In this document: positions 1 through 40,780 of the stretch, in pieces
Position numbering within the stretch: the first letter of the stretch is position 1
Layout of the letters: the number at the start of each line of letters is the position of its first letter
From: a virus
Length of the DNA stretch: 40,780 nucleotides
Reading direction: 5' to 3' (one strand)
Virus record (IMG/VR): IMGVR_UViG_3300036770_001870
Location: 1-40,780 of that record
Translations under genes and position numbers: made by a program
Notes under the pieces: generated by a model
Database searches by the model: none
What the model was told of the DNA's origin: nothing
What the model saw: the letters and a program-made list of their open reading frames with translations, nothing else

Positions 1-254
1 CGCTGGACTTCACAAGTAAAACGAAAGGCCGACTCCGCGCGACTGACGAGCAGAGACAGCAGACGCGCGCGGCAATCGTCGGCGCTCAGATCATAATCGC
101 GGATATCGGACTCGCCATTCGGCTGGATCTCGACAAGGCGATATCGCGTTTCGCGCTGCTCTGCGGGATTCGGTACATAAGCGGCAAAGCCGCAAAGCCC
201 CGCGACGGCAAGAATTGAACCAACGTTAGCGGCTCGGCAAAGAAAGGCTTTCAT
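1..254 (-). CDS. Partial small exported or membrane-anchored protein (N-terminus only)
   Basis: The frame opens at ATG 254 on the minus strand and runs off the window edge after about 84 codons. A GAGGAGT Shine-Dalgarno sits ten bases upstream and shares bases with the stop region of the preceding gene. The first 25 residues have a basic start (MKAFLCRA) followed by a hydrophobic run (SILAVAGLCGFAAY), which looks like a signal peptide or one membrane anchor. The rest is charged and has two cysteines. It is the last visible member of a leftward set (1087 to 425, 401 to 267, 254 onward). I do not recognise the family. Lysis accessory or envelope proteins often look like this, but nothing here proves that role. 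Confidence 0.55.
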   Translation of the reverse strand, partial: MKAFLCRAANVGSILAVAGLCGFAAYVPNPAEQRETRYRLVEIQPNGESDIRDYDLSADDCRARLLSLLVSRAESAFRFTCEVQ

Positions 255-266
255 GTTCTGGACTCC

Positions 267-401
267 TCAGTTGGGAAAGTTGGAAAAGACGGCAAGCGCG
301 CCGACGGAAGCGGCGATTAACTGGACTGCGACTCCGCAATAGCAGACCGCATTAAAAAGGCGTTCTCGGCGTGCTTTTGTTCTGCTGGACTTGCGGCGCA
401 T
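267..401 (-). CDS. Tiny single-span membrane protein, 44 aa
   Basis: ATG 401 to TGA 267-269 gives 44 residues. An AAGGAGT Shine-Dalgarno lies at good spacing, and the ORF fits the gap between its neighbours. The first fourteen residues are strongly basic (MRRKSSRTKARRER); residues 16-40 are hydrophobic (VCYCGVAVQLIAASVGALAVF). This predicts one transmembrane helix with the N-terminus in the cytoplasm by the positive-inside rule. The downstream gene's ribosome site overlaps this stop codon, suggesting coupled translation. Its size and topology resemble phage holin-like or superinfection-exclusion peptides, but no family is recognised and the function is unknown. Confidence 0.5.
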   Translation of the reverse strand: MRRKSSRTKARRERLFNAVCYCGVAVQLIAASVGALAVFSNFPN

Positions 402-424
402 GGCTGGACTCCTTGAATGGCGGT

Positions 425-1087
425 TTAGGCGTTGATGAGATCAAGCAAAATTTCATAAGGATCGACGAAGGCGAAAGTCGCGCGCATGTTGATCTGTATT
501 GCCTGAATTGCGACGCGCGACAGATTGCAATCGCGCAAGCAATCGCTTGCCCTATCGTCAGGATGGAAAGCCAAGCCTTTACCGTGAAGGCCGTTTAGAA
601 AGGCCGTTGCCGTGTCTGCGTCTTTTACCGTGATCTGCGACTCGATCTCGGCAATAGCTGCGACAATCTCGGCGAACTCGTCAGACGAGATGACAGACTC
701 TCCATTCTCAGTGTCCAGCAGGTGAAAGCGTTCGCCGCCTTCAAATTCGCGCAGATCGGAGTCGACATAGTCAACGTGAATCGAAAGCTTAAGCTGCTCA
801 TTCCAGAATGACGGGCAAGTGTCGTTTGCATAGCTGGACTCGACAAAACCGGCCGGAATGTCGCGCGGCATTGTCGTCAGATCAAAGTCAGGAAAGGCGG
901 CAACGGTAAGCGGATATTCCGCCTTAAGCTGCTCGGCCTGACGCTCGGCAATCTCGCGCTTGTAGCTTGCCGCATTCTTTTCGCAGATCGCGGCGCGCTC
1001 AGTGTTGCCGTTTGCGAGATGGAAAGCCGCGCGGCGATCCTGAAAATCTGCGAGTTTGGTAAGTGTGGCGATCGACGAGTTAGACAT
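425..1087 (-). CDS. Hypothetical phage protein, 220 aa
   Basis: ATG 1087 has an AAGGAG site ten bases upstream and a near-consensus promoter (TTGACA, 17 bp, TAGATA) just before it. The N-terminal 60 residues are polar and helical (LADFQDRRAAFHLANGNTERAA...YKREIAERQAEQLKAEYP) and could form a coiled coil. The middle is acidic and aromatic. The C-terminal third has GLAFHPDDRASDCLRDCNL and ends in a hydrophobic DPYEILLDLINA. No signal peptide or catalytic motif is visible. It leads a leftward group with two very small membrane or exported proteins. I do not recognise the family. Confidence 0.6.
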   Translation of the reverse strand: MSNSSIATLTKLADFQDRRAAFHLANGNTERAAICEKNAASYKREIAERQAEQLKAEYPLTVAAFPDFDLTTMPRDIPAGFVESSYANDTCPSFWNEQLKLSIHVDYVDSDLREFEGGERFHLLDTENGESVISSDEFAEIVAAIAEIESQITVKDADTATAFLNGLHGKGLAFHPDDRASDCLRDCNLSRVAIQAIQINMRATFAFVDPYEILLDLINA

Positions 1088-1117
1088 ATTGGCGACTCCT
1101 TGTTTCGTGTTGCTTTA

Positions 1118-1158
1118 TATCTAAGCGTTACACGGTTGAATGTCAACAGGTGGATGAA
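1118..1158 (-). promoter_or_regulatory. Sigma70-type promoter with two embedded operator motifs
   Basis: On the minus strand, TTGACA (1141-1146) and TAGATA (1118-1123) are separated by exactly 17 bp, about 30 bases before the start of the gene at 1087. A copy of the iteron TAAGCGTTACA (1122-1132, inverted relative to transcription) fills the spacer and touches the -10 box. A GTCAAC-N5-GATGAA palindrome-like site (1142-1158) covers the -35 box. This suggests two regulators act on one promoter. Confidence 0.6.
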
Positions 1159-1163
1159 TTCGT

Positions 1164-1460
1164 TTAGCCGAGAATGTCGGCGAACTCGTCGGACTCCGTG
1201 TTTTCATTGCGTGCCAGGCGCGCGGCCTTTTGTTTCGCCCTATGCCTTGCGACTCTTGCTGCTGCTGCGGCTCGTCTGGATTCCAGCTTGTCAGGATCGA
1301 TGTTAACCGCAGCGCGCTTAATCTTGTCGCATTCAATGCAAAGGCCGTTTGCCGTGTATCGGATCGACGAGCCGCAGACTGCGCAAGGCTTGCCGCATAC
1401 ATACGTTTTCCGGCCTGCTGCTAGTGCATCGCGACGCGCGTTTTTATTCTCTGCTGTCAT
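1164..1460 (-). CDS. Small zinc-ribbon protein ending in DEFADILG
   Basis: A 98-residue protein whose start overlaps the end of the upstream gene by 17 bases, with an AAGGA site. Residues about 17-50 hold two CxxC pairs (CAVC and CIEC) in a GRKTYVCGKPC...RYTANGLCIEC arrangement, a treble-clef or zinc-ribbon pattern common in small phage proteins and at the N-terminus of some phage endonucleases. A basic Ala/Arg-rich helix follows (ESRRAAAAARVARHRAKQKA). The C-terminus is DEFADILG, a motif shared with several other proteins in this window. It is a paralogue of its upstream neighbour. Nucleic-acid binding is likely; a specific function is not evident. Confidence 0.65.
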   Translation of the reverse strand: MTAENKNARRDALAAGRKTYVCGKPCAVCGSSIRYTANGLCIECDKIKRAAVNIDPDKLESRRAAAAARVARHRAKQKAARLARNENTESDEFADILG

Positions 1461-1761
1461 GGTCTTTTATCCTTTCCAGTAATGCCACAATGGCGAATTC
1501 AAGGAATGTTTTGTTATCTGCGGCCTGTTGTGCCATGGCTCGGCAACGCCTTGCGGCTTGCCTTTCCTTTGCGGCCTTGCGCTCTGCCTGAGCTAGTGTC
1601 GCGATCTCGGCAACGTCCAGCGCTCTTTGCTTGCGGCATGCGTAACAGGCTTTAGTTGACGTGTAACGCTTACGAAAGCCGCAAGCGTGGCAAGGCGCGC
1701 CAATGTAAAAGAGGCGGCCTTTTGCCTTGGCTTCCGATCTGGATCGACTGCGTTCTGTCAT
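1444..1761 (-). CDS. Small zinc-ribbon protein, paralogue of the next gene
   Basis: A 105-residue protein from ATG 1761. The zinc site has the spacing CHAC...CYAC within GRLFYIGAPCHACGFRKRY, matching the neighbouring 98-residue protein (GRK-Y-GKPC-C-RYT-C--C), so the two arose by tandem duplication and then diverged. The second half is a basic Ala/Gln/Arg-rich helix (ERKAAKERQAARRCRAMAQQ) followed by a hydrophobic segment (FLEFAIVALLERI). No DFxDILG tail is present here, unlike its paralogue. Two iteron-like motifs and a TTGACA box lie immediately upstream, so it is probably the first gene of its transcript. Role: probably DNA or RNA binding; not further identified. Confidence 0.6.
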   Translation of the reverse strand: MTERSRSRSEAKAKGRLFYIGAPCHACGFRKRYTSTKACYACRKQRALDVAEIATLAQAERKAAKERQAARRCRAMAQQAADNKTFLEFAIVALLERIKDHDSRE

Positions 1762-1766
1762 AAGTC

Positions 1767-1810
1767 AAAGCGTTACACATCTAAGCGTTTCATGTCAACA
1801 AACAGGTGAT
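1767..1810 (-). promoter_or_regulatory. Probable leftward promoter/operator cluster
   Basis: TTGACA (1793-1798 on the minus strand) lies inside the operator-like site GTCAAC-AAACA-GGTGAT (1794-1810). Two iteron-like copies, AAAGCGTTACA (1767-1777) and TAAGCGTTTCA (1782-1792), lie 15 bp apart directly downstream of it. The expected -10 (TAACGC, 17 bp away) is poor and falls eight bases before ATG 1761, so a transcript from it would be nearly leaderless. The architecture copies the promoter at 1118-1158. Confidence 0.4.
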
Positions 1811-1938
1811 AACCGGGTAACGGCTCGGCCTGACATCTAAGTGTGACAGTGTGGCAATCGTTTCGCATGCGTAATGGAGTCACGTAAGCCGTCGCGTTAG
1901 ACCTGGCTAATATAAGCTCAGATAGGATGTTAACTATA

Positions 1939-2044
1939 TAAGCGTTACATTATCTAAGCGTTACAATATATAAGCGTTACAGTATCTAAGCGTTACAATA
2001 TATAAGCGTTACAGTATCTAAGCGTAACATAATTAAGCGTTACA
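1939..2044. repeat. Iteron array: seven copies of TAAGCGTTACA at 16-bp spacing
   Basis: Copies start at 1939, 1955, 1971, 1987, 2003, 2019 and 2034; the sixth reads TAAGCGTAACA. The first six are exactly 16 bp apart. The 5-bp spacers alternate between ATATA and GTATC, giving a 32-bp super-period (about three helical turns). The region is AT-rich compared with the rest of the window. Single extra copies lie at 1122, 1767, 1782, 2192 and 3346 (one mismatch in some), and an inverted copy at 1662. Candidate replication origin (iterons), operator array or terminase-binding site. Confidence 0.85.
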
Positions 2045-2068
2045 TATAGGGCAATCAATGGCTTACGG

Positions 2069-2180
2069 TTATGCTCAGGCCGAGCATAAGGGCGACCGCT
2101 CGGGGTCCCTCCTGGCTTCCGGCGGCTGGGCGGGGGCGCTGAGACCCCGGCCTGCGAGAGTTTTGGAAAAATTTTTGGTT
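2069..2180. other. GC-rich symmetric block plus A/T tract; candidate cos or origin element
   Basis: This non-coding stretch has an 8-bp stem TTATGCTC/GAGCATAA with a 5-nt loop (2069-2089). It is followed by inverted CGGGGTC (2101-2107) and GACCCCG (2143-2149) around a very GC-rich centre (GGGCGGGGGCGCT), then a run of T and A (2160-2180). A GC-rich two-fold symmetric core followed by T/A tracts recalls lambda cosN-cosB. This is a resemblance from memory only; an origin or a transcription signal is also possible. Confidence 0.3.
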
Positions 2181-2246
2181 AACGCCCGGATTAAGCGTTA
2201 CAGGTTAACAGAATTCCCCGCTTGTTTACTGTAATCCTTAGATCTT

Positions 2247-2348
2247 CCCTGTTCCACCTGTTCCTTTTTCATCCTTCTCTGTTCCAGTAAATAATAATAG
2301 AAACAATGGGTTAGCTGGTTAGGAACAGGAGGAACAGGTGGAACAGGG
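2247..2348. repeat. 18-bp perfect inverted repeat built from CCTGTTCC units
   Basis: CCCTGTTCCACCTGTTCC at 2247-2264 is matched by its exact complement at 2331-2348, with a 66-bp AT-rich loop that contains further CTGTTCC/GGAACAG units (about 2277 and 2321). More CCTGTTC copies lie at about 2469 and 2478. The repeat unit is separate from the iterons 200 bp away. Candidate binding site of the primase-helicase or a replication initiator, or a large regulatory hairpin. No gene is convincing in the surrounding 2050-2627. Confidence 0.75.
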
Positions 2349-2571
2349 TATCTCTATACGCGAGGTGAAAATTCCCCACCCACAATGGAAATCGCCGGGC
2401 CGTAACACTTAGTGTAGTTTTGGCCGTTTTACCCCTTGCCAATCTTAGGGATGAAAAAAGCGTGTTTCACCTGTTCTGCCTGTTCCACCGCTCGGAAGTC
2501 TTTGAATCTAAACGGTGATTTTTGTCACAGGTGCGTCACAGGTAAGGGTTACTGGCACACGGATTTTCAAC

Positions 2572-2603
2572 TAAAGAAAAACCCGACACGATGGCCGGGC
2601 TTT
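2572..2603 (-). terminator. Rho-independent terminator of the leftward early operon
   Basis: Read leftward, CCCG (complement of 2596-2599), a 10-nt loop and CGGG (complement of 2582-2585) are followed by a T-rich run (complement of 2573-2581). It begins about 25 bases after the stop codon of the gene ending at 2628, the right place to end the early leftward transcript. Confidence 0.7.
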
Positions 2604-2627
2604 GCAGAGTTCGGATTTTTGAGGCTG

Positions 2628-3335
2628 TCAGCGGATCTGTTTGAGCCCATCGCTTCCGGTGTCGGAGAGGCCGCGGTTCAGTGAAACGCGAGAACCCTGG
2701 ATGTAGCCGTCGAGGTAGTTGGGATCGAAGTCGCGCGATTTTCGCATGTCTCGGCTGTTGAGCTTCACACCCTCGTCTTCGAGCGCTTTGTCGATCAGTT
2801 GGTCACGCAGCACCACCAGGCCGGTTCCCGCGGCGACGGGTGGCACCATAGCCTGAATGCGTTGAGCCAGGCGGTCCAGCATGCCGTCCACGAAGGCGAT
2901 CCGCATCTGAACGCGCTTCCGCTTCACCAAGAGCACATTATCGCGCTCAACGCGCTTGGCGGCCTGCTCTGTTGCCCTGGTGCAGATCTCCAAGACGTAC
3001 TGCGACACCTGAACCTCATGCTCGAAGCCGAAGAAGGTGATGGTCACCGGATAGACACCGCTCGGGCTCTGCCAGTAGCGGGCGCCGGTCAGCGCGGAGA
3101 TGGCCTTGGCCACCTTCCACAATCGATCGCCGACAATCTCGCTGACACGGGATGCCTCACGCTTCATCGGGTTTTCCCGAAGCTGCGTTTCATCCATCGT
3201 CATGTTGTGCTTTTCGAGCAGGGCCGCCGCCATCCGCGCAGCGGACAGGGCTTCATCTTCGGTGCAGCCATTCTCGACCGTCTTGGCGAGCAGGGCGCGG
3301 ATCTTCGCTGCGATCTTGTCTCTTTCCTGTTTCAT
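2628..3335 (-). CDS. DUF2786-family phage protein
   Basis: A 235-residue protein. The N-terminus (ERDKIAAKIRALLAKTVENGCTEDEA...ALLEKHNM) is the characteristic DUF2786 helical module, which is common in phages and some bacterial mobile elements. The middle contains GARYWQSPSGVYPVTITFFGFEHEV. The C-terminal half is basic and helical and ends in DGYIQGSRVSLNRGLSD, as in other members with a second conserved domain. The biochemical function of the family is not known to me. It is the last gene of the early leftward operon, nine bases after the preceding gene and just before a terminator. The start codon has only a weak GGA site. Confidence 0.8.
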   Translation of the reverse strand: MKQERDKIAAKIRALLAKTVENGCTEDEALSAARMAAALLEKHNMTMDETQLRENPMKREASRVSEIVGDRLWKVAKAISALTGARYWQSPSGVYPVTITFFGFEHEVQVSQYVLEICTRATEQAAKRVERDNVLLVKRKRVQMRIAFVDGMLDRLAQRIQAMVPPVAAGTGLVVLRDQLIDKALEDEGVKLNSRDMRKSRDFDPNYLDGYIQGSRVSLNRGLSDTGSDGLKQIR

Positions 3336-3344
3336 GGTGAAATC

Positions 3345-3536
3345 CTAAGCGTTACCGAGCGGATTGCGGATCAGCCGCTTGATCAGGCTCTTCGCCACAC
3401 CGCGGCGCAGCATCGCAGCCACCTCGACCGGATCGAGGTCGTAAGGGGCATTCTGCAATGCCAGCCGCAGATCCGGCGGGAGTCTGTCGTAGACCGAGAA
3501 TTCGGTGCGCAGGCGCACAACGGCGTTCTCATCCAT
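3345..3536 (-). CDS. Small hypothetical phage protein, 63 aa
   Basis: ATG 3536 follows the upstream stop by three bases, with GGTGAG as ribosome site. The sequence has EFSVYDRLPPDLRLALQNAPYDLDP, a pattern (YDRLP...ALxxAPY) I associate with small conserved phage proteins, then a basic C-terminal helix (AKSLIKRLIRNPLG). The iteron-like TAAGCGTTACC at 3346-3356 coincides with its last codons and stop. The function is unknown; its place among early leftward genes suggests a host-takeover or regulatory role, which is inference. Confidence 0.65.
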   Translation of the reverse strand: MDENAVVRLRTEFSVYDRLPPDLRLALQNAPYDLDPVEVAAMLRRGVAKSLIKRLIRNPLGNA

Positions 3537-3539
3537 GGC

Positions 3540-3830
3540 TCACCTCACCGCTTTGGTCTGCGGCATCTCGAATTCGATCGACAGTGCCTTCAGGGCTCGG
3601 TGCTTGATGAAGTCTGGAAGTGCCGGCACATCTTCACGGCGGATGCTCGACCATCGCTCATCGTATGTTGACCAGTGCTTGACCTTCTTCCATTTGTGGC
3701 GCTTCGTCTGGCGCTCACAGACTGCGTATTCTTCCAGGCGCAGCGTAATTTCGCCTGAGAAGTTGCAGATGACGTTGAAGCGCCAAAGGACGCTCTTCTG
3801 CTCGTGGACTTCGTCGCGGACTTCCATCAT
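3540..3830 (-). CDS. Hypothetical early phage protein, 96 aa
   Basis: The start ATG at 3830 overlaps the stop of the upstream gene (ATGA), indicating translational coupling. The protein is rich in Trp, Lys and Glu (VCERQTKRHKWKKVKHWSTYDERW) with no signal peptide or membrane segment. No recognised motif. The tight packing with both neighbours and the uniform codon use support a real gene rather than a chance frame. Confidence 0.6.
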   Translation of the reverse strand: MMEVRDEVHEQKSVLWRFNVICNFSGEITLRLEEYAVCERQTKRHKWKKVKHWSTYDERWSSIRREDVPALPDFIKHRALKALSIEFEMPQTKAVR

Positions 3831-4228
3831 CGTTTTTCATCCTTCAGTTGATATTCAAGGCATTCGAGAAGCGCGGTCATCCCGCGCGGGGTGATGAGCA
3901 GGATCGGCTTCATCAAGGGATCGTATCCGGGCCGGCAGCCTTCCTTCGAATAGGCGATGAGCCGCTTCTGGCGCAGGTACTTCACGATCGCACTGATCTG
4001 CGTCTCACCGAGGTACGGCACGAAGATCCGGTGGTTCTCGAAGCTCAGGCTCCAATCCCGCTCTTCGCGCCACCAGATGCCGTCGGAGAAGGCGATGTGC
4101 CAAAGGATCTCCCGGCGGCGCGGAGTGAGCTTGACCCTGCCGTCGAGCACCATGCGGTCGCGCGGGATGTATCTGCCGCGGACGACGCCGTTCCGGATTT
4201 TCAGTTCCAGGTGTCCACATGTCGCCAT
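3827..4228 (-). CDS. Hypothetical early protein, possible winged helix, 133 aa
   Basis: The start is taken as ATG 4228, which shares its A with the upstream TGA; a GTG at 4231 is the alternative. The sequence KLTPRRREILWHIAFSDG...ETQISAIVKYLRQKRLIAYSKEG...LLITPRGMTALLE reads like a winged-helix fold: two helices, a recognition-helix-like VKYLRQKRLI and a following hairpin. A DNA-binding or replication accessory role is therefore plausible but unproven. It overlaps the next gene by four bases. Confidence 0.6.
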   Translation of the reverse strand: MATCGHLELKIRNGVVRGRYIPRDRMVLDGRVKLTPRRREILWHIAFSDGIWWREERDWSLSFENHRIFVPYLGETQISAIVKYLRQKRLIAYSKEGCRPGYDPLMKPILLITPRGMTALLECLEYQLKDEKR

Positions 4229-4443
4229 CACACCTTCTCCCCGCGGTACATAGCCTTGGCTTTCTCATAGTCGTAGAGCGAGCCGTCGCGGAAATGGTAG
4301 CGACCGCAAGACATGCAGCCCCACCGGATCGGCATCGCAGAATTGTTCGGCGCGCTCCCATCGTGGGGTACAAGCTCAAGCGGGAAGTTGATGGCTTCGA
4401 ACGCCGGATCTATGTTGTCGAAACCGCAATCTTTGCACTGCAT
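4228..4443 (-). CDS. Small zinc-ribbon protein, 71 aa
   Basis: Two CxxC pairs (CKDC at residues 3-6 and CMSC near residue 44) probably bind one zinc ion. The second pair lies in WGCMSCGRYHF, a pattern shared with the small protein at 9018-9254 (YKCPDCGKFHL). The ribosome site AGGGG is good, and ATG 4443 lies one base after the upstream stop. Probable nucleic-acid or protein interaction module of the early operon. No enzymatic motif is visible. Confidence 0.65.
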   Translation of the reverse strand: MQCKDCGFDNIDPAFEAINFPLELVPHDGSAPNNSAMPIRWGCMSCGRYHFRDGSLYDYEKAKAMYRGEKV

Positions 4444-4444
4444 C

Positions 4445-4615
4445 TCACCATCCCCTCAGTTTGTAGCTCGGGCGGCCCCAAGCCTCGCGGCGCACGTCGG
4501 CCACGGTCTTACCGCCCTTCAGCTTCGTGATTTCCTTCAGGATCTCTTTCCGGCGCCGCTGCGTCCGGACATTGCGGAGTTCCTGCTGCAACTCGGCGAT
4601 ACGGGTCTCGGTCAT
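4445..4615 (-). CDS. Small coiled-coil early protein, 56 aa
   Basis: The start ATG 4615 overlaps the upstream stop TGA (ATGA), which is why it is preferred over a longer frame that opens at 4663 inside the neighbour. The first 35 residues (TETRIAELQQELRNVRTQRRRKEILKEITKLKGG) form a heptad-like charged helix, likely a coiled coil; the end is basic (WGRPSYKLRGW). Function unknown. Confidence 0.55.
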   Translation of the reverse strand: MTETRIAELQQELRNVRTQRRRKEILKEITKLKGGKTVADVRREAWGRPSYKLRGW

Positions 4616-5022
4616 TCGCGGCCCGCCAGTTCTTCGGCGACCTTGGCGTAAGGCCACCAGCAAGGGGCAGGCGTGAACTCACCGCGTTCGAAACATGCGT
4701 GATCGAAGAGCACCGTCGCGTTGTAGAAACCGGCGGCATCATTGGTATGCCGGCAGGCGTCTATCACTCGGAACAGGCGGCCGTTCGGCAGATAGATCCG
4801 ACCGAGCTTCATATCGACCTGGAAGAACTCGCGGCTCGGGTTCTGCTGCAAGATCGTGATGGCGATACGGAGCGGGTAATCAGCGCTGCGCGGGACCGGC
4901 CAAAGATAGACGAGCTGGTGATCCTCGCCGGCCAGCAGCCGGTTGATCGCGAAGCGGATACGCCGGGTGGTCGCGCCTTCCTGGCGCTGACCAGCAAAGA
5001 TGTCGGTAGCGGCCTGCATCAT
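4612..5022 (-). CDS. Hypothetical early protein, 136 aa
   Basis: The start is placed at ATG 5022, which overlaps the upstream TGA (ATGATG), rather than at an upstream in-frame ATG 5133 that would lie deep inside the neighbour. The protein is soluble and aromatic (HQLVYLWPVPRSADYPLRIAI, FFQVDMKLGRIYLPNGRLFRVIDACRH, CWWPYAKVAEELAG). I do not recognise it. Both ends are overlapped by neighbours by a few bases, typical of a coupled phage operon. Confidence 0.55.
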   Translation of the reverse strand: MMQAATDIFAGQRQEGATTRRIRFAINRLLAGEDHQLVYLWPVPRSADYPLRIAITILQQNPSREFFQVDMKLGRIYLPNGRLFRVIDACRHTNDAAGFYNATVLFDHACFERGEFTPAPCWWPYAKVAEELAGRE

Positions 5023-5243
5023 ACGGCCCCCTGCCACGCCTTGCAGCAGACGCCCGTCGGCGCAGCGGTCGCGCGCTTGGACAGCGCCTCGACGAAGAAG
5101 ACCGGCCAGAAGACGACCATCGTCGAGCGCCACATGACGCTATCGCGTTCCTTGACGGTGAGAAGCTGCTCGCCGGCCACATAGCCGGTCAGGCCGTAGA
5201 TCGCGACGCCGGCAGCGAGTAATGCAGAGATAAGGGTTTTCAT
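5019..5243 (-). CDS. Small membrane protein, two predicted helices, 74 aa
   Basis: The start is taken as ATG 5243 (MKTLISALLAAG) because GGAG lies six bases upstream; an ATG at 5255 lacks a ribosome site. Residues 3-22 are hydrophobic (LISALLAAGVAIYGLTGYVAG) and a second segment (STMVVFWPVFFVEALS) lies near residues 40-56, giving a hairpin membrane topology. A perfect 8-bp hairpin (5242-5269) contains the start codon, and an operator-like site lies about 50 bases upstream, so expression may be controlled at two levels. Possible superinfection exclusion or envelope modification; inference only. Confidence 0.55.
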   Translation of the reverse strand: MKTLISALLAAGVAIYGLTGYVAGEQLLTVKERDSVMWRSTMVVFWPVFFVEALSKRATAAPTGVCCKAWQGAV

Positions 5244-5269
5244 CGCAGTCTCCATGTTGAAACTGCGAT
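5242..5269 (-). promoter_or_regulatory. Hairpin covering a start codon
   Basis: ATCGCAGT (5242-5249) and ACTGCGAT (5262-5269) form a perfect 8-bp stem with a 12-base loop. In the leftward mRNA the loop holds GGAG, and the 3' arm contains bases of the AUG of the gene starting at 5243. Confidence 0.5.
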
Positions 5270-5294
5270 GACCGTATTCGGCACTCGTTAAATT

Positions 5295-5311
5295 GTCAAC
5301 TGTCTGTTGAA
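5295..5311. promoter_or_regulatory. Operator-like palindrome GTCAAC-TGTCT-GTTGAA
   Basis: One of the best matches to the dispersed GTCAAC-N5-GTTGAC motif. It lies in the 71-bp gap between the primase gene and the small membrane protein gene. Confidence 0.6.
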
Positions 5312-5314
5312 AAC

Positions 5315-7771
5315 TCAGACGTCAAAATCGTCGAAGTCGTCGAGATCAACATCCTCGTCTTCCGGCAGATCGATGCGCTCATCCCATTCGACCTTGGAAC
5401 CAAGATACGCCTCGAATTTCTCGCGGCAGACTTGAAGCGGTGGAATGATGTAAACTCGCGCCCGCCTATTGTTGTCTACGCGGATCTGCTGACTCTGAAG
5501 TTGATCGCCTAGCATTTCGGCGAGCCGCTTGCCTACAATCGCCATACCGAGCGCTGTACCTTCGAATTTACGCTGGTTGAGCCACTGCTCATATTTTGCC
5601 GAGAATTCCTTTCGATCTACGCGAATATGCTTAGTAGCCCAACTTCCAGCTTTACCGTCGGCAGGCTGGTGATCAACAGTCATTTCAGCACCATCCAGCA
5701 TGTCAAACCAGAACTTTTCGATGTTCTTGAGACCTTGAAGCTTCTGAGCCGAGATAGCCATTGTATCCGGGTAATCGCGGACTTCGTAATTCGACAGATC
5801 GTAGTTCATGAGATAGTGCAGCAGCGCGGAACGGCCCCCGTTATCCATCTCTTCGCGAAGCTTGGCGAAATAAGCTCTATCGCCTTTGCGATGCGCCGAG
5901 ACGTCGAGCACGAAGTATCGGCCTTCGTCTGCGGTCGCCGGCACTACCCATTCTTCGTTCGACGAGATGAACAGACGCAGATACGAGTCGACATGGAATG
6001 CGTTCAACCCCTTCGGCTCGATCAGCACCTTCTCGGATGTGATGAGGTGCTTCAGCGAACCTTCAGCTTGCTTGCTGCCGGCCCAAAAGCCTTCTTCGAC
6101 GTGAAGGATCAGGCACTTCTCCTGGTGCGAGTTGAACTTGCCGGTTAGCTGATCCTGGTTCGCGATCTTGACGTGATGGTCTTCGCAGAGACCGCCGAAG
6201 TAATCCATGATCGTATCTTTACCGATACGCTTCTTGCCTCGCAGAACGACTGCGACACCAGGCTTATCCCACGGCTTTTGAACCATGTGAGCAAACCATC
6301 CGAGCAGATACTCGTAGTGCTCTTCGACACCGGAACAAATGACTTCCTTCAGGTGTTTAAGCCAAAGCTCGCACGAGCCGTCTTCATCCGGCAGAACACT
6401 CCAACCTTTCCAGTGGTTGAAGTAGCCCTCGCGCGTGAGCCCCGGTGCGAAGATGATGTCGTTCGGATACTCGCGACGTTTCTTGTGGCGCATCCACGCC
6501 TTCGTCACGGGCTCGGTGGCCTTCTCGGTCGCGACGCGATCGTTCTCGTACCAGGCGTGCAGTTCCGACGGCGTGCCGTAACTGGTCGAACCGTCAACGT
6601 TCTCGGTGATGATGACGGTCTTGCCTTTGACGAATGCGACCGCGTGTTTGCGGTTGAGGCGCTTCACCTTGGGCGGGACGTGGCCGAGTTCGGCTTCGAC
6701 TTCAGCCTTCTTCAGCTTCCTCGCGCGCTTGGTGTCGCTCGGGCCGAGGATGTCGTCGAAATCCTCATCGTCGATATCGCTGTCACCGGACGACGATGGC
6801 TCAATGTCTTCGACGTCGTCGAGGTCGTCCAGGTCTTCGAGAAGCCGGGCTTCCCGTGCTGCCGTCATGAGCGTTGCCATGCGCAGCGGCTTGCGGTTGC
6901 TGGTCTTGCCGAACGACTTCCAGACGCGCTTCTGGTCACCCTTGTCGAACTTCTCCGATTCCTTCGAGAAGTCATACCAAAGTTTAAAGCCCTGATCCGA
7001 ACCGCCGGTTTCGTGGTGGACGGCGAAGCCGACCGACAGCCAGCCGTCGCGGTCATCGCGCCAGTAGTCCTTCGGCAGATCGGCCAGCGTGTCGCGGATC
7101 TCGTCGAGGCTCAGACCGAGCGGCGCCTGACGCTCATCGTCTTCCGAATCGTCGTCGTCCTGCTCACGGTCACCGGTCAGTTCTTCAAGGTGTTCCGAAT
7201 CGACAACCGGGCCGACGCCGAGATCCACCTCGTCGAAATCGAAGGGAATCAGCCAGCGATAAGGCTTGCCGGTGTTCGGGTGGATTGACGGCGGCAAAAC
7301 GACCTGTTTGCCAGTGCCGAAAAGCTCAATCTCCCAATCCCACTTCTTGACTTCCTTGTCGCGCTCTTTGTCGTAGACCTTAGCGAACTCACTGGCATGC
7401 GCCAGCTTCTTCGAGTGGAACGGCTTGTCGGCCAGGATGTAGAAGTGCCGGCTGGCGCCGCCGGAACCGGAGATGACGCTCGGATAGACCTTGTAGTCGG
7501 GGAACATCTCTTCGAGCTTTTCCATCGCCTCTTCGGCGAACTCGTCAGCGCGGATGTCCACGTCGATGATGTGCAGATAAAGCCCGGAAACCTGAGACCA
7601 GCGGCCGAGACGGACGCCGACGTTGTTCCCCTGCCTGTAGGTGCTTTTCAGCCGATCGACGGTCGCGACCGGGCGCGTAGACCAGTCGTCACCGATCGGG
7701 CGCTTGCTCTTCGGATGTAGCCAATGGATAGCGAAACCGCCGCGGGCCAGCCGCTCAACTTCATTGAGCAT
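5315..7771 (-). CDS. Bifunctional primase-polymerase / superfamily 3-type helicase
   Basis: An 818-residue replication protein. ATG 7771 has GGAG six bases upstream and is preferred to ATG 7789. The N-terminal third is a prim-pol domain: IIDVDIRADEF supplies the DxD metal ligands, GSGGASRHFYIL the nucleotide-binding His motif, and KWDWEIELFGTGKQVVLPPS the following conserved strand. After an acidic linker comes a PriCT-like helical part (KDYWRDDRDGWLSVGFAVHHE...). The C-terminal half is a DUF5906/VirE-like helicase with Walker A GKKRIGKDTI near residue 512 and FISSNEEWVVP as sensor-like motif. The protein contains DFDDILGP near residue 336 and ends in LDDFDDFDV. It probably primes and unwinds at the phage origin. 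It is transcribed opposite to the polymerase operon. Confidence 0.85.
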   Translation of the reverse strand: MLNEVERLARGGFAIHWLHPKSKRPIGDDWSTRPVATVDRLKSTYRQGNNVGVRLGRWSQVSGLYLHIIDVDIRADEFAEEAMEKLEEMFPDYKVYPSVISGSGGASRHFYILADKPFHSKKLAHASEFAKVYDKERDKEVKKWDWEIELFGTGKQVVLPPSIHPNTGKPYRWLIPFDFDEVDLGVGPVVDSEHLEELTGDREQDDDDSEDDERQAPLGLSLDEIRDTLADLPKDYWRDDRDGWLSVGFAVHHETGGSDQGFKLWYDFSKESEKFDKGDQKRVWKSFGKTSNRKPLRMATLMTAAREARLLEDLDDLDDVEDIEPSSSGDSDIDDEDFDDILGPSDTKRARKLKKAEVEAELGHVPPKVKRLNRKHAVAFVKGKTVIITENVDGSTSYGTPSELHAWYENDRVATEKATEPVTKAWMRHKKRREYPNDIIFAPGLTREGYFNHWKGWSVLPDEDGSCELWLKHLKEVICSGVEEHYEYLLGWFAHMVQKPWDKPGVAVVLRGKKRIGKDTIMDYFGGLCEDHHVKIANQDQLTGKFNSHQEKCLILHVEEGFWAGSKQAEGSLKHLITSEKVLIEPKGLNAFHVDSYLRLFISSNEEWVVPATADEGRYFVLDVSAHRKGDRAYFAKLREEMDNGGRSALLHYLMNYDLSNYEVRDYPDTMAISAQKLQGLKNIEKFWFDMLDGAEMTVDHQPADGKAGSWATKHIRVDRKEFSAKYEQWLNQRKFEGTALGMAIVGKRLAEMLGDQLQSQQIRVDNNRRARVYIIPPLQVCREKFEAYLGSKVEWDERIDLPEDEDVDLDDFDDFDV

Positions 7772-7857
7772 GACGGGCTCCAACTGCATCTTCGTTTGCC
7801 AGACAACCCCTGGCGCGGACGCCGCATGAACGGCTCGCTGATAGAATATTCATGACC

Positions 7858-7888
7858 CCTGCCTTGTTTCTTGTTGATTCGAGGCAGG
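7858..7888 (-). repeat. 7-bp inverted repeat between regulator and primase genes
   Basis: CCTGCCT (7858-7864) and AGGCAGG (7882-7888) are complementary around a 17-base loop, just after the stop of the gene ending at 7894. There is no T-run in the leftward direction, so it is a weak attenuator or processing-site candidate. Confidence 0.3.
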
Positions 7889-7893
7889 TAAGA

Positions 7894-8223
7894 TCAGGTC
7901 AGAAACGGCGTGAAATCTTCCATGGTCAGGGGCACGAAGCCGTCCGGAACATCGATCTTATTCGATTCGGCATTGCTCAACTCGACGAGCTTGCGAGCCA
8001 TGCCGACCTTGATGGTGTTCTGCGTAGCGCCGGGCTCGAATCGCTTATAGATCCCCTGCGGCGTAACGCCGATTTCCTTCGCAATTTCACGGATGTCGAG
8101 GCGGGCCGAACCGGCAACACGCTGCTTGTGGAAGCTCGGAAGCCCACGCATGAGCAGCTTGTAGAGCGGGCGCTCTTCGATGGCGACGACCTGGTCTGAG
8201 GGTGCGGATTGGAGTGCGGACAC
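7894..8223 (-). CDS. Small HTH regulator, first gene of the leftward operon
   Basis: A 109-residue protein from GTG 8223 with AAGGAA six bases upstream. Residues 38-80 (VAGSARLDIREIAKEIGVTPQGIYKRFEPGATQNTIKVGMARKLVELS) form a helix-turn-helix in which IREIAKEIGVTPQGIYKRF is the HTH proper. The N-terminal part is basic and the C-terminal part acidic and Pro-rich. As the first gene of the early leftward transcript, divergent from the rightward early operon and next to an operator, it occupies the place of a Cro-like or early-gene regulator. Direct autoregulation through 8277-8293 is plausible. The family is not identified further. Confidence 0.65.
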   Translation of the reverse strand: MSALQSAPSDQVVAIEERPLYKLLMRGLPSFHKQRVAGSARLDIREIAKEIGVTPQGIYKRFEPGATQNTIKVGMARKLVELSNAESNKIDVPDGFVPLTMEDFTPFLT

Positions 8224-8276
8224 GGTTGGTTCCTTCAGTTGATTTTTCCGGACCCTAAACTTTTTCCGCAGATTTT

Positions 8277-8293
8277 GTCAATCGCCAGTTGAC
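8277..8293. promoter_or_regulatory. Divergent early operator GTCAAT-CGCCA-GTTGAC with -35 boxes
   Basis: The palindrome lies between divergent early genes. Each half contains a -35-like sequence: TTGACA reading left and TTGACG reading right. The -10 regions at 17 bp are weak on both sides (TTAGGG leftward, AAATTA rightward), so an activator or poor basal promoters are possible. A single bound repressor could shut both early operons. Confidence 0.6.
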
Positions 8294-8376
8294 GGTTACA
8301 ACAGAATGTGGAAATTAGGAACCGTCCGACCGAGATGGTCAAAACCACTTAGCACAATCACCCTGAAAGGAAAATC

Positions 8377-8874
8377 ATGTCCCTCGAAGTAGAAATCGCG
8401 AAGCTGACCGCTGCCGTCGAAGCCAACTCCACCCTTCTCGAAAAGCTCGTTGCCCGTGCTGTCGAAGCCGGCGCCGTCGCCGCTCCGGCCGCTGCCGACA
8501 AGGCTGAGACCAAGAAGCGCACGTCCAAGAAGGACGACAAGGCTGAAGAGAAGACCGAAGAGACCGGCACCACCGAGGCTTCCGGCCCGTCGCATGACGA
8601 AGTCAAGTCGCTCGTTTCCGCCTGGCTCGGCGAGTTCAAGGGTGTCGAAGGCGACGGCGAAACCGAAGCCCGTAAGGCCGCCATCCGCGCAGCCCTCGCT
8701 TCGCTCACCAAGAAGGAAGGCGCTCAGATCGCCGACGTGCCGGCCGATCAGCTTCACCGCGTTGTCGCCTGGCTCGACAAGAAGAAGTCCGCGGATGCCG
8801 GCTTCGGCGTGGGCCGCCTGACCGAGCAGCCCGGCGCCAAGAAGGAAGAAGCTCCGGCTGACGACGACATCTGA
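8377..8874 (+). CDS. Hypothetical early protein with coiled coil, basic linker and acidic tail
   Basis: A 165-residue protein from ATG 8377 with GAAAGG upstream. Residues 1-35 form a predicted coiled coil (LEVEIAKLTAAVEANSTLLEKLVARAV). Residues 36-75 are Ala/Lys/Glu-rich and unstructured. Residues 80-145 form a small helical domain (HDEVKSLVSAWLGEFKGV...ARKAAIRAALASL...LHRVVAWLDKK). The C-terminus is PADDDI, similar to the acidic end of the DUF2815 protein downstream. First gene of the rightward replication operon, so an accessory to replication or recombination is likely. No catalytic motif. Confidence 0.7.
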   Translation: MSLEVEIAKLTAAVEANSTLLEKLVARAVEAGAVAAPAAADKAETKKRTSKKDDKAEEKTEETGTTEASGPSHDEVKSLVSAWLGEFKGVEGDGETEARKAAIRAALASLTKKEGAQIADVPADQLHRVVAWLDKKKSADAGFGVGRLTEQPGAKKEEAPADDDI

Positions 8875-8898
8875 TCGTCATAGCCAGAAACCAGCAAT

Positions 8899-9007
8899 CC
8901 CGGTTCGCCGGGGTTGTTCGGTAGGCAACACGTCTGAGGCTCCGCATAAATCTCTGGACGGTAGCGGTGCCCCTCCCAGGTCAGACGTGTTGCCTTCCCA
9001 ACAACCC
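8899..9007 (+). other. Large structured intergenic element
   Basis: CCCGG-TTCG-CCGGG (8899-8912) is a tight tetraloop hairpin. It abuts a very long one: GGGTTGTT (8911-8918) and GGCAACACGTCTGA (8924-8937) pair perfectly with TCAGACGTGTTGCC (8981-8994) and AACAACCC (9000-9007), 22 bp in total with a 5/5 internal loop and a 43-base apical loop. The two hairpins share the bases at 8911-8912, so they compete there. It ends ten bases before the next start codon and lacks a T-run. Confidence 0.75.
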
Positions 9008-9017
9008 GCAGCCCGCC

Positions 9018-9254
9018 ATGTTAGAAGAAGATCTCGAACGACAAGCAGCACTGATCGCATCTCGATGCGAAGGTAAAGTCGTCTTTGAGACCTTCAACCA
9101 GGCAAAGCGCGTTGCCGATCGGCCGCGAAAGAAAAACCCGATCGTCCTGCTACCCTATAAATGCCCCGACTGCGGCAAGTTCCATCTGGCGCCGCCAAAG
9201 CCCAAGAAAAAGCTGAAGAATGGCTCACGCAAGAAACGCACCTTCCGACAGTAA
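9018..9254 (+). CDS. Small zinc-ribbon protein, 78 aa
   Basis: ATG 9018 is chosen because the earlier in-frame GTG (8967) would place the long inverted repeat inside the coding region; the ribosome site at 9018 is poor. The protein has an acidic helical N-terminus (MLEEDLERQAALIASRCEG), one CPDC pair in YKCPDCGKFHLAPPK, and a very basic tail (KPKKKLKNGSRKKRTFRQ). It resembles the small zinc proteins of the leftward operon. It overlaps the next gene by 35 bases. Probable nucleic-acid-binding accessory. Confidence 0.6.
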   Translation: MLEEDLERQAALIASRCEGKVVFETFNQAKRVADRPRKKNPIVLLPYKCPDCGKFHLAPPKPKKKLKNGSRKKRTFRQ

Positions 9255-10440
9255 GCGCTGGCTTCTATGCCCCGGTGCGCTGAACAGGTGCAAGACGCTC
9301 GGGCTGAAGGACGACGGCGGCAACACGGCATCCCGAGAAGGGACCGCGGCGCATTGGGTGCGTGAGACGTGCCTGGAACTCGGGCTCGATCCATACGATT
9401 TCATCGGCACCCGGATCGCGGTCGAAGGTGAGACGTTCGTCTGCGACGACGGAATGGCGAGCGCACTCCAAGACGGCATCGATCAGATCCGCCGCTATGA
9501 CGGGCCGCTCTACATCGAGTTTCGCGTCAACATCACACCCTGGACGGGGCTTGATGAGGATGGCAACGAGCAGTTCGGCACCCTCGACGCAGGCGTCGTC
9601 GGCAAAGATCTGATTGTCATCTCTGACCTGAAATACGGCGCCAACCTCCCGGTCGAAGCGATCCGCAACTTCCAGCAGGTCATCTACGCGCTCGGTTTCT
9701 ACGAGCAGGTGGCGAAGCACCTCACCAAAGCGACGAAATTCCTGATCATCATCGACCAGCCGCGCAACTCGGCCGGCGGTGGCGAATGGGAAGTCTCGCT
9801 CGAAGAACTGCAAAAGCTTGGCGAGTGGATCAAGGAACGCGCGAAGCTGACCTTTGATCCGAACGCACCCTGCGTCGCCAGCAAGGAAGCCTGCACCTGG
9901 TGCCCGGCAGCGAAGAAGCTCGGTCAGTGCGCAGAATACGACCAGTGGCAGACTGAGCTATTCGAGGCGGATCTCGACGACCTTGACGACTTCATCGAAT
10001 TCGGCGCCGAACTGAAGCTGCCCGATCCGGAAGTGCTGACCCCTGAGCGACTCGGCGTGATCTATCAGCATCGCTCGATCATGAAGAAGTTCATCGAGCG
10101 CGTCGAAGCACTCGTTAAGCGTGATGTGCTGCAAGGTCGCGGTGACGATTACGGCCTGAAGCCTGTCGCCGGCAAGCGCAGCCCGAGGAAGCACCGTGAC
10201 GGCTTTGAGTCCGAGATGTGGCTGTTCGAAAACGGCTACACTGATGCACAAATTATCAATAGACAGTTGAAAACCCCATCGCAGCTTGATAAGGTCTGCG
10301 GCAGGGGTAAGTTCCCACAAGATCTGATTACCGGAGGCGAGCCAACACCGTTGATCGTTTCGGTAGATGATGCGCGACTGGCGCTACCAGTCGAAAACTT
10401 CATTGACGAGGAAGTCGAAGATCTCGACGACTTCGAATGA
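9220..10440 (+). CDS. DUF2800 protein, Cas4/RecB-like nuclease
   Basis: A 406-residue protein. GTLDAGVVG (about residue 120) and DLKYG (about 136) give the D...DxK motif of PD-(D/E)XK nucleases; the downstream cysteine set CVASKEACTWCPAAKKLGQC (about 218-237) fits the iron-sulfur cluster of Cas4/AddB-like nucleases. This is the DUF2800 family, usually found beside DUF2815 and a polymerase in phage replication modules. Likely role: processing DNA ends during replication or recombination. It carries DLDDLDDF near residue 250 and ends in VEDLDDFE, an acidic motif shared with neighbours. An operator-like site lies inside its 3' end (10255-10271). Confidence 0.85.
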   Translation: MAHARNAPSDSKRWLLCPGALNRCKTLGLKDDGGNTASREGTAAHWVRETCLELGLDPYDFIGTRIAVEGETFVCDDGMASALQDGIDQIRRYDGPLYIEFRVNITPWTGLDEDGNEQFGTLDAGVVGKDLIVISDLKYGANLPVEAIRNFQQVIYALGFYEQVAKHLTKATKFLIIIDQPRNSAGGGEWEVSLEELQKLGEWIKERAKLTFDPNAPCVASKEACTWCPAAKKLGQCAEYDQWQTELFEADLDDLDDFIEFGAELKLPDPEVLTPERLGVIYQHRSIMKKFIERVEALVKRDVLQGRGDDYGLKPVAGKRSPRKHRDGFESEMWLFENGYTDAQIINRQLKTPSQLDKVCGRGKFPQDLITGGEPTPLIVSVDDARLALPVENFIDEEVEDLDDFE

Positions 10441-10472
10441 AGACGAAGCTGTGAAACCGTGAAGCCGATTAA

Positions 10473-10504
10473 CTGAGAAGCTGAGAAGCTGAGAAACTGA
10501 AAGG
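10473..10504 (+). repeat. Four 8-bp tandem units CTGAGAAG ending in a ribosome site
   Basis: CTGAGAAG, CTGAGAAG, CTGAGAAA and CTGAAAGG run head to tail at 10473-10504, between the DUF2800 stop and the GTG start at 10513. The last unit supplies the AAAGGA ribosome site. Unit-number slippage here would change leader length but not the coding frame. Confidence 0.6.
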
Positions 10505-10512
10505 AACAGCCC

Positions 10513-11271
10513 GTGGCTGATAAAGATAAAGATCCGCGTACCGTAAAGCTCAAAGGTGTGCGCCTGTCGTTCACCGATGCGCTTACGGAGAAGAAGGCAA
10601 CTTCTTCCGAAAACCCGGATCGCAAGACCCACCACCTGAACGTCATTATTGAAACCACCGGCCCGATGGCGAAGTACGCCGAAGCCAACAAGGCCGCAGT
10701 CGTTGGAGCACTGAAGGCTGCCGGTGAGGCCAAGTGGAAGAATGCGATGGCGTACAAGGACATCCAAGAGGATGCCCCGAAGCGCGTCTGCTTCCGCAAG
10801 GGTGACCGGTTCAAGAACCAGGAAGGCCAGATCTACGCTGGCTACGAAGGCAACTACGCCTTTTCCTGCACCGGCCCCGGTGGCGGTCAGCGGCGCCCGC
10901 GCCTGATCGACCGCTACAAGCGCCTGGTTCTGCCGAAGGGTGAGACGCCGCCTGCAAGCACGAAGTTGGAGATCCGCCATATCGAGGTTGGCGAAATCGA
11001 CAACATCTTCTACTCCGGCTGCTACGCCGACGTTACCGTGTCGTTCTACGGCACCGACAAGGGCTCGCGCGGCATCTTCGCCACGATCGAGATGATCCGC
11101 TCGCACCAGCAGGGCGAACGGATGGCCGGCGGCTACAACTTCGACGACTCGGATCTCGACGATCTCGACGATTTCGATGACGGCGATGATGACTTCGATT
11201 CGCCGTCTGAGTCTTCGAAGCCCGCTGCGGGCAAGAAGGCTTCGTCGATCGACGATGACGACGACATCTAA
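10513..11271 (+). CDS. DUF2815 single-stranded DNA-binding protein
   Basis: A 252-residue protein from GTG 10513 with AAGGA upstream. The N-terminal part (VKLKGVRLSFTDALTEKKA...KTHHLNVIIETTGPMAKYAEANKAAV) and GNYAFSCTGPGGGQRRPRLIDRYKR match the DUF2815 family, which takes the place of an SSB in phage replication modules. The C-terminal 50 residues are acidic: DLDDLDDFDDGDDDFDSP, then a Lys/Ala stretch and SIDDDDDI at the very end. This resembles the acidic protein-docking tail of bacterial SSB, which recruits replication proteins. It likely coats ssDNA for the downstream polymerase and helicase. Confidence 0.85.
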   Translation: MADKDKDPRTVKLKGVRLSFTDALTEKKATSSENPDRKTHHLNVIIETTGPMAKYAEANKAAVVGALKAAGEAKWKNAMAYKDIQEDAPKRVCFRKGDRFKNQEGQIYAGYEGNYAFSCTGPGGGQRRPRLIDRYKRLVLPKGETPPASTKLEIRHIEVGEIDNIFYSGCYADVTVSFYGTDKGSRGIFATIEMIRSHQQGERMAGGYNFDDSDLDDLDDFDDGDDDFDSPSESSKPAAGKKASSIDDDDDI

Positions 11272-11284
11272 GGTGGGTTGACGG

Positions 11285-11306
11285 CAGGGCGGCTTCGGCC
11301 GCCCTG
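11285..11306 (+). terminator. Strong UUCG hairpin, terminator or attenuator
   Basis: CAGGGCGGC and GCCGCCCTG pair perfectly (9 bp) around a TTCG tetraloop. What follows (ACTGTCTACCG) is not a clean T-run, so it may attenuate or protect the mRNA end rather than terminate fully. Confidence 0.5.
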
Positions 11307-11309
11307 ACT

Positions 11310-11326
11310 GTCTACCGTTTGTTGAA
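11310..11326. promoter_or_regulatory. Operator-like site directly before the polymerase start
   Basis: GTCTAC-CGTTT-GTTGAA ends one base before ATG 11327. It occupies the ribosome-binding position and replaces a clear Shine-Dalgarno, so it could act at DNA or RNA level. Confidence 0.45.
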
Positions 11327-13330
11327 ATGGCGACAATTATCCTCGACTGCGAGGTCTACTGGAACTTCTTCTATCTCGGCATGAAGCGGGTGGAAGACGG
11401 CCGACGCATCGGCTTCGAGTTCAGCGACCGCACCGATTTTGACCGGGATCACGTTCGCACCATCATGCGGCGCAACCGCACGGTGGGCTTCTTTTCGAAC
11501 AGCTACGACCTGGCGATGATCTACGCCGCACTGAGCGGCAAATCGACCGAAGAGATCAAGCGCGACAGCGACAGGATCATCCTTGGCGACATTCCCCGAT
11601 GGAAGATCGAAGACAAGCTCGGCATCTACGTGCCGGATGTCGATCACATCGACCTGTTCGACACCAATCCGTCAGTTGGACGGAGTCTGAAGTTTATCAA
11701 CGGCTCCATGCACCACAAGCGGCTGCAAGAACTGCCGTATGACCCGTCGTACCGTCTAACCGACGATGAGAAAGACCGCACGATTGAATACTGCCAGTTT
11801 GGCGACATCGACGGCACCGAGCTTCTATTCCACACCCTGAAAGAGCCGATCGAGCTTCGCGAAGCGATGGGCAAGGTCTACGGCGGAATGGATCTCCGCT
11901 CGAAGTCTGACGCGCAGATGGGTGAGGCAATCGCGAAGCAACAGGTCGAATTTACGACCGGCCGGCGCATCAAGAAGAACGATCCGGACACCGGAGTCAG
12001 CTTCCGCTACAAGGTTCCGGAGTGGATGCGCTTCAAGACGCCGTACATGCAGTACGTGCTTGAGCAGATCGCGCAGACCGACTTCTGGATCAAGCATAAC
12101 GGCAAGGTCGAATTCCCTGAGTCCTTCAAGGACTTCAACATCGAATTCGACGGCATGGAATACACCCTCGGGATCGGCGGTCTGCATTCGACAGAGAAGA
12201 ACCGAGCCGTCTTTTCCGATGACGAATACGTGCTGATCGACGCCGACGTGGCGAGTCAGTACCCGTCGATCATCATGAAGCTCGGGCTCTATCCGCCGGC
12301 ACTCGGGCCGCATTTCCAGACTGTCTACAAGGCGCTTATCGACACGCGACTGGCTGCGAAAAAGGCGAAGGACAAGGCGACCGACAAGGGTCTGAAGATT
12401 GCGATCAACGGCATCTACGGAAAGCTCGGCTCGATCTATTCCGCGCTGTTCGCGCCGCACCTGCTCGTTTCGACGACACTGACCGGCCAGCTATCGCTTC
12501 TCATGCTGATCGAGGCCGCGAGCCTGGAAGGCATTCCGGTTGTCTCGGGCAACACCGACGGCGTGCTCTTCCGCTGCCCGCGCTCGAAGTGGGATGGCTT
12601 CGTCGAGCACGATGGCAAGCCGACCGATCGCCTGAAGCCGTCGCCGATCCAAGACATCATCGAATGGTGGGAATCGGTCACATCCTTCAAGCTCGAATTC
12701 GCCGAGTACAAGGCGATCTACAACGAGTCCGTCAACACCTACGTCGCGCTGAAGGCCGACGGCGGCTTCAAGCGTAAGGGTGACCTGGCGAACCACTGGC
12801 GCGAGATCACACCTTGGGGTGCGAAGAACACCGACTATGACCCTTCGCGCGAGGGGTTGAAGAAGAGCCCGCAGTTCACGATCTGCGCCGACGCAGTGCT
12901 CGGCTATCTGCTGCACGGTATCCCTGTCGAGCGCACGATCTATTCCTGCCGCGACGCTCGCGAGTTCCTGCGCGTCACGCAGGTTCAAGGCGGCGCCACC
13001 TGGCACGGCGACTATCTCGGCAAGGTGGTCCGGTTCTATTGGTCGAAGGACATCACCGCGGCGCCGATCCTGCGAAAGATCCCGAACGCTCACGGTACGC
13101 ACGGCCAGGTTCAGAAGAGCGATGGTTGCCGGCCACTCATGAATCTGCCTGACGACTTCGAGGTGCCGGTTGATGTCGATTACGACAGGTACGTCGCCGA
13201 AGCCTATCAGATCTTGGAAGACATCGGTGCCGGGCAATTTGTGAAGGCAAAGCCCTTGCTTGAACACTTCGTTGGTAGTATCTGTGAAATCAACATTCCG
13301 TTGAAAAAGAAACGAAAGAGGGCGGCGTGA
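11327..13330 (+). CDS. Family-B-like phage DNA polymerase
   Basis: A 667-residue protein. The exonuclease part has ILDCEVYWN (Exo I, D-x-E), FFSNSYDLAMI (Exo II) and YCQFGDIDG (Exo III-like). The polymerase motifs are A: DADVASQYPSII near residue 305; B: KIAINGIYGKLGS near 357; C: SGNTDG with Asp411. The family-B signature of motif C is YxDTDS; here the first Asp is Asn409, while the second, catalytic Asp is kept. VNTYVALKADGGFKRKG resembles the KxY motif. The C-terminus is basic ([10 protein letters not shown]). It sits in a module (DUF2800, DUF2815, VRR-NUC, SNF2) that in many phages carries a family-A polymerase instead. Its stop overlaps the methyltransferase GTG. Confidence 0.85.
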   Translation: MATIILDCEVYWNFFYLGMKRVEDGRRIGFEFSDRTDFDRDHVRTIMRRNRTVGFFSNSYDLAMIYAALSGKSTEEIKRDSDRIILGDIPRWKIEDKLGIYVPDVDHIDLFDTNPSVGRSLKFINGSMHHKRLQELPYDPSYRLTDDEKDRTIEYCQFGDIDGTELLFHTLKEPIELREAMGKVYGGMDLRSKSDAQMGEAIAKQQVEFTTGRRIKKNDPDTGVSFRYKVPEWMRFKTPYMQYVLEQIAQTDFWIKHNGKVEFPESFKDFNIEFDGMEYTLGIGGLHSTEKNRAVFSDDEYVLIDADVASQYPSIIMKLGLYPPALGPHFQTVYKALIDTRLAAKKAKDKATDKGLKIAINGIYGKLGSIYSALFAPHLLVSTTLTGQLSLLMLIEAASLEGIPVVSGNTDGVLFRCPRSKWDGFVEHDGKPTDRLKPSPIQDIIEWWESVTSFKLEFAEYKAIYNESVNTYVALKADGGFKRKGDLANHWREITPWGAKNTDYDPSREGLKKSPQFTICADAVLGYLLHGIPVERTIYSCRDAREFLRVTQVQGGATWHGDYLGKVVRFYWSKDITAAPILRKIPNAHGTHGQVQKSDGCRPLMNLPDDFEVPVDVDYDRYVAEAYQILEDIGAGQFVKAKPLLEHFVGSICEINIPLKKKRKRAA

Positions 13331-14847
13331 AACCTTGGGCGCTGTATAACGAGATTGACGAACATGCTGCTGACTGGCTCGAAAACCTTATCCGAATGGG
13401 TCTCATCGCACCCGGTGTCGTCGATCGAAGAAGCATCGAAGACATTCGAGCAGATGACCTGCGAGGATTTCGACAGGTGCATTTCTTCGCTGGCATTGGT
13501 GTTTGGAGTTACGCCCTCCGTCGCGCGGGCTTCACGGATGACGTTGCTCTTTGGACGGGAAGCTGCCCCTGCCAACCTTTCTCCGCGGCGGGCAAAGGAA
13601 CTGGGGTGGATGACGAGCGGCATCTATGGCCAGCGCTCTACTATCTCATCACAGAGTGCCGCCCTGCTCGCTTCTTTGGAGAGCAGGTTGCGAGCGCGGA
13701 CGGCCTCGGTTGGCTCGACCTTGTATTCGATGACATGGAAGCAGCGCGCTACGCCTTCGGGCCGCTTGATACCTGCTCTGCGGGCAGTGGCGCGCCGCAC
13801 ATCAGGCAAAGGCTCAGACTCGCAGCCTACGATCTTAGATCTGCCGCAGGTGGGCTGGCCGACAGCGAGATCGATAGACGGATCGAAGGGGCAGCGAACC
13901 GAACAGGGTATGTTGAACGAACTGGCGCGGAAGGGGCACCTAGACGAACTGCCGAGCGTGGCGGCTCTGACGGGCTGGACGACAGCATCGGCTCGGGACT
14001 GGAAGGACTCCGGAACGGATATTGCGCCGAGACTGGACAACGGGCGAGATCGCTTCGACCAGTTGCCAAGGCAAGCGGTATTGAGTGGGTGGCCGACGAC
14101 GGACGCGAACATGGGGTCTGGTGGACGAGTGCCAGCGGATCAACTGTCTTTGACGCGGGAGAATGGCGGCAAGGTGCAGTTCACGTTGAACCACGCGGCG
14201 GCGCTGTCGGGCTGGACTACTCCGACGACGAACGACGACAACATCTCCCGCCGTTCCTGCGAAGCGATGGAGCGGGAAATCGCGAGGGAGAATCGGGGCG
14301 CAAACTTAGCCATAGACAGCTTTCTGAGCGGATGGCCGACGACGACGAGTTCGAACAATGGAGCGGGAGAGACGCCGGAGGCGCGCTATGCGAAGGGCTT
14401 CGGCCTGAACCTGGCGGATGCGACGAGTTTGACCGGATGGCCGACGACGGGTGCGGAAGACGCGAAGTGGCGCTACTCGACGACGGAAGCCGCGGAGCGT
14501 CGAGCGGAAAGCGGCAAGCAGGTCAGCCTAGAGTGTGCAGCGCTCTTGACGGGCAAAGAGCCGGCCCGACTAACGGTTTTTGGCGAGATGCTGATTGGCT
14601 CTTTTGCCGGGATGGAAAGTGGCGGCCAGTTGAGCCCGGCACATTCCCGCTGGTTGATGGGGCTGCCTTCCGTTTGGGATCTGGCAGCCCCTTTGAAGGC
14701 AAGTCCCGCCAAGGCATGCTCAAAGGCTACGGTAACGCCATCGACGCGGAAGCCACGATCGACTTCCTCGAAGCGTGCCTCGCGTGGGAGCAAGATCGCG
14801 CCCGAGCAGACGCTTTGGTACGCGATTTTGAAGACATTCTTGGATAA
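13327..14847 (+). CDS. C5-cytosine DNA methyltransferase with internal repeat region
   Basis: A 506-residue protein from GTG 13327, overlapping the polymerase stop. Motif I is [18 protein letters not shown]; motif [18 protein letters not shown] with catalytic Cys82; motif VI FFGEQVA; motif [17 protein letters not shown]; motif [16 protein letters not shown] near the end. [15 protein letters not shown] before it is also typical of phage Dcm-like enzymes. Between motifs VIII and IX, where the target-recognition domain belongs, residues about 175-380 hold six loose repeats beginning (L/M/V)AD or LD ([59 protein letters not shown]). The gene ends in DFEDILG. It likely methylates phage DNA against host restriction. 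The whole repeat region is also open in the +1 frame. Confidence 0.85.
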
Positions 14848-14878
14848 TCCACAAGGGGTTGAATATGAACTGGAATGA
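13355..14878 (+). CDS. Overprinted +1-frame protein with GWPT repeats
   Basis: A 507-codon frame lies almost wholly inside the methyltransferase gene. It has protein-like features: [17 protein letters not shown], then [39 protein letters not shown] and [16 protein letters not shown]. Six repeats follow ([66 protein letters not shown]), then [20 protein letters not shown] and [21 protein letters not shown] remember closely similar sequences (MTWKxxxTPSGR...RRTSD, GWPTP repeats, [11 protein letters not shown]) in many phage genomes, usually annotated as hypothetical or as methyltransferase. The start is uncertain: 13355, or ATG 13538 where the conserved part seems to begin. It ends 13 bases into the deaminase gene. 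Function unknown. Confidence 0.6.
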
Positions 14879-15326
14879 GTATCATCTCGGGTTCGCCGAG
14901 CACGCAGCCCTGAAGTCCAAGGACTCGACGAAGGTTGGCGCGGTGATCGTCGGCCCGCTCAACGAGATCCGGGCGACCGGCTTCAACGGCCCGCCGATCG
15001 GCGTCCACGAGTCTGAAGCTCGGCGCGAGCGGCCGACGAAGTACCTGTTCGCCTCTCACGCAGAAGCCAATGCAATCGCCTTCGCTGCTCGCAATGGGGT
15101 GCCGCTCGCCGGCTGCTCGATCTACGTGACGCACCCGCCCTGCGCGGCCTGCACCCGCTCGATCATCCAGGCCGGCATCAAAAAGGTCTTCATCGGCAAG
15201 GGTGAACTCAGCGCTGCCGGTGGATGGGAAGCCGACATCCTCGCATCGCGCGAGATGATGGCTGAAGCCGGCGTGCGCGTCGTCTGCTTGCCGTGCGACG
15301 AGCAGCCGGAGCTTCCGCTTGGCTGA
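14865..15326 (+). CDS. Deoxycytidylate (dCMP) deaminase
   Basis: A 153-residue protein. ATG 14865 has AAGGGG seven bases upstream; a TTG at 14859 is also in frame but less likely. The zinc and catalytic signature is complete: HAEANAI (His ligand and Glu proton shuttle) and [16 protein letters not shown] (two Cys ligands). The N-terminal part, [15 protein letters not shown] and [11 protein letters not shown], is also typical. The enzyme converts dCMP to dUMP, feeding dTTP synthesis for phage replication. No thymidylate synthase is seen in the window. It overlaps the next gene by eight bases. Confidence 0.9.
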
Positions 15327-15606
15327 AATCTCGGACGTTCAGAACCCGATCGTTTCGTATGCGAAACAAAACGGCTGGTTCGTTCGGCGCGTGCAGTGGA
15401 TCGGCCGCCACGGTGCTCCGGACCTGGTTCTGATCAAGCTCGGCGTCACGGTGTGGATCGAGGCGAAACGTGAAGGCAAAGACGCTGAGATCCACCAGAA
15501 GCGCGAGCACGAGCGCATGAGGAAGAAGGGCGCCCTGGTCTACGTGGTGGACCGCGCCGAAGACGGATACCGAATTCTGGATCGACATGACCCCGACGCT
15601 ATTTGA
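15319..15606 (+). CDS. VRR-NUC domain nuclease
   Basis: A 95-residue single-domain protein. Start TTG 15319 has CGGAG seven bases upstream, and there is no ATG near. GAPDLVLIKLG...VWIEAKREGK gives the D...ExK catalytic motif of the VRR-NUC branch of the PD-(D/E)XK superfamily, and HQKREHERMRKKGALVYVV the conserved C-terminal helix and strand. Stand-alone phage VRR-NUC proteins are usually encoded beside a SNF2 helicase, as here. Known family members cut branched or flapped DNA; a role in resolving replication or recombination intermediates is likely. Confidence 0.9.
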   Translation: MAEISDVQNPIVSYAKQNGWFVRRVQWIGRHGAPDLVLIKLGVTVWIEAKREGKDAEIHQKREHERMRKKGALVYVVDRAEDGYRILDRHDPDAI

Positions 15607-17167
15607 GACGTTCGTCAAAGACTGCCTGAAACTTCCACTGTCTGTTGACACGGTCAACAAGATCGAGGATGCGCCGACGGTTCTCGAAGTGCTGTTCGGC
15701 GAGATCTTCAAGCCGCAGCAGCCGGCGGTTTCGGGCAAGCGGCCGCGCTCGATGATGCGCTCGTATCAGAGCTACCTCTCCGACTGCATCGTCACCATGC
15801 CCTACCTGCTCGGTGCAGCCGAGATGAGCCTCGGCAAGACCGGTGCGACGCTCGACGGCGTTCGCCGGCTGCTGCGCGCTGATCCGACGCTGCGCTGCCT
15901 GATCGTCGGGCCGCTTGAAGTGGCGAAGACCACCTGGCCGGATGAGATCGCCGAATGGGAGCACCTTCAGGATCTCACCTACACCGTCGTCGTCGGCGAC
16001 GCGAAAGAGCGCGAGGCTGCGCTTGCGGTCGATGCCGATCTCACCATTATCAATCGCGAGAACCTGCAATGGCTTTGGCAGCACATCCGGGGTGAGCGCG
16101 GCTGGCGCTGGCAAATCCTCGTGTACGATGAGTCTAGCCGCCTTAAGGGTTTCAACTTCAGGACCGCCAACACCAAGAAAGATCCGAAGACCGGGCAGAA
16201 GGTCTCGAAGAAGCCGACGCTCACCGAGTTCGGTGTCCTGGCGCAAGCCCGCAAAAAGCTGACGAACGTAATCGAGCTATCCGGCACGCCCGGCCCGAAC
16301 GGCGTCTTCGATCTCGGCGGCCAGATCTACCTTCTCGATCAGGGCGAGCGACTCGGCCGCAACAAGACGAACTTCACCAATAACTTCTTCGACACCAACC
16401 CGTTCAGTCACGAGATCAAGCCGAAGCCAGGCGCCAAAGAGCAGATCATGTCCAAGGTCAAGGACATCATGATCGGCCTACGCTCGCAGGATTACATCGA
16501 TCTGCCGCCGCAGGTGTTCAATCCGATTTGGGTGAACCTGTCGTCGCAGCACATGAAGCAATACAAGGACTTCGAGCGCACCCTGGTTTCGGAAGTCTAT
16601 GACGTGGAAGCCGTGTCCCGCGGCGTCCTGACGAACAAGCTGCTGCAATTCGCGAACGGCGGGCTCTATCGAGTCGACGAAGATGTCTATCCGCCCGTGC
16701 GCGAGACAATCGCCATTCATGACGCGAAGCTGCGTGCCCTTGAGCGCGTGATCGAAGAAGCCGCCGGCAATAACGTCCTGGTGGCCTACAGCTTCCAGTT
16801 CGACAAGCAGCGAATCAAGAAGCGCTTCCCGCAGGCGACATTCTTCGACGAAGAGCCCAACTTCGTGAAGAAGTGGAATGAGGGGAAGATCGGCATCGGC
16901 GTGGCGCATCCGGCATCGATCGGCCACGGCCTGAACCTGCAACACGGCGGCCATATCCAGTGCTGGTTCGGCTGCACCTGGTCGCTCGAATATTGGGATC
17001 AGTTCAACCGCCGTCTCGCGCGGCCGGGGCAAAAGAACCACTCGGTCTTCATTCACGTCATCCTCGCGCGCGGCACGATGGATGAGCAGCAGTATGCCGC
17101 CTTGCAGAGCAAGGGTGCGAGCCAGGACGACATCATGAATGCGGTGAGGGTGCGCTTGGCGGCTTGA
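15587..17167 (+). CDS. SNF2-family DNA helicase/translocase
   Basis: A 526-residue protein whose ATG 15587 overlaps the VRR-NUC gene. Motif I is AEMSLGKTGATLDG, motif Ia ends CLIVGPLEVAKTTWP, motif II is LVYDESSRLKG (DESS in place of DEAH), motif III ELSGTPGPNG, and motif VI QFNRRLARPGQKNHS. These are the standard SNF2-type motifs of phage helicases that accompany VRR-NUC. The protein should translocate on duplex DNA using ATP. An operator-like site (15633-15649) lies inside codons 16-21. It is the last gene of the rightward early operon, and a long non-coding region follows. Confidence 0.9.
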   Translation: MTPTLFETFVKDCLKLPLSVDTVNKIEDAPTVLEVLFGEIFKPQQPAVSGKRPRSMMRSYQSYLSDCIVTMPYLLGAAEMSLGKTGATLDGVRRLLRADPTLRCLIVGPLEVAKTTWPDEIAEWEHLQDLTYTVVVGDAKEREAALAVDADLTIINRENLQWLWQHIRGERGWRWQILVYDESSRLKGFNFRTANTKKDPKTGQKVSKKPTLTEFGVLAQARKKLTNVIELSGTPGPNGVFDLGGQIYLLDQGERLGRNKTNFTNNFFDTNPFSHEIKPKPGAKEQIMSKVKDIMIGLRSQDYIDLPPQVFNPIWVNLSSQHMKQYKDFERTLVSEVYDVEAVSRGVLTNKLLQFANGGLYRVDEDVYPPVRETIAIHDAKLRALERVIEEAAGNNVLVAYSFQFDKQRIKKRFPQATFFDEEPNFVKKWNEGKIGIGVAHPASIGHGLNLQHGGHIQCWFGCTWSLEYWDQFNRRLARPGQKNHSVFIHVILARGTMDEQQYAALQSKGASQDDIMNAVRVRLAA

Positions 17168-17329
17168 TTTCCGGTATAGACCGCCAGCATGAGGCTAACT
17201 GGCGGTCCACCGAGTCGTCGAAGTCGCGGGATACAATGGCCTCACCCGGCTTCAAGTCTATACGGCCGTCTCATACCCCTCTGGCAGCGAACCAGTGATA
17301 TCCGGCAGACGCCTCTGCCGGCCAGGGCT

Positions 17330-17720
17330 CCTAAGCACTCAAAGCCGTTTCTCGTTGCCCGTTCGGGCGAAAAGTATCGGGTGGCTATTGTTGCGCGCTG
17401 GTTAGGCCCGCTATCGTCGCCCGGCGTTTTTCTGATCGACGTAACGGAACCACCCGCCCGACTCGATCAGACACTACCCCCGATTTCGTTGCCCCTTCGG
17501 GCGAATAGTGAGAGGTGGCTGAAGCATCCGGTCTTCATTTAAGCCTGCCAGGGCCATGCACCACCAATCCTGTTTCCGATACCACCGCTGCGATCAAGGC
17601 TTTGCAGTCCAATCAGCGCGCGGCTTCGTTACGGTCTCGCTGCTACCCTTTCGGAGAAGCCCGTGTCCAATCAGGAAGAACGCCGGGGAGATGGGCTTTA
17701 TATGCCTGCGATCCGGATTT
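17330..17720 (+). ncRNA. Structured non-coding region, candidate C4-like antisense immunity RNA
   Basis: The gap 17168-17820 contains no convincing gene. A 26-base segment occurs twice (17350-17375 and 17484-17509, 23 of 26 identical), each forming a GCCC-NTTC-GGGC hairpin and each followed by a GGTGG that can pair with a downstream CCACC (17379-17384 with 17450-17455; about 17513 with about 17551). Several frames here translate to peptides (such as SSPGVFLIDVTEPPARLDQ) that I remember from annotation noise over prophage immunity leaders. C4 antisense RNA of P1/P7-type phages sits in such a place. The assignment is from memory and context. It lies directly upstream of the repressor promoter. 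Confidence 0.4.
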
Positions 17721-17722
17721 GT

Positions 17723-17804
17723 GTCAACCCCTCGTTTAAGGAAAAATCAAACGCCAGTTGACTTAACGCGCTCACTACCTCATAAACGTCAACAGCGAGT
17801 TGAC
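17723..17804 (+). promoter_or_regulatory. Repressor promoter with three operator sites
   Basis: TTGACT (17758-17763), 17 bp, CATAAA (17781-17786) is a reasonable sigma70 promoter for the repressor gene. Three sites of the same family surround it: GTCAAC-CCCTC-GTTTAA (17723-17739), ATCAAA-CGCCA-GTTGAC (17746-17762, covering the -35) and the perfect GTCAAC-AGCGA-GTTGAC (17788-17804, covering the expected transcription start). Binding at the last two would block the promoter, indicating autorepression. Confidence 0.65.
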
Positions 17805-17820
17805 ATTTTCGGGGATCACC

Positions 17821-18588
17821 ATGAGCGAGACCAGGGTCATTCGGGACAAGGCTTTTGCCAAGCGCATCGAGATTGCATGCGAGAACCACCCACTATCACC
17901 GTCAGGGCACGGCCGACAAACCTGGCTGCGCCGCGCAATCGAGGAAAAGTTCGGCGTCAAGTTGAGCCCGGAAGCCGTTCGGAAGTGGTTTGCCGGTGAG
18001 GCGCGGCCGCGCCCGAAGGTGATGTCGCAGATTGCGCAGGTGCTTCAGGTGGACGAAGCCTGGCTGTCGCTCGGCCTGAAGCCGACTGCGACTCCAGTCG
18101 AGACGCAAAAGAGGAACGCACTGGTGAACGGCGCCGTCAATCTGGTGGCCGGGCAGATCCAGTTGGCCGGCGGCTCGATTGCCTTCAGCGAAGAAGGATC
18201 GGACCACGAGATGTTCGCGATCGTTCGCGGCAAGCAGCACGCGGTGACGGTACGGCTCGGCAACGTCGAGTCCCGCTTCAAGCTGTCGGTGCCGGTCTCG
18301 GTCAGCACGGCGATTGCTGTCGTCCCGACGGTGCAGCCGACGGTCTATCGGTTCTTCCGAGTGCCGGCCGAACTGATCGACGAGCATGGCGACAACCGCG
18401 GCGGCTACACCGAGATCGAGCTTACGCGCGACGGTGACCTGAGCTACGCCATCGCCGGCACACCGCTTCCCGAGATCGCCAACTTCAACGATCTCGACGG
18501 CACGATACCGTCAAAGAAGGTTGACGGTATCCGTGACGGTATCGCTCCGGTGAGGCGTGCAGGGGTGCGAGCAAAAACAAGAGCTTAA
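17821..18588 (+). CDS. Phage repressor-like HTH protein
   Basis: A 255-residue protein from ATG 17821 (GGGGAT site six bases upstream; a TTG at 17800 is in frame but falls inside the operator). Residues about 25-80 (HGRQTWLRRAIEEKFGVKLSPEAVRKWFAGEARPRPKVMSQIAQVL) form an XRE-type HTH. The rest (VAGQIQLAGGSIAFSEEGSDHEMFAIVRGK...) is a mixed domain with no clear Ser-Lys dyad or Ala-Gly cleavage site of LexA/CI-like S24 peptidases, so RecA-driven self-cleavage is doubtful. It is the probable lysogeny repressor and the candidate binder of the GTCAAC-N5-GTTGAC sites at its promoter and across the genome. Two TGACGGTATC motifs lie within its 3' end. Confidence 0.7.
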   Translation: MSETRVIRDKAFAKRIEIACENHPLSPSGHGRQTWLRRAIEEKFGVKLSPEAVRKWFAGEARPRPKVMSQIAQVLQVDEAWLSLGLKPTATPVETQKRNALVNGAVNLVAGQIQLAGGSIAFSEEGSDHEMFAIVRGKQHAVTVRLGNVESRFKLSVPVSVSTAIAVVPTVQPTVYRFFRVPAELIDEHGDNRGGYTEIELTRDGDLSYAIAGTPLPEIANFNDLDGTIPSKKVDGIRDGIAPVRRAGVRAKTRA

Positions 18589-18791
18589 GGCTCAATAGGA
18601 TTCCGCCCCCGGGCACCATCTCCCTTTTTCTCCCCGTTTCTTCCAATCTCAGCCCACCCAAAAAGCCTTGTTTTTACAGGACTTTAACGGTTCAGGCTGT
18701 CTCACACTGTCTCTGCCGGTACGCGGCATCTCATACGATTGACGGTATGGGTGACGGTATCGAGCAAAAAGACCGTCTCAGGATACCGTCA
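18504..18791. repeat. TGACGGTATC repeats around the integrase start
   Basis: Direct pairs 12 bp apart lie at 18522/18534 and 18740/18752, and inverted copies GATACCGTCA at 18504 and 18782. Two more copies lie inside the integrase gene (19018 direct, 19058 inverted). The layout, inverted copy - direct pair - 200 bp gap - direct pair - inverted copy, is what arm-type integrase or excisionase sites of attP look like. The 18782 copy runs into the integrase start codon. The attachment core itself, probably in 18590-18740, could not be identified. Confidence 0.65.
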
Positions 18792-19966
18792 TGGCGTTGA
18801 GCGAAGCGGCCGTGCGTGCGGCCAAAGCAAAGGAAAAGCCCTACAAACTCGCCGACTCGGCAGGGCTCTATCTGTTCGTATCGACCACGGGTGCCCGGCT
18901 TTGGCGCCTGGATTACCGGTTCAAGGAAAAGCGTCGCACCCTGGCAATCGGCGGCTACCCGCTGATCGGCCTAGCTGACGCGAGGAAAAAGCGTGACGAG
19001 GCGAAGCGGCTGCTGGCTGACGGTATCGATCCCGGTTTGTTGAAGCGGAAGACCGCCGATACCGTCACGCCGACCTTCGGCGAACTGGCTGACGAATATC
19101 TCGATCGCCTGCGGCACGATGAGTGCGCGCCCGCGACGCTCGACAAGAACACATGGCTGCTGAAGAACCTCGCAGCCGACCTGGCCGAGAAGCCGATCGT
19201 AAGCGTTACGCCGGCTGACGTGCTCGAAGTGCTCCGGCGCGTCGAGGCAAGCGGCCGATTGGAATCAGCGAACCGGCTTCGCTCGGCGATGAGCGGCGTC
19301 TTTCGATTGGCGGTCGCAACGCTTCGGGCCGAGACCGATCCGACGATCCCGCTGCGCGGCGCGATTAAGTCGCCGAAGGTGAGGAACCAGCCGGCGATCA
19401 CCGACGAGAAGGCATTCGGCGCACTGGCTGGCGCGATCGATGAGTACGACGGCTGGCCGACGCTGACAGGCGTTCTCCGCTTCACGATGCTGACCGCCTG
19501 TCGGCCGGGCGAGGCGCGGCACGCCGAATGGTCCGAGGTGGATCTCGACAAGGGGAGGTGGGTGATCCCGGCTGCTCGGACGAAGATGCGACGCGAGCAT
19601 GATGTGCCTTTGAGCCGTCAGGCGGTCGCCGTGCTGCGCTCGATGCTGCCCATCTCCGGGCGCGTGAAACTCGTGTTCCCCTCGATCCGGTCTTACGAGC
19701 GGCCGCTGAGTGAGAACGCCATGAACGCCGCGCTCCGGCGCATGGGATATACTCAGGATGAGCATAACTCCCACGGCTTCAGGTCATCCTTCTCCACGAT
19801 CATGAATAGCCGCGGCTACGATCCCGACGTGATCGAGCGAGCCCTGGCACATAAGGACGGATCTGTTCGCGGCATCTACAACCGCTCGCGCTATTGGACG
19901 GAGCGCGTCGAACTCATGCAGGCGTGGGCTGACCTGATCGAGAAACTGAAAAACCCCGGCACCTGA
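18791..19966 (+). CDS. int: P4-type tyrosine integrase
   Basis: A 391-residue protein. The N-terminal DUF4102 arm-binding domain (LSEAAVRAAKAKEKPYKLADSAGLYLFVS...YRFKEKRRTLAIGGYPLIGLADAR) is typical of P4-type integrases. The catalytic domain shows Arg238 in CRPGEARH, His328 and Arg331 in HGFRS, His354 in ALAHKDG, and the nucleophile Tyr363 in GIYNRSRY. It catalyses integration and, with an excisionase such as the AlpA-like protein at 20391, excision. TGACGGTATC repeats around its start suggest it binds its own promoter. The stop codon lies in the loop of a terminator hairpin. Confidence 0.92.
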   Translation: MALSEAAVRAAKAKEKPYKLADSAGLYLFVSTTGARLWRLDYRFKEKRRTLAIGGYPLIGLADARKKRDEAKRLLADGIDPGLLKRKTADTVTPTFGELADEYLDRLRHDECAPATLDKNTWLLKNLAADLAEKPIVSVTPADVLEVLRRVEASGRLESANRLRSAMSGVFRLAVATLRAETDPTIPLRGAIKSPKVRNQPAITDEKAFGALAGAIDEYDGWPTLTGVLRFTMLTACRPGEARHAEWSEVDLDKGRWVIPAARTKMRREHDVPLSRQAVAVLRSMLPISGRVKLVFPSIRSYERPLSENAMNAALRRMGYTQDEHNSHGFRSSFSTIMNSRGYDPDVIERALAHKDGSVRGIYNRSRYWTERVELMQAWADLIEKLKNPGT

Positions 19967-19975
19967 ATGCCGGGG
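19949..19975 (-). terminator. Terminator between convergent genes
   Basis: CCCCGGCA (19954-19961) and TGCCGGGG (19968-19975) form a perfect 8-bp stem with a 6-base loop. Read leftward it is followed by five T residues, so it terminates the leftward gene 20264-20007; for the integrase transcript the T-run is missing. Confidence 0.75.
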
Positions 19976-20006
19976 TCCGTGTTCAGCGCGACGTGCTGAT
20001 CCGCGC

Positions 20007-20264
20007 TTACTTCACCTGCTCGAATGTCAGCTTGTAGACGCCGCCGATCTCAAACTGGTCAATGGCGCCGGGATTGGTGATCATCATCTTGATCTCGCCG
20101 CTCGGCGTGTACTTCGACCAATCTTTGTTGGCTTCTTCGTCCTTGGACAGACCCTTCAGGTAGCTACCGAAAGCTGCGCCAAGCGTGACTTCGGCCATAT
20201 TTTCAGGGCCGCCGCTTGCGATGTGACGGAGTTCCTTGACGAAGAACATTGCGGTGACAGACAT
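20007..20264 (-). CDS. Conserved small phage protein, 85 aa
   Basis: ATG 20264 has AAGGAA eight bases upstream and is preferred to the longer frame from 20324. The sequence has ELRHIASGGPENMAEVTLGAAFG, then KDWSKYTPSGEIKMMITNPGAIDQFEIGGVYKLTFEQV. The end (TPSGEIKMxITNPxAxxQFExGxxY) is a signature I recall from small conserved proteins of many phages, without known function. It is the only leftward gene between integrase and head genes, with its own terminator and a TTGACA-containing region near 20338, so it may be expressed independently, possibly in the lysogen. Confidence 0.7.
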   Translation of the reverse strand: MSVTAMFFVKELRHIASGGPENMAEVTLGAAFGSYLKGLSKDEEANKDWSKYTPSGEIKMMITNPGAIDQFEIGGVYKLTFEQVK

Positions 20265-20390
20265 GGGGTTTTCCTTCTTGTTGTTTTCTGTTGCGGCGGC
20301 GTGCGCCGATTGGAAGAGTCTCATCTCGGGGCTTGAATGTCAACCAAATAGTGATTACACCTAGAACCGGTTGATATGAGGTGAGACAGC

Positions 20391-20582
20391 ATGAGCGCGG
20401 AAGAGACCCACTTTCTGCGGATCAAGGACGTTTTGAAGCGCGTGCCTGTTAGCAGGCCGACAATCTATCGATTGATCGAGAAGGATGAGTTTCCCAAGCC
20501 GGTGAAGCTCGGCTGCGTTTCGATGTGGCCTGAGAAAGAGATCGACGACTGGATGAAGAGCAAGGTGCAGGACCGTGGTTGA
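20391..20582 (+). CDS. alpA: AlpA-family HTH regulator/excisionase-like protein
   Basis: A 63-residue protein with a GAGGTGAG ribosome site. FLRIKDVLKRVPVSRPTIYRLIEKDEFPKPVKLG...MWPEKEIDDWM is the complete AlpA/MerR-like winged HTH signature. Members act as transcriptional activators of integrase or as excisionases. Here it lies downstream of the integrase but heads the head-gene operon and overlaps the small terminase gene by eight bases, so it could also couple excision to late expression. Binding at the TGACGGTATC repeats is possible but untested. Confidence 0.85.
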   Translation: MSAEETHFLRIKDVLKRVPVSRPTIYRLIEKDEFPKPVKLGCVSMWPEKEIDDWMKSKVQDRG

Positions 20583-21237
20583 TTCGGATTTTGATGACAT
20601 CCTCGGGCCGTCAGAAGAGCAGCAGTCGGAGCAAGACTTCTTTGATCCGCTGATTCGGCGCAAGCCAGGCCGGCCTTCGCGCAAAGAGATCGAAGAACGC
20701 GAGCAGCTTCTCGCCGACATCTCGAATGTCGATAACGGTGCGCCGATCCTTTGGTTCGTGAAGCACTTCAAGATGAGTCGCGCGACCGTCAACGAGAAGC
20801 TGAAGAACTGCCCGATCCATCGGCGCCATCCGACTAAAGGTCACCCATACTACGATATCAAGACTGCCGCAGCTTATCTCGTCGAGCAGCAGTACGATCC
20901 CGAGCAATTCCTGAAGAAAATCAAAGCTGGCGATCTGCCGCTGAAGCTACAGGAAAGCTTCTGGAACGCGAAGATCAAGGAAATGAAGTTCAAGGTTCTA
21001 GCCGGCGAGCTTTGGCCGACGCAGAATGTGATGGACGTTCTGTCGGACACCTTTCAGCTTATCTCCGGCAAGACGAAGCTTTGGGTGGACGACCTAGAAG
21101 AAGTCACGCAGATCAATGACGAGCAGCGAAAACACCTCATGACGCTGGTTGACGATCTGATCACCGAGATCCGCAAAGCACTGATCGAGCGAGCAGACTC
21201 GCAGGTGACCGAAAGCTATTTGTCGGAGATGGATTGA
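20575..21237 (+). CDS. terS: Terminase small subunit (DUF1441/gp1-like)
   Basis: A 220-residue protein from GTG 20575. The N-terminus is DSDFDDILGPSEEQQ, the motif shared with four other proteins, followed by an AT-hook-like RKPGRPSRKEI. An HTH-like part follows (PILWFVKHFKMSRATVNEKLKN). The centre and C-terminus (KLQESFWNAKIKEMKFKVLAGELWPTQNVMDVLSDTFQLI...) are helical and match small terminase proteins paired with GpA-type large subunits, whose helix binds the large subunit. It should recognise the packaging site. It lies two bases before the large subunit gene. Confidence 0.75.
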   Translation: MVDSDFDDILGPSEEQQSEQDFFDPLIRRKPGRPSRKEIEEREQLLADISNVDNGAPILWFVKHFKMSRATVNEKLKNCPIHRRHPTKGHPYYDIKTAAAYLVEQQYDPEQFLKKIKAGDLPLKLQESFWNAKIKEMKFKVLAGELWPTQNVMDVLSDTFQLISGKTKLWVDDLEEVTQINDEQRKHLMTLVDDLITEIRKALIERADSQVTESYLSEMD

Positions 21238-21238
21238 C

Positions 21239-23347
21239 GTGACGTTTTCTTACAAGAAGCCGGAGTTCGAGTCACTCGAAAGGATGGTTGCGTCCATCTC
21301 GGATATGCTGCAACCGCCCGAGCGGCTAACCGTAAGTCAGGCTGCGGCTGAATATCGAAACATCAATAACCCGCCGGCTTATGTCGGCAAGTGGTCAAAC
21401 GAGAAGACACCCTATCTCGTCGAGATCATGGACACGATGACGAGCCTTGAATATCAGGGCATCATCTTCGTCGGGCCGGCGCGCGTCGGCAAATCCGACC
21501 TGTTCTACAACTGGCTGCTGCACTCGGTTCTCTGCGATCCCGGCGACATGATCTTCTATGCCATGACGCGCGAAGTCGCTCGCGACATCTCGCAGGGCGA
21601 TCTCGGCAAGGTGATGCGCCACACCGAAAAGCTCGGTGAGATGTTGGTCAAGGGCCGCAACAGCGACAACACCTTCGACAAGCGATTCCGCAACGGCATG
21701 CGCCTGCTCATGCGCTGGCCGACGATCACCGAGCTTTCCGGTAAAACGCTTCCGCGCGTCTGGTTCGCTGACTATGACCGAGTCGAGGATGCCGACGACA
21801 TCGCCAAGGAAGGGCCGATGTTCGATCTCGGGATGAAGCGCACCACCACCTACAAGCGCTTCGGCATGACCGTGGCCGAAAGCTCACCTGGCCGTACCGT
21901 CGAGAACCCGAAGTTCGTCCTGTCGTCACCGCATGAGGCACCGCCGGCAAAGGGTATCCTCGGGCTCTACAATCGCGGTGACCGGCGCCGTCGGTACTGG
22001 CGCTGCCTGCACTGCCGCACGCCGTTCGAACCGAGCTTCAAGCTGTTCTGCTACCCGGAGTCGTCCGACTTCATGGAAGCGGCTGAGATGGTCACGCTGC
22101 GCTGCCCGCATTGCGGCTACGACCATACGCCTGACATGAAGCGGGATCTCGACAACAATGACAACGCCCGATGGATCAGGGACTTCATGACCTGGCACCA
22201 GGACGGCTCGCTCACCGGCAAGCCGCCGCGGACCAACATCGCTTCGTTCTGGCTCAAAGGCCCGGCCGCTGCGTTCCAGACGTGGCCGTCACTGGTCTTC
22301 AACTTCCTTCAGGCCAAGGCTGCCTTCGACGCGACCGGCGATGAAGGGCCGCTGAAGAAGACGATCACCACCGACCAAGGCGAGCCCTACATCCCGAAGG
22401 CGCTTGAGTCCGGTCGATCGCCGGAAACCCTCATGGAGAACGCGCGCAATTGGGGCTCGACCAAGGAAGAGCCGACCGTTCCCGACCACGTCCGCTTCCT
22501 GATCGCGTCGGTTGACGTGCAGAGTGGCGCGCGCAGCGGCTTCGTGGTTCAGGTCACCGGCTTCGGCCCAGGCGGCGACGCGGCAGTGATCGACATGTTC
22601 CGCATCCGCAAGTCCAACCGCCTCGACGAAGACGGCGAGCGGATCATCGCCGCACCGGAAGCCTATCTCGAAGATTGGGATCTCATTCGAAGCGAGGTGA
22701 TGGAGAAATCCTATCTGCTCGCCGACGGCTCGGGCCGGCGCATGGCCGTCAAACTCACCGTCTGCGACTATGGCGGCACGGATGGTGTGTCGGTTCAAGC
22801 GCGCGAGTTCTGGCGCAAGCTGCATCGCGAGAACGAGTCGCATCGCTTCACGCTCGTTAAGGGTGAACCGTCGAAGAATGCGCCTTATGTTCAGGTGAAA
22901 TACCCTGACGCAAACCAGAAGGACAAATACAACGCAGCCCGCGGCGACGTGCCGGTGGCCTTCATCAATTCGCTCGAAGGCAAAGACATGCTGGCTGGTC
23001 TACTCGGCCGTACTGATCCGGGCGGCGGCATGTGGACATTCCCGCATTGGGCGCCGACGTGGTTCTACACGCAGATGACCAATGAGATTCGCACCGAGAA
23101 GGGATGGGAGCAACCGAAGAACCACCGCAACCGAAACGAAGCGTGGGACTTGTCCTACTACGCGCTTGCGGCTTTGCGTCTTCCGACTATTCGCGCCCAT
23201 CGTGACGGCTTCTGGAATGCGCCGCCGCCGTGGGCTGCTGAATGGTCAGAGAACATTCTGATCTTCGGCGAAACCTCGAAAGAACCGGAGATCCGGAAGA
23301 AGGACGTCGGCTTTGATCTTGAGGCATTGGGCAAGCTGCTGGCCTGA
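21239..23347 (+). CDS. terL: Terminase large subunit, lambda GpA family
   Basis: A 702-residue protein from GTG 21239. The ATPase has Walker A GPARVGKSD near residue 82 and Walker B RVWFADYDRVED. A zinc-like cluster follows (CLHCRTPF...CPHCGYDH), as in GpA relatives. The nuclease domain starts with IASVDVQSG and continues with CDYGGTDG and WDLSYYALAALRL, which supply the acidic metal ligands. GpA-family motors usually cut at cos sites, so packaging is probably cos-type. An operator-like site begins three bases after the stop. Confidence 0.92.
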   Translation: MTFSYKKPEFESLERMVASISDMLQPPERLTVSQAAAEYRNINNPPAYVGKWSNEKTPYLVEIMDTMTSLEYQGIIFVGPARVGKSDLFYNWLLHSVLCDPGDMIFYAMTREVARDISQGDLGKVMRHTEKLGEMLVKGRNSDNTFDKRFRNGMRLLMRWPTITELSGKTLPRVWFADYDRVEDADDIAKEGPMFDLGMKRTTTYKRFGMTVAESSPGRTVENPKFVLSSPHEAPPAKGILGLYNRGDRRRRYWRCLHCRTPFEPSFKLFCYPESSDFMEAAEMVTLRCPHCGYDHTPDMKRDLDNNDNARWIRDFMTWHQDGSLTGKPPRTNIASFWLKGPAAAFQTWPSLVFNFLQAKAAFDATGDEGPLKKTITTDQGEPYIPKALESGRSPETLMENARNWGSTKEEPTVPDHVRFLIASVDVQSGARSGFVVQVTGFGPGGDAAVIDMFRIRKSNRLDEDGERIIAAPEAYLEDWDLIRSEVMEKSYLLADGSGRRMAVKLTVCDYGGTDGVSVQAREFWRKLHRENESHRFTLVKGEPSKNAPYVQVKYPDANQKDKYNAARGDVPVAFINSLEGKDMLAGLLGRTDPGGGMWTFPHWAPTWFYTQMTNEIRTEKGWEQPKNHRNRNEAWDLSYYALAALRLPTIRAHRDGFWNAPPPWAAEWSENILIFGETSKEPEIRKKDVGFDLEALGKLLA

Positions 23348-23349
23348 TT

Positions 23350-23407
23350 TTCAACAAACGGTTTGCATATCTACATGCTGTAGGCTATACGATAGAAAAT
23401 CCTACAG
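23350..23407 (+). promoter_or_regulatory. Possible internal late promoter with operator and inverted repeat
   Basis: TTGCAT (23363-23368), 17 bp, TATACG (23386-23391) is a modest promoter. Its -35 overlaps the operator-like TTCAAC-AAACG-GTTTGC (23350-23366). CTGTAGG (23378-23384) and CCTACAG (23401-23407) form a 7-bp inverted repeat around the -10 and likely start point. Confidence 0.4.
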
Positions 23408-23422
23408 GACTTGTGTTGCGCG

Positions 23423-23629
23423 ATGACTCTGGTTGACCGCCTGAAAGAAGCCGAAGACGCCCTGCACGAACTCAACATCGGCCGCAACGTCGTCGAGGTT
23501 CGTGACCAGAACGGCGAAACGATTCGCTACGGCGTTCCCGACCGAGCACGTCTCAACGCCTACATCGCGGATCTGAAAAACCAGATCGCCGGCAAGTCCG
23601 TCGGCCCGATGTCTTTTTGGGGTCGCTAA
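23423..23629 (+). CDS. gpW-like head-tail joining protein
   Basis: A 68-residue protein; ATG 23423 is preferred over GTG 23411 because the family starts with this helix. TLVDRLKEAEDALHELNIGRNVVEVRDQNGETIRYGVPDRARLNAYIADLKNQIAG is the gpW fold: helix, short hairpin, helix. gpW binds beneath the portal after packaging and prepares the head for tail attachment. Its stop overlaps the portal start (TAATG). The place between terminase and portal is exactly as in lambda. Confidence 0.88.
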   Translation: MTLVDRLKEAEDALHELNIGRNVVEVRDQNGETIRYGVPDRARLNAYIADLKNQIAGKSVGPMSFWGR

Positions 23630-25407
23630 TGGGCGCTATCAACTACAAGGATTTTGCAGATGTGCTCGGGCCGGCACCGGAAGGTTCTGTGCCGAGCACG
23701 CCCGCGCCTGAAGGTTTCAGGGTGCCGGATGGCGCGGGCACAGTTCACGCTATCGCTGGTGACCCCTATGAAGGCGCAAGCCGGCAGTCCCGCGAACTGG
23801 CGATGTGGCGGCCGAGCAACCAGACCGCCGATCGAGACATCATTCCGAACAAGCGCCTGTCGGATGCGCGCGTCCGCGACACGCTGCGCAACGACTCCTT
23901 CGTTCGAAACGGTCAGCTTCTCCACCAGGACAACATCGTCGGTGGCCTGTTCCTCTTGAACTCGAAGCCGGTCACCAAGATCGTGCTCGGCGACGAAGAC
24001 GAAGTTTGGGAGCGCGAGTTCCAGCAGGAAGTCGAAACGCTCTTCACGCTTTGGGCTGAATCGACCGAAGCCTGGCCGGACTCCACGCGCCGCCACACCT
24101 TCAGTTCGCTCGTGCGACTGGCCGTCGGCACCTTCCTTGCGACCGGCGAAGTGCTGGCGCAAGTCGAGTGGTCCCGCGATCAGGGTGACATCCGGCCGAT
24201 GAACACCTCGATCCGCATGATCGACCTGGACCGCCTGTCCACGCCTCAGAACGCGGCCGGCAATCCGTTCGTCATCGGCGGCGTCGAAGTGAACAAGCGC
24301 CACGTCCCGGTGGCCTATCACATCCGCAAGGCTCACCCCGAGTCCTTCTATGTCGGCCAGGCGTTCGATTGGGAGCGCGTCCCGGCGAAGAAGCCGTGGG
24401 GCCGCCCGCAGATGATCCACCTGTACGACCAGTGGCGCCCGAGCCAGACGCGCGGCATTTCCGATCTGACATCCGGTCTCAAAGAGATGCGGATGACGAA
24501 GACGTTCCGCGAGACTGTCTTGCAGAACGCCGTGGTCAACGCGACCTACGCAGCATCGATCGAGTCCGATCTCGACACCGATTCCATCTTCCAGCGTCTC
24601 GGTGGCGGCAATCTCGGCGAAGACGCTGCTGACGAATATCAGAAGATGATCTCGGGCTACATGGGCGGCTACATGGGTGCTGTCGCCAAGTACATGGGCG
24701 CGAGCAACCAGTTCCAGATCGGCGGCGTGAAGATCCCGCACCTTCCGCCGGGCTCGAAGCTGAACCTTCAGCCTGCGGCCAAGGGCGGCCCGCTTGGAAC
24801 GGATCTCGAAAAGTCGCTGCTGCGGCACATCGCGGCCGCGCTCGGCGTGAGCTACGAGCAGCTTTCCAAGGACTACACCGAGACCAACTACTCGTCGGCC
24901 CGCGCAGCAATGACCGAGACCTGGAAGCGCATGGTCGCGCTGAAGTCGCTCATTGCCGACCGCTTCGCCTCGACCATCTTCCGCCTTTGGCTCGAAGAAG
25001 CCATCAACTCAGGCATGATCACGTCGCTGCCCCGCCGCTTGGGCACCGACAGCGCTTGGCTCTATCAGCCCTTCAAGATGGAAGCGATCAGCGCTTGTGA
25101 GTGGATCGGCGCATCCCGCGGCCAGATCGACGAACTGAAGGAAACGCAGGCTGCGGTTCTGCGCATGAAGTACGGCCTTTCGACCGTCGAGCGCGAGTCG
25201 TCGCGCCTCGGTATCGACTGGCGCCAGAACATCAAGCAGATGGCTCGCGAGAAGGAAGCGTTCGAAGACGCAGACTTCCAGCATCCAGCCACCGTCACCG
25301 ACAACACCATGAACGCTTCGACCGGTGAGCCCGGCGATCCGTCGTCCTCGACCGGTAGCGGCAACGCTCAGGTCGATCCGGACTTCGCAGACATCCTCGG
25401 GGAATGA
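23629..25407 (+). CDS. Portal protein, lambda gpB family
   Basis: A 592-residue protein from ATG 23629, overlapping the gpW stop. DARVRDTLRNDSFVRNGQLLHQDNIVGG and the following clip/wing regions are typical of lambda-type portals, as are RGISDLTSGLKEMRMTKTFRETVLQNAVVNATY and SYEQLSKDYTETNYSSARAAMTETWKRM. Twelve copies should form the DNA channel at one head vertex and the terminase docking site. Both ends carry the shared motif: KDFADVLGP near residue 8 and PDFADILGE at the C-terminus. Such tagging of both tails is unusual for a portal. Confidence 0.92.
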   Translation: MGAINYKDFADVLGPAPEGSVPSTPAPEGFRVPDGAGTVHAIAGDPYEGASRQSRELAMWRPSNQTADRDIIPNKRLSDARVRDTLRNDSFVRNGQLLHQDNIVGGLFLLNSKPVTKIVLGDEDEVWEREFQQEVETLFTLWAESTEAWPDSTRRHTFSSLVRLAVGTFLATGEVLAQVEWSRDQGDIRPMNTSIRMIDLDRLSTPQNAAGNPFVIGGVEVNKRHVPVAYHIRKAHPESFYVGQAFDWERVPAKKPWGRPQMIHLYDQWRPSQTRGISDLTSGLKEMRMTKTFRETVLQNAVVNATYAASIESDLDTDSIFQRLGGGNLGEDAADEYQKMISGYMGGYMGAVAKYMGASNQFQIGGVKIPHLPPGSKLNLQPAAKGGPLGTDLEKSLLRHIAAALGVSYEQLSKDYTETNYSSARAAMTETWKRMVALKSLIADRFASTIFRLWLEEAINSGMITSLPRRLGTDSAWLYQPFKMEAISACEWIGASRGQIDELKETQAAVLRMKYGLSTVERESSRLGIDWRQNIKQMAREKEAFEDADFQHPATVTDNTMNASTGEPGDPSSSTGSGNAQVDPDFADILGE

Positions 25408-26747
25408 CCATGACCACCACCAACGCACTGCTGGCACGCTTCGACAACGCACCGATCCTCTACGATGAGGATGCCGGCAGCACGCTCGTTGCGAACCTGC
25501 ATCATGCGTTCGAACTGGCCGAGCGCATTTCCGCTGCGAACGACAACGGCGAGATCCAGATGCGCGACGGCTTCTGGCCTGATCCGGATCACTGGCTCGC
25601 GACCTACCGCCCTTACAATGTGAAGGACGGCATTCTGTCGATCCCGGTCAAGGGAGTCCTGCTCAATGACTTCGCGTGGGCCGACGGCGAATACGCGACT
25701 GGCTACGTCTACATCCGCAAGGCGATCGAGCGCGGCATGGCTGATCCCGAAGTGCATGGCATCGCCTTCGTGATCAACTCCGGCGGCGGTGAAGTCGCCG
25801 GCAACTTCGACCTGGCCGACGATATCTACGCGCTCCGCAGCAAGAAGCCGATGCGCGCCTTCGCATCCGAGCACGCCTATTCGGCAGCATACTCGATCGC
25901 CTCCGCGACAGACCGAATCATTGTTGCGCGAACCGGTGGAGTCGGCTCGATCGGCGTCGTTACCTCGCGCATGGACTACAGCGAAGCCTTGGACAAGGCA
26001 GGTATCAAGGTGCATCTGATCCACTACGGGAAACAGAAGGTTGATTCCTACAGCACCAAGCCGTTGTCAAAAGAGGCAAAAGAGCGTATTCAGGCTCGTG
26101 TAGACGAGCTTGGAGAGATCTTCGTGGCGACAGTCGCCCGAAATCGAAGCATGGATGCGGACGTTATTCGGGCAACCGAAGCCGGCGTATTCACCGCTTC
26201 ACAAGCAACGTCGAATGGGCTCGCCGATGAAATCGGTTCGCTTGACGACTCCGTCGCCGCATTTGCGGCAGAACTGTCCAACCGCAGGAAAGGAAAACTC
26301 ACCATGTCTGGACAGACGACTACCGAAAAGACGGTCGATCAGGCGGCCGTTGACGCTGCCCGCGCTGAAGGCCACGCTGCCGGCAAGCTCGAAGGCATCA
26401 AGGAAGGCACCAAGGCAGCCTTCGATCGCATCAACTCGATCCTGGCATCCGACGCCGCCAAGACCCGCCCGGTCATGGCTCTGAAGATGGCTGTCGGTGA
26501 GAAGTTCGCAGCCCTCGACGCAGCGACCGTCACCGAAATGCTCGGCGAACTGCCGGAAGAGAAGGCCGAAGCCAAGCAGGAGTCGACCACCGACACCAAC
26601 GCGACCGGCAAGAACTTCAAGGAAGAGATGAATTCCGAGAAGCCGACCGACCACGGTCACCCCGGCGGTGCAGACGAAGCGAACGGAATGACCCGTGCGC
26701 AGAAGTTGCTCGCGCAGACGAAGGGTCCGGTCAAGACCACGGCCTGA
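25404..26747 (+). CDS. S49-family prohead protease with scaffold tail (lambda gpC-like)
   Basis: A 447-residue protein whose ATG overlaps the portal stop. Residues about 60-290 are an SppA/ClpP-like S49 peptidase: FVINSGGGEVAGNFDLADDIYAL, then EHAYSAAYSIAS with the likely nucleophile Ser160, and RTGGVGSIGVV. The C-terminal 150 residues are a Gln/Glu/Lys-rich helical region (AAVDAARAEGHAAGKLEGIKEGTKAAF...) typical of the scaffold fused to gpC-type proteases. It should assemble the procapsid and then cleave itself and the scaffold. Confidence 0.88.
   Translation: MTMTTTNALLARFDNAPILYDEDAGSTLVANLHHAFELAERISAANDNGEIQMRDGFWPDPDHWLATYRPYNVKDGILSIPVKGVLLNDFAWADGEYATGYVYIRKAIERGMADPEVHGIAFVINSGGGEVAGNFDLADDIYALRSKKPMRAFASEHAYSAAYSIASATDRIIVARTGGVGSIGVVTSRMDYSEALDKAGIKVHLIHYGKQKVDSYSTKPLSKEAKERIQARVDELGEIFVATVARNRSMDADVIRATEAGVFTASQATSNGLADEIGSLDDSVAAFAAELSNRRKGKLTMSGQTTTEKTVDQAAVDAARAEGHAAGKLEGIKEGTKAAFDRINSILASDAAKTRPVMALKMAVGEKFAALDAATVTEMLGELPEEKAEAKQESTTDTNATGKNFKEEMNSEKPTDHGHPGGADEANGMTRAQKLLAQTKGPVKTTA
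26304..26747 (+). CDS. Nested scaffold protein from internal start (Nu3-like)
   Basis: Within the protease gene, AGGAAAGGA lies about ten bases before ATG 26304, exactly at the junction between protease and scaffold regions. Initiation there would give a 147-residue protein identical to the C-terminal scaffold (SGQTTTEKTVDQ...VKTTA). In lambda, Nu3 is made this way inside gene C. The scaffold is needed in excess over the protease, which this arrangement provides. Inferred from the ribosome site and the lambda parallel. Confidence 0.6.
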   Translation: MSGQTTTEKTVDQAAVDAARAEGHAAGKLEGIKEGTKAAFDRINSILASDAAKTRPVMALKMAVGEKFAALDAATVTEMLGELPEEKAEAKQESTTDTNATGKNFKEEMNSEKPTDHGHPGGADEANGMTRAQKLLAQTKGPVKTTA

Positions 26748-26781
26748 TCCACCCCGTTGCGGACACCAGGCCGCGCGTAAA

Positions 26782-26798
26782 TTCAACAGTTTGGTGAA
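26782..26798. promoter_or_regulatory. Operator-like site before the decoration gene
   Basis: TTCAAC-AGTTT-GGTGAA matches the dispersed palindrome with one mismatch in the right half. It ends 12 bases before ATG 26811, partly overlapping the GAAAGG ribosome site. Confidence 0.4.
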
Positions 26799-26810
26799 AG
26801 GACACCGACA

Positions 26811-27269
26811 ATGGCAACCTACAACAGCGCATACCTTGCCCACCTGGCCGGTGTTCCGAGCCAGGAATCCGACGTCATCAACCCGGTGGCTGAAGGTCTC
26901 ATCGTCTCGCATACGCCGGCTCCGGTGATCGAGGATATGACCATCGCCGCCAACCAGACCATCACTGGTGTCTACGTTCCCGTCGGCTTCGACGCCTCGG
27001 GACACCTGGTGCCGGCCGTTTGGGATGCCACCTACGCATCTGCCGGCGTTCGCGCCGTCGGTCTGCTGGTGCGCCCGATCACCACTGGCGCATCGCCGAT
27101 CCAGGGTCAGCCTGTCATGCGCTCCGGCGCCGTGAACATGGACATGATCGCCTGGCCGGCATCGTTCGATACGGATGAGAAGAAGCTCGAAGCCTTCCGC
27201 GGCGCTCCGACTCCGACTCAGTTCGTCGTCAAGAAGGTCCGCAAGGGCGCAACCGTGGCCGCTCCCTAA
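26811..27269 (+). CDS. Head decoration protein (lambda gpD-like)
   Basis: A 152-residue protein. IVSHTPAPVIEDMTIAANQTITGVYVPVGFDASGHLVPAV...GVRAVGLLVRPI...PVMRSGAVNMDMIAWP is the gpD-type beta fold, though longer than lambda gpD (110 residues). Trimers normally stabilise the expanded capsid at its three-fold positions. It lies between the protease/scaffold gene and the capsid gene, as in lambda. GAAAGG gives the ribosome site. Confidence 0.85.
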   Translation: MATYNSAYLAHLAGVPSQESDVINPVAEGLIVSHTPAPVIEDMTIAANQTITGVYVPVGFDASGHLVPAVWDATYASAGVRAVGLLVRPITTGASPIQGQPVMRSGAVNMDMIAWPASFDTDEKKLEAFRGAPTPTQFVVKKVRKGATVAAP

Positions 27270-27316
27270 GCAGTCAGGCTTGGGATTAACGTTTTCAAAG
27301 AAAGGAAAATCAAGCC

Positions 27317-28408
27317 ATGACTATCGAACTTTGGGAAAGCCGCGATCTGTACGAACTGCGTACCGATCCGCGTATGGACCCGCTGCCGAGCTTCATCCTC
27401 GACACGTTCTTCACCACCACCTTCTTCTCCGAAGACGAGAAGATCCGCTTCCTCGATCTGCCTGAAGCTGACCGCTTCCTGGCACCGTTCAGCCTGCCGG
27501 CCGAACAGGGTAAGCCGCTCGACTCCACCAAGGGTGAGAGCATCGAGTCGTTCCTGCCGCCCTATATCAAGCTGCTCAATGCGATCCGTCCGGAAGACGC
27601 GAAGAACGTCCGTCCGTCCGAGATCTTCCGCAACGGCGGTCAGCGCCCGTCGCTGGAAGAGCGCTTCGACATGCGCGTGCAGGAAATGGTGGAGCGTCAC
27701 ATCCGCGCGATCCGCATGCGCGAGATCTGGATGGCGGCTCGCGCCTTCATCGACGGCAAGGTGCTGATCGAGTATGAGCGCGATCAGGGTGCAGCCAATC
27801 CGTCTGTCCTGCTCGACTTCGGTCGCGACACCGGCCATACGGTCACGCTCACCGCCGACTACTGGTCTGATCCCACCGCTGACATCCTTGGCGATGTCGA
27901 GGCTTGGGCGAACACCATGGTCCGCGCTCTGCGTGGCGGCTCGCCGAACATGCTCATCGTTGGTGCGCAGGTTGCGCCTTACTTCAAGGCCAACAACGGC
28001 ATCAAGGACATGCTGGACACCCGCTATCGCGGCGGCGAAGGCGTGACCTTCAACCGTGGCATCCTCATCACCGAGCAGCCGCTCACCTACATCGGTCAGT
28101 TGAAGACCGGTCTCGATGTCTGGATGTATAAGGATACCGTCGATATCCCGAACGGTGCCGGCAAGACCAAGATCGACCTCATGAACGAAAAGGACGTTCT
28201 GCTGGTCGCTCCGGGTGCAACCGGTGTTCGTGCCTACGGCGCGATCTACGACAACGATGCCATCAAGGCGGGCATGTCGAACATCGACATCTTCCAGAAG
28301 ATGTACGATGAGAAGAACCCCGGCGCTGACTTCCTGCTTTCGCAGTCGAGCCCGCTGCCGATCCCGCTTTACCCGAACCGGACCTTCAAGGCCCGCGTCC
28401 TGGCCTAA
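27317..28408 (+). CDS. Major capsid protein (lambda gpE family)
   Basis: A 363-residue protein with AAAGGA upstream. The typical features of the Phage_cap_E family are present: an N-terminal arm with PSFILDTFFTTTFFSEDEKIRFLDL, the acidic loop NAIRPEDAKNVRPSEIF, the spine helix MVERHIRAIRMREIWMAARAFIDGKVLIEYE, and a C-terminal SSPLPIPLYPNRTFKARV. HK97-fold capsid subunit; hundreds of copies per head. A strong terminator-like hairpin follows, so its high expression may be partly uncoupled from downstream genes. Confidence 0.93.
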   Translation: MTIELWESRDLYELRTDPRMDPLPSFILDTFFTTTFFSEDEKIRFLDLPEADRFLAPFSLPAEQGKPLDSTKGESIESFLPPYIKLLNAIRPEDAKNVRPSEIFRNGGQRPSLEERFDMRVQEMVERHIRAIRMREIWMAARAFIDGKVLIEYERDQGAANPSVLLDFGRDTGHTVTLTADYWSDPTADILGDVEAWANTMVRALRGGSPNMLIVGAQVAPYFKANNGIKDMLDTRYRGGEGVTFNRGILITEQPLTYIGQLKTGLDVWMYKDTVDIPNGAGKTKIDLMNEKDVLLVAPGATGVRAYGAIYDNDAIKAGMSNIDIFQKMYDEKNPGADFLLSQSSPLPIPLYPNRTFKARVLA

Positions 28409-28425
28409 GCGCCCTGAACTGGATC

Positions 28426-28449
28426 GAGCCGGCCGAGTGCCGGCTCTTT
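28426..28449 (+). terminator. Terminator-like hairpin after the capsid gene
   Basis: GAGCCGGC (28426-28433) and GCCGGCTC (28439-28446) form a perfect 8-bp stem with a 5-base loop, followed by TTT. The T-run is short, so partial termination is likely. The operator-like TTCCAC-ATTCT-GTTGAA (28448-28464) starts at its end. Confidence 0.65.
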
Positions 28450-28489
28450 CCACATTCTGTTGAAACCCAACCCTGAAAAGGAACCGCAG

Positions 28490-28894
28490 ATGACCACTGT
28501 AATGGCATTCGCATTGCATGCGATCAGCACCCGCATCGCCGGCACCAAGACCATGATCCCGGCTTCCACCAAGGCCGAGCCGTCGGTCTTTGTCACCACC
28601 GCAGCCAAGCTCAAGGAACTCGAAAAGCTCGGTGCTGCCCGCGAGGCAAGCGACGACGAGATCGCCATCGCCGAGCGTCGCGAGACCGTGATCGACGCCA
28701 CCAAGGAAGCTCCGGCTCCGAAGTCGAGCGTCGGCGATGAGCGCCCGGCTGTCGCCGCTGAAGGTGACCCGCAGGGCAACAAGAAGGCTGCCGCCAAGGC
28801 CGCCGAAGCCAAGCCTGCCGAAGCCCCGGCAACTGAAACGCCGGCCGCAACCGATCCTGCCGCCGCGGGCGCTCCCGCAACGGAAGAGATCTAA
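28490..28894 (+). CDS. Head-completion accessory protein with Ala/Glu/Lys-rich tail
   Basis: A 134-residue protein. ATG 28490 with AAGGAA seven bases upstream is chosen over TTG 28460. Residues 1-70 are ordered-looking (TTVMAFALHAISTRIAGTKTMIPASTKAEPSVFVTTAAKLKELEKLGAAREAS). The last 60 are low-complexity Ala/Pro/Glu/Lys. It has the place of lambda gpFI, which helps packaging and also has an unusual composition, but no sequence relation is claimed. Its stop overlaps the next start (TAATG). Confidence 0.6.
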   Translation: MTTVMAFALHAISTRIAGTKTMIPASTKAEPSVFVTTAAKLKELEKLGAAREASDDEIAIAERRETVIDATKEAPAPKSSVGDERPAVAAEGDPQGNKKAAAKAAEAKPAEAPATETPAATDPAAAGAPATEEI

Positions 28895-29265
28895 TGCGCT
28901 CAGTCCGCGACATCAAAAAGCGGGCTCGTGGCGACGTGCATGATCGCATGCGCGTCGCTGCTCTTTATCTGGAAACGCCAAGCTCGTTTCCGGTGCCGTG
29001 CTTCGTGCGCGTGCATACCAAATTCGCAGCCCTCGGCGACATGAAGGGCACCAGTTTCGACTACGCAGAACGCCTCGATACGACGCCGAAGCTCATCTTC
29101 TGGCGCGAAGACGGCATCGAACCGCAGCGAAACGCAATCGTATCTGTCGAGCCCGGTGAGGCATACCAGATCGACCACGTCTCCCCGCCCGACGGTCAGA
29201 CCATCACCGCGACCGTCGTCCTGCTCGAAGCTGAAGACGCAGCCGGTCTCCCGGTTCCGGAGTGA
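28894..29265 (+). CDS. Head-tail connector (gpFII-like position)
   Basis: A 123-residue protein. The basic N-terminus (RSVRDIKKRARGDVHDRMRVAALYL) followed by a beta-rich body (PVPCFVRVHTKFAALGDMKG...LIFWREDGIEPQRNAIVSVEPGEAYQIDHVSPPDGQTITATVVLL) is typical of head-tail joining proteins that fill the neck between portal/gpW and tail. It sits between capsid accessory and gpZ-like genes, the place of lambda gpFII. Confidence 0.72.
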   Translation: MRSVRDIKKRARGDVHDRMRVAALYLETPSSFPVPCFVRVHTKFAALGDMKGTSFDYAERLDTTPKLIFWREDGIEPQRNAIVSVEPGEAYQIDHVSPPDGQTITATVVLLEAEDAAGLPVPE

Positions 29266-29269
29266 CCAG

Positions 29270-29845
29270 ATGGCCGAGTATTTCGCCGTGGCTGTATCCG
29301 GCATCAAGTCGATCGAAGGCATCGACGAGCTAGAGCCGGCGATCCTCAAAGCCGCGAAACTGGCAGTCAACGCAACCGTTCGCCGTGGTCAGACCAAGGC
29401 CGCGCGCTCGATGGAGCGGCAGATCAAATTCCCCAAGGGCTATCTCACGGGCGCCGACGGTCGCCTGGCTATCGCCCGCTTCGCCAACGAGTCGAACCTG
29501 GAAGCTGTTCTGCGCGGCCGCGATCGGCCGACATCCCTGGCGCGCTTCGTCTCAGGCGGCGCCAAGGTTGGCAAGAAGGGCGGCGTCAGTGTCGAGGTTG
29601 ACCCTGGCATCGCCAAGTACATGCCGAGCGGCTTCGCGATCAAGCTGAAGAACAACAACATCGGCCTGGCGATCCGAACCAACGATCCGCCGAGCATGGG
29701 CGCGAAGAAGATCGCCGAAGGGCTGTATCTGCTCTACGGGCCGTCGGTCGATCAGGTCTTTAACAAGACCCGTGACGAGATCTCCGGCGACCTTCAGGAC
29801 TATCTCAACAAAGAGTTTCAACGGCTACTGGACCTGAACCTATGA
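29270..29845 (+). CDS. Minor tail protein Z-like
   Basis: A 191-residue protein from ATG 29270, four bases after the upstream stop. ILKAAKLAVNATVRRGQTKAARSMERQIKFPKGYL and LRGRDRPTSLARFVSGG match the prophage minor tail protein Z family. In lambda, gpZ acts at the head-proximal end of the tail before head joining. The end of the gene overlaps the next start by four bases. Confidence 0.8.
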   Translation: MAEYFAVAVSGIKSIEGIDELEPAILKAAKLAVNATVRRGQTKAARSMERQIKFPKGYLTGADGRLAIARFANESNLEAVLRGRDRPTSLARFVSGGAKVGKKGGVSVEVDPGIAKYMPSGFAIKLKNNNIGLAIRTNDPPSMGAKKIAEGLYLLYGPSVDQVFNKTRDEISGDLQDYLNKEFQRLLDLNL

Positions 29846-30363
29846 CCGACCCTTTCCGACTCCGCGTGAAGAAGGCCATCACCGACGCGCTCAAGGAAAT
29901 CACGCCCGCCAACGGCTACAACTTCGACTTCTCGCAGGCCGTGTTTCGCGGCCGCCTGGTCTTCGGTCAGGGTGACCCGTTGCCGATGTTGAGCATCCTT
30001 GAGCCGCCGTTGCCGCTCGACCGTCTGCCGGCGCCGACGAACGCTGGTCACTCCGGCGGCGATTGGGATCTTCTCATTCAGGGTTTCGTCAAGGACGACA
30101 AGGATAACCCGACCGACCCGGCCGAACTGGCGATGGCTGACGTGAAGAAGCGCCTCGCAGTCGAGCAATCGCGGCAACTCACTCTGCCGCGTCGCGGTCA
30201 CAACCCCTTCGGACTCAACAGCGAGAAAGGTAATCGCGTTGAGTCAATCAAGATCGGCGCCGGAGTTGTTCGGCCACCCGAGGAAGGCGTCTCGACGAAA
30301 GCCTATTTCTGGCTGACGCTGACGCTGAAAATTACGGAAGACAACAGCCAACCTTTCGGCTAA
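29842..30363 (+). CDS. Tail terminator / neck protein (gpU-like position)
   Basis: A 173-residue protein. LRVKKAITDALKEITPANGYNFDFSQAVFRGRLVFGQGDPLPMLSILEPP, then GDWDLLIQGFVKDDKDNPTDPAELAMADVKKRLA and YFWLTLTLKITED resemble the tail terminator fold: an early helix and a sheet with a strand-helix end. The place between gpZ-like and tail tube genes supports this. It probably caps the tail tube at defined length. Confidence 0.7.
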   Translation: MTDPFRLRVKKAITDALKEITPANGYNFDFSQAVFRGRLVFGQGDPLPMLSILEPPLPLDRLPAPTNAGHSGGDWDLLIQGFVKDDKDNPTDPAELAMADVKKRLAVEQSRQLTLPRRGHNPFGLNSEKGNRVESIKIGAGVVRPPEEGVSTKAYFWLTLTLKITEDNSQPFG

Positions 30364-30370
30364 AAGGATT

Positions 30371-30387
30371 GTCAACCGTTTGTGGAA
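30371..30387. promoter_or_regulatory. Operator-like site before the tail tube gene
   Basis: GTCAAC-CGTTT-GTGGAA matches the dispersed palindrome with a perfect left half. The same CGTTT spacer occurs in the site before the polymerase gene. It lies 27 bases before ATG 30414. Confidence 0.45.
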
Positions 30388-30413
30388 GCAGCAACCCGGT
30401 ATAGGAGACAGAC

Positions 30414-31190
30414 ATGGGTACTGAAGCATATAAGCTCGGTCGTGGCGAAGTCCACTTCTCGAAGTACAAGACTGGCACGCAGATCGGCGAAGGCTATCGC
30501 TACCTCGGCAACTCGCCGGAGTGGGGCATCACGATCGAAACCGAAAACCTCGATCACTACAACTCCGACCGCGGCATCCGTCAGAAGGACAAGACGATCC
30601 CGCTCGAAGTCACGCGCTCCGGCGCCCTGGTGCTCGACGAAGTCACGATGGCCAACATCGGCCTTTACCTGTTCGCAGGCGACGCCGACACCACCGTCAC
30701 GCAGACGGCAGCCACGGTCAATGACTACGCCATCGCCGACGTCATCCCCGGCCGCAGCTACCAGCTTGGCGAAACCCCGACCGATCCGGTTGGCGACGTC
30801 AACATCTCGACGACCGGTCTGACTGTTGGGAGCGGTGCGACCACCTACGTCATCATGGATGACTACGTGGTTGACTATAAGCGCGGTCTGATCACCATCG
30901 TCGAAGGTGGCGCCATCGTCGAAGGCACCGACCTGACCGTGGATTACGCCACGCTCAACACCACCTACAACCTGGTCGTCTCCGGTGACGAGAAGGTCGA
31001 AGGCTCGCTGAAGTACATCGAGTACAACCCGGCCGGTGAGAACTTCGTCTGGACGTTCCCCTACGTCTCGATCTCCCCGAACGGCGAACTCGCCTTCAAG
31101 GGTGACGAGTGGCAGAACATCCCGTTGACCGTTGAGGTTCTGAAGAAGAACACCCTCAACGCCGTCTACGTCAACGGTGTGCCGGCGTAA
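30414..31190 (+). CDS. Major tail tube protein
   Basis: A 258-residue, beta-rich protein with TAGGAGA as ribosome site. GRGEVHFSKYKTGTQIGEGYRYLGNSPEWGITIETENLDHYNSDRG is typical of siphoviral tail tube subunits. The central and C-terminal beta strands (GLITIVEGGAIVEGTDLTVDYATLNTTYNLVVSGDEK, VWTFPYVSISPNGELAFKGDEWQNIPLTVEVLK) complete the fold. It polymerises into the tail tube around the tape measure. Confidence 0.85.
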   Translation: MGTEAYKLGRGEVHFSKYKTGTQIGEGYRYLGNSPEWGITIETENLDHYNSDRGIRQKDKTIPLEVTRSGALVLDEVTMANIGLYLFAGDADTTVTQTAATVNDYAIADVIPGRSYQLGETPTDPVGDVNISTTGLTVGSGATTYVIMDDYVVDYKRGLITIVEGGAIVEGTDLTVDYATLNTTYNLVVSGDEKVEGSLKYIEYNPAGENFVWTFPYVSISPNGELAFKGDEWQNIPLTVEVLKKNTLNAVYVNGVPA

Positions 31191-31195
31191 CGACC

Positions 31196-31663
31196 ATGGC
31201 ATACTCTTACACCCTGAGCCATGAGCGCATTGAGTTCACGGGCGGATACATTTCCGTCCGTGGACTCAGCATTCCCGAGATCCAGCAGATCGTTTCCGTC
31301 AACTCTGAAGCGGCCATGATCCTGTTTGAAGAAATCAAGCAGGTGGCGGCCGAGCAGAAAGAGATCGACATTGCGTTCTTTGTGTTCTCGATCCTCAATC
31401 GCTTCTCTGTCGCAGTGGCGCACGCGATTGCCCTGGCAGCCGACGTCCCTAACGACATCGAAGGGATTTCCAAGTTGCCGCCAGACGTACAGGTCGCAGC
31501 CCTTGAGAAGATCGCGACGTTGAGCTTCGCGATGGACGGTGGCGCAAAAAAGTTCTGGCAGACCGTCCTACGACTCGTCGGGGAAAAGGGCGGTCTGCTC
31601 GAAAAGGCCAAGCCGCATATCGAGACGTTCACGAGTGGGTTTGGTCACTCCGCGGTCAACTGA
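31196..31663 (+). CDS. Tail assembly chaperone (gpG-like)
   Basis: A 155-residue helical protein between tail tube and tape measure, the fixed place of gpG-type chaperones. SLSIPEIQQIVSVNSEAA-like helices and KKFWQTVLRLVGEKGGLLEKAKPHIETFTSGFGHSAVN lead to the stop at 31661. A second frame remains open past this stop up to the tape measure start, as in lambda G/GT. It should bind the tape measure before tube assembly. Confidence 0.8.
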   Translation: MAYSYTLSHERIEFTGGYISVRGLSIPEIQQIVSVNSEAAMILFEEIKQVAAEQKEIDIAFFVFSILNRFSVAVAHAIALAADVPNDIEGISKLPPDVQVAALEKIATLSFAMDGGAKKFWQTVLRLVGEKGGLLEKAKPHIETFTSGFGHSAVN

Positions 31664-31665
31664 GT

Positions 31666-31887
31666 CTGCTGATCGAGCGCGGGCACGTCGATGCCCCGCT
31701 CTACCCGGTGGCGAAGGTTTGGGAAGAGCATCAACTGATTGTTGATCGCATCAACCGAGACCACGCAACCACCACCACGCTCTTGCAGGCCGTAATGACG
31801 GCAGCAGTTGCGTCATTCGGAAAGCAGGGCCGTAGCGCGTCGAAGGCTCTAAATGAACTGATCAAGGAGTTGGCCGGCGATGGCTAA
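31666..31887 (+). CDS. Tail chaperone extension in the -1 frame (gpT-like part of a frameshift product)
   Basis: After the chaperone stop at 31661-31663, the -1 frame encodes about 73 residues (LLIERGHVDAPLYPVAKVWEEHQLI...SKALNELIKELAGDG) ending at TAA 31885-31887, eight bases inside the tape measure gene. The -1 frame is open back to at least 31561 and has no ATG near its beginning. A ribosomal -1 shift should make a GT-like fusion, as in most siphoviruses. The slippery site is unclear; GGGGAAAAGGG at 31580-31590 and GAAAAGG near 31601 are the best candidates, neither a perfect X-XXY-YYZ heptamer in frame. Confidence 0.6.
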   Translation: MLIERGHVDAPLYPVAKVWEEHQLIVDRINRDHATTTTLLQAVMTAAVASFGKQGRSASKALNELIKELAGDG

Positions 31888-34800
31888 GAGCAATGAAGTC
31901 GATCTGGTCGTCAAAGCCAGGAATGAAGCTTCCAAGACGCTCAAGGCTATCACCAAGGCGTTCGAAGAATTCTCGACCGCTGTAGATGAAACCAAGTCTG
32001 CCAGCGCCAAGGGCAACACCACCCTTGGCGATCTGGCCGCTACACTTCTCGATCTGAACAAAAAGGCCGCCGGGCTCAAGGCTATGGAAGAGGTTGCGAA
32101 GAACCTCGACGAAGCCAGCGCGGCGGCCGATCGCCTCGAAGGCACGGTGCGCGGCAGCGTGGCTGAACTGGCGAAACTGGCTCGCGAGTCCGAAGAAGCG
32201 GCCGCTCGGGCGAACAAGCTGCGCGGCAGCCTCGAAGCCGAAGAGCGCACCCTGAAGGCGCTGAAGGATGAGCGCCGGGACGCAGCCAAGCTTCTCACGC
32301 AACAGGCGAAGGCGCTCCGCGATGCCGAGCGCGCGCAGGACGCATTCAATAAGACGCAGAACCAGCGCACCCGCACTACGCGCGGCGTTGGCCTTGACTC
32401 CGGTCAGGCTCAGACGTCCGCTCGCGACTCGGCCGCAGTCTTCCTTGCAGGTGCGCTCGAAGAAGCGAAACGCGCCAGCACCGCAGCGCAGGGCGCCGTC
32501 GCGAAGCTCGATTCCGAAATCGCTCAGGCGACGCAGAACATCGGCCAGATGACGCCTGCGGTGAAGGCCGCAGCCGATCAGCAGCGCCGCCTCGAAGGCG
32601 AGACTGAAAAGCAGAGTGCCGCATTCCGGACGAACAAGGCTGCGCTCACCGAAGTCCGCACCGAACTGGAACAGGTGCGCCAGGTCAGCGCTCAGGTGTC
32701 GGCTGCGACCGGTCAGCAGATCGTCGATCAGAACCGCGTGGCAGCAGCCTACGCGAAGACTGCGTCTGAGCTTGATCGCGTGCAGCGGCTCGCGACGGTC
32801 ATGTCCCGGTTCTCGTCGGGCTCCGGCTACTTCACCGATCCGAAGAACGCCGCCGCGCTTCAAAAGCAGAATGCCGCGATCAAGGAAGCCGAAGCCAACT
32901 GGAAAGCCCTTGAAGCCGAAGCACGCCGTCTGTCGCAGGAACTCAAGACGACCAGCGGCAACGTCACGGTTCAGGTGGACGCCTTCAACCGCGTCATCGC
33001 TGCATCGAAAGCTGCGCGAGCCGAATACAACGCTCAGGTGGCGGCGCTCGGCAAGATGCAGGGCGCAGCGAAGTCGTCCTTCGCTGAATGGGCGCGCGCC
33101 ACGATCCCGCTGCGGAATGCCACGCAGACCTTGAAGCAGGTTGCGCCGGCAGCATCGAGCGCGGCAACCAGCATTCGCGCCACCGCTCAGGCTACCACTT
33201 CGCTGACGCAGGCGTTGCAGACCAGCAACAATGCGAGCCGCGAGTCCCTGTCCTTCTTCCAGCGTATCCGTGGCGAGGTGATCGCGCTCACGGCCAGCTA
33301 CATCGGCTTGCAGGGTGGCGCCAACCAACTCATGAAGGTGGTCGATGCGACCAACACGCTCGAAGCCGCGCAGTCCCGCCTCAACGTGGCCTTCGGTGGC
33401 GATCAGCGCCGCGTGGCAGCCGAACTGAAGTTCATCGAAAACCAGGCCAACCGGCTCGGCATCACCTTCGATGTCCTCTCGACTCAGTATTCGAAATTTG
33501 CCGTCGCCGCGCAGAGTGCCAACTTCACCGGCCAGGCAACGCGCGACATCTTCCTGTCCGTCGCCGAAGCCGGCCGCGTGCAGCGCCTTTCGGTCGATCA
33601 GTTGCAGGGCATCTTCAAGGCTCTTGAGCAGATCATCTCGAAGGGCAAGGTTCAGGCCGAAGAGCTTCGCGGCCAGCTTGGCGACCGTATGACCGGCGCC
33701 TTCCAGCTTTTCGCGGATGCAATCGGCGTCACCACTGCTGAACTCGACGAGATGTTGAAGAAGGGTGAGGTTGTCGCGAGCGAGGAAAACCTGACCGGTC
33801 TCGCAACGCGCCTTCGCGAACTCTACGGCCCGGAACTGGCCAACGCCCTGATGTCGGTCAATACCGAAATGGGCCGCTTCCAGAACAACATCTTCCAGGC
33901 TCGCGTGGCCATCGGTGAGGGTGGTTTCGTTAAGGCATTCGCTGACGGTCTTCGCGTCGTCAATGAGGCGCTGTCGAGCGGTGAGGCGACCGAGTTCTTC
34001 AGGCAGATCGGCTCGGCCCTGGCCGCAGTCACCGAAGCCCTGACGGCAGCGCTTCCCTACTTCGACGACCTGGCTCAAGCCGCAGCGCTGCTGGTCGCAG
34101 TCAAGGTCGCAAGCTGGCTCACCGACTTCACCGGCCGCCTTCGCGACAACGCCGCGCAGGTGCTCCGGAACAACAGCGGTCTCTTCAGTTTCGCGACGAG
34201 CATGGAACTGCTGCGCGGCCGCTGGAACGGCTTCGTCTCGACTCTGCGCATCGGAACGTCCGCGCTTGTCGGTGTCGGCCGGCAGATCGGCGCCGTTGGC
34301 GCTCAGGCGCGCACCACGGGTGTAGGTGCGGCCGCGCTCGGCGTTGGCCTTCGAGCCCTGTCTACGGTCGCAGGCATCGCGACTGGTGCGTTCCGGCTAC
34401 TCTGGCTGGCGATCGGCGGTCTGCCCGGCCTGATCCTGACCGGCGTCACCTTCGCGGTCACAAGCTGGCTTGGCCGCGTCACCGAGACCAACGGCGCGAT
34501 GACCGAGCACCAGCGGATCTTGGGTGCTGTGCAGGAAGCCTACACGAAGATCGAAGGCACCACCGGCAACATCAAGGACAACATTGAAGGTGCGACTGAA
34601 GCTCAGGCCATCGCCAGCGTCGAGAAGCTGCGCGAAGCATACCGCGGCCTGCTCGACGACATGGAGTCGGTTGTCAGCGTCTTGCAGGATGAAGTCGGCC
34701 GCATGGGCTCGGCTGGCGCCGGCTCGCCGCAGGCTGCGCAGCTTCGCGAGATCGAGGATGCACTCAATGGTCTGCGCAACGGCACCACCACCGTTGAGCA

Positions 34801-36880
34801 GTTCACCGAGGCGCTGAACCAGATCGCCCTCACTCCGGCGAGCGAGGAAGCCAAGGCTGTCGCGCTTGAACTGCTGAACATGACCAACGCGGCGGCCGAC
34901 GGCGAGTCGAGCCTGCTCGACCTGAACACCGCCATCGAAAAGGGTGAGGCGATTCTCCGCGCATTCCGCGGTGAGGCTGAAGAGGCCGATGAGGCACTGC
35001 TGTCGGCATCCGACGCCTTCGATCTCAACGCGAAGAAGGCTGCGACGGCTGAAGAGAAGTCCAAGGCGTTCAACACCGCAATGGAAGAGATGGGCCAGTT
35101 GATTCCGGAGATCGCGGAAGAACTGGAACGTCTTGAGCAGATCACCGCGCTCGAAAAGCTCTATCAGGATGCAGCGCAGGCGGCGAAGAATTTCGGCGAA
35201 CTTCATGCTGCGACGCAGCGCTATAATCAGGCGCTCGAAGCGATCAACATGGACGCCCTTGGCGGCACTGGCCTTGAAGCATCGGCCGGCCTGATCAAGC
35301 AGTTCGAAGGCTTCCGTGAAACCCCGTATTGGGACGTCAACGCCTTCCGCGTCGGCTACGGATCTGACACGGTCACCCTGGCCGACGGAACCGTGCAGCG
35401 CGTCGTCGAAGGCATGCGCGTTTCGGTGCAGGATGCTAACCGAGACCTGATCCGCCGCATCGGTGAGTTTCAGGGCACCGTCAAGTCCGAGATCGGCAGT
35501 GACCGCTTCGGCGCCTTCTCGAAAGAGCAGCAAGCCGTCCTGACATCGATCGCTTACAACTACGGCAACCTCACCCGCACGGGCGAGCTTGATGCGTTCA
35601 AGAACGGCAGTGTCGAGGAAATCGCCGCAGCGATCCGGCGCCTGGCAACGCAGAACGGCGGCGTAAATTCCGGCCGTCGCAATCAGGAAGCGGATCTCTT
35701 CGAGCAGGGCGGCACGTCGTATCAGCTTGAACAGCAGCAGTTCGAACTTCAGACGAAGGCTAACGACCTAACCAAAAAGCGCATTGAAGACCAGAAGTTC
35801 GAAGTACAGCAGCAACAGCAGATCAATGACGGCAAGGCTCGCGAGGCTGCAATCGAAGCCGCTGTTCGTGAGGCTCGTGAAGAAAACAAGAAGATCACCG
35901 AAGAACAGCTTGCCACCGTTCGCGAACTGGCAGGGCAAGAGTTCGATCTGAAGAACGTCAAGACTGAGCAGAAGGAATTGCAGGCTCAGGCTAACGCGGA
36001 ACTCGCGAAGGCTAAGGCGCTGTATCAGGAACAGGTCGCACTTCAGCAGTTGCTCAAGCAGCAGCAGCTATCCGGCGACACTGAAGGTGTAAGTGCGACC
36101 AACCTGAAGCTCGAAGAAACGAAGACTAAGCTTCAGGAAGCCATCGCGAACGCTCGCCAATTTTGGGAACAGATCGGCGGTGCAGAAGCCCAGGCTAAGT
36201 TGACGACGCTCGACACCCTGAACACCAAGCTTCAGACTGCGACGACGCGCACCGGCATGTTCGGTCTCACCACGCAGCAGGTGAGCGGCTTCGTCGACTC
36301 GTTCGCTTCCGGCATCGCGAATGCCTTCGGCGCCTTCGCTCAGGCTGTCGTCAACGGCGAGAACGCATTCAAGGCGTTCGGCCAGGCCGTGCTTCAGACG
36401 TTGTCGCAGATCCTTATCGAGATCGGCGTCGCGATCATCCGCATGACGATCCTGAAGGCACTGAGCGGCTTCGGCGGCCCGATCGGTGCAGCAGCCGGCG
36501 GCATCCTGAGTGGCGTGGCGCATGGCGGCGGCGTGGCCGGCTCGACCAATCGCTCGCGTCGCGTCAGCAGCGCAGCCTTGGCAACCCCGTTCGTCTATCA
36601 CCAGGGCGGTGTCGCAGGTCTCAAGTCCAACGAGATCAGCGCGACGCTTGAACGTGGCGAGACGATCCGCACCGAAGAGCAGGAAGCCGCCCTGGCCGAC
36701 AAGCAGGCCGCAGCCGAAGCCGCGCTCGCGAACTCCGGTGGCGCTGGCACCATTCGCAACATCATCACGCTCGATGAGGATTCCGCCCGCAACTGGCTCA
36801 CATCTTCCACTGGCGAAAAAGCGATTTGGGATGTATTGGGAAAGAACAGCGGAAAGCTTAAAGGTCTTGTGAGCAAATGA
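31880..36880 (+). CDS. Tape measure protein with internal lysozyme-like domain
   Basis: A 1666-residue protein, twice the length of lambda gpH (853 residues for a tail of about 135 nm), so a tail near 250 nm is expected. Residues 1-420 are coiled coil (KARNEASKTLKAITKAFEEF...). Residues 450-650 carry the conserved tape measure core (LTASYIGLQGGANQLMKVVDATNTLEAAQSRLNVAFG). Hydrophobic segments follow near 810-870. Residues about 1130-1275 are a lysozyme-like domain: LIKQFEGFRETPYWD with Glu1143 and Asp1152 (E-x8-D), VGYGSDTVT, and LTSIAYNYG. The usual Thr before GYG is Arg1157. Gln/Glu/Lys-rich helices and a Gly/Ala-rich end follow. It sets tail length and probably opens peptidoglycan during DNA entry. 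Confidence 0.9.
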   Translation: MAKSNEVDLVVKARNEASKTLKAITKAFEEFSTAVDETKSASAKGNTTLGDLAATLLDLNKKAAGLKAMEEVAKNLDEASAAADRLEGTVRGSVAELAKLARESEEAAARANKLRGSLEAEERTLKALKDERRDAAKLLTQQAKALRDAERAQDAFNKTQNQRTRTTRGVGLDSGQAQTSARDSAAVFLAGALEEAKRASTAAQGAVAKLDSEIAQATQNIGQMTPAVKAAADQQRRLEGETEKQSAAFRTNKAALTEVRTELEQVRQVSAQVSAATGQQIVDQNRVAAAYAKTASELDRVQRLATVMSRFSSGSGYFTDPKNAAALQKQNAAIKEAEANWKALEAEARRLSQELKTTSGNVTVQVDAFNRVIAASKAARAEYNAQVAALGKMQGAAKSSFAEWARATIPLRNATQTLKQVAPAASSAATSIRATAQATTSLTQALQTSNNASRESLSFFQRIRGEVIALTASYIGLQGGANQLMKVVDATNTLEAAQSRLNVAFGGDQRRVAAELKFIENQANRLGITFDVLSTQYSKFAVAAQSANFTGQATRDIFLSVAEAGRVQRLSVDQLQGIFKALEQIISKGKVQAEELRGQLGDRMTGAFQLFADAIGVTTAELDEMLKKGEVVASEENLTGLATRLRELYGPELANALMSVNTEMGRFQNNIFQARVAIGEGGFVKAFADGLRVVNEALSSGEATEFFRQIGSALAAVTEALTAALPYFDDLAQAAALLVAVKVASWLTDFTGRLRDNAAQVLRNNSGLFSFATSMELLRGRWNGFVSTLRIGTSALVGVGRQIGAVGAQARTTGVGAAALGVGLRALSTVAGIATGAFRLLWLAIGGLPGLILTGVTFAVTSWLGRVTETNGAMTEHQRILGAVQEAYTKIEGTTGNIKDNIEGATEAQAIASVEKLREAYRGLLDDMESVVSVLQDEVGRMGSAGAGSPQAAQLREIEDALNGLRNGTTTVEQFTEALNQIALTPASEEAKAVALELLNMTNAAADGESSLLDLNTAIEKGEAILRAFRGEAEEADEALLSASDAFDLNAKKAATAEEKSKAFNTAMEEMGQLIPEIAEELERLEQITALEKLYQDAAQAAKNFGELHAATQRYNQALEAINMDALGGTGLEASAGLIKQFEGFRETPYWDVNAFRVGYGSDTVTLADGTVQRVVEGMRVSVQDANRDLIRRIGEFQGTVKSEIGSDRFGAFSKEQQAVLTSIAYNYGNLTRTGELDAFKNGSVEEIAAAIRRLATQNGGVNSGRRNQEADLFEQGGTSYQLEQQQFELQTKANDLTKKRIEDQKFEVQQQQQINDGKAREAAIEAAVREAREENKKITEEQLATVRELAGQEFDLKNVKTEQKELQAQANAELAKAKALYQEQVALQQLLKQQQLSGDTEGVSATNLKLEETKTKLQEAIANARQFWEQIGGAEAQAKLTTLDTLNTKLQTATTRTGMFGLTTQQVSGFVDSFASGIANAFGAFAQAVVNGENAFKAFGQAVLQTLSQILIEIGVAIIRMTILKALSGFGGPIGAAAGGILSGVAHGGGVAGSTNRSRRVSSAALATPFVYHQGGVAGLKSNEISATLERGETIRTEEQEAALADKQAAAEAALANSGGAGTIRNIITLDEDSARNWLTSSTGEKAIWDVLGKNSGKLKGLVSK

Positions 36881-39800
36881 CGATTGAAAACATCCCGGTC
36901 TGGCCGATCGAACCTAACTGGAACGAGCCGGTCAAGGAAACCCTTGAGTGGTTGACTGACATCATGACTTCGCCAACCGGCGCCGAACAGCGGCGCTGCC
37001 TTCGCAAATACCCGCGAAAGGATGTCGAATTCTCGGTGGCAGTCGAAGGCGCAGACCGGGCATACCTCGATCAGTTCTTCAGGTCTCACGGCGGCAAGCC
37101 GGTCTATCTTCCGCTTTGGTTCGAAGCCTACTGGTTGACTGCAAACGCAGCGGCCGGTTCCTCGACGCTGCCGATCAACCAGGCGAACAACGGCGGCATC
37201 AAAGCCGGCGACATCCTCTTCATCGGCAGCCTTGGCCGTGCATCCGACTACGAGCTTGTCGAAGTCGCGAGCGTCGGCACCAACTCGGTCACCCTGGTTT
37301 CGCCGCTCGAAACCGACTGGCCGCGAACGGCAAAGGTGCATCCGGTGCGCAAGGCGCGCATCCCGACTCAGCCGGCCGTGCGTAAGTTGACCGATCAGGC
37401 TTCATCGGTGACGCCGCAGTTCCGGATCATGCAAGAGAACGACGACGTGGTGCTCGAAGACACCCGCCGCGAAGTCGGCCCGATGATCATGGATGGCCTG
37501 ATCACGAACAGCTACCACATCGAAACCGGTCGCGGCGGCTACTTCCACACCAACTCCGGCACGTCGGAAGGTCAGTCGGTCATGATCTTCGGCATGCTTC
37601 TGGCCTACCAGGTCTTGAGGGTGTCGTCTGTCGTCAGCGAGCGTGAGGCGGCCGACTACTATTTCGAGCTTGCGCAGGAAATGCTCGACGCGATGGGCGA
37701 CGGCAGCACCACCGGGCCGATGATCAGGCAGCCCTTCCCTGAAGTCGCAACCGATCTCACGCTGCCGCACTGGCTCTTTGCCGCCCGCGGTGACGTGCCG
37801 GAACAGGGTATCGTCTACGAGTATCAGGTGACGCGCTCGGGCAGCACGCTCACGATCCCGGCCAACGCCAACGGTGCCCGCGTGCATGAGGTGTGGCGGA
37901 TCTATCCGGCGACGAGCGAACTGCTTTACGAAAGCCCCTACAGCCCGGCCTTCGACATCGCCTCGCCGGCTGGCGACACCTCGATCGAGATCACAAATTG
38001 GCAGAAGGTTGGCGACACCACCGTCATCACCATTCCGGGCTCCGCGCCATCTGGCATCACGCAGTGGAAGATCGTCTACGGCTACTACAAGCCGAGCTAC
38101 ATCGCGCAGGCTGACGCATACGAAGCCTACCCGAACTGGACGCGCATCTCACCCGGCTACTCGGCCTGCGCGCCTGACACGTTCCGCTGGTTCGAACAGG
38201 CGCTTGAAAGGGCCGTCGCGCTCGACGATCGCCCTGGCATGGCAGACCGTTGGCAGAAGCTTCGACTCGCGCTGCGCCGCTCCGCTGTCGCAGGCCAGGC
38301 CATTTCCGACCTGCGCGAAGTCTTCAAGCCGATGCCCGGCTTCGATGTCATCCCGGCCAGTGGGCAACCTGACGGCATGTTCTGCTATTCGGATCATCCG
38401 TCGGCGACGCCGCCAATCGGAAGCGGGCTCGACAATAACTGGACCGGCTACGACTTCTGGTCTCGCGCCGCAAACGGCGACATCATCGGCAACATCCCGG
38501 CAGCGAGCACAGTCAACCAGGTGCAGCTTGGTCGCGGTTTCTCGGACGCTTGGCGCACGGCTACCAGCTATCAGGATGCCGATCAGTATCTCTATGTTGC
38601 AGTCTCGGCGACGAAGAAGCCCGTGGCTGCGAACAAAGAGTTCTTCCTGGTCTACGTCTCGGCCACCATGGACTTTGACCCGAGCCAGCGTTGGTATGCA
38701 GATCTCGGCTCGCTTGCAAGCTTCGTTGCGACCAGTGGTGACGTGATCGAGTTCTTCATCCCGCGCACCGCATTCAGGCTCAGGTCATACGACACGAGCG
38801 GCAACACCGTTTGGGGCTCCACGCTGCCGGCCGGCACCGAGCTTCAGAACTTCGGGATCTCGTCTGAGATGAGCGGCGCCTATCAGATCCGGCTTCGCAA
38901 GATGCGCCTGGTCACCGCAGCCACGGCCGAAGCAGTCGAAGGCGCACCGATGCCCTTCTTCCCCGGCGCGCTACCCTTCGCGATCAACGCCGATCTGAAC
39001 AAGGAAGCGTTTGTCGGCTGGAACGGTTCGCCGTTCCACGGCTACCAGCTTGCGGATCATTGGTGGTGGCTTTCCGATGACGCGAACGCAGTGCATCCGA
39101 CGCTGACTGCGGCGAAGCTGCCGATCCCCAATCGGACGACCGGCGCCACCACCTTTCCGCTCAGTGCGACGACGGCAGGTGGTGTAACGAAGCCGAAGCA
39201 CGCGCTGCTCATGGAACAGCAGCTTATGTTCCTGAAGCACGCGCAAGAGCAGTGGGTTGTCGATGGCGGTTCGCTCGGGCCGTTCGCGCACACCTTCGTT
39301 CTGAACACCGACGCTCGATCGACGATCGGCAGCCCGACGCCGCACACATGGGTTTACACCAACGATGACCCGAACACCCGTTGGGTTGGCTATCAGGTCC
39401 GTATCGTCGAGTCGCTCACCAAGATCGCCGAGCTTGCCAGTGGCACGCCTTCGTTCGCAACGGCAGTGGATCTCGCCGTCACCATGGCAAGCAACTGGCT
39501 GTCCTGGCTCAACGGCTTCTGGCCTGACCTCGACGGCCAGGTGGTTGGCGGTGTTACGATCTACGGTATGCCGACCGATTACGACGATCCGGCCACCGGG
39601 CAACCGCAGACCTTCTACGAAGAGCCCCACGCTGCCGCGATCATCCTTCGCGCATGCTTGCAGCTTCAGAAGGTTGGCAAGGGTAATGCGAGCGTGAACA
39701 ACGCGCTCATGCTGCGCTGCTGGAACTACATGGAGATGATCTGGCGCACCACGGGCGAGATGGCCTACACCTGGTCACCAGATCCAGCGAAGAAACAGTG

Positions 39801-40614
39801 GTATGGCTTCTGGCACGGCGAGATCATCACCACGCTCGCCGAGATGCTGCTCTTCCCGACCTATGTCGCCGCAGGGATCAACCTTGCCACCGTGCGTCAG
39901 CGCCTCGTGCAGACGACGCAATGGCTTCAGCGCTACGGCGTGGCCTACAATAACAGCGGCGCTCCGGTTAGCTTCCTCGACGTTTACCGCGGCTTCAATG
40001 TGCTGACGGCCGATACCGACGAAGGCTCGACGGTCGACTCCACCTACGAGCGGATGATGGAAGAATACGACAATGATGTCGGTATCGCACTCTTCCGCGA
40101 CTCAGCCGAACTCGCATTCCAGTCGCAGACCTTCCATTGGGTGAACGCCGGCCGCGCTGAATATGAAGCCTTCAAGCGGCTGACCTACCACCTGGCCGGC
40201 CGCTTCATGGCCGTCTGGCTGCCGACGGGCTCGGCCGACATGACCGTGGCGCTCGATACGCCTGCCGGTGAGAAGTATCTGATTGTCGAGAATTTCGGCT
40301 ACACGGAAGCCGGCGAGCCGACCGAAGGCCGGAAGTTCATCTGCGTCTATCTGAAAAACGGCACCCGGCTTTACCGGATGATCAAGTCTTCGACGCTCGA
40401 CTCCAGCGGCCGTGAGATCTTGAGCGTTGATCGTGCTTTCTACGACGGGTTGACAAAATCGTCTGTACTTAGGGTTAGCTTTATGCAACTATCCCGGCTC
40501 AACCAGGATCGGCTTGAGATCGTGCATAAGACTGACACGCGAGGCGCGTCGCTCTGCTCTGCGACTTTCCGGGCCGCGCCGAACATCCGCCAGGTCAAAT
40601 CGGGCATCGTGTAA
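36877..40614 (+). CDS. Distal tail protein with large inserted domain
   Basis: A 1245-residue protein overlapping the tape measure stop (ATGA). Residues 1-190 (PNWNEPVKETLEWLTDIMTSPTGAEQRRCLRKYPRKDVEFSV...DWPRTAKVHPVRKARI) and 1030-1240 (LDVYRGFNVLTADTDEGSTVDSTYERMM...WVNAGRAEYEAFKRLTYHLAGRFMAVWLPT...LRVSFMQLSRLNQDRLEIVH) together look like one distal tail protein of about 420 residues that I remember from alphaproteobacterial siphophages. Roughly 830 residues are inserted between them. The insert is rich in Trp/Tyr/Asp (LADHWWWLSDDANAVHPTL, NWLSWLNGFWPDLDG, QWYGFWHGEIITTLAEMLL) with long helices, recalling an alpha/alpha-toroid glycosidase or lyase. It may bind or cut surface polysaccharide. 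Confidence 0.7.
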   Translation: MTIENIPVWPIEPNWNEPVKETLEWLTDIMTSPTGAEQRRCLRKYPRKDVEFSVAVEGADRAYLDQFFRSHGGKPVYLPLWFEAYWLTANAAAGSSTLPINQANNGGIKAGDILFIGSLGRASDYELVEVASVGTNSVTLVSPLETDWPRTAKVHPVRKARIPTQPAVRKLTDQASSVTPQFRIMQENDDVVLEDTRREVGPMIMDGLITNSYHIETGRGGYFHTNSGTSEGQSVMIFGMLLAYQVLRVSSVVSEREAADYYFELAQEMLDAMGDGSTTGPMIRQPFPEVATDLTLPHWLFAARGDVPEQGIVYEYQVTRSGSTLTIPANANGARVHEVWRIYPATSELLYESPYSPAFDIASPAGDTSIEITNWQKVGDTTVITIPGSAPSGITQWKIVYGYYKPSYIAQADAYEAYPNWTRISPGYSACAPDTFRWFEQALERAVALDDRPGMADRWQKLRLALRRSAVAGQAISDLREVFKPMPGFDVIPASGQPDGMFCYSDHPSATPPIGSGLDNNWTGYDFWSRAANGDIIGNIPAASTVNQVQLGRGFSDAWRTATSYQDADQYLYVAVSATKKPVAANKEFFLVYVSATMDFDPSQRWYADLGSLASFVATSGDVIEFFIPRTAFRLRSYDTSGNTVWGSTLPAGTELQNFGISSEMSGAYQIRLRKMRLVTAATAEAVEGAPMPFFPGALPFAINADLNKEAFVGWNGSPFHGYQLADHWWWLSDDANAVHPTLTAAKLPIPNRTTGATTFPLSATTAGGVTKPKHALLMEQQLMFLKHAQEQWVVDGGSLGPFAHTFVLNTDARSTIGSPTPHTWVYTNDDPNTRWVGYQVRIVESLTKIAELASGTPSFATAVDLAVTMASNWLSWLNGFWPDLDGQVVGGVTIYGMPTDYDDPATGQPQTFYEEPHAAAIILRACLQLQKVGKGNASVNNALMLRCWNYMEMIWRTTGEMAYTWSPDPAKKQWYGFWHGEIITTLAEMLLFPTYVAAGINLATVRQRLVQTTQWLQRYGVAYNNSGAPVSFLDVYRGFNVLTADTDEGSTVDSTYERMMEEYDNDVGIALFRDSAELAFQSQTFHWVNAGRAEYEAFKRLTYHLAGRFMAVWLPTGSADMTVALDTPAGEKYLIVENFGYTEAGEPTEGRKFICVYLKNGTRLYRMIKSSTLDSSGREILSVDRAFYDGLTKSSVLRVSFMQLSRLNQDRLEIVHKTDTRGASLCSATFRAAPNIRQVKSGIV

Positions 40615-40617
40615 CAG

Positions 40618-40780
40618 ATGAGCTTCGACACCCTTGAACGATCGAATGCCAGCGCCAAACCGGTTGCACTCTACGAGTTCATCTACGGCTCGCAGATCTG
40701 GCGCTACACGGGCTACGAGGAAGCCCTCACGATCAACGGCGTGACCTACCAACCGCTCGCGATTTCGGACAGCGGCTACA
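40618..40780 (+). CDS. DUF2163-like tail protein (partial, N-terminus)
   Basis: ATG 40618 starts four bases after the preceding gene and runs off the window after 54 codons. SFDTLERSNASAKPVALYEFIYGSQIWRYTGYEEALTINGVTYQPLAIS is the N-terminal signature (ELYEFxxGxxxWRYT...YxPxxI) of the DUF2163 family, which forms part of the distal tail (hub) in alphaproteobacterial siphophages and gene transfer agents. It normally follows the distal tail protein, as here, and precedes a cysteine-peptidase-type protein and the tail fibre gene. Confidence 0.8.
   Translation, partial: MSFDTLERSNASAKPVALYEFIYGSQIWRYTGYEEALTINGVTYQPLAISDSGY

Follow-up and report, generated by a model that had tools for sequence, protein, structure and literature searches.

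A lineage-specific, probable docking tag on the DNA-acting proteins of Casjensviridae-like phages

The window, by which we mean the whole 40,780 nt stretch of viral DNA analysed here (IMGVR_UViG_3300036770_001870), contains the motif DF[ADE]D[IV]LG six times, on five unrelated proteins. Three copies lie at a C-terminus or one residue from it, two lie near an N-terminus and one occupies an interdomain linker. All six had been reported, at most a few bases from the positions given here, in an initial annotation of this DNA:

1167–1187, minus strand: EFADILG, exact C-terminus of a small Cys-pair (zinc-ribbon-like) protein, ORF 1164–1460
6743–6763, minus strand: DFDDILG, acidic linker of the primase (Prim-Pol / PriCT_2 / DUF5906), ORF 5315–7789
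14824–14844, plus strand: DFEDILG, exact C-terminus of a C5-cytosine methyltransferase, ORF 13327–14847
20587–20607, plus strand: DFDDILG, N-terminus of the small terminase (TerS), ORF 20575–21237
23650–23670, plus strand: DFADVLG, near the N-terminus of the portal, ORF 23617–25407
25381–25401, plus strand: DFADILG, followed by a final E, one residue ahead of the portal C-terminus

Domain boundaries and alignments bear out the earlier observation that every copy sits at a tail or in a linker. The primase copy lies between the PriCT_2 (232–311) and DUF5906 (516–622) domains. That of the methyltransferase falls in the final 21 residues, past residue 485, where most of the homologues listed stop aligning. 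The TerS copy is N-terminal to the conserved TerS region and both portal copies fall outside the conserved portal core. Codon choice varies among the copies, as had also been remarked, and they are therefore not a DNA repeat. The protein of ORF 1164–1460, previously called a zinc-ribbon protein, does possess the Cys pairs; the label reflects those pairs and not a Pfam match.

Is the tag retained in relatives of this phage? The relatives are Casjensviridae-like phages. The portal alone, used as a query, returned no close relatives from viral or genome contigs, and an alignment query was needed; the DNA pattern DF[ADE]DILG followed by a TRA stop (TAG excluded) gave one match, on an unrelated jumbo-phage contig. 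In the relatives the tag is kept in modified form, its spelling differing between phages and remaining largely consistent inside each. The dialect FxD[IV]LG is shared by the window phage, Rhizobium phage RHph_X2_30 (hereafter X2_30) and G002. G001 uses FxxLLG, G004 uses VxxLLG, Ruegeria phage DSS3-P1 uses IDDLLG and a Sphingomonas prophage (G024) uses WxDxLG; the tag of Sphingomonas phage Carli is a terminal LDxL, and other relatives have endings in LIG or LMG. For 73 tags from 16 phages, gathered with a pattern and assessed by label shuffles with phylogeny left in, identity within a phage was 0.58 versus 0.39 at position 1 (p = 0.005), 0.73 versus 0.37 at position 4 (p = 0.0002) and 0.99 versus 0.77 at position 5 (p = 0.0002); at position 2 there was no such agreement (0.20 versus 0.22).

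Bearers of the tag span ten or more protein families; in the several dialects they include methyltransferases of several unrelated families, primase, integrase, excisionase, TerS and portal, together with a DpdA-like enzyme, nucleases and small proteins. X2_30 has 11 more F.D[IV]LG tags on different proteins, and DFDDIFG on TerS. Homologues of the Cys-pair protein are tagged at the C-terminus in X2_30 (FDDVLG; L001:1246–1527) and G001 (FADLLG; 50144–50449). The primase linker is tagged in X2_30, G002 and G004 as well, and the DSS3-P1 primase holds three copies; the N-terminal motif of TerS is present in most relatives. The C-terminal portal copy recurs in X2_30 (DFSDILGG) and G002 (DFSDILGS), and several relatives have no portal copies. 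On the other hand, unrelated phages have homologues of the tagged methyltransferases and of the DpdA-like enzyme, and the eight compared, those of the window's C5-cytosine methyltransferase included, have no tag. All this fits a short linear docking motif, in that the copies lie in disordered segments, hold few fixed residues, come and go among homologues and sit on unrelated bearers. The same label on the loose ends of unrelated proteins, in a lineage-specific spelling, suggests docking on one common partner. The core of the initial proposal, a docking motif for one shared partner, is thus well supported by the relatives, the unrelated bearers and the dialects; the host factor that it had entertained as that partner is disfavoured, as discussed below.

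What relation does the tag bear to the tails of the replication proteins? Four window proteins end in acidic tails of a similar kind:

5318–5338, minus strand: DFDDFDV, C-tail of the primase, ORF 5315–7789
8857–8871, plus strand: ADDDI, C-tail of a replication-module protein, ORF 8377–8874, which covaries with the SSB tail
10420–10437, plus strand: DLDDFE, C-tail of a DUF2800 exonuclease-like protein, ORF 9220–10440
11245–11268, plus strand: SIDDDDDI, C-tail of an Enc34/T7-type SSB, ORF 10513–11271

The SSB of this phage group, assigned from PF10991 and phrog_112 matches and Foldseek hits to 5odj and 1je5, has acidic tails and was found wherever the SSB locus was covered. Among representatives, with phylogeny left in, its tail covaries with that of the protein of ORF 8377–8874 (p = 0.0002), of the primase (p = 0.0002) and of the DUF2800 exonuclease (p = 0.004). 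The model of the 8377 protein is helical and of low confidence (mean pLDDT 68), with linker and tail disordered. In G004, G017 and DSS3-P1 the SSB itself ends in DDLLG, and we therefore group the tag with the acidic C-tails of the phage SSB, primase and exonuclease. A terminal DLLG is found in G004 on SSB, exonuclease (SDLLG) and primase (DDLLG), in G017 on SSB and exonuclease, and in DSS3-P1 on SSB, exonuclease (VDDLLG) and a separate VapE-type primase. In an AlphaFold monomer of the DDLLG-tailed G004 SSB, the tail (pLDDT about 50) did not dock on its own protein. In the window phage, X2_30, G001 and G002 the SSB tail is DDDDI-like and not identical to the FxDILG tag, and so two related docking codes may exist.

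Could acidic, disordered tails rich in Leu and Gly yield such a motif without selection? Counted over the 42 window proteins (12,586 aa), F[ADE]D[IV]LG occurs six times, against a mean of 0.0025 in residue-shuffled proteins (maximum 1) and 0.015 after shuffling of 20-residue blocks (maximum 1). When the same six residue classes were taken in the 719 other orders, the commonest order was seen twice. An equal frequency in host proteins would have told against a docking motif; a survey of 12 host genomes turned up, prophages aside, a single chromosomal gene with F[ADE]D[ILVM]LG at its end. Contradicted by these controls and by the positional agreement within phages, an origin by chance or composition is almost certainly wrong. 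Very improbable, too, is a signal for degradation or processing, be it as a degron recognised by a host protease or as a site at which the phage's S49 prohead protease would cut. Several copies do lie at the extreme C-terminus, as degrons do, and the portal copies flank a virion protein that adjoins the S49 gene. However, recognition restricted to C-termini does not accommodate the N-terminal copies of TerS and portal or the linker copy of the primase, and degradation of core replication and packaging proteins is unlikely. Cutting by the S49 protease, suggested in the initial annotation, finds no support, most carriers being non-virion proteins and several relatives having no portal copies.

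If the motif is a docking site, do the FxDILG tags and the DDDDI-type tails of SSB, primase and exonuclease belong together? They might be two systems with different receptors, their resemblance a coincidence, since the window phage, X2_30, G001 and G002 have the two tail types in distinct forms, on separate proteins or at separate sites of the primase. We consider this doubtful: both types coincide as a terminal DLLG in G004, G017 and DSS3-P1, and intermediates exist, LIG with GLI in G005 and LMG with DLM or GLM in G015. Less likely still is a receptor of the host, such as the DnaN clamp, a binder of the host SSB tail or a ClpX-type adaptor, with the phage mimicking a host docking code. The tag loosely resembles the clamp motif of DnaE (QADMF, then G) and the host SSB tail (DDDIPF), and the T4 clamp, a hub for polymerase and late factors, offers a precedent. 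A gp2.5-like SSB in a Paracoccus genome (G023) ends in the host-type DEDEIPF; it lies on a different contig from the Casjens-like portal of that genome and was set aside. Against a host receptor, none of the 73 tags has a Gln at P1, where a bacterial clamp motif would be expected to have one, and the internal and N-terminal copies exclude any rule that requires a free C-terminus. A host partner is disfavoured because phages of the same host genus differ in their tags, as Carli and G024 do, and because host proteins hardly use the motif.

We judge it fairly probable that the motif is a docking tag specific to each lineage and comparable in type to the T7 SSB tail, that DNA-acting proteins bear it and that one receptor, itself probably phage-encoded, reads it. 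The tag would be a short linear motif, Phi-x-[DE]-Phi-[LIM]-G, in acidic disordered ends and linkers, and would be classed with the acidic tail in which the phage's own SSB, of the T7/Enc34 type, ends. Its receptor, most likely a phage protein on replicating or packaging DNA, would recognise the hydrophobic residues at positions 1, 4 and 5 along with the acidic residue at position 3, and enzymes of replication, modification, recombination and packaging would thus be gathered at phage DNA. Newly acquired enzymes, methyltransferases for example, may gain the local tag as a tail extension. Each phage lineage would have one dialect because, we propose, tag and receptor drift together. From these patterns we infer that there is one receptor, that the phage encodes it and that the tag serves recruitment.

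Which protein might the receptor be? The candidates, in no order of preference, are the beta-sheet groove of the SSB, the SNF2 helicase, the DNA polymerase and the phage GapR homologue. Partial Mantel tests of co-divergence gave weak, small signals for helicase and SSB and singled out none. The case for the helicase as sole receptor is weakened by the tagged G024 and G035 records, which have no helicase match. The polymerase is of family A in some tagged phages and family-B-like in others, which speaks against one conserved polymerase receptor.

More tentatively, the tags may serve as genome-wide address labels in Casjensviridae-like phages, through which one phage-encoded receptor would unite replication, modification, site-specific recombination and packaging in a single complex or compartment, insulated from host proteins and from phages of other dialects, and joined by acquired enzymes once they gain the local tag. 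If so, the tag would be a sequence code for membership in the phage-DNA machinery, many proteins without known function included, and would show by what route enzymes gained horizontally become part of it. A phage protein ending in the local dialect would be predicted to act on phage DNA, and the tag would therefore be useful for annotation.

Other hubs offer partial parallels, and a literature search, with most subscription papers outside it, turned up neither the motif nor any account of shared tails in this phage group. Sliding clamps (the beta clamp with its QL[SD]LF motifs, T4 gp45) are DNA-bound hubs that read short tail motifs on unrelated enzymes, as proposed here; P1 of our tags, however, is F, V, I, L or W and not Gln, and no phage clamp gene came to light in this analysis. 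The bacterial SSB tip (DDDIPF), likewise an acidic C-tail with a hydrophobic end, docks many DNA-metabolism proteins, but there the SSB alone bears the tail and its partners are receptors, whereas here many partners bear it; no IPF tip occurs among the tails of this family. The Enc34 SSB (ORF6, DUF2815/PF10991) is the SSB of this phage group, and it is to its structure (5odj) that the fold of the modelled G004 SSB matches best. In Enc34 crystals the acidic tail packs in the beta-sheet groove of a neighbour (PMC5686142); in the literature searched, sharing of this tail with other phage proteins is not described. In T7, the tail of the helicase touches the polymerase at basic patches (PMC5997990), and that of gp2.5 has been linked to the binding of polymerase and primase-helicase (PMC5686142). 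T7 gp2.5 (SSB) ends in DGDF and gp4 (primase-helicase) in DTDF, while a DF tip is missing from all 11 further T7 proteins inspected. The sharing of an acidic tip by a T7-type SSB and a primase is repeated here (DLLG in G004 and DSS3-P1). Unlike T7, these phages have tips of the LG, DI or LV type (I, G, L, V or A in most phages) rather than Phe, internal copies, dialects that differ by phage and a polymerase whose family varies. The tag, moreover, extends to methyltransferases, integrase, TerS and portal among its ten or more families, and would, if our reading is correct, enlarge what in T7 is a tail shared by two proteins into a hub of many proteins for replication, DNA modification and packaging.

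Are six copies of F[ADE]D[IV]LG more than one phage should contain by chance? All six copies claimed by the initial annotation are present, with differing codons, among the 12,586 residues of the window, where residue shuffling gives 0.0025 matches and 20-residue block shuffling 0.015; the same six residue classes in any other order occur at most twice each. ORF ends, domain boundaries and conserved regions bear out their claimed siting at tails or in a linker. The motif is the exact C-terminal end of the zinc-ribbon-like protein and of the methyltransferase, and is followed in the portal by one further residue, then the stop. TerS and the portal each have a copy near the N-terminus, upstream of the conserved region, while the primase copy lies in the acidic segment separating PriCT_2 from DUF5906. 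Cys-pair paralogues adjoin at 1164-1460 and 1444-1761 (-), the tag being on the first only. TerL (21239-23347) and its relatives have a common C-terminal ending of their own, [DE][FLI]xxL[AG]xxLA, likely a portal-binding tail.

By gene content (lambda-type portal, S49 protease, Enc34-type SSB, DUF2800, primase) and nearest relatives, this complete IMG/VR record of 40,780 bases is placed with the Casjensviridae. Its portal is 63% identical to that of Rhizobium phage RHph_X2_30 and ~52% to those of Achromobacter phage AchV4 and Ruegeria phage DSS3-P1. Between integrase and AlpA, on the opposite strand, lies an orphan 105-aa protein (20007-20324, -) with no Pfam match and no homologue across seven relatives.

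Is the motif conserved? Searching relatives placed it on many additional proteins. In RHph_X2_30, F.D[IV]LG occurs on five small proteins (a Cys-pair protein, three adjoining a methyltransferase, one other), twice on the methyltransferase, in the primase linker, on a DpdA-like queuine-transglycosylase protein and at either end of the portal; the TerS of this phage begins with DFDDIFG. The same architecture recurs in four IMG/VR phages, G001-G004, read as whole records with crude ORF calling. Tagged there are a C5 methyltransferase (G001), N6/N4 methyltransferases (G001, G002, G003), an MT-A70 methyltransferase (G004), an Rv2179c-like exonuclease (G003), tyrosine integrases (G003, G004) and an excisionase-type protein (G004). 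In G002 (L100:329-1954) a LAGLIDADG endonuclease domain is inserted in an N6/N4 methyltransferase with two C-terminal tags. Prophages of Bradyrhizobium, Gemmobacter, Mesorhizobium and Sphingomonas bear the tag on integrase, excisionase-like AlpA, TerS or methyltransferase, and most relatives examined have an N-terminal version on TerS.

The tag is an add-on to its carrier enzymes. It is missing at the ends of homologues (C5 and MT-A70 methyltransferases, DpdA-like protein) in eight out-group phages (BcepC6B, EBPR podovirus 2, EBPR siphovirus 2, RC1, RcBaka, Pam5, RHph_N3_2, Mae-JY30). Nor is it equally common in host proteins, the outcome against which the initial annotation had set its proposal: F[ADE]D[ILVM]LG with a true stop matched three times in 12 alphaproteobacterial genomes harbouring related prophages, twice inside prophage spans, the third match being in a beta-eliminating lyase. 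In two additional matches TGG takes the place of the stop. Internal copies preceded by an acidic residue are rare and chiefly in frames unlike genes; the C-terminal region of NrdR in a Bradyrhizobium holds one of them.

Spelling differs among phages and is largely uniform inside one phage.

Tag spellings by phage (G and L numbers: phage, prophage or genome records)
FxD[IV]LG: window, RHph_X2_30, G002
FxxLLG: G001; G003 mostly
VxxLLG: G004, Bradyrhizobium G017
[IV][DE]DLLG: DSS3-P1
WxD[LM]LG on integrase and AlpA, FxDLLG on methyltransferase: Sphingomonas G024
LIG: G005, G011, G046
EMLG: L063
LMG/LM: G015
LDxL, then stop: Sphingomonas phage Carli

For 73 tags from 16 phages, gathered by pattern and compared afterwards, within-phage agreement exceeded label shuffles, uncorrected for shared ancestry, at positions 1, 4 and 5 (p=0.005, 0.0002, 0.0002); position 2 had no excess (p=0.60). 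The agreement persists without RHph_X2_30, G001 and G002. As background, none of the crudely called genes from ten dissimilar relatives (G005-G014) ended in the LG pattern. At the level of sequence, then, unrelated DNA-acting proteins bear a conserved, placement-restricted, dialect-forming tag.

What might read it? One phage-encoded receptor, sited on phage DNA, would read the tags, and recruitment would be their effect. Acidic C-tails occur in most phages examined on SSB (T7/Enc34 type, from family match and fold), the DUF2800 exonuclease-like protein, primase and the 8377 protein. In several phages the tag and the SSB tail coincide, as these endings show: G004 has GDDLLG on SSB, SDLLG on the exonuclease and DDDLLG on primase, and DSS3-P1 has DDDLLG on SSB and VDDLLG on the exonuclease. 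The unrelated VapE-type primase of DSS3-P1 ends IEDLLG, with two further internal IDDLLG copies. Across phages (representatives), SSB and 8377 tails covary (within 0.72 versus between 0.22, p=0.0002), as do SSB and primase (p=0.0002) and SSB and exonuclease (p=0.004), by label shuffles uncorrected for shared ancestry. The 8377 protein (8377-8874), which belongs to the replication module, is helical with a coiled-coil-like N-terminus and has no match in Pfam, PHROG or NCBIfam; among all proteins, its C-tail follows the SSB tail closest.

PMC5686142 describes the acidic tail in the Enc34 SSB crystal as occupying a neighbour's beta-sheet groove, and implicates the T7 gp2.5 tail in contacts with polymerase and helicase; the tail of the T7 helicase makes contact with the polymerase at basic patches on the latter (PMC5997990). 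The modelled SSB structure showed no self-docking of the tail. In T7, a terminal DF is common to gp2.5 and gp4 only, among 13 proteins inspected. A gp2.5-like SSB of a Paracoccus MAG (L268:1450-2085; Casjens-like portal on a different contig) ends DEDEIPF, the canonical bacterial SSB tip, which suggests that it mimics the tail of the host SSB.

Candidate receptors include SSB, the SNF2 helicase, the polymerase and a phage GapR homologue. Nearly all phages with the loci covered have SSB and the DUF2800 protein. The SNF2 helicase never carries the tag, and was not found in the tagged phages G024 and G035. Co-divergence with the TerS tag is weak for both helicase (partial r 0.16-0.27) and SSB (0.14-0.17). 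A phage-encoded GapR homologue, present in 14 of the phages read and undetected in AchV4, G008 and G010, is itself untagged and opens the operon that encodes the tagged small proteins and methyltransferase of RHph_X2_30 and G001-G004:

L001:17229-17513, GapR homologue (PF10073), RHph_X2_30; also on L095, L099, L103 and L106 (G001-G004)

The window lineage has a family-B-like polymerase, by motif reading and a phrog match, and its relatives DSS3-P1 and Carli have one of family A, a replacement of the polymerase within a single phage group. The window enzyme (11327-13330) has no Pfam match and displays the family-B-like motifs DVASQYPS, NGIYGKLG and GNTDG.

Follow-up and report, generated by a model that had tools for sequence, protein, structure and literature searches.

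A phage cytosine-5 DNA methyltransferase that is probably split between two overlapping frames, with tandem cassettes in the +1 frame of the catalytic gene

The window, i.e., the whole stretch of DNA that was analysed, comprises the 40,780 nucleotides of the IMG/VR virus record IMGVR_UViG_3300036770_001870. It carries two long overlapping reading frames on the + strand, which we call alpha and beta, the latter in the +1 frame relative to the former. According to the ORF list of the window, they have positions 13355-14847 in common, i.e., 1493 nt, as the earlier note on this DNA had described it (frames of 506 and 507 codons overlapping by about 1.5 kb). Well-supported same-strand overlaps of such length are, to our knowledge, rare. 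Upstream of the pair lies a gene for an Enc34-type ssDNA-binding protein (10513-11271, PF10991), and downstream are a dCMP-deaminase-like gene (14859-15326, PF00383) and a SNF2-type helicase gene (15587-17167, PF00176). The 667-aa ORF at 11327-13330 and the 95-aa ORF at 15319-15606 have no Pfam match at E 0.001. The parts of the pair, all on the + strand, are the following.

13327-14847, +: alpha ORF, GTG start, 506 aa, frame 0; predicted catalytic subunit with C5 methyltransferase motifs I-VIII and X (matches to PF00145, phrog_363 and M.HhaI)
13345-13437, +: alpha motifs II/III, before motif I (permuted); profile domains 1-2 and model alignment to M.HhaI
13474-13500, +: alpha motif I (HFFAGIG), from the alignment; alpha-constrained
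13567-13584, +: alpha motif IV with the catalytic Cys (PCQPFS), from the alignment
13678-13689, +: alpha motif VI (GEQV), from the alignment; mixed constraint
13789-13812, +: alpha motif VIII (GAPHIRQR), from the alignment
14722-14742, +: alpha motif X (KGYGNAI), from the alignment; alpha-constrained
13355-14878, +: beta ORF as opened by the first TTG, 507 aa, +1 frame relative to alpha
13454-13456, +: likeliest ATG of beta (putative; product of 474 aa, 13454-14875)
13577-13813, +: conserved N-terminal part of beta (STLYSMTWK ... RRTSGKG), from the beta alignment
13853-13972, +: cassette 1, beta frame; nearest L201, 57% aa
13973-14086, +: cassette 2, RDWKDSG type, in the largest class; L181 76%, L103 74% aa
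14087-14209, +: cassette 3; L100 85% aa
14210-14329, +: cassette 4, unclustered; best match L100, 40% aa
14330-14434, +: cassette 5; L235 80% aa
14435-14560, +: cassette 6; L006 93%, L140 77%, L012 69% aa
13853-14560, +: alpha reading of the cassette DNA, an open and unconserved passenger (residues ~176-412); kept open, not conserved, pLDDT mostly <50
14578-14679, +: dual-constrained block, read FWRDADW... in alpha; from the substitution pattern
14630-14677, +: motif IX-like segment of beta, from the beta alignment; in actinophages EWMMG.P.GWVT adjoins motif X in one frame

Beta has six GWxT units, at 13853, 13973, 14087, 14210, 14330 and 14435, which alpha reads, in order, as LADS, LDDS, VADD, LDYS, MADD and MADD. 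The earlier note had located six such repeats at these sites, with LAD, MAD or VAD in the other frame and in the position of the target-recognition domain, and we agree on all these points. An additional GWMT at 13604 in beta belongs to no cassette. The boundary DNA is near GGCTGGCCGAC, which beta reads as GWPT and alpha as LAD, VAD or MAD. The idea that each repeat is the same nucleotide unit holds for these boundaries only: about 14 nt recur at each of them in the window, whereas the units of 35-42 residues differ from one another and are distinct modules.

Alpha has the features of the C5 DNA methyltransferases (PF00145), namely motifs I, IV, VI and VIII and an M.HhaI-like catalytic fold. 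It matches PF00145 (E 7.3e-8) and phrog_363 (E 1.6e-68), and the profile of the alpha family matches M.HhaI (E about 1e-16) with motifs IV-VIII as the best stretch; of the two profile domains lying over alpha motifs II/III, neither is significant alone. The AlphaFold model of the window's alpha aligns with M.HhaI with a Z score of 12.7 (161 residues, 2.9 A), and its residue 3 corresponds to residue 34 of M.HhaI. The pLDDT of this model is mostly high at residues 1-170, except for a lower part at 84-95, and at 461-505, and mostly below 50 over residues 191-412, the cassette stretch. The canonical order, with motif I before II/III, is locally permuted in the window, where II/III precede I. Neither the target-recognition region nor motif IX is in the chain that carries the catalytic motifs, as both lie in the +1 frame; inspection of the alpha alignment by eye did not reveal motif IX. 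The claim that one frame holds all the methyltransferase motifs thus has to be corrected, since a motif IX-like segment is in beta.

Two families that carry the label DNA methyltransferase match beta, phrog_31772 (E 2.2e-33) and phrog_1008 (E 8.3e-26). Parts of beta are therefore already labelled in a public family library, and this label gives neither a role nor a relation to an overlapping frame. We found no Pfam or NCBIfam family for the window's beta and no Pfam family for the 18 beta members that were scanned. The beta profile had no match to solved chains up to E 1, and the model of the natural beta of locus L170, which is poor (pLDDT 65, pTM 0.31), gave no structural match above Z 3.0. 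The motif IX-like segment of beta (14630-14677) stands just before motif X of alpha (14722-14742), and actinophage forms have EWMMGFPPGWVTS and EWLMGLPRGWVTD ahead of motif X in a single frame. It is because of this place and of these one-frame forms that we take LNPxxxxWLMG as motif IX; HMMER aligns the region with M.HhaI in register, though without significance. The partner of the methyltransferase had been suggested to alter target choice, to protect or inhibit the enzyme, or to act separately. An effect on target choice fits our results, but with a motif IX-like segment placed before motif X of alpha, beta is more easily seen as a subunit than as a modifier or an inhibitor.

The two frames are selected in different parts of the gene. 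Changes were sorted by the codon position of each frame in independent pairs, where each sequence is used once (211 sequences for the motif IV block). In the blocks of motifs II/III, I, IV and X, respectively, alpha position 3 accounts for 63, 65, 59 and 58% of the changes, and beta is more conserved than alpha in 0/91, 0/100, 2/104 and 2/88 pairs. In the cassettes, beta position 3 takes up 64% of the changes, and all 142 independent pairs show beta as the more conserved frame. When all pairs are taken, the substitutions in cassettes fall at beta positions 1, 2 and 3 in 23, 11 and 65% of the cases, with an identity of 0.86 for beta vs 0.51 for the alpha reading (759/759 pairs). The blocks of motif VI (beta better conserved in 26/103 pairs) and motif IX (changes 40/24/36% by codon position, beta better in 42/83 pairs) are mixed. 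For motif VIII, alpha positions 3 and 1 take up 57 and 35% of the changes, respectively, and beta is ahead in 4/95 pairs. Hence, the selected frame switches along the gene, the catalytic motifs going with alpha, the cassettes with beta, and motif IX with both, and the two frames are jointly constrained mainly around motifs VI, VIII and IX. The pattern in independent pairs implies that most of the overlap is free of double sequence constraint and that the cassettes belong to beta. The view that both frames are selected is right in that there are two genuinely selected proteins; it does not apply everywhere, since only beta is conserved in the cassettes. Selection confined to the methyltransferase frame, which the earlier note gave as a reason to abandon its proposal, was not observed, as the cassettes are constrained in beta.

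Alpha nevertheless has no stop in the cassette stretch of 179/180 genes, vs 27.5 expected from shuffles of beta codons, whereas the third frame is open there in 4 genes vs 4.3 expected. In the window, it is open across the cassette block in none of 200 beta-codon shuffles. Alpha has to stay open across the cassettes because motif X must be reached. We considered whether the alpha reading of the repeats could be a real target-recognition domain, and rejected it on account of its lack of conservation and the low confidence of the model.

The beta subunit of M.EcoHK31I is reportedly read from an alternative frame inside the gene of its alpha subunit. Passages of PMC3404938 describe M.EcoHK31I (YGGCCR) as a C5 methyltransferase of two polypeptides, the larger with motifs I-VIII and X and the smaller with motif IX, and place its predicted target-recognition domain in the larger chain. 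In terms of sequence motifs, and judged by the same passages, our pair is divided in the same way between a large and a small chain; it differs from that description in that beta-frame cassettes, up to six in tandem, occupy the place of target recognition. If M.EcoHK31I is homologous, the placement in these passages contradicts beta as the holder of target recognition, and that placement should be revisited.

We consider it likely, with a probability of about 0.78, that the two subunits of a split cytosine-5 DNA methyltransferase of the M.EcoHK31I type are encoded by the same piece of DNA, and that beta provides motif IX and the target-recognition cassettes. Frame 0 would give alpha, in which a long, unconserved linker connects the AdoMet/catalytic domain (motifs I-VIII) to motif X. 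Beta would be translated in the +1 frame from its own internal start, with an N-terminal segment, 1-6 tandem cassettes (six here), and motif IX. Alpha and beta would assemble into an M.HhaI-like two-domain enzyme whose target-recognising small domain comes from beta, and each cassette would probably recognise a short DNA sequence of its own. Such enzymes usually serve phages as protection against host restriction. If each cassette has one target, an array of several would shield the phage DNA at several restriction sites of the host. Since the cassettes sit where alpha is a passenger, specificity could evolve without touching the catalytic protein, as long as alpha remains free of stops. Among the open-access papers listed by our searches, none was found to describe an overprinted array of target-recognition cassettes.

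The cassettes were analysed in 259 beta proteins (258 loci and the window), from which we dropped 38 without the motif IX pattern and 14 without the WK pattern (2 lacked both). Merging exact duplicates left 185 unique beta genes, 4 of which gave no cassette. These genes, window included, contain 612 cassettes with a median of 37 aa, from 1 to 6 per gene; only 3 genes have six, and the window is among them. The shorter pair of the laboratory phage N15 gave two cassettes when cut in this way. There are 153 different cassette orders among 181 genes. Classes were formed by single linkage at 50% identity, a procedure that allows chaining, and are found at several places along the array. The window's cassettes mostly resemble cassettes found elsewhere and form six different modules. 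Because they differ and have their own relatives, the array is one of different modules and not of copies, and the alternative of repeats copied from one unit was rejected, with the exception of one near-identical tandem pair. This pair, cassettes 3 and 4 of L156, adjacent and 98% identical, is the only same-length pair within one gene that exceeds 70% nucleotide identity. It is likely, to judge from its sequence, to be a recent tandem duplication read in both frames, and it indicates that a duplication can add a unit to both. The proposal that duplicating one unit lengthens two proteins at once thus finds an example, though a single one at this identity. Several distinct modules at the variable region, as in multispecific methyltransferases, are present in the window (six) and in the family (612 in 185 genes). 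Of the 145 cassette pairs with at least 85% nucleotide identity, two are in genes whose alpha DNA is less than 75% identical, both at different positions. With 2/145 pairs, direct proof of recent exchange between divergent backgrounds is weak and we did not retain it. We infer reassortment from the diversity of orders, recent exchange being hardly seen; the variety of arrays suggests that cassettes would be gained and lost as well as reassorted.

It is possible, though we hold it to be rather unlikely, that the two-subunit enzyme has a single target and that the additional cassettes are structural repeats or decayed copies. The number of cassettes varies from 1 to 6, 53 genes hold one loose class more than once, and we infer multi-specificity from modularity, all of which this explanation can accommodate. 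It accords poorly with the rarity of near-identical cassettes within a gene, a single same-length pair, with the resemblance of cassettes to others elsewhere, and with the purifying selection that acts on the cassettes, as a set, in the beta frame. There is also a precedent for several targets. The multispecific enzymes of Bacillus phages are single chains encoded in one frame. Among them, the C5 methyltransferases of SPR and H2 have tandem target-recognition domains with several targets, according to parts of PMC8936443. They resemble our pair in having several modules in tandem at the place of target recognition, and differ from it in that the window's array is in the +1 frame. We also considered the m5C enzymes of relaxed specificity from Paracoccus prophages (passages of PMC3925955) as support for multi-specificity, and set them aside because these proteins are about 700 aa long and have other relatives, as given in passages of PMC5537653.

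Similar arrangements are apparent, from sequence comparison, in phages of very different bacteria. Relatives from Paenibacillus, Stenotrophomonas and actinophages have the canonical motif order and a beta in +1. In the Paenibacillus type, alpha has the order I, II/III, IV, beta has WPTP cassettes, and most of the betas that were printed have an LNPxWVEWLMGF-like end. We counted the cassette-like units that follow motif VIII by frame, using a loose pattern and non-redundant loci. From the 80, 80 and 154 loci of the window's family, the actinophage query and the Paenibacillus query, respectively, 28, 10 and 43 near-duplicates were left out, as well as 1, 3 and 3 loci without alpha motifs I-VIII in one ORF. 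The units are in +1 alone in 48/51 loci of the window's family (1 tie, 1 none, 1 in frame 0), 60/67 actinophage-query loci (4 ties, 2 in frame 0, 1 in frame 2), and 99/108 Paenibacillus-query loci (6 ties, 1 none, 1 in frame 0, 1 in frame 2). The motif IX pattern is in +1 alone in 76 of the 108 Paenibacillus-query loci (1 in both frames, none found in 31), and in the actinophage-query loci it is in the frame of alpha in 27/67 and in +1 in 13 (none found in 27). We also compared by blastp (E up to 0.001) the 576 distinct cassettes of the window's family with the other loci, near-duplicates included. Some of them match the +1 frame of 28/77 actinophage-query and 108/148 Paenibacillus-query loci, frame 0 of 1/77 and 2/148, and frame 2 of 0 and 1, and the best identities to +1 frames reach 95% (22 aa) and 91% (33 aa).

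Some relatives have other split points. In L298 and L283, the cassettes and motifs IX and X are in +1, after a short alpha that stops past motif VIII. These two compare with M.AquI, a C5 methyltransferase of two polypeptides; in the window, unlike in M.AquI, motif X stays in alpha. L300, L316 and L276 have one unit in +1 and further LPTP units in frame 0, between motif VIII and motifs IX-X, and a frame-0 cassette of L300 shares 79% identity with one of the +1 cassettes of L298. One sequence present in two contigs (L422:1461-2418 and L425:1461-2418) has motifs I-VIII, cassettes, and motif IX in one frame, with a shortened +1 beta beside this join, in which no motif X was seen. L361 also joins I-VIII, cassettes, and IX in one frame; from its sequence, it may be a damaged gene, as other copies in its source genome match along more of the query.

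These in-frame cases are the strongest reason to call the cassettes target-recognition units, and they bear on another explanation, that beta is an accessory protein (an anti-restriction factor, a regulator, or a chaperone of the enzyme) and not its specificity part. Such a protein could explain that beta matches no solved fold and that its N-terminal segment has no nameable counterpart in canonical enzymes. Yet, the cassettes occupy the place of the target-recognition domain, alpha lacks a visible motif IX, the cassettes of L300/L316/L276 and of L422/L425 are in frame between motifs VIII and IX, and an alpha match is present in all 160 loci selected by beta (L100-L259). We therefore regard an accessory role as improbable.

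Beta seems to have its own start in many relatives, on the evidence of 202 distinct start blocks (window included). In these, the DERSIEDV stretch of alpha carries an embedded Shine-Dalgarno/ATG signal. Its Arg is encoded by AGG in 72/199 blocks vs 489/7132 other Arg codons, and its Asp by GAT in 148/190 blocks vs 1998/5233 elsewhere. A Shine-Dalgarno-like string is found upstream in 65 of 141 blocks with the main ATG vs 1 of 61 without it; the sequences are related, so the p values of these signals are too small, but the contrast is large. The string is missing in 76/141 blocks that have the main ATG, and 12/202 blocks lack all four main ATG positions. The window's ATG at 13454 is at one of the positions that recur in relatives and has no good Shine-Dalgarno, so that we treat this start as putative.

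The embedded signal is relevant to the hypothesis of a single polypeptide made by programmed frameshifts, from frame 0 (motifs I-VIII) to +1 (cassettes and motif IX) and back for motif X. Crossing frames at motif VIII indeed gives a continuous methyltransferase-like order, and a few natural genes have motifs I-VIII, cassettes, and IX in one frame. However, the start signal of beta is far upstream in many relatives, and the conserved N-terminal part of beta overlaps motifs IV-VIII. Moreover, two obligatory shifts would not require alpha to be kept open over the cassettes, as it is in nearly every gene, and the motif IX block is conserved in both frames. Frameshifting is in our opinion very unlikely, slightly more so than an accessory beta.

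The length of the overlap was compared with chance by synonymous shuffling of alpha codons, scoring the longest open +1 run. The run is of 504 codons in the window, which none of 2000 shuffles reached (mean 232, maximum 495), and the longest open run in the window's other frame is of 39 codons. We then took the best 80 of 579 confirmed IMG/VR loci, ranked on alpha alone. In these 80 of 579, the +1 run averages 310 of 347 codons vs 151 after shuffling, and in 71 loci the observed run is equalled in no more than 10/200 shuffles; in the other nine, where this number is exceeded, +1 openness alone is not unusual. By profile coverage, both frames are intact in 73 of these best 80 of 579, alpha is broken with beta intact in 3, both are broken in 1, and 3 are cut by contig ends. 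An intact alpha with a +1 frame broken by stops, which had been put forward as the observation that would speak against the pair, occurs in 0/80 of these alpha-ranked loci (best 80 of 579). The best alpha and beta matches are in +1 relation in the window and in 258/258 other loci (L001-L259 minus L007, the window itself, with some contigs counted twice), and overlap by at least 469 nt. In four of the 258 (L014, L030, L052, L206), an indel also joins pieces of alpha and beta in one ORF. High G+C does lengthen open frames and nine of the best 80 of 579 are individually unremarkable, but we reject an open frame arising by chance from the composition and codon use of alpha, given 0/2000 window shuffles, purifying selection in the beta frame, and 73/80 loci with both frames intact and none with beta alone broken.

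Public annotation rarely includes the whole pair. Both overlapping frames are annotated as CDS in 3 of the 22 phage records examined, those of phage K1G, PhiXhv-28, and Paenibacillus phage Genki (L013, L017, L267), and their feature tables show them without explanation. The records of L015 and L260 list a single methyltransferase CDS, which is beta. Other gene structures were also observed. In L004:3052-5506, beta and the following helicase-like reading form one uninterrupted open frame of 818 codons. The annotated methylase gp44 of EBPR siphovirus 2 (L012:1467-3987, 2496 nt) has an ORF roughly twice as long as usual, which covers the alpha profile but does not contain PCQP(F/Y)S.

Beyond the split enzyme itself, we lean, with less confidence, towards a wider conclusion. 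The window may represent a widespread class of phage cytosine methyltransferases that have their recognition modules in the +1 frame of their own catalytic gene, where the catalytic frame is a stop-free passenger. Target specificity would be recorded in these modules as a code of reassorting cassettes, whose evolution is nearly uncoupled from that of the enzyme. Cassettes would be common to different motif orders and split points, and would move between frames, giving natural single-frame forms.

The overlap, conserved over hundreds of phage and prophage loci, would thus divide one enzyme between two frames. This suggests a role for phage proteins that are annotated as hypothetical or simply as methyltransferase, and indicates that annotation often drops one of the subunits. 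It also makes for a testable code, in which the list of cassettes of a phage would predict the host restriction sites that are protected, and cassettes whose targets are known would serve as modular 5mC writers. Finally, the pair offers a clean system for the study of how two frames share selection.
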